The translations under genes were made by a program, and so were the position numbers. This document shows, piece by piece, positions 1-64,000 of a DNA stretch of 64,000 nt. Origin of the DNA: Archivesica marissinica (lineage: Eukaryota > Mollusca > Bivalvia > Venerida > Vesicomyidae); NCBI GenBank assembly GCA_014843695.1, contig CM026390.1, positions 53,782,121 through 53,846,120 of the forward strand. Reading direction: 5' to 3'. Position 1 is the first letter of the stretch, and every line of letters begins with the position of its first letter. The notes below the pieces were generated by a model, which saw only the letters and a list, made by a program, of their open reading frames with translations, was not told where the DNA came from and ran no database searches.

Positions 1-109
1 ACTCTAGAATAAACCCTATATACAGTGATACATCCCCTAAGTAAGCTGGTTTTACATTCTTTGTTCTATACATATGTATATATAAATGCTTTAAATGTTG
101 AGTATGTTG

Positions 110-1554
110 CAGGGCCTCCGCTGTCTATCGCCACTGGCGCCAATTTTGGCAAAAGTGGCTCCAAATATTCGAAAGTGGCGAATATGTATGGCGCCATGAT
201 TTAAGTGACCCGAAAATTCGTTCTCGAGTCGCGCGTACCACGAGTCGCAGGGCACAGAAATGTCGATAACCAGCTCAATCAATACACGGTCAAGATTGTT
301 TATTGCTCGTTAGTGGGATATGAATGACACGATGTGAGAAGATAATTGGGCAAGTATGCTCGATCAATTAGTTAAGAAAACACCTGGCATCATGTATATT
401 TGAAGTGTGCCGTGGATACAACAAATTAACAACAATTACGGCACGATTTTGATGATAAAGACACCGACCTGAATGTTTACAGCACTCGACAAATTCGGCC
501 GTTTTGATTTTGATCAGCTGTTAATTACGCTAGTTTGCTGTTTTGCAAACGTTTTTTGTGATGATCTCTTAATTACCGTGATCCCAACAAAGGTGAGGAA
601 ATTGATTGTTTATCAATAATTTCTGCTTGCCCAGCAGGAAACTCAACGTGCCCGGTGAAAAATCACAACGTTTCTTGAAATTGACATTTTGTGTCTGTGA
701 TTCGAAAGCCGTGAACACGTTTTATTATTATATTACGGACTTGCGTCATTGGGTTTTATAGCACAATGAATTATATTTAAACGTGCTCGACTATACAGAT
801 AATCTATGTTCTCGTAAGAGACAGAGGTGCACTGAATCGGTAGTAACGTCAATTTTCTGGAAAATTCGGAAATTCCACATCTATTTTTAGACACGCACTT
901 GTTAAATGAAACTTGTAGTGGTTATTTGCCTTATAGACGGGCTTGCTGATGATCAATGTAGTACTATGCTGTAATTAGTGTACCAGTCAATTGACTATTA
1001 CGTTTGAAGTTACAATTTAATGCCTCGGGGAAAACATCTGTCACAGATTAATTTATGGCTTCGGATTATCGGACAATAGCGGCAATCAACAAGGATCAGT
1101 CAAGCAGGTCGCATATCTTATCTTACTTGTGGCCCCTGTTTCCACTGTTGAGTGTGAAAGGGGGTTCAGCAGGCAAAATCTCATCAAAACTTGCCTGAGA
1201 AACTCTCTGGCAATGCCCACATTTAACAACCTGATGAGAATTTCTATTGATGGCCCTGGTCTTGAGGACTTTGAATTTGGGGGAGCATTTTTTAAGTGGA
1301 AGTCCATGAAATCCAGAAGAATGCTCTTAACACCTTTATGAGAGATTTTTATTTGTATGAATGTAAAGAATAAAGAATATATGAGAACACAATAAAGAAT
1401 GTTGTAATACAAAGAAATTGAGCCTTTCGTTTGTTGTTGTAGTTTATTTTATATTGGCTCCAATTTTAGCTTATATGGCTCCAAAGTGGCTCCAACTTTT
1501 TGAAAGTGGCGACAGAGGTGGCTCCACTTTAAAAAAAAGCCAGTGGAGGCCCTG
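110..1554 (+). mobile_element. hAT DNA transposon remnant
   Basis: The ends carry an inverted repeat: CAGGGCCTCCGCTG at 110-123 and CAGTGGAGGCCCTG at 1541-1554 (13 of 14 positions pair). Inside both ends, subterminal copies of a GTGGCTCCA-like motif recur (about 150-180 and 1455-1530). The 3' part encodes the end of an hAT transposase. No clean 8-bp target duplication is visible. The element interrupts a 22-bp minisatellite, whose units occur just left (about 76-109) and right (from 1560) of it. About 800 bp of the interior (300-1085) shows no recognisable coding sequence, so it is defective. Confidence 0.75.
1102..1341 (+). pseudogene. hAT transposase C-terminal dimerisation fragment
   Basis: A reading frame ending in TGA at 1339-1341 encodes about 79 residues with the hAT family C-terminal signature: PVSTVECERGFS, then IKTCLRNSL, NLMRISIDGP and LEDFEF. 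This is the dimerisation region found at the end of hAT transposases and related zinc-finger proteins. The catalytic core and BED finger are absent upstream, so it cannot be an active transposase. It lies inside the terminal inverted repeats at 110 and 1554, which supports it being the element's own remnant rather than a host gene. Confidence 0.75.
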
Positions 1555-2224
1555 TAGTTGGGTATAATGCCTTAAATGTTGAGTATAAATGCCTTAACCC
1601 ATTCAACACCAAGTAACTCACATGGACTGGTCCATGATATTCATAAACCAATAAATGAATCAGAAAATCACAGTTGGACAAGTTCATTTATCAAAATGGG
1701 TAATTATGTCTAAAAATAGTCATATCACTGGCAAAAAGTGCAGATCCTGATGAGACGGCTCGTCACGAGCCAGCTCATATGGATCTACACTTTTTGTAAG
1801 CCTATTTAGAGGTCTGTGGTGTTGAAAGGGTTAAATGTTTGGTATAAATGCCTTAAATGTTGAGTATAAATGCCTTAAATGTTGGGTATAAATGCCTTAA
1901 CTGTTGGGTATAAATGCCTTAACTGTTGGGTATAAATGCCTTAAATGTTGGGTATAAATGCCGTAAATGTTGGGTATAAATGCCATAAATGTTGGGTATA
2001 AATGCCTTAAATGTTGGGTATAAATGCCTTAAATGTTGGGCATAATAAATGCCTTAAATGTTGGGTATAAATGCCTTAAATGTTGGGTATAATAAATGCC
2101 TTAAATGTTGGGTATAAATGCCTTAAATGTTGGGCATAATAAATGCCTTAAATGTTGGGTATAAATGCCTTAAATGTTGGGTATAATAAATGCCTTAAAT
2201 GTTGGGTATAAATGCCACAAGTTT
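1555..2224. repeat. 22-bp minisatellite
   Basis: Units close to AAATGTTGGGTATAAATGCC plus TT repeat about 20 times, with some units lengthened by AATA (for example near 2043, 2090 and 2138). The array is interrupted by a TTAA-flanked element at 1594-1834, and divergent units continue left of the hAT remnant at about 76-109. The array therefore predates both insertions. Confidence 0.9.
1594..1834. mobile_element. TTAA-flanked MITE, piggyBac type, copy 1
   Basis: The element is bounded by TTAA at 1594-1597 and 1831-1834. Its ends read CCCATTCAACACCAA and, at the right, TGGTGTTGAAAGGG, an inverted repeat. It has no coding capacity. TTAA target duplication with CCC/GGG ends is typical of piggyBac-mobilised MITEs. 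It used the TTAA present in every 22-bp minisatellite unit as target. A second copy lies at 9152-9397, about 80 percent similar by eye. Confidence 0.8.
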
Positions 2225-2325
2225 AAACATTATTTATTTTACAATGATTGCGCGGATGAAAGCGTAAATATGGTCATTCGTGTGGGAGGAAATCGGAGTA
2301 CCCGGAGAAATCATCTCACATCTTA
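2225..2325 (-). mobile_element. SINE family D, internally deleted fragment
   Basis: This copy carries the tail side (GTTTAAACATTATTTATTTT) and body (GGTCATTCGTGTGGGAGGAA, GGAGTACCCGGAGAAA) of the family seen complete at 29953-30178, 58957-59172 and 61608-61827. The segment between GATTGCG and the GGATGAAAGCG motif is deleted, and the tRNA-like head is missing. Confidence 0.7.
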
Positions 2326-2548
2326 AATGTTGTGCATAAATGCAATAAAGAGTTCTATACAAATATCGTGTATGTCCTCCTTGGGCTCTAGAAATGATGC
2401 ACATGTACCGGTATGGATTACACGACTTTTTATGCCTTTTTAAAATACTGAAAGACAATCTACAAGTAGCTTGCTTACTCCTTCCACACGTAAACCAATA
2501 TGGTTTTACTGTATACGGTTAATGTATATTATTGTATTCCTGAATATT

Positions 2549-2925
2549 AATATGTGTAAATACATGTAGCATAATACTGGGGAATAAAATATGAGTAAAT
2601 ACATGTAGCATAATACTGGGGAATAAAATATGTGTAAATACATGTAGCATAATACTGGGGAATAAAATATGTGTAAATACATGTAGCATAATACTGGGGG
2701 ATAAAATATGTGTAAATACATGTAGCATAATACTGGGGAATAAAATATGTGTAAATACATGTAGCATAATACTGGGGAATAAAATATGTGTAAATACATG
2801 TAGCATAATACTGGGGAATAAAATATGTGTAAATACATGTAGCATAATACTGGGGAATAAAATATGTGTAAATACATGTAGCATAATACTGGGGAATAAA
2901 ATATGTGTAAATACATGAATGTTTT
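2549..2925. repeat. 39-bp minisatellite
   Basis: About nine copies of a 39-bp unit containing GTGTAAATACATGTAGCATA and ATACTGGGGAATAAAATAT, nearly identical to each other. Because 39 is a multiple of three, it opens long frames on the minus strand (repeats of MYLHIFYSPVLCY and of HVFTHILFPSIML). These show no other coding feature. Confidence 0.92.
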
Positions 2926-3214
2926 CCTTACAGTTAATGTATACAAAACAGCTGTATGATTTTTTCCCATGTTTTGTGTCAACCTTTTTCTGAATGCTTT
3001 GACTGCATCTTTTGGTCTGAAATACAAGATACAAGTACTTGATTATACAAAAAACATACTCTCCACAATGTTTAATTATTCTACAACCACTGTGAAACAA
3101 ATTAAAACAAGAGACTAGCACTCCCCCCTCCCTCCACGCTCAGCCCTGCTACTGACCGCCATGACCACATGCCTTGACCTATTCCCAAAATCAAAACACT
3201 TCCCCCTGAAACAA

Positions 3215-4905
3215 CACTCTAAATATCCATAGGACAAACACTCTAAAAATATCCATAGGACCAACACTCTAAATATCCATAGGACAAACACTCTAAATAT
3301 CCATAGAATTAACACTCTAAATATCCATAGAATTAACACTCTAAATATCCATAGGACCAACCCTCTAAATATCCATAGAACCAACATTCTAAATATCCAT
3401 AGAACCAACACTCTAAAAATCCATAGAACCAACACTCTAAATATCCATAGGACCAACAATCTAAATATCCATAGGATTAAACTCTAAATATCCATAGGAC
3501 CAACACTCTAAATATCCATAGGACCAACACTCTAAATATCCATAGAACCAACACTCTAAATATCCATAGGACCAACACTCTAAATATCCATAGAACCAAC
3601 ACTCTAAAAATACATAGAACCAACACTCTAAATATCCATAGAACAAACACTCTAAATATCCATAGGACCAACAATCTAAATATCCATAGGATTAAACTCT
3701 AAATATCCATAGGACCAACACTCTAAATATCCATAGGACCAACACTCTAAATATCCATAGGACCAACCCTCTAAATATACATAGGACCAACACTCTAAAT
3801 ATCCATAGGACAAACACTTAAATATCCATAGGACCAACACTCTAAATATCCATAGGACCAACACTCTAAATATCCATAGAACCAACACTCTAAAAATCCA
3901 TAGAACCAACACTCTAAATATCCATAGAACAAACACTCTAAATATCCATAGGACCAACAATCTAAATATCCATAGGATTAAACTCTAAATATCCATAGGA
4001 CCAACACTCTAAATATCCATAGGACCAACACTCTAAATATCCATAGGACCAACCCTCTAAATATACATAGGACCAACACTCTAAATATCCATAGGACAAA
4101 CACTTAAATATCCATAGGACCAACACTCTAAATATCCATAGGACCAACACTCTAAATATCCATATGACCAACACTCTAAATATCCATAGGACCAACACTC
4201 TAAATATCCATAGAACCAACACTCTAAATATCCATAGAACAAACACTCTAAATATCCATAGGACCAACAATCTAAATATCCATAGGATTAAACTCTAAAT
4301 ATCCATAGGACCAACACTCTAAATATCCATAGGACCAACACTCTAAATATCCATAGGACCAACCCTCTAAATATACATAGGACCAACACTCTAAATATCC
4401 ATAGGACAAACACTAAATATCCATAGGACCAACACTCTAAATATCCATAGAACAAACACTCTAAATATCCATAGGACCAACAATCTAAATATCCATAGGA
4501 TTAAACTCTAAATATCCATAGGACCAACACTCTAATATCCATAGGACCAACACTCTAAATATCCATAGGACCAACCCTCTAAATATACATAGGACCAACA
4601 CTCTAAATATCCATAGGACAAACACTTAAATATCCATAGGACCAACACTCTAAATATCCATAGGACCAACACTCTAAATATCCATATGACCAACACTCTA
4701 AATATCCATAGGACCAACACTCTAAATATCCATAGGACCAACACTCTAAATATCCATAGAACCAACACTCTAAATATCCATAGAACCAACACTCTAAATA
4801 TCCATAGAACCAACACTCTAAATATCCATAGGACCAACACTCTAAATATCCATAGAACCAACACTCTAAATATCCATAGGACCATCACTTTAAATATCCA
4901 TAAAG
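3215..4905. repeat. 24-bp minisatellite with higher-order structure
   Basis: Roughly 70 units of ATATCCATAGGACCAACACT plus CTAA. Variant units (GGATTAAACTCT, GACAAACACT, GACCAACCCTCT, ATATACATAGG) recur in the same order, so blocks of about 12-13 units repeat at about 3460, 3666, 3953, 4262 and 4485. The 24-bp period (8 codons) produces spurious open frames on both strands, such as NTLNIHRT repeats. Confidence 0.93.
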
Positions 4906-5000
4906 TTTCATCATTATTCACCAACAACATTTTGAGTTATCCTGCTAATGCACAGACAGACACAATCAACCAAAACCAATTACCTGTTCCTAGATACAGG

Positions 5001-5136
5001 GGTTAACAACTTATATTAATTACTCTCGTTGGCAAGGATGACTGTGTATATGTGGTCATTCATATGCAAGGAAATATATGTAACTGGAGTGAACCCATCT
5101 GTTCAATCTGGCATCCACTGTACCATCTCACCTGGC
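5001..5136 (-). mobile_element. SINE family D, diverged fragment
   Basis: It matches family D in CAACTTATATTAATTACTCT followed by CGTTGG, ATATGTGGTCATTCAT, and CCACTGTACCATCTCACC. The middle (GGAGTACCCGG box) is heavily mutated. It lies between the 24-bp array and the 59-bp exon-derived array. Confidence 0.6.
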
Positions 5137-5210
5137 AGTATACATGTACGCCACAATATTTGATATGAACAATATTGTCAGAAATAACAAAAGCTACATA
5201 TCTTTTATTC

Positions 5211-6994
5211 TTTCATCTGTTTCATTAATGTTGTCACATACTTCCATATACAACACCCAGTACTTACCCTTCAGCTGTTTCATTAATGTTGTCACATACT
5301 TCCATATACAACACCCAGTACTTACCCTTCATCTGTTTCATTAATGTTGTCACATACTTCCATATACAGTGCCCAGTACTTACCCTTCATCTGTTTCATT
5401 AATGTTGTCACATACTTCCATATACAATGCCCAGTACTTACCCTTCATCTGTTTCATTAATGTTGTCACATACTTCCATATACAATGCCCAGTACTTACC
5501 CTTCATCTGTTTCATTAATGTTGTCACATACTTCCATACACAATGTCCAGTACTTACCCTTCAGCTGTTTCATTAATGTTGTCACATACTTCCATATACA
5601 ACGCCCAGTACTTACCCTTCATCTGTTTCATTAATGTTGTCACATACTTCCATATACAATGTCCTGTACTTACCCTTCATCTGTTTCATTAATGTTGTCA
5701 CATACTTCCATACACAATGTCCAGTACTTACCCTTCATCTGTTTCATTAATGTTGTCACATACTTCCATATACAACGCCCAGTACTTACCCTTCATCTGT
5801 TTCATTAATGTTGTCACATACTTCCATATACAGTGCCAAGTACTTACCCTTCATCTGTTTCATTAATGTTGTCACATACTTCCATATACAACACCCAGTA
5901 CTTACCCTTCATCTGTTTCATTAATGTTGTCACATACTTCCATATACAGTGCCAAGTACTTACCCTTCATCTGTTTCATTAATGTTGTCACATACTTCCA
6001 TACACAATGTCCTGTACTTACCCTTCATCTGTTTCATTAATGTTGTCACATACTTCCATATACAGTGCCCAGTACTTACCCTTCATCTGTTTCATTAATG
6101 TTGTCACATACTTCCATATACAGTGCCCAGTACTTACCCTTCATCTGTTTCATTAATGTTGTCACATACTTCCATATACAACGCCCAGTACTTACCCTTC
6201 ATCTGTTTCATTAATGTTGTCACATACTTCCATATACAACGCCCAGTACTTACCCTTCATCTGTTTCATTAATGTTGTCACATACTTCCATATACAACGC
6301 CCAGTACTTACCCTTCATCTGTTTCATTAATGTTGTCACATACTTCCATACACAATGTCCTGTACTTACCCTTCATCTGTTTCATTAATGTTGTCACATA
6401 CTTCCATATACAACGCCCAGTACTTACCCTTCATCTGTTTCATTAATGTTGTCACATACTTCCTACACTGTCTGTACTTACCCTTCATCTGTTTCATTAA
6501 TGTTGTCACATACTTCCATATACAGCCCAGTACTTACCCTTCATCTGTTTCATTAATGTTGTCACATACTTCCATATACAACGCCCAGTACTTACCCTTC
6601 ATCTGTTTCATTAATGTTGTCACATACTTCCATATACAACGCCCAGTACTTACCCTTCATCTGTTTCATTAATGTTGTCACATACTTCCATATACAACGC
6701 CCAGTACTTACCCTTCATCTGTTTCATTAATGTTGTCACATACTTCCATACACAATGTCCTGTACTTACCCTTCATCTGTTTCATTAATGTTGTCACATA
6801 CTTCCATATACAGTGCCCAGTACTTACCCTTCATCTGTTTCATTAATGTTGTCACATACTTCCATATGCAGTGCCCAGTACTTACCCTTCATCTGTTTCA
6901 TTAATGTTGTCACATACTTCCATATACAACGCCCAGTACTTACCCTTCATCTGTTTCATTAATTTTGTCACATACTTCCATATACAACGCCCAG
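5211..6994 (-). repeat. 59-bp minisatellite made from TOM1-like exon 2 end and its splice donor
   Basis: About 30 copies of a 59-bp unit. Read on the minus strand, each copy contains the last part of TOM1-like exon 2, from TGGGCGTTGTATATGGAAG to ACAGATGAAGG, then the donor GTAAGTAC, then directly the next TGGGC. Units therefore encode [17 protein letters not shown] up to a consensus donor. The genuine exon, with its acceptor, is the rightmost copy (6944-7028); it reads CDK where the units read CDN. The leftmost unit (5211 on) has lost the donor. Some units near 6460-6530 are shortened. The junction shares ACTGGGCG with the exon, suggesting duplication at microhomology. Confidence 0.9.
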
Positions 6995-7028
6995 TTCTCT
7001 GATGGCTGTGTTCCATCTGTCGCTTTCT
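6944..7028 (-). CDS. TOM1L2: TOM1-like coding exon 2
   Basis: 85 nt, entered in phase 1 and left in phase 2. The acceptor is TTGTAG at 7029-7034. Its 3' 46 nt and donor are the source of the 59-bp array that follows in the intron. Reading past the donor gives an immediate stop (GGG TAA), so failure to splice would truncate the protein. Confidence 0.88.
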
Positions 7029-10000
7029 CTACAAGAATGTAAAACAAGAATCGTCTCACTAATTTCACCATTTTAAAATCATAAAAAATGAATTGCTATT
7101 GTTGAATCTAACATGTTATTGAAAACAAACAACAGTACATTCCAGAGGTAACTGTAATTGAAAAACGGTGTAATTTGACTGTCAAAATATTCTTGTAGAC
7201 ACCCAGTACACACAAGCCAGCATGAATAACTGCACCCTATATTACAAGAATGTTCCTTGACTGTGGAAGTTGCCTTTAGTTGGTAATGAATTCAATGTAC
7301 ACACGTCAAATATTCAGAATAATGGTAATTGAGAGATTGGAGTACTGTACTACAATGTATCTCAAATATTACCAGACTGGTCAACACTTGCAACACAAAA
7401 ACGTGCGCTTAAAATCATAAATTCCAACAGAACAGGTCTTAATATAGCCTGATGTGACATACAAGATCAAATGACAGTAACACAATAATATACCTGCCAG
7501 TCTGCCACACCACACACAAAACCAATCATAATTAAGGGGGCATACATTGCACCTTAGATATCATAGATATTGACCCAATACTGTGATGTTAACAATCTGT
7601 CAGCAAGCCTCTTTTTTATTTATCAAATTAACTACATGTATTGGCTAAAATACAATGTTTAGACTTAATAATGTATTGTTAATTAGCAAGGCTCTAGAAC
7701 ACATAGATTATTTTCTGTAACACATAATTGCATGTACATGTATAGACCATAATTAATGTACAGTGTATGCCAATAGTTCACACAATTACATTTTGGGTCA
7801 ATATCTAGTTAATAATAGAGCGTTTTTAAGGTTGTTTATGTCTACGGTAACATACCACACTGCTCATTTTACATAGCATATAATATATATGTAGTGTAAA
7901 TAATATATTGTTCCTTCTGCATAGCATATATATATAGGTAATACAATGTTCCTTATGCATATATACAAGCATATATGTAAATAATACATTGTTCCTTCTG
8001 CATAGCATATATATATAGGTAATACAATGTTCCTTATGCATATATACAAGCATATATGTAAATAATACACTACTTCTGCATAGCATATATATATAGTTAA
8101 TACAACGTTCTTTATGCATATATACAAGCATATATGTAAATAATACACTACTTCTGCATAGCATATATATAGGTAATACAATGTTCCTTCTGCATAGCTG
8201 CAAGCATATATGTAAATAATACACTACTTCTGCATAGCATATATATAGTTAATACACTGTTCCTTCTGCATAGCTGCAAGCATATATGTAAATAATACAC
8301 TACTTCTGCATAGCATATATATAGTTAATACACTGTTCCTTCTGCATAGCTGCAAGCATATATGTAAATAATACACTACTTCTGCATAGCATATATATAG
8401 TTAATACACTGTTCCTTCTGCATAGCTGCAAGCATATATGTAAATAATACACTACTTCTGCATAGCATATATATAGTTAATACACTGTTCCTTCTGCATA
8501 GCTGCAAGCATATATGTAAATAATACACTACTTCTGCATAGCATATATATAGTTAATACACTGTTCCTTCTGCATAGCTGCAAGCATATATGTAAATAAT
8601 ACACTACTTCTGCATAGCATATATATATAGTTAATACACTATTCCTTCTGCATAGCATATATGTACAATAGTATGGTACAGTGTATTTACACTGCCAATT
8701 GAACGCATGTAATAATACATAATCTGGTATGAACACATATCACTAGAACAAAATACATGTATGTTTCTGAGTGTCCATAGCTACATATCATCCACAAAGC
8801 GTTTCAAGGCATCGTAAGGCCTCCAGGGACGCGCTGGCTGACCTGTTGATAGGTGTGTGGTTTCGATGTTTGAATGATTATTAAGTATTTTCAAGTCCAA
8901 CTGTCCCTTCTTAGAACAGTACTTCTTGCATTAAATGTATATAGAATATCCACCTCAAGTTACACTTGAGAGGAATTAATATAAGTTTACAATGTATGTA
9001 ATTTGTTACATTTTTTGTGTTTATTGGAATAAATACGGTTTAAACCAATAATACATAATAATAATAATAAATAGTTATTTTCGATGATCGCAATTTAAAG
9101 CGGCTCTGTTAATTTTGAATCTGAGAAAAATGGCTGCCATTTTTATTCAGTTTAACCCATTCAACCCCAAGTAACTGACATGGACTGGTGCATGCTATTT
9201 TTAGACCAATAAATTAATAAGAAAATTACATTTGGACCAGTTCATTTATCAAAATGGGTAATTTTATCTAAAAATTGTAATAATTATTACTGGCAAAAAA
9301 GTGCAGATCCTAATGAGACGGCTCATTACGAGCCGGCTCATCTGCATCTACACTTTTCATAAGCCTATTTAGAGGCCTGTGGGGTTGAAAGGGTTAAAGA
9401 ACACTTAGCAACCACCCATGCGCATCTGCAAACCTGACGACTACAAGAAATTCATAATCATTTTCGTCAGCATATCTTCCTTACCGTACATGTGAAACCC
9501 ATCACAGGTATGTAGTCATATTCCTCCTATAATGTCTATTTCAGTTATAATTAATGATTTTGACCTCAACCTTTAATTGGCTTTCCCAGTTGTAGTGCCT
9601 ATTTCATATTACATGTACAAGTATTTAGATATTCCATAGCATGAGTATATATAAGCTTGAGCTCGCTTTGAGGCTTTGCCATATTCATATTTTATTTATC
9701 GTTTCCTACATAGCTATATTAAATGTATTTGAGAAAGTTTCTATTAAAATGTCCAATTATGCTCAGGATCTCATTCTGCATGAAAATTATTTGACAGCCA
9801 ATAATAACACTATATTTGTACCATAAAAATATAACATGTCCAGGAGAAAGAAAAAACCCTTCCATACACTTTTCCATGTGAGTGGCGGTTTGACCAGGGG
9901 GTATGCTTGAAGGAACACCCATAATTACTGGGGTGGGGGGGTTCTAAAGGAAGCCTGGGGTGGGGATAGATTATGGGTAGAAACATCTTCCATGGGGCAT

Positions 10001-11769
10001 ATTGTTTTCTGGAATAGCCCAGAGGAGCAGTTAGGGTCACATGGTTAGTCAGATCAAGAAATCAAAATATGACAGAGCTGTATCTATACGATATAGAAAC
10101 CAATACTGGTGAAATGATTCTGCATGACTGACAGTTCCTCAGATTTCTTCATATGAAGCCAAGAGTGGAGTTTGCTTTAAGCAGATGTTATTAATATGGG
10201 TACACCATCCGGATATGATGATTCCCAGGTAAAGACAGGTTGGCAACTTGGTACTTGTTGCAAGAATGAGTTGTTAAGTTGGCCTGTAATTCTCTACTAG
10301 ATGCGGCCATCATGCCTATCACCTTCTTGAAGATAGGCATGATATATATGATAGTTCTGCCAGTCCTGGGCAGTGTACTTTAAAAGCAGCTAGGCAGAAC
10401 AATTTGGGGCTGCCATAATCAACACAGCAAACAGCTACCAGGTATATATTGAATGAATGAATGAACCCTGTATATATTGAATTGCTCTATGGTAAGGATA
10501 ATTGGCAATGTCCGGAGGGAGATGGTTCCAATGATAAGTGGTTCTTGGAAAAAAGGAAAAACTTGTAGTAGTCTGTTGTTGCTGTAATTAACAAATAGCT
10601 TAAGGAATGGCAATGGCATGTTGGTGAGGAGAGGAGAACTAGGTAATTCTTAATGGGGATAGCAACAAGATCATTGTGAATTTTATACATAAGGGATAAC
10701 CTCCTGTCAATAGATTCAATATGCCGGAGATATATTATGAGTAGATTCAGGGAATGGAGAAAAGTAACCAAGCCCAAGTCAGAGTTCGAACCCACGACTG
10801 GCTGATCTTCCATTACCTGGAGGCGAACACTCTACTGTGTCGCTATAAAATCTAGCTCTATAGCGAGACAGTATAAGTCTCCCTATATACCACTACACTC
10901 CTCCCCTCTTCATATGTTTTGAATCCAGACATCAACCGTTCATACAGAAATTCAACAGAGTATAGTCCTCTCCAACCGAAGTACAAGTCTGTGTAGTCAA
11001 ACATGGGCACGAAAAACACTTCTGACACCATTAAATTGACAAAGCCCAAGTCGTGGGTTCGAGCCCCAATCCTCCATTACCTGAAGGCGAACACTCTACC
11101 GCTCTATAGCGAAGTATAAGTCTCCCTATATACCACTACAGGAGCATGGCTGTAACACTAGTCAGCTATTATCCAACAGGCTGCTCTTCGCTGGACAACG
11201 TCAACTTGATCTACAAGTGTTTGGTCATGGGATAACCAAATCTTCAAGCCATATTCCAGCTGGAGTCTCACTAGAGTCTAGTAAGCCATGGACTTAAGTG
11301 GTTCGGACGTTTCTACGTAGAAACCATAACGTTTTGTTTGCTTTCTTTATTGACCTTCTGATGTGATTATCACACAAATGCTTATTTGAGATATAAATTT
11401 ATATATATCTAACAATGCTTTTAGTTAAACATCAGCTTAAGTTAATATGTACAAATGGACAAAATGAATGAAACTATGACAACACTTCTAAAATAATATC
11501 TGTTGAAATCATGTGATTTACTGATTATGAATTTCTGCTGATACTTTTTTGTTTTTGTTTACATTTTTGTATTTTTGACAGGTGAATATAAAGGCAACAG
11601 CCAGTACGTGTGTGCTGTGTAATTTATTTAGAAATAAGATGTGACAGCTGGTTGAAAATAATGAAAGTGGTTTCATTTAGCCGAATATATTTGTAATATA
11701 ATGTAATTTACCGACTAATTGTCCAACCGGAGTTGAAAGAGGATTCCCGTGCCCGAAGAGTGCAGCCAT
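6944..11769 (-). CDS. TOM1L2: TOM1/TOM1L2-like VHS-domain adaptor, N-terminal exons
   Basis: Two coding exons are visible on the minus strand. Exon 1 (11712-11769) begins [19 protein letters not shown] and ends at donor GTAAAT; exon 2 (6944-7028) follows acceptor TTCTTGTAG and reads [19 protein letters not shown], then [10 protein letters not shown], ending at GTAAGT. The join (phase 1, G then AG) makes a Glu codon and restores the family motif GQxxEKATDG. This is the first helix region of the VHS domain of the TOM1 family, endosomal adaptors that bind ubiquitin, Tollip and clathrin. The GAT domain and C-terminus are not in the window; exon 3 must lie left of position 1 or be unrecognised. 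The start ATG has A at -3. Intron 1 is 4,683 bp and full of repeats. The gene is divergent from DRC3. TOM1 versus TOM1L2 cannot be told from this fragment; the neighbourhood favours TOM1L2. Confidence 0.85.
7035..7859. other. Intronic sequence, nothing recognised
   Basis: AT-rich sequence within intron 1 of the TOM1-like gene. I see no exon, no known repeat family and no array in it. Confidence 0.5.
7860..8665. repeat. 76-bp minisatellite
   Basis: The later units are 76 bp: CTGCAAGCATATATGTAAAT, AATACACTACTTCTGCATAG, CATATATATAGTTAATACAC, TGTTCCTTCTGCATAG. There are about ten copies, more variable at the left (7860-8160) where ATATATACAAGC replaces AGCTGCAAGC. It lies in intron 1 of the TOM1-like gene. 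No splice-site material is recognised in the unit. Confidence 0.9.
9152..9397. mobile_element. TTAA-flanked MITE, piggyBac type, copy 2
   Basis: TTAA at 9152-9155 and 9394-9397 flank ends CCCATTCAACCCCAAG and GTGGGGTTGAAAGGG. It is the same family as 1594-1834, including the internal quasi-palindrome around GAGACGGCTCATTACGAGCC. Confidence 0.82.
9838..10025 (-). repeat. Dispersed repeat, unclassified
   Basis: The minus strand begins CTGGGCTATTCCAGAAAACA and continues with C-rich runs, a layout I associate with a common invertebrate repeat. Only one end (GGAATAGCCCAG on plus) is well defined. It contains no coding sequence. Confidence 0.3.
10430..11360 (-). pseudogene. LINE C-terminal fragment, split by SINE heads
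   Basis: On the minus strand, [20 protein letters not shown] and VAIPIKNYL (about 10640-10730), with degraded sequence to about 10430, match the C-terminal domain of non-LTR retrotransposon polyproteins of the jockey/CR1 type. Sequence at 11140-11360 continues the same region toward the RT side (the GCTGCTCTTCGCTGGAC motif shared with 15210-15226). About 340 bp of tRNA-like sequence separates the two parts. No intact frame remains. Confidence 0.7.
10770..11140 (-). mobile_element. Two tRNA-like SINE heads (family E) inside LINE fragment
   Basis: Two partial copies of one sequence occur at about 10770-10910 and 11040-11140. Read on the minus strand, they include GGTAGAGTGTTCGCCTTCAG and GGGGCTCGAACCCACGACTT, resembling tRNA A- and B-box promoter elements, and share GTAGTGGTATATAGGGAGAC on their far side. 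The intervening 130 bp is unique in the window. Confidence 0.5.
11712..11769 (-). CDS. TOM1L2: TOM1-like coding exon 1
   Basis: 58 nt: 19 codons plus one base. The [10 protein letters not shown] core matches the conserved TOM1 N-terminus. An alternative donor four bases earlier (GTCGGT) would not restore the EKATDG frame, so the GTAAAT donor is chosen. Confidence 0.85.
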
Positions 11770-11779
11770 TTTTCTACAA

Positions 11780-11787
11780 TGACGTCA
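11780..11787. promoter_or_regulatory. CRE-like palindrome TGACGTCA next to TOM1-like start codon
   Basis: A perfect TGACGTCA octamer lies 10 bp upstream of the TOM1-like ATG, in the presumed 5' UTR or core promoter. CREB/ATF sites often sit near transcription starts. No TATA box is evident. A single 8-mer can occur by chance, so the role is inference. Confidence 0.35.
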
Positions 11788-12002
11788 CAAGTACCTGCTA
11801 ATGAGTTAATGCTAATTTTAGAAACTGGTGTCAATTCCCTTACATTTTAGCATGTATTTTACGAACTATCACATTTTGTGGATACTGTGTCTTGTATTCA
11901 TATACGCTGTCCAATTTATTTTCCATGTATTGTCAAAACTGTAAGAATCGACAAAACTGTTGTTTCGGATAAAACCTGTACCTTATCGGAGTCTTCCGCA
12001 AT

Positions 12003-12228
12003 GGTATGTATGTATGTATGTTCCTTTAATGTCAAACCCATCGCGGGGACTTATACATGTTTTCCTGGGCAAGCTTAGCCGACCTAAGCAATTAACCAGT
12101 ACTAAGCAATATGTGTGAGGTGCCTTGCTAAATGACACTACTTCATACGTAGCCTGGCCGAGTATCGAATCCGGGACCGTTTGATTCCATATCCGACGGT
12201 CAACCACTGGAACACGTACGCCACACAA
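12003..12228 (-). mobile_element. tRNA-derived SINE family A, copy 1
   Basis: Reverse orientation. The head at the right reads (minus strand) tRNA-like with B-box CCCGGATTCGATACTC. The body contains GAGCAAGGCACCTC-like and GTACTGGTTAATTGCTTAGG motifs, and the tail at the left is (TATG)n on plus. Copies at 16679, 23726 and 59287 share the same structure. Confidence 0.8.
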
Positions 12229-12689
12229 TCTACATCTACATGATACTCCCAACACTCAGACGCGAGTATGACAGGGAGGCGCTTGTCATGGACAGTGGTT
12301 AAAATCTCAATTAGTGAGACAGAGAGTGTTAAAAGAACTACATACTAAGGTTAAAAACAGACATCATGTTACATTAGTGGTACCGTGGCCAACCGCTCAG
12401 CAAAATGGTTAGACTGGGGCTGGACAGGCCATTCCAGAGACGTATAGTTCGGAGGAAAAAAGAGTTTATATGGTATTGGGTTCGGGACTGAGGAATTAAG
12501 TAGTTCAGGTTCCTTGTGTGTGTTAGGTGGTTGTGGTCGGCGCATACCAAGTTATTTTTGATTTTATATAGGTATATTATTGATGATTGATACTACTTGC
12601 CAGCACCAAATCTTCATAAGTGAAGGAGTGCTGTATACACGAAGAAGAGTGTATGCGTCGATATTCAAGTGTTTGCCAGTTCATGGAGT

Positions 12690-14725
12690 TGATCATTTTT
12701 TTGTTACACTGCTTGTATAGTTATAGTCATTGCAGACATAGCGTGTGGCTGATCGTTGCACTCTTTCTGCTTTATAGGTGAGAGACGTTTGCCAGTGGTG
12801 CCAGACAGTTGAGCAATACTCGAGTTGGGGACGTACATAGGTGCTATAAGCTTTTTCTTTAACCTTCTTGTTACTGGTCTTTACATTCCTTTTGATGAAT
12901 CTGAGAGAATTAGTAGCTTTGGAGGAGATGTTGTTTATGTGTGTAGACAAGTTTAAATCTTTACTAATTGTAACACCTAGATATTTGGCGGAATCGTTTG
13001 ATTTTAGTTCCATGTTATGGAGTGTGTAAGGGAAAATAAGTGGTTTTCTTTTGCGAGTTATTCTCAGCACCTCACACTTGTCTGGATTGAACTCCATGGA
13101 CCAGTCCCGTTCCCACTGTTCAAGAGCATTGAGGTCACTTTGGAGGATTTGTGCATTAGAGGAGGATTTTACTGTGATACATGTACTGTGACTTGATCCA
13201 CCGTGATGCCAGGGGGTGGACACCCAGCTCATTAAGTTTGTATATTAGTTTGTTGTGATCAACCTTGTCAAACGCTTTACTAAAATCCATAACAATAACA
13301 TCAGTTTGTTTACCATTTTCAAGGTTGTCGTATACCTCTTGTGTGAAGCTGATAAGCTGAGATTCACAACTATGTTTTGATCTGAAGCCATGCTGGAATT
13401 GGCTTAGGAGGTCATTATTGTCAACATGGGTCATGATGTTGGAGCCCATAATATGCTTCAATAGTTTGGAAGCAATGCAGGTGAGAGAAATTGGCCTGTA
13501 GTTAATGGCCTTGGACTTTGGGCCTTTCTAATAGACAGGGGCTACTGCTGCACTTCTCCAGTCTGATGGAACACTGCCCGTTTCTAAGGATAGTCTAAAG
13601 ATGGTTGTGAGGATGGTAGCAATCTCATGCTGTAGCTCTTTAAGGATCTTAGGGAATATTTCGTCCGGACCTGAGGCTTTATTTGGGGATAGCCCCTGGA
13701 GAAGCTTGTCAACACCTTCGACTGATATTGAGATCATTGGCATCTTAGGTGCTGACTCTATTGAGGTAGCTGTTTTACAGAGTTGCTTCAAGCTGGATGG
13801 TTGGGGTTTGGAGAAGACTGATTCAAATTGTGTGTTCAAAATGTTTGCTTTGGTAACGGGGTCAGTATAAGTGATACCCTCGTACTTTAGGGGTGCTACA
13901 CAACAGTTTTCTGTTTACTTATGTTTTACAAACGAGTAGAACTTTTTATTGTTGCCAGGTTGTGAATCGCCCATGAATATGACTGATTCGAGATATGACC
14001 AGTATGCTGTTCTTATATCTTTTTGGATCTTATGCTTAAGTGCTTTGAACCGATTTACGTTGTCGATTGTTTTCCGTTTGTTGTTTTAAGTTTGGAGTAC
14101 ATTTTGTCTCGTTTGCGAATTGGTCTCAGAATGTGGGGAGTTAACCATGGTAGATCACATCGTGATTTGTACATTTTTGTTGGAATGTGAAGAGTACTTA
14201 GACGATTAAGTTCCCCTTTAAACACATTTCCAAGCTGTGTTTGGATCTGAGTAGCCGGAGTTAGAAAATACAGTTCCAAACTCCGTTAAGTCCCTTTTGA
14301 AGTTGACCCAGTTGGCTTTGCTAAACCTTTTTATTAACCTTTTTTGCTGTAGGGGTCGGCCGATCTTAATATTTATTTCGTGATGCACAATATCATGATC
14401 AGAAGATCGTAAGCATGGGAGGTTTTTTGTAGTGTGAACTGATGAGAGGGCATTGGTCAGGAATAGATCTAAAATATTCTCATTTCTAGTGGGAATATTG
14501 ACCATTTGTTGGAGATTATAGAAGTTTAGTCTATCCAGGAAGGAAGTCTTCATACATTTCCTTGAATTTGCACTTAGACTTCGGGGCTTCAGATGACCAA
14601 TCTATGTCCGGGAGATTGAAGTCACCGAGTAACCATATGGTGCTATTTTGGGGCACCTTAGACAGAGATGACCATAACTCTGTTAGGGAATCCTCATCAT
14701 TTTCATGGGGTTTATATAATTATGC
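12690..14725 (-). pseudogene. Non-LTR retrotransposon (jockey/CR1-like), inactive copy 1
   Basis: Minus-strand fragments appear in order. The endonuclease end (about 14560-14720) contains LLGDFNLPDIDW, then NIPTRNENILDLFLTN and SSDHDIV (14218-14553). A linker follows. The RT start (13528-13839) has LSPNKASGPDEI and SVPSDWRSAAVAPVY. The RT palm (13156-13461) has FQHGFRSKHSCESQL and VIVMDFSKAFDKVDH. The C-terminal domain (12693-13232) has LEQWERDWSMEFNPDKCEVL and VRPQLEYCSTVWH. Frames are broken between pieces. The segment that should hold the second catalytic box (xADD) is missing: the palm frame goes from ASRWI almost directly to NAQILQSDLNALEQW. The element is dead. Its 3' untranslated part may extend to about 12300. 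Confidence 0.88.
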
Positions 14726-14728
14726 TAC

Positions 14729-14772
14729 TTGCCTGTCTGCCTGTTTGCCTGCCTGCATGTCTGCCTGCCTGC
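14729..14772. repeat. Short (CTGC/CTGT) tetranucleotide tract
   Basis: Imperfect repeats of TGCC, TGTC and TGCA in CTTGCCTGTCTGCCTGTTTG and the bases that follow, at the endonuclease end of LINE copy 1. Confidence 0.6.
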
Positions 14773-14849
14773 AAACCACAAAGAAGTTAACAGGATGAGT
14801 AGTTAAAGCCATAAATATAAAAAGTAATGAGAAATAAGTTGGGTTAAAT

Positions 14850-16490
14850 GTTTAAAAGCAGCTTGGCAGAACAACAGCCGTACTGAATTGCTATATATGA
14901 GGGAGATGGACAATATCCGGGGGGGGGGAGATGGTTCCAATAATAAATTGTTCTTAGAAAAAAGGAAAACTTGCAATAGTCTGTAGTTGCGGAAATTAAC
15001 ATTTGGCTTAAGGAATGGCAGTGGTGGCGTGTGTGACGGGATAGAGGAACTATGTAATTTTCAATGGAGATAGCAACCATATCATAATGAATTTTATACA
15101 TATGGGATGACCTATTGTCAATACGCCGTTGGTCTAGTCTACGCATATTTAGGGAATTGAGCATGCCTGTAACATTAGCGGTGCGATAGAAGCCAACCTT
15201 TATCCAACGGACTGCTCTTCGCTGGACACCTTCAATTTGGTATATCAGTGATTGGGTATGGGACGACCAAATCTCGGAGCCATATTCTAGCTTGGGTCTC
15301 ACTAGAACCTGGTAAACCATGGACTTCTGAGTGTTCTGATTTGACCTGGATGTTTCTACGTAGAAACTCTAATGTTTGGTTAGCCTTCTTTGTTGACATA
15401 TTTATGGGTGTGTCCCACGACAGGTTATTTGAGATATCCACGCCACGATATGTGGCTTAGGTGATCGACTGAAGTAGGACTCCATGGAGTTTATATTGAT
15501 TCGGTGTCTCCTTCTGGTGACGTGGATTAGCTTGACATTTTGATGGGATCATTCTATGTCCCACTCCAACGTCCACTCGTATAACCTCTTAATACCGTTT
15601 TGGAGTGTGACCGACTCACACGTCAGTGGTAGATAGACTGCAAAGATTCAAACTTTGGAAGTGATGTTTTGTGGGAGGTCGTTTATATAGGCTATGAATA
15701 GTTGGTGTCCAAGTACGGATCGCTTCTGAAAAACTGACTGGAGTTCATTATCTAGAAAACTCATAATCCACCTTAATATTTGACATCTCACTTCATAGTC
15801 ATGCATTTGTAGTACATGTAATACTTTCTCGTGATTGACCTTGTAGAAAGTCTTACTGAAATATAATAGGATGAGATATAATTGATGCTTATTGTAGACT
15901 GAGGTAATAAGTCATTGACTAGCATTACACATTGGGTCACACATGATCTTTCCCCACTAAAACCATGCTGCATGTGGTACATAATACTATGGTTTGTGAA
16001 GTGGTTTACTACCGAAGAGGAAATTACATGTACATGTACATGTGTATATGTTTTAAAACCTTGCGTAGAACACATGCCAATGAAATAGGTCAATAGTTGA
16101 CTGGGTTTAACGTGTCGCCTATTTTTAAATGGGGAGCAACATTTGCTGACTTCCACTGGGATGGCAGTGATCCTTCGTTGCGGGATTTTATGAATAAGAC
16201 TTCAAGGATATGGGAGAGTTCTTTAGACAGGACTTTATGTATGATTGGCTTAACTTGGTCATGACCACTAGCCTAATAGGAGTTCAGGCTATTAATAAAT
16301 TATCTCTATACCATTTGAACTTACTGTAATCTCCTTCGTGTTTGGAATGGATTGACCATTCAGGTTTCCATATGTGTCCTGAATTTTCATTTTACAGAGG
16401 GAGGTAAGTTTTAGTGGGGATTTGGAGACAGACTGAAACTGCTTGAAGGTTTGATTTGAAGACATCTGAGATATAACCATGACATGTACA
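14850..16490 (-). pseudogene. Non-LTR retrotransposon, inactive copy 2 (second family)
   Basis: Minus-strand remnants include IPNTKEITVSSNG (16292-16495), a degraded NYRPIS-like region near 16100, MYHMQHGFSGERSCVTQ (about 15930-16000), VLGHQLFIAYINDLPQN (about 15680-15730), YEWTLEWDIE (about 15560), LSWDTPINMSTKKANQTL with FLRRNIQ (15232-15441), and the C-terminal part LVRPKLEYGSEIWSSHTQ (14844-15320). Several frameshifts and stops break it, and no xADD box is readable. It shares its C-terminal region with the fragment at 10430-11360 and differs from copy 1. Confidence 0.82.
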
Positions 16491-16678
16491 TCCATATTGA
16501 AATGAAGGATGTAGAAAGCTGCTAGGTAGGCTTATCATCCATAATGCTGCTGACCCAGATAAGTTTCCAATAATATGCTAATGTTCTTTCCCCCCAACTG
16601 TTTCCAAACGATATGCTATAATCATTATCAATTGATATACTATTTTATATAGTGTTATAATTTTATATTTATATATAG

Positions 16679-16890
16679 TGGCGTCCGTGGTCCAGTGGTA
16701 GAGCGTCGGATTTGGAATCGAACGGTCCCGGGTTAGATACTCGGTCAGGCCACGTATGCAGTGTCATTGAGCAAGGCACCTCACACACATTGCTTAGTAC
16801 TGGTTAATCGCTTAGGTCGGCTAAGCCTGCCCATGAAAACATGTATAAGTCCCCGCGAAGGGTTTGACATTAAAGGAACATACATATATA
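16679..16890 (+). mobile_element. tRNA-derived SINE family A, copy 2
   Basis: The head reads GTGGTCCAGTGGTAGAGCGT (A-box) and GGTCCCGGGTTAGATACTC (B-box region). The body has TTGAGCAAGGCACCTCACAC and CTTAGTACTGGTTAATCGCT. The tail ends GGAACATACATATATACAAA. It lies between the LINE remnants and DRC3. Confidence 0.85.
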
Positions 16891-18611
16891 CAAATATATA
16901 TTCAGGTTGTAACAAATTCAGACAGCCTGCATGATTTCTGTTACAACTACATCAGGTGGTAAGTGTCAAACTACGTCAACTTTTAACTATATATACAGTT
17001 CGACGTGCAAAATGTCTACATCCTCGTGAAAGTTTGAAATTATTGGCAAATATATATAATCTGCTGGTCATTCAAACATACGTTGAACTTGTTCCGGTTT
17101 AAGTACCGTGTACTGTATTTATCCTATTACGGAAGTTTACATTACCTGAGCAACAAATCCGAATAGCAGGTTGATTTTTACCCAAATAAAATAAAGCAGG
17201 TATTTCTACATACATATGTCGTGACAACATTTAATGTTTTAATTAGTTGTATGCACATTACACATACTGTGAACAATTCAACCTTAGCAATTATCAACAC
17301 ATTTAAATTAAATGTCTAAATTTAGCGCAAACACCTGTCCAACTTTGAGGATTGCATATAGTGGTTTCTCATTTATCGAAGGGTTCCATGTTATTTTGAC
17401 AACATTTTGTTCTAGGATATGCTACAAATGTGGTTACATCATCAAATGTTTACTCGTCCTAAGACGCTAGTGCCAAAGAGACTAAGACAGCCGAAATGTC
17501 AAATGGTGTCATGTTATCAGTTCTGAATAAAGGAGCAAGTATTTGAAATAGAACAAAAACCAGTGAAGAGCTTTAAAAGTGCTCTCCAACAGTATTTAGC
17601 ACTGTCTAATATATGTTTCCCAAACTGTGTATGCTGTCAAAAGCCACACATTGTAACTGGACATAGATCTATAAATGTAAATAACCAACATGAAATTAAC
17701 ATCATTACTGTACATTTTATGAATACTTTTCCTAATATCGATGAACTCTAATTAGCGATGATATCATAATATTCCAAATGAACCACACAACCACATTTTG
17801 TGTTTAATATTTCCGTAAGAGTTCCGCAACTGTCAATAGCATAAACAAGCTAAAATGTCATTTCTACGGGTAAATTTACCTCATTTATTAAAACTTGTTC
17901 TTTTTTCATTACACTCGTAAGATTTCAGTGAATTTCAATGACTTTGTTAATTATTGGCTGCATTTAACATTTGTAAAGTGCCTGTCTCTCATGTGATGTC
18001 ACATGATTGTCGTATATGGCATGTATTGCTACTGGTATAAACTGCTGAGGCGAAATTTACATCGTCACCTATAATTAGTTTACCCGCGTAATTAAAAGAT
18101 GGAGCTCATTGCTGTTGCTTTTACTTTGTTATTGATTCAGTTGTCATTTATTTCTTACTAACTGATGATGCAATCAATAAAATAATATCAGTAGGCCCCT
18201 ATGCTTAAAATTTAATGAGAGTGAACATTATTTCAGCATCTTTTTTAAGCACAAATACACAGCTTATTGCTTATGTCACCGGTAATCTGTGTACCCAGGA
18301 TAAAAGAAGTAGTATTACATATTTTCGAAACAGAATGTGAATAATTATCTTTTTTTGCTCATTTTCCTGTTTGACAGTTGAAGCATGTACCATATAAACC
18401 AAGCACCTGTTAGTGACGTCATTCACAAATAAATTCAAAAGCAGGTGGGGAACGGAAACATGGTAATTGACGATAAATGAATTTGACATACCTATCGTAG
18501 TTTTAAAACAAAAGTTCAAACTTCCCAAACACTGTTTTATAGTCCTTTGAGCTTTTTAACTTAGGTGTTTGCTATATACTTAATTTTATTTTGCTGTTGG
18601 TTATTTTCTAG
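16891..18611. other. AT-rich region upstream of DRC3, no gene recognised
   Basis: This stretch must hold, or lie just downstream of, the DRC3 promoter and any 5' non-coding exon; neither could be placed. A short plus-strand frame at 17563-17751 (MKSFKSALQQYLALS...) faintly resembles the end of LINE polyproteins but is too short to call. There are no arrays. Confidence 0.4.
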
Positions 18612-18785
18612 GAAATCTTGCAGCCATGAGTCTTTTATATGACACCGTGGAACCCTCCGTCATAGATGAGGATATGCTACAGAAAGCAGTAGAGGAACAA
18701 GGACCAAAGGAAGAGGCTGGAAAAATTGCTAAAGCTGAAGGCATTGATTTTGGAGATGTGACAGCTCTCAGATTAGAGTTCAAAA
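18612..18785 (+). CDS. DRC3: DRC3 exon 1 (coding from 18626)
   Basis: Acceptor TTTTCTAG, 14 nt of 5' UTR, then MSLLYDTVEPSVIDEDML. The donor is GTATGT at 18786. It ends in phase 1 (the Asn codon is completed by exon 2). Confidence 0.93.
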
Positions 18786-21700
18786 GTATGTCATTTACGG
18801 TGTTATTTCAGAGATGTAAACGTCCTCAGATTAGAGAAACCAGAGTTCACAAGCACACAAACACTAACCCAAACAGAACTGAGCACCACACAGTGCACAT
18901 TATATAATCCAAACAGAACTGAGCACCACACAGTGCACATTATATAATCCAAACAGAACTGAGCACCACACAGTCACAGTGTACATTATAAATCTCATAT
19001 AGAACTGAGCACCAACACACTTCACATTATATAATCCAAACAGAACTGAGCACCAACACAGTGCACATTATATAATCCAAACAGAACTGAGCATCACACA
19101 GTCACAGTGTACATTATAAATCTCATATAGAACTGAGCTCCAACACAGTTCACATTATATAACCCAAACAGAACTGAGCACCAACACAGTGTACATTATA
19201 TAATCCAAACAGAACTGAGCACCAACACAGTGTACATTATATATCTCATATAGAACTGAGCACCACACAGTCACAGTGTACATTATAAATCTCATATAGA
19301 ACTGAGCACCAACACAGTTCACATTATATAACCCAAACAGTACTGAGCACCAACACAGTGTAACATTATATATCTCATATAGAACTGAGCACCACACAGT
19401 GTACATTATATATCTCATATAGAACTGAGCACCAACACAGTGTACATTATATATCTCATATATAGAACTGAGCACCAACACAGTGTACATTATATATCTC
19501 ATATAGAACTGAGCACCAACACAGTGTACATTATATATCTCATATAGAACTGAGCACCACACAGTGTACATTATATATCTCATATAGAACTGAGTACCAC
19601 ACAGTGTACATTATATATCACATATAGAACTGAGTACCACACAGTGTACATTATATATCTCATATAGAACTGAGCACCACACAGTGTACATTATATATCT
19701 CATATAGAACTGAGCACCACACAGTGTACATTATATATCTCATATAGAACTGAGCACCACACAGTGTACATTATATATCTCATATAGAACTGAGCACCAC
19801 ACAGTGCACATTATATATCTCATATAGAACTGAGCACCACACTTACTGTCTGGAGCATGTCGAGCAAGTCAGCAACCATAACTATGTTTAGTTTAATCAT
19901 ATTTTATTGCATTCATTCTATATACATGTATACAATGTACAATACAAGACAAATGAACAAATTATATAAGTAAGCATAATATACGATTCGTGACATTGTT
20001 TGCACAAGAATTGTCAATATATGTTGAAGCAAATGGGTTGGGCCACAAGTTTTAACAACATTAGTTACAGCCCTCCCCACTATACTAGATTGTAACTAAC
20101 AAAATGAGTGAATACAAGATTTGTGCAAATAATTTAATTAATTTCATGAATAGTAAAAAATGGGATAATGAATGCTGAATCCTTTCTATTCAGAAAAACT
20201 ATGTGTCCATGGAGACCCCGAACCCTTGTCCCCGAACTCTTGTACTGTCTTGCCTTGTTCACTTGTTACACATGCCTTTTATTTGTGTTAACATTAATCA
20301 TTTATATCCAATCACTCACTTATATACTGTAATGGTGTAGATATTATGATATAATATGTTCTTATCCAATTACTAGAATCCTAGTTATATCTATATATAC
20401 CATTTTTATTTATATTTCCATATATTATTGTCATGTGTAAATGTTTAAAATTGCATCTGTAATTGTGAAGTGCAATAGAGTAATTTTTGCGCTATATAAA
20501 TGCTATGTATTTGTATGTATTTGTATTTATACAAATCACGTATTTATTTCAGACATCTTGGAAATTGACAATTTGTGGAGTTTTTCTTGTCTCACCAAGC
20601 TGCAGCTGGATAACAATATCATTGAAAAAATCAAGGGATTAGATGAACTGGTGAACCTTATATGGTTAGGTAGGATCCTTGAATACACAACTTGCCTTAG
20701 TCTGTGGTGACCATGAGTCCCCCAGGATTAGATGAACTGGTGAACCTTATATGGCTAGGTAGGATCCTTGAATACACAACTTGCCTTAGTCTGTGGTGAC
20801 CATGAATCCCCCAGGATTAGATGAACTGGTGAACCTTATATGGCTAGGTAGGATCCTTGAATACACAACTTGCCCTAGTCTGTGGTGACCATGAGTCCCC
20901 CATGATTAGATGAACTGGTGAACCTTATATGGCTAGGTAGGATCCTTGAATACACAACTTGCCCTAGTCTGTGGTGACCATGAATCCCCCAGGATTAGAT
21001 GAACTGGTGAACCTTATATGGCTAGGTAGGATCCTTGAATACACAACTTGCCCTAGTCTGTGGTGACCATGAGTCCCCCATGATTAGATGAACTGGTGAA
21101 CCTTATATAGCTAGGTAGGATCCTTGATTACACAACTTGTCCTAGTCTGTGGTGACCATGAATCCCCCAGGATTAGATGAACTGGTGAACCTTATATGGC
21201 TAGGTAGGATCCTTGAATACACAACTTGCCCTAGTCTGTGGTGACCATGAGTCCCCCATGATTAGATGAACTGGTGAACCGTATATGGCTAGGTAGGATC
21301 CTTGAATACACAACTTGCCCTAGTCTGTGGTGACCATGAGTCCCCCAGGATTAGATGAACTGGTGAACCGTATATGGCTAGGTAGGATCCTTGAATACAC
21401 AACTTGTCCTAGTCTGTGGTGACCATGAGTCCCCCAGGATTAGATGAACTGGTGAACCGTATATGGCTAGGTAGGATCCTTGAATACACAACTTGCCCTA
21501 GTCTGTGGTGGCCATGAGTCCCCCAGGATTAGATGAACTGGTGAACCGTTAATGGTCTGTGGTGACCATGACTGCAGATTTCAAACATGGATCTTCTATC
21601 ATTTGGAAAAGTGCATGATACTATTACGGGATTTTTTCAAAAACAACGCTCTATTTTAATAAATTTGTGTGAATTGTGCCCCTCTTTGCACACTTATCGT

Positions 21701-24700
21701 CTTCTATTTATTGACAAAAATATGTATATGTTCACCGAACTTGGTCAGAAAAATTATTGAGAAAAGTGGAAGCTATCCAACTATCTTGCGGTAGGTTGGT
21801 GGTTTTATTGGGGTGTACTCCTGCGCATGAAATACTGCTCAGAGGGGCACCCACTCATAATAGCTGTAAATTCGTCATATGATCTAAGCTGTTGGTGTGA
21901 ACATCAAAAACAAACAATATGTCCGTCCGTCTGTCCGCCTGTAAATTAGTTGGTTTATTTAGGTTGACTGATGCTTTGAGAGTACATGTAACCACTAACA
22001 CAGGTTTGACTGTTCCGCAGACATAAATTTTCATTGAGCAATAATTGCTATTTCACAAATACAGCAACAGTGGTCATGAATGTTAGTAGCAACAGTACAA
22101 TTGGTGTCTATTATTTAACTAATATTTCAGATTTATCTTTCAACAACATTGAGATGATTGAAGGTTTGGACAAACTGAAGAAGCTACAGGACTTGACCCT
22201 GTATAACAACCGCATCTCTTGCATAGAAAACATGGATCAACTCACCAACCTTCACGTCTTTTCCATTGGCAATAACAGACTCACAGACCTAGAAAATGTA
22301 TGTAGAAGTATGCATTCTGTCATGCAATATGCTGATTTGTTTGGTGAGTTGCAGACTTAAAATTTAATAATGTTGCATTAATCAACTAGGGCTTTCATGT
22401 GAAACTATGATTCCATTTTTTTTATATACAGTCAAACCTGTCTTAAGCAGCCAATGAAAAAGTAGGCAGTTTCTTACGGAGGTTGGTGCACCCAAGTACT
22501 GGTTAACCATTGGAGCCTGCCCAGGAAAGGTGTTAGGTAAACTGCCCACCGACGATATAGCCTAAAATGGTGCTGATAAAACCCGAAATATAACATATAA
22601 CTTAAGCAGCCAGCCAAGGGAATCACAGAAAGTGGATGCTTAGCACAGGTGGCTGCTTAATAGAGGTCAAATATATAATAAAACAGCCAATTGAGCATCT
22701 GAAAACTGGCTGCTTAATACAGGTTGGCTGCTTAATGGAGGTGACCACTAACACAGGTTTTACTGTAGATCAAAATTTACTGTTTTCCATAACTCATATG
22801 GTATGAAAATGACCTCATTGCATAAATTAATGTTTCCCATCTACCAGTATATCTATTATTCAGATGAGAACAATTGGGAAAAATGATAACTATATTTTCA
22901 GGTTGTGTATTTAAGAAGATTCAAGAAGTTGCGAACGCTGAATCTGAATGGGAATCCATTCTGTGAGCAGCCGGACTACAAGCAGTATGTGATAGCGTAT
23001 ATTTCATCTACAGACTTTCTTGACTACCGACTCATTGATGAACAATCTGTAAGTACACCAGGTGCTTGCAGGTGTGAGATATCTCAGTATATGATAGCGT
23101 ATATTTAATCTACAGACTTTGTTGACTACCGACGTGAGATATCTCAATATCTCTACACACTTCCTTGTGTTCATTGATGAACAGTCTGTAAGTACATCCA
23201 CTCATGATGGGTGAGTCTGTCTCCAAGGTCACTGTCACCTTAGATATCAAGAAGTCATAATAGCTTGTTCGCTTTAGGTGCGAAAGGCCCCGGGTTTGCG
23301 CCCAACTGTAGCCATTTCGATGGTGCCCTTAGCAAGGCATTTAAATTCCACATTGCCTATTCTTTCTCCTTCGTGGCTATGGATTCCATCAGGAATGAGG
23401 TCTCGATAGTGCTTAATATAAGTTGTAAAAACTTGCTTCGCAATCAAGCTAAGATAAATGTGTATAAACTAAAGATCAAGAATTATTTCAAAATTAGGTA
23501 TTTATATGTAATCCATATATTTTAAATCAATTGATTTGTTGTGGAATAATGCAGCACAGATATGTTCATCATCCTGAGACACCTCTCCACTTTGTGTGTT
23601 TACAGAGGGTAGCCGCCACAGAGAAGTACCACCTGTCTATTGAGGAGATGCTGCATAACGAGAGGCAGGCTGAGCTTAAAGAGGAGGAAGATGCCCAGAG
23701 AGAAGTGGAGGAAGGCACTCATAAGGTATGTATGTATGTTCCATTAATGTCAAACCCTTTGCAGGGACATAGACATGTTTTCCTGGGCAAGCTTAGCCGA
23801 CCTAAGTGGTTAACCAGTACTAAGCAATGTGTGTGAAGTGCCTTGCTGAATGACACTACATACGTGGCCTGACCGAGTATCGAACCCGGGACTGATCGAT
23901 TCCAAATCCAACGCTCTACCACTGGACCACGGATGCCACACATCTTTATGTATGTAATCTTTATCATTCAGTCATTGCATATACTTGGGAAGAGCCGTCT
24001 CTAATGTTGTAAGACCTTGTGGCTCGACCCATTTTTGCTTTCTTTACATAATATTATATTGTATGTAGATTCTGTGTCATAATAAAATAAAATATGATTA
24101 AACATTGCATATACAGACTTTGTATCACTCTTACCCTTGCAAAGTTTTTTACTATGAAGTTTTACGAATCAGTGTCACATGTACATTGCTGTAGGTCCAC
24201 CTCCGTGGTCGAGTGGTTACGGTCGCTGACTTGTATACCACTGTAACCTATCATCACTGATGGTCACGGGTCCGCTTCCGTGGTCGAGTGGTTAAGGTCG
24301 CTGACTTGTATACCACTGTAACCTATCATCACTGATGGTCATGGGTCCGCCTCCGTGGTCGAGTGGTTACGGTCGCTGACTTGTATACCACTGTAACCTA
24401 TCATCACTGATGGTCACGGGTCCGCCTCCGTGGTCGAGTGGTTAAGGTTGCTGACTTGTATACCACTGTAACCTATCACCACTGATGGTCACGGGTCCGC
24501 CTCCGTGGTCGAGTGGTTAAGGTCGCTGACTTGTATACCACTGTAACCTATCATCACTGATGGTCACGGGTCCGCCTACGTGGTCGAGTGGTTAAGGTCG
24601 CTGACTTGTATACCACTGTAACCTATCATCACTGATGGTCACGGGTCTGCCTCCGTGGTCGAGTGGTAAAGGTCGCTGACTTGTATACCACTTTAACCTA

Positions 24701-27700
24701 TCATCACTGATGGTCACGGGTCCGCCTCCGTGGTCGAGTGGTTAAGGTCGCTGACTTGTATACCACTGTAACCTATCATCACTGATGGTCACGGGTCCGC
24801 CTCCATGGTCGAGTAGTTAAGGTCGCTGACTTGTATACCACTGTAACCTATCATCACTGATGGTCATGGGTTCGATCCCCGCTCAAGCCGTGTCTCATTT
24901 ATATGAAAAAGTTGGCAGTTTCTTACGGAGGTTGGTGCATCCAAGTACTGGTTAACCGCTGGAGCCTACCCAGGAAAGGTGTTGTTAGGTAAACTGCCCG
25001 CCGGCGATATAGCCCGAAATGGTGCTGATGCAGGCGTAAAACCCGAACTATAACATATAGCATTGCTGTAGACATGCTTAGACAGCCTTAGATGGCCTAA
25101 TTGACAAGTGGAAGTCGTGATAGCGCAGTTGATGTGCGTTCGCTTCAATTGCGAAAGGTCCGGAGTTTGAGCCCTGCTGGAGCCGTTACGATTGTGCTCT
25201 TAGGCAAGGCATTTAAATTCCACCTCTTCTCTCTCCCTTGTGGCGATGGATTCCATCAGGAATGAGGTCTCGAGATTGATTAATATAAGTTGTAAGAACT
25301 TGTTTCGTAATCGAGCTTAAATAAATTAGTATAAACTAATTGACAAGAGCTGGCCAGGTATCACAGGTTTATTACTCTGTATCCCTCTTGTCTACTTTCT
25401 CGGGTAGATCTCAACAACCGAACATAGAACAAACAACCCATTTTCTTACAGCTAGATTCATAAGAAGTTGCACTTACTGTTACAATAGGTATTCCATTTT
25501 ATCATATAACTTGGTTGTATTCAGTTTCATACAGCCATCACATATTTTCTTATATGCACACATGTGTAATACAACCTGGACGATTTTGATTCTTTGAGAG
25601 AATAATCTTAATAATATGTAAATTAAGCTTTAAATAAACATATTTCTATTTGAATTGGTACATAGCATTAATGGCAAGACAAACAACGATTTAAAAGAAG
25701 TCTCGTAATTATAATGCTGTTTAAAACATAAATATAGTACTGCTTTGCTTAGTGACATCATGGCAATTTAGTGACATGACAATTTAGTGACATCATGACA
25801 ATTTAGTGACATGACAATTTAGTGACATCATGACAATTTAGTGACATCATGGCAATTTAGTGACATGACAATTTAGTGACATCATGACAATTTAGTGACA
25901 TCATGACAATTTAGTGACATCATGACAATTTAGTGACATCATGGCAATTTAGTGACATGACAATTTAGTGACATCAGGACAATTTAGTGACATGACAATT
26001 TAGTGACATCAGGACAATTTAGTGACATCGTGACAATTTAGTGACATCATGGCAATTTAGTGACATCATGACAATTTAGTGACATCATGGCAATTTAGTG
26101 ACATCATGGCAATTTAGTGACATCATGACAATTTAGTGACATCACAATTTGCTCTAACTTTTGGTGCCAAAATGAATGTAGCAATGTTATATACTTTGTG
26201 CAAAGATATGATTAAAACAAGCGCTATATGGTAATATGATTAAAAAAAGACCTTACTGTAGTCATTATTTCATACCATATTTTATGAAACAAGTTTTGGA
26301 ATTTTGCTTTTTTATACAAATTTAATTTAGCTCGATTGCGAAACAAGTTCTTACAACTTATATTAATCACTCTCGAGACCTCATTCCTGATGGAATCCAT
26401 CGCCACAAGGGAGAGAGAAGAGGCATGTGGAATTTAAATGCCTTGCTTAAGGGCACAATCGTAAAGGCTTCAGCGGGGCTCGAACTCCAGACCGTTTGCA
26501 CCTGAAGCGAACACACTACCACTGCACTATCACGACTGCCAAAAAAAACATTATTGACAATTCTGCATATGGACAACAGATGTCAAAACTCACGATATAA
26601 TCAAATTTGTATTAAAGAGACCACCAAAGGGAAAGGCAAAGGGTGGTCTCTAAGCAGGAATGGTCTCTTAAAATAACCTAATTTGTTCCTTAACAGACAG
26701 ATTGTAAAGTTATCATGGAATTTGTCATAGAATTAAATGGAAATCAACTGATTTTATAGTGCAGTGAGTATTTTATGATTGTCGGACAAATTGATTTACA
26801 TGTACTATAAACGGTGTGTTATTGTAGGAAGCTTATATAGATGGTTTGAATGGGCCTGCTTTGTTCGAGGGTATGTATGCTGACGATACAGAGGGCAAGA
26901 AAATGAAGGAGATGCCGGGAGTAGATGAACTTGTCATGTTATATCCTTTTCTGAATGAACACATTCCAGCAGTAACAACATACCATCTGTATAATTACAA
27001 CGGATGCAGATTGGCTGGACATAACACCATGCATTACTCAACAGGGCTCCATCTAGGCCCAACTATTAGACACAAAGCTTATGTAACATAATCTCTTACT
27101 AGGACAATGTATTTTGCTAGGCTTTGAGTAGAGACTTCAATCTTGATGGCATGGCCTTGCTCTGTTAATCCGAAAACTCGTGGAGTTGCACACAAGTGGA
27201 GTGTTACAGGAGAGTGATGCCATACATATATATAGATATACAAAGTCAAACCTCTCTTAAGCAGCCATCAAAGGGAATCATTGAAAGTGGCTGGTGCTTA
27301 GCACAGGTGGCTGCTTAATAGCAGTCAAATGTATAATTAAACTACATATTGGGAATCTGGAAAATGGTTGCTTAATACAGGCTGGCTGCTTAATGGAGTT
27401 GACCACTATCTCAACTTGACTGTACCCTTCAAATTGTAACAACAGAACAGTTTGAGAGTGTCATGTTATGCCCCAACACTTATTAAATTGTAACAAGAGT
27501 GCAGCATTTCAATACAAATCCGACAAGCACCTCAATACTGTACATAGTCGTATGCAAGTCCGCCTCCGTGTAACATAACATATAACATAGTCGTATGCAA
27601 GTCCGCCTCCGTGTAACATAACATATAACATAGTCGTATGCAAGTCCGCCTCCGTGTAACATAACATATAACATAGTCGTATGCAAGTCCGCCTCCGTGT

Positions 27701-30700
27701 AACATATAACATAGTTGTATGCAAGAGGGAGATAATCCCCATAATATATAAATGCACATTGCTAATAACTTTCAATATTTCAAGTTTCATCAGCTTCTAA
27801 AGCCATCATCTGAACCACAGGCACAAGATACACAAAAATTTGTTTGGCCTATGGTCATATTAAGTAATGTAAACATTACTTAATATATGACCATATGCCA
27901 AAAATTGTGATCTGAACAAGTCTGCACATTGCATGTGCAAAAACCATATAAAATAGTTTGGCAAACAATAGAGCCAGGCTGGACTGGGAATCCAGGTTCG
28001 ATCTCCCATCTGACCCTAATAAAATTAACAGTATTTCAGGGACTTTAAACCAAGGTCTCATGACCGTGCACCAGAGGAGATTCTTTGTCTGTATCATTGC
28101 ACTATCCTCCAAAAATCTAAAATGACTAATCACATATAGGAATTTACCTGATATTAATGTACGTTTTTACTGCATATATCAAAGAATAAACACAATATAA
28201 TGCAAATGAAATTTGTTTATTAAAATACAATATCTTGATAGTATTTTACACAGGCAGAAAGAAAATGTTCAAATACGGCACGCAATTGTAGCAACATGCA
28301 ACATTACGGTCTTCCGAAAAATTTATTTCCACAAATATTTTAGCCCGCGAAATGTCCGAATGTGATGTTTCGCAAACTTTTCCCGACGCGAAAATATATA
28401 CTGTTACAGTGTTGCATTAGAATTATGCGATAGATCAATTAACCACAACGAAGCATGCATCATCGAGTCAGGGTTCATTTAAATCCAAATAATTGAATGC
28501 AATGCTTATTGCCTGCGCATACAATGTTGTAAACCAGACGTAAGCCTAATTAATTACCTACATTTACCAGTTTCTTTACTACAGTCAAACCTATGTTAGC
28601 AGTCACCTCTAGTAAGCAGCCAATGTGAATTTGTTCAACAATTAACCTCTAATGAGCAGCCACCTTGACTAATCATAATCAGCCATTTGTCACCACTTGC
28701 TTGGCTGGCTGCTTAAAGACAGATTTGTCTGTATAGTAAAATGCTCAAATTAAATGCATTCTGCCAAACAAACATTATAACATATGAAGTATGTCAAAAA
28801 TGACCCATGATCAAATATGGTATAATAGTACAGTGTATTTCGGCGGTGGTCTTAATAGTTAAACAAGTACAACTTAATAATAATACTACTATGTACGCTG
28901 GAACTTTTAAACCTGAAAATATATTACATATTTCAAGAATATGTGAATTGAGAAATATTTACGTATAACTAAGAATGTGAATACCGAACCAGGACAAATT
29001 CACACCAGTAAATTCATGCTACACTGGAAACAGCTAGTTTGTTAATAATATCATAGTTTATACCCTATATATGATATAGCTTTCCTTAACTGCTGCTTAC
29101 ATTCCGTGAGAAGTTTGTGAATATCTGTAAGCAGATCTTTGACTACGGATTGCAAGAGAATGACAAGCGACAAGATGAGGTGAAACAGTTCTGGGAGTGT
29201 GCCGATGAAGCAAAGACAGAGAACAAGGTTACAGGAATGATGCACATTGAAAACTTCATGAACATGAAGAAACAAGTAAGTGGAGCATATAGTAGGCCTA
29301 AGTGGTTAATTCATATGCATCAGAATGACAAACAGTGGTTTATTCGCAAAACAAATGTTATTTCCATCATAACATTACCCAATATAATGCTATAAACAAA
29401 AATGTGTGTGTTATTTTGTCTCCTTGTCTGTTTTTTGGCTGATGGCTTTACAAAATGCCCCCTTGTAAAATACCTTCTGTATTGCAATGGCACTGAATAT
29501 CATCTTCCAGCTATCAACCTATATTTTCTGTATGGCTGATTATTAACACTACAAATCCTACCTAATCGCTGTCATTTCCAATGTAAAATTGTTAAAATGT
29601 GTGCATGTTTACGCCCATAAATAAGATTGTTTACAGGGGGAGCAAAATTCAACAGCAGAAGCCATTATTAATTGCAGATTTAACAACAGTAGATTTGTTC
29701 TTTGTTTATAGGAACAAAATATCAAGTCATGTTAGAATAATTTTGATTAAATTTGGCTTCTTGATTCCAAATTGATCAACTCATGATTAGGTCCATGAAC
29801 GTATTGTGGTGCACCGTGTGGTACAATTACCTGACAGTCTAACCATTGTACAGTGTCCACCACTTTTCTTGTCAGAACGTCAATTACTCTCAGTTCATCA
29901 AAATGTCCATGCCCACTGGATGCAGTAATACAGGTATTCAAGTCCTGTTAGTTTAAGCTTTATTTATTTTACAACTATTGCAAAGCAAGTTTTAACAACT
30001 CGTTGGCGCGGATGAAAGTATATATGTGGTCATTCATGTGGGAGGAAACCGGAGTACCCGGAGAAAAGCCACCTGTCCGATCTGGCGACCACCGTACCAT
30101 CTCACATACTTCCCGGTCCGAGGATCGAACCCGGGTTGCATTGGTGAGAAGCGAGCGCGCTAATTGGACAGCCATTAGTTATGTGATCAAGCCATGTTAG
30201 TTGTATGTACATCATGTGATCAAGCCATGTTAGTTGTATGTACATCATGTGATCAAGCCGTGTTAGTTGTATGTACATCATGTGATCAAGCCGTGTTAGT
30301 GGTATGTACATCATGTGATCAAGCCGTGTTAGTTGTATGTACATCATGTGATCAAGCCGTGTTAGTGGTATGTACATCATGTGATCAAGCCGTGTTAGTT
30401 GTATGTACATCATGTGATCAAGCCATGTTAGTGGTATGTACATCATGTGATCAAGCCATGTTAGTTGTATGTACATCATGTGATCAAGCCATGTTAGTGG
30501 TATGTAAGTCATGTGATCAAGCCATGTTAGTTGTATGTACATCATGTGATCAAGACATGTTAGTGGTATGTAAGTCATGTGATTAAGCCATGAGTTGCAT
30601 ATAAGTCGTGTAATCATGTATGTGTAAGACACTGATTCCAATTCTGACATGGTTGCAATAGAACAGTACAAATTACACTTTATTTAGTTTAAAATAATTA

Positions 30701-33700
30701 TGAAACAAGCTTTATCACTCTCTTTGGTGAAGATTCTAGTCTATCCAATTTAGGATAGTTTCCATCTGGGTATGAACTACATTGGGCATGTTTAAAGTGT
30801 GTGGAGGCCGAATGCATTAACACGCTCAATGTAGTTCATACCCTGATGGAAAATATTAACCCACAATTCATTACTTATCTTTACATTCATTATTCTTTTC
30901 AATGAGACAAAGAAACAAATATCATACTTTTCATTTAAAATGTATTTAGGCGAGATGTGTGACTTTGTGCTGGACCTGGTAATTAGACCATCCTTGGAAC
31001 AGCATAGACTGTAATACATGCTTCTAATATCACAGAAATGCTGCCCAACACTGTGAATACCCGTAACTTTGTGTACTCATGTCGGCTGCATATCATTAGT
31101 GAGGAAACTCATGCGAAAATAGTTACAAACAGGGCATATACATTCATCGAAGGCAATGCAATAGTGATGTAAATATTTTGGCAAGCACCACACGTATCGA
31201 CTAACATACTTCCCATTCCAAGGAGATAACCCGGGTTGCATTGAGTGTGAAGCGAGTATGCTAATCAGACAGCCAGTACCCGGTAAAGTAACATATAATG
31301 TGCAATCGTGTTGATTTCAGTGTGGCTTAAATATTTCAGGTGTTTGCCGAGTTGAATCATATTACAGACAATAGTATGTTAGACCAGAAAGTAAAGGAAT
31401 ACAACAAGGAAGTCACTGATCTCTGGGATAAACTCATGGCTCTGGAGCTACAACTCGTTGATCAGTTTGAGGTAAGAAGTTGTATGTAGATACAGGATTG
31501 GGGGAGTGTGTTAGTGGTCACCTCCATTAAGCAGCCAATCTGTATTAAGCAGCCAGTTTCCAGATTCCCAATATGTTGTATTATACATTTGACCTCTATT
31601 AAATGGCCACCTGTGCTAAGCAGCCATTTTCTGTGATTCACTTGGCTGGCTGCTTAAGACAGGTTTGACTGTATACGAAAGACGTCACCAAGACATGAGA
31701 TACAGTGATCTTGAACTTGAAATTGGCAAAATAGTAGTATGGTTTTCAGATTAATTTTACATTGTCCATGAACTCTCGACCATGATTATTTCTAAGACCT
31801 GCCAGTTAGTATTACTTTAGTTAGTTTAAACATATTTTATTTCAAGAATCAAACATTCGACATAGTGTAACATACAAAGTATTTAGGTGGATTGGATTGA
31901 AAGTTAAAAACTTATTAAAAATCCTCTCCAAAAATTATTACTTTAGTTCACTACCCCCAACAAACAAGTTACTGCTGTTTTACCAGGTTTAGATTAGCAG
32001 CTACATGACAGGGAGCTACCAACAAGTCATTACCAAATTGATCAAATTACTTTAGAAAGGAACTCGGAAGAAAATTATATTTCTTGCATATCACATGTAA
32101 CTAAAACTTGAGCATATAATCTTTATTTTCACCTTAAAGCAACACTACATCAGTGAAAACACAAATTACTACAGAATGTATTTTCTTATTATATGGTATA
32201 ATATTTTTCCAAATATTTGCCTCAAATTCTGAGTATTTCAACTAATAAACAAACGTCGTATACACGGTTTGTTGACATAGCAAAATAACGTAAACATCCA
32301 TGCGTAATACAACTAGTGTATCCTGATTTATGTATGGTACAGATTTACCGTTATATCTCACATCTATTTATTTGTAGACTATTCTTAGTTAAATTGTCTC
32401 TAAATAACATTATCTTGTGTTTAGTATTGACTCCGATGACAAACAAACGTCAATTCAGGAGCATGGATGACCGTTATATGAAATCATACTTTCAATCCAC
32501 AAAAACACTGTTTATTGATTCAATATTAGTGTTCGAATGTATTCAGAAGAATTTGTAGTAGCAATGCATTTATACGTGAACAAATACATTTTATTTGCTT
32601 TTTTGCGATGTAATGTCGCTTTAAAGGTCTTATACAAATGTCAACGACTCGTCTATTCTCTCTAAACATCAAATTGTTCCATATATTTCAAGGATATCAT
32701 CAAAGACTTTGAGAGGAATCTTCAAGACATGGGATCAACATTCATTGAGAACGTGCAGGGCTATCTGTCACAGTGTCGTGACCTTGAGAATACTCACCAT
32801 GAACGTATGCTCGAAATTGCCATCATTACACTTGAGAAGTTCGTGAAAAATGAACTTGATGATGAAATTTCTGAAGATCTCAGAAATGTAAGTCTTGTGT
32901 GTGTTTCTGAATAATATGTACCCGGTACTAGCATCAAACACGTCTTTACCTAGTTATCACTCTGTATTGTGAATGTGAGGGTTTAATTTTAAACTTTCAT
33001 ATTTTCGTGAACCATCATAGAGTTTATTCATAGGTCATATTTTCGTGAATCTCCCATAGAGTTTATTCATAGGTCATATTTTTGTGAAACTCCATAGAGT
33101 TCATTCAGAGGTCATATTTTCATGAACCTCCATAGAGTTCATTCATAGGTCATAGTTTAGCATAGGTGTCATATTTTCGTGAATCTCTAGAGTTTATCAT
33201 ATGTCATATTTTCGTGAACCTCCATAGAGTTTATTCATTGGTCATATTTTTGTGAATCTCTAGAGTTTATCATAGGTCATATTTTTGTGAACCTCCATAG
33301 AGTTTATTCATTGGTCGTATTTTCATGAACCTCCATAGAGTTTATCATAGGTCATATTTTTGTGAAACTCCATAGAGTTCATTCAGACGTCATATTTCGT
33401 GAACCTCCATAGAGTTTATTCATAGGTCATATTTTCATGAACCTCCATAGAGTTCATTCATAGGTCATATTTTCATGAACCTCCATAGAGTTTATTCATT
33501 AGTCATATTTTCGTGAATCTCTAGAGTTTATCGTAGGTCATATTTTCGTGAATCTCTATTATATGTTTCCTACATAAAGCTCTTTCTTTTTCACAGTTAT
33601 ATTTTCATGAGTTTATCATAAGTCATATTTTTGTGAAACTCCATAGAGTTTAATCGTGGGTCATATTTTCACAAATCTCCATAGAGTTTATTCGTGGGTC

Positions 33701-34198
33701 ATATTTTCACAAAACTCCATAGAGTTTATTCATGGGTCATATTTTCACGAACCTCCATAGAGTTTATTCATGGGTCATATTTTCACGAATCTCCATAGAG
33801 TTTATTCGTGGGTCATATTTTCACAAATCTCCATAGAGTTTATCATAAGTGTCATATTTTCGTGAATCTCTAGATTTTATCATAGGTCATATTTGTGTGA
33901 ATCTGTATTATATATTTCCTACATAAAGCTCTTTTCTTTTTCACAGTTATTTGTAGATAAAGACACCATCATCAATGCTGTGACATCGTCACATGATGTT
34001 CATTTGCTAAAAATAGACAACAAAGAAGACGACATCATCACACGCATAAATAACTGGATGAAAAATACCATCGAGAACATTCATGAAGAACAGGAAGTGC
34101 AACGCAATCGGAAACGCGTGTCCGAAATTAACACTATGACCGACCACATACAGGAAGAAATAGACAACTTGGAAGTTCTCCAGGGAGCCGGATACTGA
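18626..34198 (+). CDS. DRC3: Dynein regulatory complex subunit 3 (DRC3/LRRC48), complete
   Basis: Ten coding exons join to 1,578 nt, 525 residues, close to the human protein (about 523). Exons: 18626-18785, 20553-20669, 22131-22297, 22902-23048, 23606-23725, 26828-26940, 29101-29275, 31340-31471, 32693-32887, 33947-34198. All joins keep frame. Residues about 50-150 form SDS22-type leucine-rich repeats (LQLDNNIIEKIKGLDEL, LDLSFNNIEMIEGLDKL, LTLYNNRISCIENMDQL). An LRR cap follows (YLRRFKKLRTLNLNGNPF, LDYRLIDEQS). The C-terminal half is helical and charged, as in coiled coils, including FIENVQGYLSQCRDLEN and LFVDKDTIINAVTSSHD, which are strongly conserved in this family. DRC3 belongs to the nexin-dynein regulatory complex of motile cilia. 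The ATG at 18626 starts the conserved N-terminus; an acceptor at 18610-18611 implies a 5' non-coding exon. All introns are GT-AG except the sixth, which appears AT-AC. Confidence 0.95.
18850..19845. repeat. 40-bp minisatellite in DRC3 intron 1
   Basis: About 25 units of AACTGAGCACCACACAGTGT, ACATTATATATCTCATATAG. Left units vary (CACACAGTCACAGTG, AATCCAAACAG); right units are uniform. It contains no exon-like sequence. Confidence 0.93.
19886..20095 (-). repeat. Dispersed element with AATAAAATATGATTAAAC end
   Basis: The minus strand ends in GCAATAAAATATGATTAAAC and includes CTAATGTTGTTAAAACTTGT followed by GGCCCAACCCATTTGC. The same 3' sequence occurs on plus at 23985-24105 and a fragment begins at 31822 (minus). 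It is probably a retroelement 3' end. Confidence 0.5.
20180..20535 (+). mobile_element. Probable LINE 3' end with short tandem tail
   Basis: The sequence ends ATTTTTGCGCTATATAAATG followed by CTATGTATTTGTATGTATTTG repeats. A GCGCTATATAAA terminus with short tail repeats is typical of L2/CR1-type LINEs and their SINEs. It finishes about 20 bp before the exon 2 acceptor, so the polypyrimidine side of that acceptor borders the element. Confidence 0.5.
20553..20669 (+). CDS. DRC3: DRC3 exon 2 (LRR)
   Basis: 117 nt, phase 1 to phase 1. It encodes ILEIDNLWSFSCLTKLQL, DNNIIEKIKGLDEL and VNLIWL. The acceptor is TTTATTTCAG and the donor is GTAGGA at 20670. Its last 33 nt and donor seed the 89-bp array that follows. 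Confidence 0.93.
20637..21560 (+). repeat. 89-bp minisatellite made from DRC3 exon 2 end and its splice donor
   Basis: Units begin (GATTAGATGAACTGG) at 20637, 20726, 20815, 20904, 20993, 21082, 21171, 21260, 21349, 21438 and 21527, an exact 89-bp period. The first is the real exon end. Each unit carries the 33 nt coding GLDELVNLIWL plus a base, the donor TAG/GTAGGATC, and 56 nt of intron ending TGAGTCCCCCAG or TGAATCCCCCAG, or in three units CCCCCATG. The final unit is cut off before the donor. Ten donors are therefore present. Confidence 0.95.
21561..22130. other. DRC3 intron 2 remainder
   Basis: Mostly unique sequence. At about 21990-22020 the words CCACTAACACAGGTTTGACT match the end of the TACAGTCAAACCTGT MITE family, so a MITE fragment is likely. 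Confidence 0.4.
22131..22297 (+). CDS. DRC3: DRC3 exon 3 (LRRs)
   Basis: 167 nt, enters in phase 1 (completing Asp of LDLSFNN) and leaves in phase 0 at ENLTN-type sequence DLEN. The acceptor is AATATTTCAG and the donor is GTATGT. Confidence 0.93.
22428..22767 (+). mobile_element. TACAGTCAAACCTGT MITE with nested SINE
   Basis: The ends are ACAGTCAAACCTGTCTTAAG and, at the right, AACACAGGTTTTACTGTA, an inverted repeat. The internal words GCAGCC and CTTAA repeat many times. A SINE B body (22455-22608) interrupts it after CAGCCAATG; the MITE resumes with CTTAAGCAGCCAGCCAAGGG. Confidence 0.75.
22455..22608 (+). mobile_element. SINE family B body, 5' truncated
   Basis: It matches 24905-25062: GGCAGTTTCTTACGGAGGTT, CCAAGTACTGGTTAACC, GGAGCCTGCCCAGGAAAGGT, CGACGATATAGCC and ACCCGAAATATAACATATA. 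The tRNA-like head is missing. It is inserted into the MITE, so it is the younger of the two. Confidence 0.7.
22902..23048 (+). CDS. DRC3: DRC3 exon 4 (LRR cap)
   Basis: 147 nt, phase 0 at both ends. It encodes VVYLRRFKKLRTLNLNGNPF and ends at FLDYRLIDEQS. The acceptor is TATTTTCAG and the donor is GTAAGTAC. Confidence 0.93.
23085..23198 (+). pseudogene. Partial duplicate of DRC3 exon 4 end with donor
   Basis: TATATGATAGCGTATATTTA, TCTACAGACTTTGTTGACTA and CCGAC copy the exon. About 37 bp of foreign sequence follows, then TTCATTGATGAACAGTCTGT and AAGTACATCC, restoring the exon end and donor (GT at 23188). A TAA replaces the TCA codon, so it could not be used as a coding exon in the same frame. 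Confidence 0.85.
23262..23480 (+). mobile_element. tRNA-derived SINE family C, copy 1
   Basis: It contains TAGCTTGTTCGCTTTAGGTG, CGAAAGGCCCCGGGTTTGCG, AGGCATTTAAATTCCAC, GATTCCATCAGGAATGAGGT and the tail AATATAAGTTGTAAAAACTT followed by GCTTCGCAATCAAGCTAAGATAAA. The head is diverged; complete copies are at 25110 and 26300. Confidence 0.75.
23606..23725 (+). CDS. DRC3: DRC3 exon 5
   Basis: 120 nt, phase 0 at both ends. It encodes RVAATEKYHLSIEEMLHNER and a highly acidic helix ending REVEEGTHK. The acceptor is TGTTTACAG. The donor GTATGTATGTATG runs straight into the tail of a SINE. Confidence 0.92.
23726..23942 (-). mobile_element. tRNA-derived SINE family A, copy 3, at exon 5 donor
   Basis: It starts at the first intronic base of intron 5 with (GTAT)n and TTCCATTAATGTCAAACCC, and ends with the tRNA-like head (minus strand GTGGTCCAGTGGTAGAGCGT). 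It is oriented opposite to DRC3. The donor's +3 to +6 bases (ATGT) are indistinguishable from the SINE tail. Confidence 0.85.
23970..24105 (+). repeat. Dispersed element with AATAAAATATGATTAAAC end, plus copy
   Basis: The CTAATGTTGTAAGACCTTGT and GGCTCGACCCATTTTTGC segment and the terminal AATAAAATATGATTAAAC match the minus-strand copy at 19886-20095, with an internal deletion. Confidence 0.5.
24201..24875 (+). repeat. 75-bp tandem array of a SINE tRNA-like head
   Basis: Nine units begin (CTCCGTGGTCGAGTGG or a variant) at 24201, 24276, 24351, 24426, 24501, 24576, 24651, 24726 and 24801, an exact 75-bp period. Each carries the A-box-like TGGTCGAGTGGTTAAGG. Only the last unit continues into the B-box GGGTTCGATCCCC and the SINE body. 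Confidence 0.95.
24801..25062 (+). mobile_element. SINE family B, full copy
   Basis: The tRNA Ser/Leu-like head is followed by CAAGCCGTGTCTCATTTATA, TTGGCAGTTTCTTACGGAGG, CCAAGTACTGGTTAACCGCT, GGAGCCTACCCAGGAAAGG and AACCCGAACTATAACATATA. The head is the final unit of the 75-bp array. Confidence 0.85.
25110..25340 (+). mobile_element. tRNA-derived SINE family C, copy 2
   Basis: The head is GTCGTGATAGCGCAGTTGAT (A-box) and GGTCCGGAGTTTGAGCCC (B-box). The body is CTCTTAGGCAAGGCATTTAA and GATTCCATCAGGAATGAGGT. The tail is TTAATATAAGTTGTAAGAAC and TTGTTTCGTAATCGAGCTTA. The tail is shared with family D. Confidence 0.85.
25750..26146. repeat. 19-bp minisatellite in DRC3 intron 5
   Basis: Units of GACATCATGACAATTTAGT (19 bp) alternate with units lacking CATCAT or carrying GG for GA. 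About 22 copies. Confidence 0.92.
26300..26545 (-). mobile_element. tRNA-derived SINE family C, copy 3
   Basis: Reverse orientation of the 25110 copy. It runs from the tail TTTAGCTCGATTGCGAAACA, through ATTCCTGATGGAATCCATCG and TGCCTTGCTTAAGGGCACAA, to the head GAACTCCAGACCGTTTGCAC and CACTGCACTATCACGAC. Confidence 0.88.
26828..26940 (+). CDS. DRC3: DRC3 exon 6, ends at AT-AC intron
   Basis: 113 nt, phase 0 to phase 2. It encodes EAYIDGLNGPALFEGMYADD, then TEGKKMKEMPGVDELVM and two bases of Leu. The acceptor is TTATTGTAG. There is no GT donor at the homologous position; the exon is followed at once by ATATCCTTTT, the U12 AT-AC donor consensus. Reading on gives residues that no longer match the family. 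Confidence 0.9.
27239..27424 (+). mobile_element. TACAGTCAAACCTGT MITE
   Basis: Ends AAAGTCAAACCTCTCTTAAG and CTATCTCAACTTGACTGTA with repeated GCAGCC/GGCTGCTTAA inside; same family as 22428, 28580, 31510, 60957 and 61143. Confidence 0.75.
27541..27725. repeat. 43-bp minisatellite in the AT-AC intron
   Basis: About four units of GTCGTATGCAAGTCCGCCTC, CGTGTAACATAACATATAAC and ATA. The last is shortened. Confidence 0.9.
27843..27902. repeat. Near-perfect palindrome
   Basis: The left arm 27843-27870 (TTTGGCCTATGGTCAT...TAATGT) pairs with the right arm 27873-27902 with one mismatch and a 2-nt bulge; the loop is two bases. It lies within the AT-AC intron. Confidence 0.85.
28580..28736 (+). mobile_element. 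TACAGTCAAACCTGT MITE, diverged
   Basis: Ends CTACAGTCAAACCTATGTTA and GACAGATTTGTCTGTATAGT with GCAGCCA and GGCTGGCTGCTTAA inside. Confidence 0.7.
29101..29275 (+). CDS. DRC3: DRC3 exon 7
   Basis: 175 nt. Its first base completes the Leu codon from exon 6. It encodes FREKFVNICKQIFDYGLQEN and ends NFMNMKKQ at donor GTAAGT. The phase at the end is 0. Confidence 0.92.
29747..29941 (-). other. Protein-like fragment of unknown origin
   Basis: A 64-codon minus-strand frame within DRC3 intron 7 reads CITASSGHGHFDELRVIDVL, TRKVVDTVQWLDCQVIVPHG and so on. The composition looks protein-like, and a possible GTAATT donor follows WLDCQ. I do not recognise the family. It may be a mobile-element remnant or chance. 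Confidence 0.2.
29953..30178 (-). mobile_element. tRNA-derived SINE family D, full copy
   Basis: Plus-strand order is tail AAGCTTTATTTATTTTACAA, body GTGGTCATTCATGTGGGAGG and CCGGAGTACCCGGAGAAAAG, then GTACCATCTCACATACTTCC, and the head at the right whose minus strand reads GGCTGTCCAATTAGCGCGCT (A-box region) and CCCGGGTTCGATCCTCGGAC (B-box). Confidence 0.85.
30181..30612. repeat. 33-bp minisatellite in DRC3 intron 7
   Basis: About 13 units of TGTGATCAAGCCATGTTAGT, TGTATGTACATCA. TTGTATG and GGTATG units alternate. The 11-codon period opens frames on both strands (MLVVCTSCDQA repeats on plus). Confidence 0.93.
30759..30852. repeat. Inverted repeat with 26-bp arms
   Basis: Left arm 30759-30784 (TTTCCATCTGGGTATGAAC...) and right arm 30827-30852 pair with one mismatch around a 42-nt spacer. 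It lies in DRC3 intron 7. Confidence 0.85.
31196..31280 (-). mobile_element. SINE family D head fragment
   Basis: CTAACATACTTCCCATTCCA, GGAGATAACCCGGGTTGCAT and GTATGCTAATCAGACAGCC match the head region of family D. Confidence 0.6.
31340..31471 (+). CDS. DRC3: DRC3 exon 8
   Basis: 132 nt, phase 0 at both ends. It encodes VFAELNHITDNSMLDQKVKE and ends LMALELQLVDQFE. The acceptor is AATATTTCAG and the donor is GTAAGAAG. Confidence 0.93.
31510..31673 (-). mobile_element. TACAGTCAAACCTGT MITE
   Basis: GTTAGTGGTCACCTCCATTA, repeated AAGCAGCCA and the end AAGACAGGTTTGACTGTA; inverse orientation to the 22428 copy. Confidence 0.75.
31680..32692. other. DRC3 intron 8 remainder, nothing firm
   Basis: AT-rich. 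A GTTTAAACATATTTTATTT fragment near 31825 matches the dispersed element at 19886. No other feature is recognised. Confidence 0.4.
32693..32887 (+). CDS. DRC3: DRC3 exon 9
   Basis: 195 nt, phase 0 at both ends. It encodes DIIKDFERNLQDMGSTFIEN, then VQGYLSQCRDLENTHHERML and a helix ending DEISEDLRN. The acceptor is TATTTCAAG and the donor is GTAAGT. Confidence 0.94.
32985..33905. repeat. About 37-bp minisatellite in DRC3 intron 9
   Basis: Units of CATATTTTCGTGAACCTCCA, TAGAGTTTATTCATAGGT with variants (TCACAAA, shortened TCTCTAGAGTTTATCAT). About 24 units. It is interrupted at 33556-33600 by a copy of the exon 10 acceptor region. Confidence 0.92.
33556..33600 (+). repeat. Duplicate of the DRC3 exon 10 acceptor region
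   Basis: TCTATTATATGTTTCCTACA, TAAAGCTCTTTCTTTTTCAC, AGTTAT nearly matches 33904-33950, the polypyrimidine tract and AG of exon 10. It is a strong-looking decoy 3' splice site 349 bp upstream of the real one. After AG the sequence turns into minisatellite. Confidence 0.85.
33947..34198 (+). CDS. DRC3: DRC3 exon 10, terminal
   Basis: 83 codons and TGA at 34196-34198. It encodes LFVDKDTIINAVTSSHDVHL, LKIDNKEDDIITRINNWMKN, then a basic stretch (RNRKRVSEIN) and a C-terminal helix ending LEVLQGAGY. The acceptor is CTTTTTCACAG at 33946. Confidence 0.94.
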   Translation, partial: LFVDKDTIINAVTSSHDVHLLKIDNKEDDIITRINNWMKNTIENIHEEQEVQRNRKRVSEINTMTDHIQEEIDNLEVLQGAGY

Positions 34199-34326
34199 GA
34201 GTGATTAAACAAACTAACTGAGTTAAATAGAAATAGGCTATCCTTAGAATGTGCTGCACACCGAGATATGCTAATGAGTGGTTGTTTACAAATTCTGATT
34301 TCCACCGTATACTTTTATTGTTCAAT

Positions 34327-34332
34327 AATAAA
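34327..34332 (+). terminator. DRC3 poly(A) signal candidate
   Basis: AATAAA lies 129 nt after the stop codon. Further AATAAA hexamers occur at 34440 and 34709; transcript ends would show which is used. Confidence 0.6.
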
Positions 34333-34867
34333 TTATTTCAGATTTAAAGGAACATTTTGAAGATCTGCTCTCAAAAGAACTGGTTTTTATTTTGTAATGA
34401 TACACGCTCCATTTACAAAATTGACTTGTATGACTGTTTAATAAAAAGCGCATAGGTGCTTTAAAGTATAATTTGAAACTTTGTTCAAAACTTTCCCCCA
34501 CTACTACATTTTATCGTTTTTACACTGTACACATAGAGAACCAAAGAGTGTCGCTATAGAAACATAATGGTTAGAAGATATTGGAGTGAAAGGTGACATG
34601 TTATGGTCGGTCATGATCACAAACAGTTGTTTTACTTCCGTCCTTCCTTACCGGTGTGACACCGGGACAACTGTGATATGTACCAGTATTTGACCTGTGA
34701 TTGTTTAAAATAAATAAGGTGATTATAGAGTCCAGCTCAGACTGATCTTGGCATTGTTTTGACTATATGAATATTTTGGTGTGACAAAGTGTGAATTTCA
34801 TACAATAATCTGTAGAATCTTGTCGTCAGGGGAGACTGTAGCCTTTACTGCTTTCTGAATGCATTTA

Positions 34868-36345
34868 GAACCGGGGCAGATCAGTGTGTGTTACTTGGGC
34901 AGATCAGTGTGTGTTACTGGGGTAGGTCAGTGTGTGTTACTGGGGCAGATCAGTGTGTGTTACTGGGGTAGGTCAGTGTGTGTTACTGGGGCAGATCAGT
35001 GTGTGTTACTGGGGTAGATCAGTGTGTGTTACTGGGGTAGATCAGTGTGTGTTACTGGGGTAGATCAGTGTGTGTTACTGGGGTAGATCAGTGTGTGTTA
35101 CTGGGGTAGGTCAGTGTGTGTTACTGGGGTAGGTCAGTGTGTGTTACTGGGGTAGGTCAGTGTGTGTTACTGGGGCAGATCAGTGTGTGTTACTGGGGTA
35201 GGTCAGTGTGTGTTACTGGGGTAGATCAGTGTGTGTTACTGGGGTAGATCAGTGTGTGTTACTGGGGCAGACAGTGTGTGTTACTGGGGTAGATCAGTGT
35301 GTGTTACTGGGGTAGATCAGTGTGTGTTACTGGGGTAGGTCAGTGTGTGTTACTGGGGCAGATCAGTGTGTGTTACTGGGGTAGGTCAGTGTGTGTTACT
35401 GGGGCAGATCAGTGTGTGTTACTGGGGCAGATCAATGTGTGTTACTGGGGTAGGTCAGTGTGTGTTACTGGGGTAGATCAGTGTGTGTTACTGGGGTAGG
35501 TCAGTGTGTGTTACTGGGGCAGATCAGTGTGTGTTACTGGGATAGGTCATTGTGTGTTACTGGAGCAGATCAGTGTGTGTTACTGGGGTAGGTCAGTGTG
35601 TGTTACTGGGGTAGACCAGTGTGTGTTACTGGGGTAGGTCAGTGTGTGTTACTGGGGTAGATCAGTGTGTGTTACTGGGGTAGATCAGTGTGTGTTACTG
35701 GGGTAGATCAGTGTGTGTTACTGGGGTAGATCAGTGTGTGTTACTGGGGTAGATCAGTGTGTGTTACTGGGGTAGATCAGTGTGTGTTACTGGGGTAGGT
35801 CAGTGTGTGTTACTGGGGTAGGTCAGTGTGTGTTACTGGGGCAGTTCAGTGTGTGTTACTGGGGCAGATCAGTGTGTGTTACTGGGGCAGTTCAGTGTGT
35901 GTTACTGGGGTAGGTCAGTGTGTGTTACTGGGGTAGATCAGTGTGTGTTACTGGGGTAGGTCAGTGTGTGTTACTGGGGTAGATCAGTGTGTGTTACTGG
36001 GGTAGATCAGTGTGTGTTACTGGGGTAGGTCAGTGTGTGTTAATGGGGTAGATCAGTGTGTGTTACTGGGGTAAGTCAGTGTGTGTTACTGGGGTAGATC
36101 AGTGTGTGTTACTGGGGTAGGTCAGTGTGTGTTACTGGGGTAGATCAGTGTGTGTTACTGGGGTAGGTCAGTGTGTGTTACTGGGGTAGATCAGTGTGTG
36201 TTACTGGGGTAGATCAGTGTGTGTTACTGGGGTAGGTCAGTGTGTGTTAATGGGGTAGATCAGTGTGTGTTACTGGGGTAGGTCAGTGTGTGTTGCTGGG
36301 GTAGATCAGTGTGTGTTACTGGGGTAGGTCAGTCTGCATTGATAA
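34868..36345. repeat. 23-bp minisatellite
   Basis: Roughly 64 units of GATCAGTGTGTGTTACTGGG plus GTA, with GATCA and GGTCA versions intermixed. It is downstream of DRC3. Confidence 0.95.
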
Positions 36346-36607
36346 TGTGATATAGTACTGGGGTAGATCAGTCTGTGAATAATGCGGTTCCATACCGTCA
36401 TAGAACAAAACCTATGTTTGTTTGTTTGTTTGTAATTACTCTCTGTTGTTTCTTGTTTATATGTATATATATAATTTATTTATTAAAGTACCAGCCAAAA
36501 TAAAAAATGTATCTTTAAATGAACTTTTAGCCAAGCATGTAGCTAAAAACTTGTCATTACTGGGAAAGGTCACTGTATCAATCCATATGAATTATATACT
36601 AATCACA

Positions 36608-39600
36608 ACCATCCCAAGCTATATCCTATAATTCACTGTCCCAAGCTATAGCCTATAATGCACTGTCCCAAGCTATAGCCTATAATGCATTGTCCCAAGC
36701 TATAGCCTATAATGCACTGTCCCAAGCTATAGCCTATAATGCATTGTCCCAAGCTATAGCCTATAATGCATTGTCCCAAGCTATAGCCTATAATGCATTG
36801 TCCCAAGCTATAGCCTATAATGCACTGTCCCAAGCTATAGCCTATAATGCACTGTCCCAAGCTATAGCCTATAATGCACTGTCCCAAGCTATAGCCTATA
36901 ATGCATTGTCCCAAGCTATAGCCTATAATGCATTGTCCCAAGCTATAGCCTATAATGCACTGTCCCAAGCTATAGCCTATAATGCACTGTCCCAAGCTAT
37001 AGCCTATAATGCATTGTCCCAAGCTATAGCCTATAATGCATTGCCCCAAACTATAGCCTATAATGCATTGTCCCAAGCTATAGCCTATAATGCATTGTCC
37101 CCAGCTATAGCCTATAATGCATTGTCCCAAGCTATAGCCTATAATGCATTGTCCCAAGCTATAGCCTATAATGCATTGTCCCAAGCTATAGCCTATAATG
37201 CATTGTCCCAAGCTATAGCCTATAATGCACTGTCCCAAGCTATAGCCTATAATGCATTGTCCCAAGCTATAGCCTATAATGCATTGTCCCAAGCTATAGC
37301 CTATAATGCATTGTCCCAAGCTATAGCCTATAATGCACTGTCCCAAGCTATAGCCTATAATGCACTGTCCCAAGCTATAGCCTATAATGCACTGTCCCAA
37401 GCTATAGCCTATAATGCATTGTCCCAAGCTATAGCCTATAATGCATTGTCCCAAGCTATAGCCTATAATGCACTGTCCCAAGCTATAGCCTATAATGCAC
37501 TGTCCCAAGCTATAGCCTATAATGCATTGTCCCAAGCTATAGCCTATAATGCATTGTCCCAAACTATAGCCTATAATGCATTGTCCCAAGCTATAGCCTA
37601 TAATGCATTGTCCCCAGCTATAGCCTATAATGCATTGTCCCAAGCTATAGCCTATAATGCATTGTCCCAAGCTATAGCCTATAATGCATTGTCCCAAGCT
37701 ATAGCCTATAATGCATTGTCCCAAGCTATAGCCTATAATGCACTGTCCCAAGCTATAGCCTATAATGCACTGTCCCAAGCTATAGCCTATAATGCACTGT
37801 CCCAAGCTATAGCCTATAATGCACTGTCCCAAGCTATAGCCTATAATGCACTGTCCCAAGCTATAGCCTATAATGCACTGTCCCAAGCTATAGCCTATAA
37901 TGCATTGTCCCAAGCTATAATGCATTGTCCCAAGCTATAGCCTATAATGCATTGTCCCCAGCTTTAACCTATAATGCATTGTCCCAAGCTATAGCCTATA
38001 ATGCATTGTCCCAAGCTATAGCCTATAATGCATTGTCCCAAGCTATAGCCTATAATGCATTGTCCCAAGCTATAGCCTATAATGCATTGTCCCAAGCTAT
38101 AGCCTATAATGCATTGTCCCAAGCTATAGCCTATAATGCATTGTCCCAAGCTATAGCCTATAATGCACTGTCCCAAGCTATAGCCTATAATGCATTGTCC
38201 CAAGCTATAGCCTATAATGCATTGTCCCAAGCTATAGCCTATAATGCATTGTCCCCAGCTTTAACCTATAATGCATTGTCCCAAGCTATAGCCTATAATG
38301 CATTGTCCCAAGCTATAGCCTATAATGCATTGTACCAAGCTATAGCCTATAATGCATTGTCCCCAGCTTTAACCTATAATGCATTGTCCCAAGCTATAGC
38401 CTATAATGCATTGTCCCAAGCTATAGCCTATAATGCATTGTCCCCAGCTTTAACCTATAATGCATTGTCCCAAGCTATAGCCTATAATGCATTGTCCCAA
38501 GCTATAGCCTATAAAGCATTGTCCCAAGCTATAGCCTATAATGCATTGTCCCAAGCTATAGCCTATAATGCACTGTCCCAAGCTATAGCCTATAATGCAT
38601 TGTCCCAAGCTATAGCCTATAATGCATTGTCCCAAGCTATAGCCTATAATGCATTGTCCCAAGCTATAACCTATAATGCATTGTCCCAAGCTATAGCCTA
38701 TAATGCATTGTCCCAAGCTATAGCCTATAATGCATTGTCCCAAACTATAGCCTATAATGCATTGTCCCCAGCTTTAACCTATAATACATTTTCCCAAGCT
38801 ATAGCCTATAATGCATTGTCCCAAACTATAGCCTATAATGCATTGTCCCAAGCTATAGCCTATAATGCATTGTCCCAAGCTATAGCCTATAATGCATTGT
38901 CCCAAGCTATAGCCTATAATGCATTGTCCCAAGCTATAGCCTATAATGCACTGTCCCAAGCTATAGCCTATAATGCACTGTCCCAAGCTATAGCCTATAA
39001 TGCACTGTCCCAAGCTCTAGCCTATAATGCACTGTCCCAAGCTCTAGCCTATAATGCACTGTCCCAAGCTATAGCCTATAATGCATTGTCCCAAGCTATA
39101 GCCTATAATGCATTGTCCCAAGCTATAGCCTATAATGCATTGTCCCAAGCTATAGCTTATAATGCACTGTCCCAAGCTATAGCCTATAATGCATTGTCCC
39201 AAGCTATAGCCTATAATGCATTGTCCCAACTATAGCCTATAATGCATTGTCCCCAGCCTTAACCTATAATACATTTTCCCAAGCTATAGCCTATAATGCA
39301 TTGTCCCAAACTATAGCCTATAATGCATTGTCCCCAGCTTTAACCTATAATGCATTGTCCCAAGCTATAGCCTATAATGCATTGTCCCAAGCTATAGCCT
39401 ATAAAGCATTGTCCCAAGCTATAGCCTATAATGCATTGTCCCAAGCTATAGCCTATAATGCACTGTCCCAAGCTATAGCCTATAATGCATTGTCCCAAGC
39501 TATAGCCTATAATGCATTGTCCCAAGCTATAGCCCATAATGCATTGTCCCAAGCTATAACCTATAATGCATTGTCCCATGCTATAGCCTATAATACACTG

Positions 39601-42600
39601 TCCCAAGCTATAGCCTATAATGCATTGTCCCAAGCTATAGCCTATAATGCATTGTCCCAAGCTATAGCCTATAATGCATTGTCCCAAGCTATAACCTATA
39701 ATGCATTGTCCCAAGCTATAGCCTATAATGCACTGTCCCAAGCTATAGCCTATAATGCACTGTCCCAAGCTATAGCCTATAATGCACTGTCCCAAGCTAT
39801 AGCCTATAATGCACTGTCCCAAGCTATAGCCTATAATGCATTGTCCCAAACTATAGCCTATAATGCATTGTCCCCAGCTTTAACCTATAATACATTTCCC
39901 CAAGCTATAGCCTATAATGCATTGTCCCAAACTATAGCCTATAATGCATTGTCCCCAGCTTTAACCTATAATGCATTGTCCCAAGCTATAGCCTATAATA
40001 CATTGTCCCAAGCTATAGCCTATAATGCATTGTCCCAAACTATAGCCTATAATGCATTGTCCCCAGCTTTAACCTATAATGCATTGTCCCAAGCTATAGC
40101 CTATAATGCACTGTCCCAAGCTATAGCCTATAATGCATTGTCCCAAGCTATAGCCTATAATGCATTGTCCCAAGCTATAGCCTATAATGCATTGTCCCAA
40201 ACTATAGCCTATAATGCATTGTCCCCAGCTTTAACCTATAATGCATTGTCCCAAGCTATAGCCTATAATGAATTGTCCCAAGCTATAGCCTATAATGCAT
40301 TGTCCCCAGCTTTAACCTATAATGCATTGTCCCAAGCTATAGCCTATAATGCATTGTCCCAAGCTATAGCCGATAATGCATTGTCCCAAGCTATAGCCTA
40401 TAATGCATTGTCCCAAGCTTTAACCTATAATGCATTGTCCCAAGCTATAGCCTATAATGCATTGTCCCAAGCTATAGCCTATAATGCATTGTCCCAAGCT
40501 ATAGCCTATAATGCACTGTCCCAAGCTATAGCCTATAATGCACTGTCCCAAGCTATAGCCTATAATGCACTGTCCCAAGCTATAGCCTATAATGCACTGT
40601 CCCAAGCTATAGCCTATAATGCATTGTCCCAAGCTATAGCCTATAATGCACTGTCCCAAGCTATAGCCTATAATGCATTGTCCCAAGCTATAACCTATAA
40701 TGCATTGTCCCAAGCTATAGCCTATAATGCACTGTCCCAAGCTATAGCCTATAATGCACTGTCCCAAGCTATAGCCTATAATGCACTGTCCCAAGCTATA
40801 GCCTATAATGCACTGTCCCAAGCTATAGCCTATAATGCATTGTCCCAAACTATAGCCTATAATGCATTGTCCCCAGCTTTAACCTATAATACATTTTCCC
40901 AAGCTATAGCCTATAATGCATTGTCCCAAACTATAGCCTATAATGCATTGTCCCCAGCTTTAACCTATAATGCATTGACCCAAGCTATAGCCTATAATAC
41001 ATTGTCCCAAGCTATAGCCTATAATGCATTGTCCCAAACTATAGCCTATAATGCATTGTCCCCAGCTTTAACCTATAATGCATTGTCCCAAGCTATAGCC
41101 TATAATGCACTGTCCCAAGCTATAGCCTATAATGCATTGTCCCAAGCTATAGCCTATAATGCATTGTCCCAAGCTATAGCCTATAATGCATTGTCCCAAA
41201 CTATAGCCTATAATGCATTGTCCCCAGCTTTAACCTATAATGCATTGTCCCAAGCTATAGCCTATAATGAATTGTCCCAAGCTATAGCCTATAATGCATT
41301 GTCCCCAGCTTTAACCTATAATGCATTGTTCCAAGCTATAGCCTATAATGCATTGTCCCAAGCTATAGCCGATAATGCATTGTCCCAAGCTATAGCCTAT
41401 AATGCATTGTCCCAAGCTTTAACCTATAATGCATTGTCCCAAGCTTTAACCTATAATGCAGTGTCCCAAGCTATAGCCTATAATGCATTGTCCCAAGCTA
41501 TAGCCTATAATGCATTGTCCCAAGCTATAGCCTATAATGCATTGTCCCAAACTATAGCCTATAATGCATTGTCCAAAGCTATAGCCTATAATGCATTGTC
41601 CCCAGCTATAGCCTATAATGCATTGTCCCAAGCTATAGCCTATAATGCATTGTCCCAAGCAATAGCCTATAATGCATTGTCCCAAGCTATAGCCTATAAT
41701 GCATTGTCCCAAGCTATAGCCTATAATGCATTGTCCCAAGCTATAGCCTATAATGCACTGTCCCAAGCTATAGCCTATAATGCATTGTCCCAAGCTATAG
41801 CCTATAATGCACTGTCCCAAGCTATAGCCTATAATGCATCGTCCCAAGCTATAGCCTATAATGCACTGTCCCAAGCTATAACCTATAATGCATTGTCCCA
41901 AGCTATAGCCTATAATGCATTGTCCCAAGCTATAGCCTATAATGCACTGTCCCAAGCTATAGCCTATAATGCACTGTCCCAAGCTATAGCCTATAATGCA
42001 CTGTCCCAAGCTATAGCCTATAATGCACTGTCCCAAGCTATAGCCTATATGCATTGTCCCAAGCTATAGCCTATAATGCATTGTCCCAAGCTATAACCTA
42101 TAATACACTGTCCCAAGCTATAGCCTATAATGCATTGTCCCAAGCTATAGCCTATAATGCATTGTCCCAAACTATAGCCTATAATGCATTGTCCCCAGCT
42201 TTAACCTATAATACATTTTCCCAAGATATAGCCTATAATGCATTGTCCCAAACTATAGCCTATAAAGCATTGTCCCAAGCTATAGCCTATAATGCATTGT
42301 CCCAAGCTATAGCCTATAATGCATTGTCCCAAACTATAGCCTATAATGCACTGTCCCAAGCTATAGCCTATAATGCATTGTCCCAAGCTATAGCCTATAA
42401 TGCATTGTCCCAAGCTATAGCCTATAATGCATTGTCCCAAGCTATAACCTATAATGCATTGTCCCAAGCTATAGCCTATAATACACTGTCCCAAGCTATA
42501 GCCTATAATGCATCGTCCCAAGCTATAGCCTATAATGCATTGTCCCAAGCTATAGCCTATAATGCATTGTCCCAAGCTATAACCTATAATGCATTGTCCC

Positions 42601-45600
42601 AAGCTATAGCCTATAATGCACTGTCCCAAGCTATAGCCTATAATGCACTGTCCCAAGCTATAGCCTATAATGCACTGTCCCAAGCTATAGCATATAATGC
42701 ACTGTCCCAAGCTATAGCCTATAATGCATTGTCCCAAACTATAGCCTATAATGCATTGTCCCCAGCTTTAACCTATAATACATTTTCCCAAGCTATAGCC
42801 TATAATGCATTGTCCCAAACTATAGCCTATAATGCATTGTCCCCAGCTATAACCTATAATGCATTGTCCCAAGCTATAGCCTATAATGCACTGTCCCAAG
42901 CTATAGCCTATAATGCACTGTCCCAAGCTATAGCCTATAATGCACTGTCCCAAGCTATAGCCTATAATGCACTGTCCCAAGCTATAGCCTATAATGCACT
43001 ATCCCAAGCTATAGCCTATAATGCATTGTCCCAAGCTATAGCCTATAATGCATTGTCCCAAGCTATAGCCTATAATGCATTGTCCCAAGCTATAGCCTAT
43101 AATGCATTGTCCCAAGCTATAACCTATAATGCATTGTCCCAAGCTATAGCCTATAATGCATTGTCCCAAGCTTTAACCTATAATGCATTGTCCCAAGCTA
43201 TAGCCTATAATGCATTGACCCCAGCTATAATACACTGTCCCAAGCTATAACCTATAATGCACTGACCCCAGCTATAACCTATAATACACTGACCCAAGCT
43301 ATAACCTATAATGCACTGATCCCAGCTATAACCTATAATGCATTGTCCCAAGCTATAGCCTATAATGCATTGTCCCAAGCTATAGCCTATAATACACTGT
43401 CCCAAGCTATAGCCTATAATGCATTGTCCCAAGCTATAACCTATAATGCATTGTCCCAAGCTATAGCCTATAATGCATTGTACCAAGCTATAGCCTATAA
43501 TGCACTGTCCCAAGCTATAGCCTATAATGCACTGTCCCAAGCTATAGCCTATAATGCACTGTCCCAAGCTATAGCCTATAATGCACTGTCCCAAGCTATA
43601 GCCTATAATGCATTGTCCCAAGCTATAGCCTATAATGCATTGTCCCAAGCTATAGCCTATAATGCATTGTCCCAANNNNNNNNNNNNNNNNNNNNNNNNN
43701 NNNNNNNNNNNNNNNNNNNNNNNNNNNNNNNNNNNNNNNNNNNNNNNNNNNNNNNNNNNNNNNNNNNNNNNNNNNNNNNNNNNNNNNNNNNNNNNNNNNN
43801 NNNNNNNNNNNNNNNNNNNNNNNNNNNNNNNNNNNNNNNNNNNNNNNNNNNNNNNNNNNNNNNNNNNNNNNNNNNNNNNNNNNNNNNNNNNNNNNNNNNN
43901 NNNNNNNNNNNNNNNNNNNNNNNNNNNNNNNNNNNNNNNNNNNNNNNNNNNNNNNNNNNNNNNNNNNNNNNNNNNNNNNNNNNNNNNNNNNNNNNNNNNN
44001 NNNNNNNNNNNNNNNNNNNNNNNNNNNNNNNNNNNNNNNNNNNNNNNNNNNNNNNNNNNNNNNNNNNNNNNNNNNNNNNNNNNNNNNNNNNNNNNNNNNN
44101 NNNNNNNNNNNNNNNNNNNNNNNNNNNNNNNNNNNNNNNNNNNNNNNNNNNNNNNNNNNNNNNNNNNNNNNNNNNNNNNNNNNNNNNNNNNNNNNNNNNN
44201 NNNNNNNNNNNNNNNNNNNNNNNNNNNNNNNNNNNNNNNNNNNNNNNNNNNNNNNNNNNNNNNNNNNNNNNNNNNNNNNNNNNNNNNNNNNNNNNNNNNN
44301 NNNNNNNNNNNNNNNNNNNNNNNNNNNNNNNNNNNNNNNNNNNNNNNNNNNNNNNNNNNNNNNNNNNNNNNNNNNNNNNNNNNNNNNNNNNNNNNNNNNN
44401 NNNNNNNNNNNNNNNNNNNNNNNNNNNNNNNNNNNNNNNNNNNNNNNNNNNNNNNNNNNNNNNNNNNNNNNNNNNNNNNNNNNNNNNNNNNNNNNNNNNN
44501 NNNNNNNNNNNNNNNNNNNNNNNNNNNNNNNNNNNNNNNNNNNNNNNNNNNNNNNNNNNNNNNNNNNNNNNNNNNNNNNNNNNNNNNNNNNNNNNNNNNN
44601 NNNNNNNNNNNNNNNNNNNNNNNNNNNNNNNNNNNNNNNNNNNNNNNNNNNNNNNNNNNNNNNNNNNNNNNNNNNACATTGTCCCAAGCTATAGCCTATA
44701 ATGCATTGTCCCAAGCTATAGCCTATAATACATTGTCCCAAGCTATAGCCTATAATGCATTGTCCCAAGCTATAGCCTATAATGCACTGTCCCAAGCTAT
44801 AGCCTATAATGCATTGTCCCAAGCTATAGCCTATAATGCATTGTCCCAAGCTATAGCCTATAATGCATTGTCCCAAGCTATAGCCTATAATGCATTGTCC
44901 CAAGCTATAGCCTATAATGCATTGTCCCAAGCTATAGCCTATAATGCATTGTCCCAAGCTATAGCCTATAATGCAGTCCCAAGCTATAGCCTATAATGCA
45001 TTGTCCCAAGCTATAGCCTATAATGCATTGTCCCAAGCTTTAACCTATAATGCATTGTCCCAAGCTATAGCCTATAATGCATTGTCCCAAGCTATAGCCT
45101 ATAATGCATTGTCCCAAAATAGCCTATAATGCATTGTCCCAAGCTATAGCCTATAATGCATTGTCCCAAGCTTAACCTATAATGCATTGTCCCAAGCTAT
45201 AGCCTATAATGCATTGTCCCAGCTTTAACCTATAACGCAGTGTCCCAAGCTATAGCCTATAATGCATTGTCCCAAGCTTAGCCTATAATGCATTGTCCCA
45301 AGCTATAACCTATAATGCATTGTCCCCAGCTTTAACCTATAATGCATTGTCCCAAGCTATAGCCTATAATGCATTGTCCCAAGCTATAGCCTATAATGCA
45401 TTGTCCCAAGCTATAGCCTATAATGCATTGTCCCAAGCTATAGCCTATAATGCATTGTCCCAAACTATAGCCTATAATGCATTGTCCCCAGCTTTAACCT
45501 ATAATACATTGTCCCAAGCTATAGCCTATAATGCATTGTCCCAAACTATAGCCTATAATGCATTGTCCCCAGCTTTAACCTATAATGCATTGTCCCAAGC

Positions 45601-48600
45601 TATAGCCTATAATGCATTGTCCCAAGCTATAGCCTATAATGCATTGTCCCAAGCTATAGCCTATAATGCATTGTCCCAAGCTATAGCCTATAATGCATTG
45701 TCCCAAGCTATAGCCTATAATGCATTGTCCCAAGCTATAGCCTATAATGCATTGTCCCAAGCTATAGCCTATAATGCATTGTCCCAAGCTTTAACCTATA
45801 ATGCATTGTCCCAAGCTATAGCCTATAATGCATTGTCCCAAGCTTTAACCTATAATGCATTGTCCCAAGCTATAGCCTATAATGCATTGTCCCAGCTTTA
45901 ACCTATAATGCATTGTCCCAAGCTATAGCCTATAATGCATTGTCCCCAGCTATAGCCTATAATGCATTGTCCCAAGCTATAGCCTATAATGCATTGTCCC
46001 AAGCTATAGCCTATAATGCATTGTCCCCAGCTTTAGCCTATAATGCATTGTCCCAAGCTATAGCCTATAATGCATTGTCCCAAGCTATAGCCTATAATGC
46101 ATTGTCCCAGCTTTAACCTATAATGCATTGTCCCAAGCTATAGCCTATAATGCATTGTCCCAAACTATAGCCTATAATGCATTGTCCCCAGCTTTAACCT
46201 ATAATGCATTGTCCCCAGCTATAACCTATAATGCATTGTCCCCAGCTTTAACCTATAATGCATTGTCCCAAGCTATAGCCTATAATGCATTGTCCCAAGC
46301 TATAGCCTATAATGCATTGTCCCCAGCTATAACCTATAATGCATTGTCCCAAGCTATAGCCTATAATGCATTGTCCCAAGCTATAGCCTATAATGCATTG
46401 TCCCAAGCTATAGCCTATAATGCATTGTCCCAAGCTATAGCCTATAATGCATTGTCCCAAGCTATAGCCTATAATGCACTGTCCCAGCTATAGCCTATAA
46501 TGCATTGTCCCCTATAACCTATAATGCATTGTCCCAAGCTATAGCCTATAATGCATTGTCCCCAGCTTTAACCTATAAGCATTGTCCCAGCTATAGCCTA
46601 TAATGCATTGTCCCACTATAGCCTATAATGCATTGTCCCAAGCTATAGCCTATAATGCATTGTCCCAGCTATAGCCTATAATGCATGTCCCAAGCTATAG
46701 CCTATAATACACTGTCCCAAGCTATAGCCTATAATGCATTGTCCCAAGCTATAGCCTATAATGCACTGTCCCAAGCTATAGCCTATAATGCATTGTCCCA
46801 AGCTATAGCCTATAATGCATTGTCCCAAACTATAGCCTATAATGCATTGTCCCCAGCTTTAACCTATAATACATTTTCCCAAGCTATAGCCTATAATGCA
46901 TTGTCCCAAACTATAGCCTATAATGCATTGTCCCCAGCTTTAACCTATAATGCATTGTCCCAAGCTATAGCCTATAATGCATTGTCCCAAGCTATAGCCT
47001 ATAATGCATTGTCCCCAGCTTTAACCTATAATGCATTGTCCCAAGCTATAGCCTATAATGCATTGTCCCAAGCTATAGCCTATAATGCATTGTCCCAAGC
47101 TTTAACCTATAATGCATTGTCCCAAGCTATAGCCTATAATGCATTGTCCCAAGCTATAGCCTATAATGCATTGTCCCAAGCTATAACCTATAATGCATTG
47201 TCCCAAGCTATAGCCTATAATGCATTGTCCCAAGCTATAGCCTATAATGCATTGTCCCAAGCTATAGCCTATAATGCATTGTCCCAAGCTATAGCCTATA
47301 ATGCATTGTCCCAAGCTATAGCCTATAATGCATTGTCCCAAGCTTTAACCTATAATGCATTGTCCCAAGCTATAGCCTATAATGCATTGTCCCCAGCTTT
47401 AACCTATAATGCATTGTCCCAAGCTATAGCCTATAATGCATTGTCCCAAGCTATAGCCTATAATGCATTGTCCCCAGCTTTAACCTATAATGCATTGTCC
47501 CAAGCTATAGCCTATAATGCATTGTCCCAAACTATAGCCTATAATGCATTGTCCCCAGCTTTAACCTATAATGCATTGTCCCAAGCTATAGCCTATAATG
47601 CATTGTCCCAAGCTATAGCCTATAATGCATTGTCCCCAGCTTTAACCTATAATGCATTGTCCCCAGCTTTAACCTATAACACATTGTCCCAAGCTATAGC
47701 CTATAATGCATTGTCCCCAGCTATAGCCTATAATGCATTGTGCCAAGCTATAGCCTATAATGCATTGTGCCAAGCTATAGCCTATAATGCATTGTGCCAA
47801 GCTATAGCCTATAATGCATTGTGCCAAGCTATAGCCTATAATGCACTGTCCCAAGCTATAGCCTATAATGCACTGTGCCAAGCTATAGCCTATAATGCAC
47901 TGTCCCAAGCTATAGCCTATAATGCACTGTGCCAAGCTATAGCCTATAATGCATTGTCCCAAGCTATAGCCTATAATGCATTGTCCCAAGCTATAGCCTA
48001 TAATGCATTGTGCCAAGCTATAGCCTATAATGCATTGTGCAAAGCTATAGCCTATAATGCATTGTCCCCAGCTATAGCCTATAATGCATTGTACCCAGCT
48101 TTAACCTATAACACATTGTCCCAAGCTATAGCATATAATGCATTGTCCCAAGCTATAGCCTATAATACACTGTCCCAAGCTATAGCCTATAATGCATTGT
48201 CCCAAGCTATAACCTATAATGCACTGTCCCAAGCTATAGCCTATAATGCATTGTCCCAAGCTATAGCCTATAATGCATTGTCCCAAGCTATAGCCTATAA
48301 TGCATTGTCCCCAGCTTTAACCTATAATGCATTGTCCCAAGCTATAGCCTATAATGCATTGTCCCAAGCTATAGCCTATAATGCATTGTCCCAAGCTTTA
48401 ACCTATAATGCATTGTCCCAAGCTATAGCCTATAATGCATTGTCCCAAGCTATAGCCTATAATGCATTGTCCCAAGCTTTAACCTATAATGCATTGTCCC
48501 AAGCTATAGCCTATAATGCATTGTCCCAAGCTATAGCCTATAATGCATTGTCCCAAGCTATAGCCTATAATGCATTGTCCCAAGCTATAGCCTATAATGC

Positions 48601-51600
48601 ATTGTCCCAAGCTATAACCTATAATGCATTGTCCCAAGCTATAGCCTATAATGCATTGTCCCCAGCTTTAACCTATAACGCAGTGTCCCAAGCTATAGCC
48701 TATAATGCATTGTCCCAAGCTATAACCTATAATGCATTGTCCCAAGCTATAGCCTATAATGCATTGTCCCCAGCTTTAACCTATAATGCATTGTCCCAAG
48801 CTATAGCCTATAATGCATTGTCCCAAGCTATAGCCTATAATGCATTGTCCCCAGCTTTAACCTATAATGCATTGTCCCAAGCTATAGCCTATAATGCATT
48901 GTCCCAAACTATAGCCTATAATGCATTGTCCCCAGCTTTAACCTATAATGCATTGTCCCAAGCTATAGCCTATAATGCATTGTCCCAAGCTATAGCCTAT
49001 AATGCATTGTCCCCAGCTTTAACCTATAATGCATTGTCCCAAGCTATAGCCTATAATGCATTGTCCCAAGCTATAGCCTATAATGCATTGTCCCAAGCTA
49101 TAGCCTATAATGCATTGTCCCCAGCTTTAACCTATAATGCATTGTCCCAAGCTATAGCCTATAATGCATTGTCCCAAGCTATAGCCTATAATGCATTGTC
49201 CCAAGCTTTAACCTATAATGCATTGTCCCAAGCTATAGCCTATAATGCATTGTCCCAAGCTATAGCCTATAATGCATTGTCCCAAGCTATAGCCTATAAT
49301 GCATTGTCCCCAGCTTTAACCTATAATGCATTGTCCCAAGCTATAGCCTATAATGCATTGTCCCAAGCTATAGCCTATAATGCATTGTCCCAAGCTATAG
49401 CCTATAATGCATTGTCCCAAGCTATAGCCTATAATGCATTGTCCCAAGCTATAGCCTATAATGCATTGTCCCAAGCTATAGCCTATAATGCATTGTCCCA
49501 AGCTATAGCCTATAATGCATTGTCCCAAGCTATAGCCTATAATGCATTGTCCCCAGCTTTAACCTATAATGCATTGTCCCAAGCTATAGCCTATAATGCA
49601 TTGTCCCCAGCTTTAACCTATAACATTGTCCCAAGCTATAGCCTATAATGCAATGTCCCAAGCTATAGCCTATAATGCATTGTCCCAAGCTATAGCCTAT
49701 AATGCATTGTCCCAAGCTATAGCCTATAATGCATTGTCCCAAACTATAGCCTATAATGCATTGTCCCCAGCTTTAACCTATAATGCATTGTCCCAAGCTA
49801 TAGCCTATAATGCATTGTCCCAAGCTATAGCCTATAATGCATTGTCCCAAGCTATAACCTATAATGCATTGTCCCAAGCTATAGCCTATAATGCATTGTC
49901 CCAAGCTATAGCCTATAATGCATTGTCCCAAGCTTTAACCTATAATGCATTGTCCCAAGCTATAGCCTATAATGCATTGTCCCAAGCTATAGCCTATAAT
50001 GCATTGTCCCAAGCTTTAACCTATAATGCATTGTCCCAAGCTATAGCCTATAATGCATTGTCCCAAGCTATAGCCTATAATGCATTGTCCCAAGCTATAG
50101 CCTATAATGCATTGTCCCAAGCTATAGCCTATAATGCATTGTCCCAAGCTATAGCCTATAATGCATTGTCCCAAGCTATAGCCTATAATGCATTGTCCCA
50201 AGCTATAGCCTATAATGCATTGTCCCAAGCTTTAACCTATAATGCAGTGTCCCAAGCTATAGCCTATAATGCATTGTCCCCAGCTTTAACCTATAACGCA
50301 GTGTCCCAAGCTATAGCCTATAATGCATTGTCCCCAGCTTTAACCTATAACACATTGTCCCAAGCTATAGCCTATAATGCATTGTCCCCAGCTATAGCCT
50401 ATAATGCATTGTGCCAAGCTATAGCCTATAATGCATTGTGCCAAGCTATAGCCTATAATGCATTGTGCCAAGCTATAGCCTATAATGCATTGTGCCAAGC
50501 TATAGCCTATAATGCACTGTCCCAAGCTATAGCCTATAATGCACTGTGCCAAGCTATAACCTATAATGCACTGTCCCAAGCTATAGCCTATAATGCACTG
50601 TGCCAAGCTATAGCCTATAATGCATTGTCCCAAGCTATAGCCTATAATGCATTGTCCCAAGCTATAGCCTATAATGCATTGTGCCAAGCTATAGCCTATA
50701 ATGCATTGTGCAAAGCTATAGCCTATAATGCATTGTCCCCAGCTATAGCCTATAATGCATTGTACCCAGCTTTAACCTATAACACATTGTCCCAAGCTAT
50801 AGCCTATAATGCACTGTCCCAAGCTATAGCCTATAATGCATTGTCCCAAGCTATAACCTATAATGCACTGTCCCAAGCTATAGCCTATAATGCATTGTCC
50901 CAAGCTATAGCCTATAATGCATTGTCCCAAGCTATAGCCTATAATGCATTGTCCCCAGCTTTAACCTATAATGCATTGTCCCAAGCTATAGCCTATAATG
51001 CATTGTCCCAAGCTATAGCCTATAATGCATTGTCCCAAGCTTTAACCTATAATGCATTGTCCCAAGCTATAGCCTATAATGCATTGTCCCAAGCTATAGC
51101 CTATAATGCATTGTCCCAAGCTATAGCCTATAATGCATTGTCCCAAGCTATAGCCTATAATGCATTGTCCCAAGCTATAGCCTATAATGCATTGTCCCAA
51201 GCTATAGCCTATAATGCATTGTCCCAAGCTATAGCCTATAATGCATTGTCCCAAGCTATAGCCTATAATGCATTGTCCCAAGCTATAGCCTATAATGCAT
51301 TGTCCCCAGCTTTAACCTATAATGCAGTGTCCCAAGCTATAGCCTATAATGCATTGTCCCAAGCTATAGCCTATAATGCATTGTCCCAAGCTTTAACCTA
51401 TAATGCATTGTCCCAAGCTATAGCCTATAATGCATTGTCCCAAGCTATAGCCTATAATGCATTGTCCCAAGCTATAGCCTATAATGCATTGTCCCAAGCT
51501 ATAGCCTATAATGCATTGTCCCAAACTTTAACCTATAATGCATTGTCCCAAGCTATAGCCTATAATGCATTGTCCCCAGCTTTAACCTATAATGCATTGT

Positions 51601-54600
51601 CCCAAGCTATAGCCTATAATGCATTGTCCCAAGCTTTAACCTATAATGCATTGTCCCAAGCTATAGCCTATAATGCATTGTCCCCAGCTTTAACCTATAA
51701 TGCATTGTCCCAAGCTATAGCCTATAATGCATTGTCCCAAGCTATAGCCTATAATGCATTGTCCCCAGCTTTAACCTATAATGCATTGTCCCAAGCTATA
51801 GCCTATAATGCATTGTCCCAAGCTATAGCCTATAATGCATTGTCCCAAGCTATAGCCTATAATGCATTGTCCCAAGCTATAGCCTATAATGCATTGTCCC
51901 AAGCTATAGCCTATAATACACTGTCCCCAGCTATAACCTATAATGCATTGTCCCCAGCTTTAACCTATAATGCATTGTCCCCAGCTTTAACCTATAATGC
52001 ATTGTACCCAGCTTTAACCTATAACACATTGTCCCAAGCTATAGCCTATAATGCATTGTCCCAAGCTATAGCCTATAATACACTGTCCCAAGCTATAGCC
52101 TATAATGCATTGTCCCAAGCTATAACCTATAATGCACTGTCCCAAGCTATAGCCTATAATGCATTGTCCCAAGCTATAGCCTATAATGCATTGTCCCAAG
52201 CTATAGCCTATAATGCATTGTCCCCAGCTTTAACCTATAATGCATTGTCCCAAGCTATAGCCTATAATGCATTGTCCCAAGCTATAGCCTATAATGCATT
52301 GTCCCAAGCTATAGCCTATAATGCATTGTCCCAAGCTATAACCTATAATGCATTGTCCCAAGCTATAGCCTATAATGCATTGTCCCAAGCTATAGCCTAT
52401 AATGCATTGTCCCAAGCTTTAACCTATAATGCATTGTCCCAAGCTATAGCCTATAATGCATTGTCCCAAGCTATAGCCTATAATGCATTGTCCCAAGCTA
52501 TAGCCTATAATGCATTGTCCCAAGCTATAGCCTATAATGCATTGTCCCAAGCTTTAACCTATAATGCAGTGTCCCAAGCTATAGCCTATAATGCATTGTC
52601 CCCAGCTTTAACCTATAACGCAGTGTCCCAAGCTATAGCCTATAATGCATTGTCCCAAGCTTTAACCTATAATGCATTGTCCCAAGCTATAGCCTATAAT
52701 GCATTGTCCCAAGCTATAGCCTATAATGCATTGTCCCCAGCTTTAACCTATAATGCATTGTCCCAAGCTATAGCCTATAATGCATTGTCCCAAACTATAG
52801 CCTATAATGCATTGTCCCCAGCTTTAACCTATAATGCATTGTCCCAAGCTATAGCCTATAATGCATTGTCCCAAACTATAGCCTATAATGCATTGTCCCC
52901 AGCTTTAACCTATAATGCATTGTCCCCAGCTTTAACTATAATGCATTGTCCCCAGCTATAACCTATAATGCATTGTCCCAAGCTATAGCCTATAATGCAT
53001 TGTCCCAAGCTATAGCCTATAATGCATTGTCCCCAGCTTTAACCTATAATGCATTGTCCCAAGCTATAGCCTATAATGCATTGTCCCAAGCTATAGCCTA
53101 TAATGCATTGTCCCAAGCTATAGCCTATAATGCATTGTCCCAAGCTATAGCCTATAATGCATTGTCCCAAGCTATAGCCTATAATGCATTGTCCCCAGCT
53201 TTAACCTATAATGCATGTCCCAAGCTATAGCCTATAATGCATTGTCCCAAGCTATAGCCTATAATGCATTGTCCCAAGCTATAGCCTATAATGCATTGTC
53301 CCAAGCTTTAACCTATAATGCATTGTCCCAAGCTATAGCCTATAATGCATTGTCCCAAGCTATAGCCTATAATGCATTGTCCCAAGCTTTAACCTATAAT
53401 GCATTGTCCCAAGCTATAGCCTATAATGCATTGTCCCAAGCTATAACCTATAATGCATTGTCCCAAGCTATAGCCTATAATGCATTGTCCCAAGCTATAG
53501 CCTATAATGCATTGTCCCAAGCTTTAACCTATAATGCATTGTCCCAAGCTATAGCCTATAATGCATTGTCCCCAGCTTTAACCTATAATGCATTGTCCCA
53601 AGCTATAGCCTATAATGCATTGTCCCAAGCTTTAACCTATAATGCATTGTCCCAAGCTATAGCCTATAATGCATTGTCCCAAGCTATAGCCTATAATGCA
53701 TTGTCCCCAGCTTTAACCTATAATGCATTGTCCCAAGCTATAGCCTATAATGCATTGTCCCAAACTATAGCCTATAATGCATTGTCCCCAGCTTTAACCT
53801 ATAATGCATTGTCCCAAACTATAGCCTATAATGCATTGTTCCCAGCTTTAACCTATAATGCATTGTCCCCAGCTTTAACCTATAATGCATTGTCCCCAGC
53901 TTTAACCTATAATGCATTGTCCCAAGCAATAGCCTATAATACATTGTCCCAAGCTATAGCCTATAATGCATTGTCCCCAGCTTTAACCTATAATGCATTG
54001 TCCCAAGCTATAGCCTATAATGCATTGTCCCAAGCTATAGCCTATAATGCATTGTCCCAAGCTATAGCCTATAATGCATTGTCCCAAGCTATAGCCTATA
54101 ATGCATTGTCCCAAGCTATAGCCTATAATGCATTGTCCCAAGCTATAGCCTATAATGCATTGTCCCAAGCTATAGCCTATAATGCATTGTCCCAAGCTAT
54201 AGCCTATAATGCATTGTCCCAAGCTATAGCCTATAATGCATTGTCCCAAGCTATAGCCTATAATGCATTGTCCCAAGCTATAGCCTATAATACACTGTCC
54301 CCAGCTATAACCTATAATGCATTGTCCCCAGCTATAGCCTATAATGCATTGTCCCAAGCTATAACCTATAATGCATTGTCCCCAGCTTTAACCTATAATG
54401 CATTGTCCCCAGCTTTAACCTATAATGCATTGTCCCAAGCTATAGCCTATAATGCATTGTCCCAAGCTATAGCCTATAATGCATTGTCCCAAGCTATAGC
54501 CTATAATGCATTGTGCCAAGCTATAGCCTATAATGCATTGTCCCAAGCTATAGCCTATAATGCATTGTCCCAAGCTATAGCCTATAATGCATTGTCCCAA

Positions 54601-57486
54601 GCTATAGCCTATAATGCATTGTCCCAAGCTATAGCCTATAATGCATTGTCCCAAGCTATAGCCTATAATGCATTGTCCCAAGCTATAGCCTATAATGCAT
54701 TGTCCCAAGCTATAGCCTATAATGCATTGTCCCAAGCTATAGCCTATAATGCATTGTCCCAAGCTATAGCCTATAATGCATTGTCCCAAGCTATAGCCTA
54801 TAATGCATTGTCCCAAGCTATAGCCTATAATGCATTGTCCCAAGCGTTAACCTATAATGCAGTGTCCCAAGCTATAGCCTATAATGCATTGTCCCCAGCT
54901 TTAACCTATAACGCATTGTCCCAAGCTATAGCCTATAATGCATTGTCCCAAGCTTTAACCTATAATGCATTGTCCCAAGCTATAGCCTATAATGCATTGT
55001 CCCAAGCTATAGCCTATAATGCATTGTCCCAAGCTTTAGCCTATAATGCATTGTCCCAAGCTATAGCCTATAATGCATTGTCCCAAACTATAGCCTATAA
55101 TGCATTGTCCCCAGCTTTAACCTATAATGCATTGTCCCAAGCTATAGCCTATAATGCATTGTCCCAAGCTATAGCCTATAATGCATTGTCCCCAGCTTTA
55201 ACCTATAATGCATTGTCCCCAGCTTTAACCTATAATGCATTGTCCCAAGCAATAGCCTATAATACATTGTCCCAAGCTATAGCCTATAATGCATTGTCCC
55301 CAGCTTTAACATATAATGCATTGTCCCAAGCTATAGCCTATAATGCATTGTCCCAAGCTATAGCCTATAATGCATTGTCCCAAGCTATAGCCTATAATGC
55401 ATTGTCCCAAGCTATAGCCTATAATGCATTGTCCCAAGCTATAGCCTATAATGCATTGTCCCAAGCTATAGCCTATAATGCATTGTCCCAAGCTATAGCC
55501 TATAATGCATTGTCCCAAGCTATAGCCTATAATGCATTGTCCCAAGCTATAGCCTATAATGCATTGTCCCAAGCTATAGCCTATAATGCATTGTCCCAAG
55601 CTATAGCCTATAATGCATTGTCCCAAGCTATAGCCTATAATGCATTGTCCCAAGCTATAGCCTATAATACACTGTCCCCAGCTATAACCTATAATACACT
55701 GTCCCCAGCTATAGCCTATAATGCATTGTCCCCAGCTTTAACCTATAATGCATTGTCCCCAGCTTTAACCTATAATGCATTGTCCCCAGCTTTAACCTAT
55801 AATGCATTGTCCCCAGCTTTAACATATATAACACATTGTCCCAAGCTATAGCCTATAATGCATTGTCCCCAGCTATAGCCTATAATGCATTGTGCCAAGC
55901 TATAGCCTATAATGCACTGTGCCAAGCTATAGCCTATAATGCACTGTGCCAAGCTATAGCCTATAATGCATTGTCCCAAGCTATAGCCTATAATGCATTG
56001 TCCCAAGCTATAGCCTATAATGCATTGTGCCAAGCTATAGCCTATAATGCATTGTCCCCAGCTATAGCCTATAATGCAGTGTGCCAGCTATAGCCTATAA
56101 TGCATTGTGCCAAGCTATAGCCTATAATGCATTGTCCCCAGCTATAGCCTATAATGCATTGTGCAAAGCTATAGCCTATAATGCATTGTCCCCAGCTATA
56201 GCCTATAATGCATTGTGCCAAGCTATAGCCTATAATGCATTGTCCCCAGCTATAGCCTATAATGCATTGTGCCAGCTATAGCCTATAATGCATTGTGCCA
56301 AGCTATAGCCTATAATGCATTGTGCCAAGCTATAGCCTATAATGCATTGTCCCCAGCTATAGCCTATAATGCATTGTCCCAAGCTATAGCCTATAATGCA
56401 TTGTCCCCAGCTATTGCCTATAATGCATTGTGCCAAGCTATAGCCTATAATGCATTGTCCCAAGCTATAGCCTATAATACACTGTCCCCAGATATAGCCT
56501 ATAATGCATTGTCCCCAGCTTTAACCTATAATGCATTGTCCCCAGCTTTAACCTATAATGCATTGTACCCAGCTTTAACCTATAACACATTGTCCCAAGC
56601 TATAGCATATAATGCATTGTCCCAAGCTATAGCCTATAATACACTGTCCCAAGCTATAGCCTATAATGCATTGTCCCAAGCTATAACCTATAATGCACTG
56701 TCCCAAGCTATAGCCTATAATGCATTGTCCCAAGCTATAGCCTATAATGCATTGTCCCAAGCTATAGCCTATAATGCATTGTCCCAAGCTATAGCCTATA
56801 ATGCATTGTCCCAAGCTATAGCCTATACTGCATTGTCCCAAGCTTTAACCTATAATGCATTGTCCCAAGCTATAGCCTTTAATGCATTGACCCCAGCTAT
56901 AATACACTGTCCCCAGCTATAACCTATAATGCACTGACCCCAGCTATAACCTATTATACACTGACCCCAGCTATAACCTATTATGCACTGATCCCAGCTA
57001 TAACCTATAATGCACTGACCCCAGCTATAACCTATAATGCACTGATCCCAGCTATAACCTATAATGCACTGACCCCAGCTATAATCTATAATACACTGTC
57101 CCCAGCTATAACCTATAATACACTGTCCCCAGCTATAGCCTATAATACACTGACCCCAGCTATAACCTATAATACACTGACCCCAGCTATAGCCTATAAT
57201 ACACTGACCCCAGCTATAACTTATAATACACTGACCCCAGCTATAGCCTATAATACACTGACCCCAGCTATAACCTATAATACACTGACCCCAGCTATAA
57301 CCTATAATACACTGTCCCCAGCTATAGCCTATAATACACTGTCCCCAGCTATAGCCTATAATACACTGTCCCCAGCTATAACCTATAATACACGGTCCCC
57401 AGCTATAGCCTATAATACACTGACCCCAACTATAACCTATAATACACTGTCCCCAGCTATAGCCTATAATACACTGACTTTAACCT
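36608..57486. repeat. 20.9-kb minisatellite of 27-bp units
   Basis: About 735 visible units of GCATTGTCCCAAGCTATAGC plus CTATAAT, interrupted by a 1,000-N gap. The main variants are CACTGT for CATTGT, CCCCAGCTTTAACC for CCAAGCTATAGCC, CAAACTATAG, TGCCAAG and ACATTTTCCC. Variants recur in ordered blocks: 999 bp apart (37 units; GAATTG unit at about 40270 and 41269), 1,323 bp apart (49 units; CAAGCAAT at 53923 and 55246) and about 2,671 bp apart (99 units less 2 bp; TGCCAAG blocks near 47740 and 50411). The right edge (56885-57486) is diverged, with GACCCCAGCTATAACC units. Because 27 is a multiple of three, very long frames open on both strands; none is a gene. Confidence 0.97.
43676..44675. 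other. Assembly gap, 1,000 N
   Basis: Exactly 1,000 undetermined bases inside the 27-bp array. A round length suggests a placeholder, so the true array length is unknown. Confidence 0.95.
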
Positions 57487-57491
57487 ATAAA

Positions 57492-58622
57492 TCCACTGGT
57501 AGGTAGTTGTATATCTACAGTTTGGTACGATGACTCTCCATGGTACGTAGTTGTATATCTACAGTTTGGTACGATGACTCTCCATGGTAGGTAGTTGTAT
57601 ATCTACAGTTTGGTACGATGACTCTCCATGGTAGGTAGTTGTATATCTAGTTTGGTACGGTGACTCTCCATGGTAGGTAGTTGTATATCTACAGTTTGGT
57701 ACGATGACTCTCCATGGTAGGTAGTTGTATATCTACAGTTTGGTACGGTGACTCCCTATGGTAGGTAGTTGTATATCTACAGTTTGGTACGGTGACTCCC
57801 TATGGTAGGTAGTTGTATATCTAGTTTGGTACGGTGACTCTCCATGGTAGGTAGTTGTATATCTAGTTTGGTACGGTGACTCTCCATGGTAGGTAGTTGT
57901 ATATCTACAGTTTGGTACGGTGACTCCCTATGGTAGGTAGTTGTATATCTAGTTTGGTACGGTGACTCGCCATGGTAGGTAGTTGTATATCTAGTTTGGT
58001 ACGGTGACTCTCCATGGTAGGTAGTTGTATATCTACAGTTTGGTACGGTGACTCGCTATGGTAGGTAGTTGTATATCTACAGTTTGGTAAGGTGACTCCA
58101 TGGCAGGTAGTTATATCTACAGTTTGGTACGGTGACTCCCTATGGTAGGTAGTTGTATATCTACAGTTTGGTACGGTGACTCGCTATGGTAGGTAGTTGT
58201 ATATCTACAGTTTGGTACGGTGACTCCATGGTAGGTAGTTGTATATCTACAGTTTGGTACGGTGACTCGCTATGGTAGGTAGTTGTATATCTACAGTTTG
58301 GTACGGTGACTCGCTATGGTAGGTAGTTGTATATCTACAGTTTGGTACGGTGACTCGCTATGGTAGGTAGTTGTATATCTAGTTTGGTATGGTGACTCTC
58401 CATGGTAGGTAGTTGTATATCTAGTTTGGTACGGTGACTCTCCATGGTAGGTAGTTGTATATCTAGTTTGGTACGGTGACTCTCCATGGTAGGTAATTGT
58501 ATATCTACAGTTTGGTACGGTGACTCTCCATGGTAGGTAATTGTATATCTACAGTTTGGTACGGTGACTCTCCATGGTAGGTAATTGTATATCTACAGTT
58601 TGGTAAGGTGACTCGCTATGGT
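57492..58622. repeat. 44/41-bp minisatellite
   Basis: About 26 units of GGTAGGTAGTTGTATATCTA, CAGTTTGGTACGGTGACTCT, CCAT. A 41-bp form lacks CAG after TCTA. It abuts the 27-bp array almost without spacer. Confidence 0.94.
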
Positions 58623-58956
58623 ATCACGCGCTACGTCATGGTTTATTGCAGATTTAACCATGGTAAATTCCTTCTATGCGTATACATACAAATTTTTTAT
58701 GTCCAGTACATATCTGTATATCCCATTTAATGATGTTCATGAAACTTGTGTCAACTGTTTGTTACATTGAGAGACATACAAAACCCATGTTCCTACCACA
58801 TGCTTTCAAGGTCACGCTTATTGGTTCAAGTCAAATAACATTCTCTGTGTTCATTCATATCTCCTAAACTCCTGGAATGATGTTCATGAAACTTGGGTCA
58901 AATATTAATCATTAATCCTGCTGATTCACCATATGTACCGATAGTTCTTCTTTTTT
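58623..58956. other. Unique sequence between arrays and SINE
   Basis: No gene is recognised. TGATGTTCATGAAACTTG occurs twice (about 58730 and 58877) around related text, a small internal duplication. Confidence 0.4.
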
Positions 58957-59172
58957 TAAAACTTTATTTATTTTACAAAGATTGCGAAGCAAGTTTTAAC
59001 AACTTATATTAATCACTCTCGTTGGTGCGGATGAAAGCGTATATGTGGTCATTCGTGTGGGAGGAAACCGGAGTACCCGGAGAAAACCCACCTGTCCGAT
59101 CTGGTGACCACCGTACCATCTCACATACTTCTTGGTCTGAGGATCGAACCCAGGTTGCATTGGTAAGAAGCG
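58957..59172 (-). mobile_element. tRNA-derived SINE family D, full copy
   Basis: Tail AAAACTTTATTTATTTTACA, AACTTATATTAATCACTCTC and body CCGGAGTACCCGGAGAAAAC, then the B-box region GGATCGAACCCAGGTTGCAT at the right. Confidence 0.87.
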
Positions 59173-59286
59173 ATAATTCTTAATATGGACATGATTTTAT
59201 AGTTGAATGGGACGTATGTTAATCGACTTATGGTGATAGATCTAGTTTTATATTGGATTAATATAGTTGCATATACATATACCATG

Positions 59287-59495
59287 TGACGTCCGTGGTC
59301 CAGTGGTAGAGCGTCAGATTTGGAATCGAACGGTCCCGGGTTTGATACTCGGTCAAACCACGTATGTAGTGTCATTGAGCAAGGCACCTCACACACATTG
59401 CTTAGTACTGGTTAACCACTTAGGTCGGCTAAGCCTGCCCAGGAAAACATGTCTAGGTCCCCACAAGGGGTTTGACATTAATGGAGCATACATAC
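59287..59495 (+). mobile_element. tRNA-derived SINE family A, copy 4
   Basis: Head GTGACGTCCGTGGTCCAGTG with GTCCCGGGTTTGATACTC; body TTGAGCAAGGCACCTCACAC; tail GGAGCATACATACATACATA. It lies just beyond the ATPAF2 3' end. Confidence 0.87.
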
Positions 59496-59576
59496 ATACA
59501 TATACCGGTACATTTATATTGCAACTCGGATAGCTCCTAACTACTAAATCAACATTCGCTTGAAGCTTTATAAAAA

Positions 59577-59582
59577 TTTATT
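59577..59582 (-). terminator. ATPAF2 poly(A) signal candidate
   Basis: AATAAA on the minus strand begins 17 nt after the stop codon, predicting a very short 3' UTR. Confidence 0.65.
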
Positions 59583-59598
59583 TTTCTAAAAGTATAAA

Positions 59599-59736
59599 TT
59601 AAGCGAACATGTGTTTTTTGCTAGCCACTGTAGTTTCATTGGACCAGTGTACAAACAATGCAGCTGCTGATAGTCTACTTCTCAGCTCTAGAATATCCAA
59701 ATCATGGTACCATTCTACGTTGCCCCATGTCTCTAT
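59599..59736 (-). CDS. ATPAF2: ATPAF2 terminal exon
   Basis: 45 codons and TAA (59599-59601). The acceptor is ATATGTTTTCAG. It begins IETWGNVEWYHDLDILELRS. Entry phase 0. Confidence 0.92.
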   Translation of the reverse strand: METWGNVEWYHDLDILELRSRLSAAALFVHWSNETTVASKKHMFA

Positions 59737-62700
59737 CTGAAAACATATAATAGAGAGCATACTGTAGGCAAAATGAGCAGATAACAAACAGGGTTCATTC
59801 TATGTCAGAATTTTTGGGAGAAGTGAGAAAGGGCGTGATTGCGTCCTTAAATGGCGTTATTTAATAAATTTCAACAAAATATTGTTAAAATGCACAGTAT
59901 GATCATTAAATACAACATTATAATAGAAGGAGTGCTTTATAATGGACAAGTGTTTCTTACTGGCCAGTACAACCATTAAATACAATATTATAATAGAAGG
60001 AGTGCTTTATAATGGGCCAGTGTATCTTACTGGACAACATTACATACAACATTATAATAGAAGGAGTGCTTTATAATGGGCCAGTGTATCTTACTGGACA
60101 CCATTACATACAACATTATAATAGAAGGAGTGCTTTATAATGGGCCAGTGTATCTTACTGGACACCATTACATACAACATTATAATAGAAGGAGTGCTTT
60201 ATAATGGGCCAGTGTATCTTACTGGACACCATTACATACAACATTATAATAGAAGGAGTGCTTTATAATGGGCCAGTGTATCTTACTGGACACCATTACA
60301 TACAACATTATAATAGAAGGAGTGCTTTATAATGGGCCAGTGTATCTTACTGGACACCATTACATACAACATTATAATAGAAGGAGTGCTTTATAATGGC
60401 CCAGTGTATCTTACTGGGCAACATTAAATACAACATTTGAATAGAAGGAGTGCTTTATAATGGCCCAGTGTATCTAACTGGACAACATTTTGTATGAAAA
60501 TTGTAAAATAAAATATTATATAAACAAAATTTTTAGGGAGAGGTGGGATCCCCAGAGGGCGAAGTCCAGGTCCCTAGTGCAACTAGGGTGTTCATCTGTA
60601 CCCAAGACAATGCCTGTAGAGACTCCTGGGGGTCTTCCTTCGCCCCTTAAATTTAAATTTTCAGAAGGGCAGTTAATCTGCCACTACTAGTGTGTTCATC
60701 TGTACCCGAGACAATGCCTGTAGAGATTCCTGGGGTCTTCATTCACCTATACAGTACCTGTAAACTGTAATATACCGGTATTTGTACCCACTAATACATA
60801 CTTGAAAGTCTTGTTCCACTCTGGAAAGTTGAACACATCTCTCTACGGTGATATACTTGTCCATCAAGGCCAGCACCAATACTAGAGACTTAACTGCTTC
60901 AACTGCATAGATGTACCCTGAACATATGATCATAATTATAGATTTAGACATACATGTACAGTGAAACCTGTGTTAGTGGTCACCTCCATTAAGCAGCCAA
61001 CCTGTATTAAGCAGCAACTTTCCAGATTCCCAATATGATGTTTCATCATACATTTGTCCTCTATTAAGCATCCACCTGTGCTAAGCAGCCACATTCTGTG
61101 ATTCCCTTGGCTGGTTGCTTAAGACAGGTTTGACTGTAGTGGTACAGTGAAACCTGTGTTAGTTAAGCAGCCAACCTGTATTAAGCAGCCATTTTCCAGA
61201 TTCCCAATATGTTGTTTTATTATACATTTAACCTCTATTAAGCATCCACCTGTGCTAAGCAGCCACTTTCTGTGATTCCCTTGGCTGGTTGCTTAAGACA
61301 GGTTTGACTGTAATGATAACCTGCTACTAAATCATTCTTGAATTCGCTCAGTGGTTTGTCAACAGTTAGTATAAACAAATCTAGCTAAATAGTACCAGAG
61401 TACCAAGAAAGTACGGTGGTGTAGTCCATGTTCACTTGGCATAATAGGAGCCCCAAAGGTTAAATCCAGCTTCTGACGCCAATTATCGACTTCAATGTAC
61501 TATACAGTCAGTCCCACCTACCCATTGGAACCTCGTTTATTAGCTCATATTATAAGTGCACGTACATTTATTCAAAGTTATACCATCATAATATCAAGAT
61601 AACGTTATGTTTAAACTTTATTTATTTTACAACGATTGCGAAACAAGTTCTAACAACTTATATTAATCACTCTCGTTGGTGCAGATGAAAGTGTAAATGT
61701 GGTCATTCGTGTGGGAGGAAACCGGAGTACCCGGAGAAAACCCACCTGTACGATCTGGCGACCACCGTACCATCTCACATACATCCCGGTCCGAAGATCG
61801 AACCCGGGTTGCATTGCTGCGCTAATAACATTATGTAGGGAGGGGGAAACACTATTTTATTTTTCCGATTTATTTGGCCTAAAGGCCTATCAGTATCAGT
61901 AGCATCACTGCGAGTTTCTCCATACACCACAATACAATTTCTCCAAGAAACGCGTTTTGCATTATGGCCTATGGGAAAAATAAAAAGGTTGCCCTCCTAA
62001 TTTGTTCTAATACTGTACTAGCCTTACCAAAGAGTGCCCAGTCACTATGTGACTCCATGTGTCGTGTTAATGTGTGGATTGTTTCTGGAGGAAGGTCTGG
62101 ACTGCATACAATACTGTGAGTAACAGGAACCTCTATCTCATATCTGTAATACATGACAGTGTAACGTACAATACCTTCGAGAAATAAATACCTGTTTATA
62201 TAATAAATTATGGCATCTGTAAGTGTTCGATTGTTTCCCTTACATCAGAGTGACATGGATTGTTTCCCTTACATCATAGAGTGACATGGATTGTTTCCCT
62301 TACATCATATAGTGACATGGATTGTTTCCCGTACATCATATTGTGACATAGGTTGTTTCCCTTACATCATATACTGACATGGGGTGTTTCCCTTACATCA
62401 TAGTGACATGGGTTGTTTCCTTTGCATTATAAAAAAATAGTATAGTGGCATAGATTATTTCCCTTGCATCATATAGTGGCATGGATTGTTTCCCTTATAT
62501 CATATAGTGACATGGATTGTTTCCCTTACATCAAAGAGTGACATGGATTGTTTCTCTTACATCATGTAGTGATATGGGTTGTTTCCCTTACATAATATAG
62601 TGACATGGGTTGTTTCCCTTACGTCATAAAAATATAGTGGTATGGATTGTTTCCCTTACATTATACGGTGACATGACTTGTTTCCCTAACATCATATAGT

Positions 62701-64000
62701 GGCATGGATTGTTTCCCTTACATCATATAGTGCCATGGATTGTTTCCCTTACATCATATAGTGGCATGGATTGTTTCCCTTACATCATATAGTGACATGG
62801 ATTGTTTCCCTTACATCATATAGGGACATGGATTATTTCCCTTACATCATATAGGGACATGGATTATTTCAATTACATCATATAGTGGCATGTATTATTC
62901 CCCTCACATCTTACAGTATGGATTGTTTCCCTTACATCATATAGTGGCATGGGTTGTCTCCCTGTCAACATATACCGACATGTATATCATCAGATTTCAA
63001 TATCAGATCACATTCACAAGTCAACTTGACTTCATATTGATAATTTCTATACACTGTATAATGTGGTCACACTCCCCATGGAGAGAGAGAGATGGAGTGA
63101 GAGAGGGATAGATACACATCGTTTCTATCCACTGTACAATGGGGTCCCACTCCCCAGGGGGAGGAAGCCAGAGAGGGGGTACATACCTTGCTTCTATCCA
63201 CTGTACAATGAGGTCCCACTCCCCAGGGAGATATAGAGGGGGAGGGAGCCAGAGAGGGGGGCACATACCTTGCTTCTATCCACTGTACAATGGGGTCCCA
63301 CTCCCCAGGAAGATATAGAGGGGGAGGGAGCCAGAGAGGGGGGCACATACCTTGCTTCTATCCACTCTACAATGGGGTCCCACTCCCCAGGGAGAGATAG
63401 AAGGGGGAAGCTAGAGAGGAAGGCACATACCTTGCTTCTATCCACTGTACAATGGGGTCCCACTCCCCAGGGAGACATAGAGGGGGGAGCCAGAGAGGGA
63501 GGTACATACCTAGCTTCAATCCACTGTACAATGTGGTCCCACTCCCCAGGGAGACATAGAGGGGGGAGCCAGAGAGGGAGGTACATACCTAGCTTCAATC
63601 CACTGTACAATGGGGTCCCACTCCCCAGGGAGAGATAGGGGGAGGGAGCCAGAGAGGGAGGCACATACCTTGCTTCTATCCACTGTACAATGGGGTCCCA
63701 CTCCCCAGGGAGACATAGAAGGGGAGAGCTAGAGAGGGAGGTACATACCTAGCTTCTATCCACTGTACAATGGGGTCCCACTCCCCAGGGAGACATAGAG
63801 GGGGAGGGAGGCACATACCTTGCTTCTATCCACTGTACAATGGGGTCCCACTCCCCAGGGAGACATAGAGGGGGAGGGAGGCACATACCTTGCTTCTATC
63901 CACTGTACAATGGGGTCACACTCCCCAGGGAGAGATAGAGGGGAGGGAGGCACATACCTTGCTTCTATCCACTGTACAATGGGGTCCCACTCCCAGGGAA
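59599..64000 (-). CDS. ATPAF2: ATP synthase F1 assembly factor 2 (ATPAF2/ATP12), C-terminal part
   Basis: Minus-strand exons 62028-62143, 60802-60917 and 59599-59736 join in frame to YEIEVPVTHSIVCSPDLPPE, TIHTLTRHMESHSDWALFGY, IYAVEAVKSLVLVLALMDKY, ITVERCVQLSRVEQDFQIET, WGNVEWYHDLDILELRSRLS and AAALFVHWSNETTVASKKH, followed by MFA and a stop. The order of LKSxVLxLxLxD-, LSRxEQ-, WGNxEWxHD- and ELRxR-type motifs matches the ATP12 family C-terminus. ATPAF2 is a mitochondrial matrix chaperone that binds the F1 alpha subunit during ATP synthase assembly. The exon before 62143 should encode EWDPIVQWIEAR; that sequence appears only inside an exon-derived array at 63046-64000, and the true exon and N-terminus probably lie right of the window. 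It is convergent with DRC3. Confidence 0.92.
59905..60490. repeat. 64-bp minisatellite in last ATPAF2 intron
   Basis: About nine units of TTACATACAACATTATAATA, GAAGGAGTGCTTTATAATGG, GCCAGTGTATCTTACTGGAC, ACCA. The first interval is 70 bp; later ones are 64. Confidence 0.93.
60585..60740. repeat. Two-copy direct repeat
   Basis: GTGTTCATCTGTACCCAAGA, CAATGCCTGTAGAGACTCCT occurs at about 60589 and, with small changes, at about 60690. It is near the donor side of the ATPAF2 exon at 60802 but carries no exon sequence. Confidence 0.7.
60802..60917 (-). CDS. ATPAF2: ATPAF2 penultimate exon
   Basis: 116 nt. Acceptor ATGTTCAG, two bases completing Gly, then YIYAVEAVKSLVLVLALMDK to EQDFQ; donor GTATGT. 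Exit phase 0. Confidence 0.92.
60957..61138 (-). mobile_element. TACAGTCAAACCTGT MITE
   Basis: TACAGTGAAACCTGTGTTAG to AAGACAGGTTTGACTGTA, with repeated AAGCAGCCA. It sits almost end to end with the next copy. Confidence 0.8.
61143..61312 (-). mobile_element. TACAGTCAAACCTGT MITE, tandem neighbour
   Basis: Same ends as the 60957 copy, shorter by deletion of GGTCACCTCC after GTTAG; about 95 percent alike by eye, so probably a tandem duplication. Confidence 0.8.
61608..61827 (-). mobile_element. tRNA-derived SINE family D, nearly full copy
   Basis: TTTAAACTTTATTTATTTTA, ACAACTTATATTAATCACTC, GGAGTACCCGGAGAAAACCC and AAGATCGAACCCGGGTTGCA. The head is truncated after TTGCTGCGCTAAT. Confidence 0.85.
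62028..62143 (-). CDS. ATPAF2: ATPAF2 antepenultimate exon
   Basis: 116 nt. Acceptor TATTACAG; the first base completes Arg. It encodes YEIEVPVTHSIVCSPDLPPE to HSDWALF; donor GTAAGG. Exit phase 1. Confidence 0.92.
62215..62965. repeat. 31-bp minisatellite in ATPAF2 intron
   Basis: About 24 units of TGGATTGTTTCCCTTACATC, ATATAGTGACA, with GTGGCA and short AAAAATATAGTGG variants. Confidence 0.93.
63046..64000 (-). repeat. 70-82-bp minisatellite made from an ATPAF2 exon end and its splice donor
   Basis: At least 12 units (TATCC word at 63126, 63195, 63277, 63359, 63439, 63518 and so on about every 70-82 bp to the edge). On the minus strand each carries a C/T-rich tract, then GGGGAGTGGGACCCCATTGT, ACAGTGGATAGAAGCAAG and the donor GTATGTGCC or GTATGTACC. 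The coding sense is GEWDPIVQWIEAR, which in phase joins the Y of the exon at 62143. The two leftmost units (63046-63140) have lost the donor. The true exon is likely beyond 64000. Confidence 0.88.

Follow-up and report, generated by a model that had tools for sequence, protein, structure and literature searches.

Three neighboring genes of this clam carry arrays in which the end of an exon and its splice site have been copied into the adjoining intron, and among exons sampled elsewhere in the genome such arrays meet splice sites as often as random placement predicts. We put at about 75% the probability that these are minisatellites of the type called "mirages" in amphioxus, with an ordinary birth in which the first unit straddled a splice site by chance, blind to the exon.

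Results

Exon-end copies in three neighboring genes

The window, meaning the whole 64,000-nucleotide stretch analyzed here (G000:C5:53782121-53846120), belongs to a genome of 1.537 Gb. TRF returned 43 rows in the window, which were merged by hand to roughly 19 arrays, so the setting is extremely minisatellite-rich. One 27-bp minisatellite of about 774 copies occupies 21 kb between two of the genes, DRC3 and ATPAF2 (36612-57470; TRF), and the flank past the ATPAF2 array holds a 23-bp array about 14 kb long (L041:9492 to L043:3595). Another array, at 24194-24871, has a 75-bp unit that we take to be similar to the head of a tRNA-derived SINE; a tRNA-derived origin was suspected, but ARAGORN found no tRNA gene in the window.

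The gene names given in the first-pass annotation proved correct. DRC3 matches PDB DRC3 with an E value of 8e-58 and ATPAF2 matches the Pfam ATP12 family (PF07542, E 1.7e-12), while the TOM1-like gene matches PDB TOM1 (E 1e-7) and the Pfam VHS domain slightly above the cut-off. The annotation had also described five places where exon ends and their splice sites are copied, and all five were confirmed (Table 1). As repeats, the five are far beyond chance. Their anatomy places the copies on the intron side and mostly in tandem, as had been described.

Table 1. Source exons, their copies, and splice-site arrays at sampled exons. Positions are those of the window unless a locus is given; a slash marks the exon boundary.
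Feature	Position	Strand	Unit	Basis
TOM1-like exon 2, source exon, start of VHS domain	6944..7028	-		boundaries by eye; PDB, Pfam
TOM1-like array, exon-2 end + GTAAGTAC, intron side	5212..6995	-	58 bp	TRF, direct reading
DRC3 exon 2, donor TAG/GTAGGA	20553..20669	+		boundaries by eye; PDB match
DRC3 exon-2 array, ten donors	20636..21555	+	89 bp	TRF, direct reading
DRC3 exon 4, donor TCT/GTAAGT	22902..23048	+		direct reading; PDB match
DRC3 exon 4 end, single interrupted copy, second GTAAGT at 23188	~23088..23199	+		direct reading
DRC3 exon 10, ends in stop, acceptor CACAG/TTATTT	33947..34198	+
DRC3 exon 10 acceptor region, single copy within 38-bp minisatellite	~33555..33600	+
ATPAF2 array, exon end + GTATGTGC, runs on to L041:955	63045..64000	-	~70-80 bp	TRF, direct reading
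ATPAF2 genuine exon, outside window	L041:918-998 = G000:C5:53847038-53847118	-
Donor-crossing array	L015		42 bp
Donor-crossing array	L033		76 bp
Donor-crossing array	L050		37 bp
Donor-crossing array	L054		49 bp
Donor-crossing array	L060		64 bp
Donor-crossing array	L119		26 bp
Donor-crossing array	L120		39 bp
Acceptor-crossing array	L047		107 bp
Acceptor-crossing array	L055		64 bp

The TOM1-like array had been described as about 30 copies of a 59-bp unit. The copy number stands, with 30 complete copies (30.9 by TRF), but the TRF unit is 58 bp. By direct reading, each unit consists of 50 bp of exon followed by GTAAGTAC, and GTAAGT is kept in all 30 complete copies. When the genome was searched with a 181-bp query made up of the exon end and first unit, in a search that passes over very common words, the 16 matches listed all fell within this array.

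DRC3 is affected at three exons. In the exon 2 array, TRF and direct reading bear out both the unit length and the ten donors, each unit consisting of 34 bp of exon and 55 bp of intron. When the first donor is used, the alignment to PDB DRC3 is gapless across the exon 2/3 junction; inclusion of one extra unit would shift the frame. The partial copy of the exon 4 end is present, as is the one copy of the exon 10 acceptor, which comprises the pyrimidine tract, CACAG and about 4 exon bases.

The exon end repeated in the ATPAF2 array, with TRF periods of 70–80 bp, also held up: the genuine exon lies 918–998 bases past the window end, at the upstream end of the array where it was expected, and its donor is within the first unit.

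Splice-site arrays at sampled exons

Exons elsewhere in the genome were picked by protein family (chaperonin, dynein and myosin), blind to repeats. PF00118 gave 57 matches and PF12774 gave 99, and the best 30 of each supplied 60 loci with 1.5 kb on each side. The 96 remaining rows and the matches to PF00063, at least 74 with 65 of 265 candidates scored, supplied 151 further exon ends after 5 of the 96 and 14 of the 74 rows had been left out as array copies or duplicated-gene copies. Sixty of the 151 were taken in random order as 300-base stretches (probes). Donors were called in 118 of the 120 exons; a few of the 118, such as L031, may lack a true donor.

We counted a tandem array as a donor crossing when it took in 5 or more exon bases. 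TRF covered only the 60 loci, and the two arrays among the 60 probes (L119 and L120) were found by self-alignment and by eye; since probes reach only about 240 bases downstream, long-unit arrays could go undetected there. Seven of the 118 donors are crossed by an array, as are 2 of the 60 acceptors, which were counted in the 60 loci only (Table 1). Arrays of this anatomy thus recur in unrelated genes.

Several candidates were left out of the donor count. The L038 unit contains only about 2 exon bases; this 31-bp array of about 25 copies (L038:1697-2483) begins at the donor itself and repeats CAG/GTAGA. The arrays at L075, L111, L129 and L134 were judged to begin in the intron, and L088 was also left out. 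L128 has a single non-tandem copy of an exon end without a donor, and L017/L018, one duplicated gene and hence one event, likewise has a single non-tandem copy lacking the donor. On the acceptor side, the L058 and L072 arrays end short of the splice site. The L031 repeat is part of the coding sequence of a gene without introns; its 27-bp period (L031:2302-2384) yields repeated peptide units in a BBS10-like protein. The best relative of this chaperonin-like gene is BBS10 of the clam Mercenaria, which is 57% identical over 56% of the query; next come proteins of Mactra (39%) and Mya (41%), and two of the five proteins matched are unnamed. These relatives place the host among the heterodont bivalves.

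The family searches brought up other repeats within genes. At G000:C8:10271974-10292161, the TCP1 exon matches for positions 115-177 and for 172-227 are both present in two copies with equal scores, separated by about 10 and 14 kb, which suggests a segmental duplication within the gene. Two myosin-head matches at G000:C5:100289375-100289707 both align to one stretch of 31 residues; they lie 240 bp from each other in a single open frame of 1155 residues. Several myosin rows lie in open frames of about 650–1430 residues, perhaps owing to stop-free arrays adjoining exons.

Array frequency at sampled exon ends matches random placement

If the start of an array lies within one unit's length upstream of a donor and the array continues into the intron, the exon sequence stays as it was, so under blind placement the expected number of crossings follows from array density and unit length. 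We calculated the expectation per donor by summing flanking unit lengths, after subtracting 9 bases to allow for the minimum overlap, and dividing by the array-free bases. The 54 non-overlapping loci among the 60 contain 112 array starts, with 106,919 of 155,412 flank bases array-free; about 31% of sampled flanking sequence is tandem array. The resulting null rate is 0.049 per donor (bootstrap 0.037–0.063) and 0.051 per acceptor. Against these rates, 5.8 donor crossings were expected and 7 observed, about one donor in 17, and 3.0 acceptor crossings were expected and 2 observed, making 9 crossings against 8.8 over 178 splice sites. Across ten donor arrays, the fraction of the unit taken from the exon shows no departure from a uniform distribution (KS p 0.39). 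Within the power of nine events, the sample shows neither attraction of arrays to exon ends nor avoidance of them. The window itself has three donor arrays in about a dozen identified exons, compared with about 0.6 expected, and was picked because of them.

A special link of the arrays to exon ends is therefore not supported: counted over sampled exons rather than the whole genome, overlap of arrays with exon ends is no higher than chance. The suggestion in the first-pass annotation that DNA prone to tandem duplication behaves in this way wherever selection permits looks right.

The product of array density and unit length replaced three earlier controls. One was a self-alignment count in which 13 array edges fell within the final 50 bp of 117 exons, compared with 5.0 in the control, or about 7 after our own correction for array-covered control sequence, so that an excess of edges near donors of about two-fold is possible. 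This count takes in non-tandem copies, a duplicated pair of genes and one or more donors thought to be miscalled (L070), and its hand-set donors of L111 and L120 are off by one base. In another, 12,000 random pseudo-exons matched in length showed overlaps of 7.6% at right ends and 6.7% at left ends, compared with 4/60 and 2/60 for real exons, and 22% of pseudo-exons were wholly covered compared with none of the real ones. It was dropped because edges may sit deep inside a pseudo-exon, which is impossible in coding exons; its 28-base rule also missed L050. The third control, an edge frequency of 9.6% and 9.9%, was compared with 8/118 donors (10 flags minus the miscalled donors of L129 and L134, with L017/L018 among the 8) and 2/60 acceptors. 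At face value it indicates a deficit (10/178 against 17.3, p 0.035), but it is too high because broken matches inside arrays count as edges.

Variation at copied splice sites

Retention of copied donors was assayed in 11 arrays, namely the three of the window together with L015, L033, L038, L050, L054, L060, L119 and L120. Terminal or broken rows were dropped, usually two per array, with none for L060 and five for ATPAF2 (22 of 27 rows used). GT is kept in 168 of the 169 donor copies used. In L119, two copies carry GC in place of GT; one of them was counted and the other left out as a terminal row. Among columns +1 to +5, 3 of 55 are variable against 10.1 expected from circular shifts (p 0.010). 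Depending on the set of arrays, p is 0.005–0.007 for seven arrays, 0.011–0.014 when L050, L119 and L120 are added and 0.007–0.010 with L038 as well; it rises to 0.085 when the ATPAF2 array is removed and to 0.19 when all three window arrays are. Other column windows, with p values uncorrected for the several windows tried, gave 0.054–0.064 (+1 and +2), 0.041–0.049 (+1 to +6) and, for −3 to +6, 0.047 by columns and 0.25 by frequency.

As a control, 52 arrays taken as exon-free contain 23 donor-like sites, with 28 variable columns against 27.8 expected. Three of the 23 sites proved to belong to the L050 exon array, present in overlapping loci, and without them the comparison is 28 against 26.6. 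Exon arrays differ from control sites with a Fisher p of 0.0096 (10 arrays). In contrast to the donor copies, the acceptor array of a dynein gene (L055:897-1523) reads AT instead of AG in 3 of 6 displayed intron copies. The low variation of copied donor columns is no more than suggestive and owes much to a single array.

Discussion

We favor a simple course of events for these arrays. A tandem duplication would begin with its first unit lying across a splice site, its placement blind to the exon. The real exon would then form the first unit on the donor side, or the last on the acceptor side, and stay unchanged, while further copies would come to sit in the intron as surplus splice sites and multiply by the usual unequal exchange or slippage. 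Because donor copies are equal or nearly equal in sequence, donor strength cannot discriminate among them, and the choice presumably depends on closeness to the exon. The first donor presumably remains in use, since the acceptor and body of the exon adjoin it, and the copies would therefore cost little. The gapless reading of DRC3 exons 2 and 3 with the first donor is consistent with this; the reduced variability of donor columns relative to others in the 11 arrays is not what pure neutrality predicts.

That reduced variability is what would be expected if the copied donors were kept for a function, for example as U1-binding rows near the intron start that guard long introns from premature polyadenylation, or in the tuning of splicing. 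The near-complete retention of GT, the absence of a deficit at control donor-like sites and the difference between exon arrays and those sites all point in this direction. However, significance is lost without the ATPAF2 array or without the window arrays, p is 0.041–0.25, uncorrected, in the other column windows tried, and three of the control sites were themselves an exon array. The GC copies in L119, the loss of AG from half of the displayed L055 copies and a rate of occurrence that is itself neutral also speak against a function, and we regard it as quite unlikely. We are more doubtful still that, in a lineage where minisatellites keep supplying them, tandem rows of copied 5' splice sites are held intact by selection and work in RNA as U1-binding rows just inside introns.

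Something at exon ends, such as R-loops or breaks at splice sites, might instead start tandem duplication and so produce real enrichment at boundaries. The raised edge density near donors in one analysis fits such an origin, but the array count equals the random expectation and the exon share of the unit, which shows no departure from uniform, reveals no preferred breakpoint relative to the splice site, making this explanation unlikely. Finally, tandem arrays are difficult to assemble and might be artefacts; yet the same anatomy appears at many independent loci, variant repeats are interspersed, and a genuine ATPAF2 exon lies where its array predicts. An assembly error thus appears highly improbable, and chance birth of minisatellites across splice sites is the reading that we carry forward.

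If duplications land anywhere, a minisatellite-rich genome will have a splice-site array at about 5% of its donors, which provides a quantitative null. Exons bearing arrays are also natural experiments. In the TOM1-like gene, 30 copies offer identical donor 9-mers at fixed spacing to one acceptor; with donor strength constant, RNA could reveal how position affects the choice of 5' splice site. Additionally, the arrays may supply raw material from which alternative exon ends or new introns could arise, and they may be a trap for gene prediction.

The first-pass annotation knew of no described class of such arrays, a view that is unsupported because tandem duplications of exon–intron boundaries have been published from amphioxus as mirages. 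According to the excerpts available of those reports (PMC3087553, PMC3902484), mirages occur in Adh3, TnC, the globins Gb6 and Gb9, and PGBD5; regular splicing is undisturbed and mRNAs are normal, while copy number varies among haplotypes and can be somatically unstable. The class is thus already known, and three of its features are borne out in the clam arrays. As in those excerpts, a minisatellite-like tandem unit spans the exon–intron boundary, both 5' and 3' boundaries are affected (here ten donor arrays and the acceptor arrays L047 and L055), and many but not all copies keep AG or GT. The differences from the amphioxus cases are a bivalve mollusc as host, arrays of up to about 30 copies and a frequency set against chance in an exon sample. 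Common descent with the mirages of amphioxus is not expected because each array derives from its own exon.

Within the literature searched, which comprised open-licence papers, we found no boundary-spanning arrays in any mollusc. The nearest case is a 27-bp minisatellite in intron 3 of an abalone TSSK1-like gene, where the accessible text mentions no boundary. What is new within that literature is the host phylum, the measured frequency and the sufficiency of blind placement as an explanation; a phenomenon reported there only from amphioxus is extended to a mollusc.

Two further systems invite comparison, each through the accessible part of its report. Human internal tandem repeats at exon–intron boundaries in segmental duplications (PMC2812944) are similar in that minisatellites have expanded over exon boundaries; in those primate paralogs transcripts are reportedly altered and novel introns formed, whereas in the clam the exon is unchanged and the copies are intronic. 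Intron gain by tandem genomic duplication (PMC4974935; Rogers' model as cited in PMC3087553) likewise involves a duplication that includes a splice site, but here, instead of a new intron being formed, an existing intron has acquired surplus splice sites.
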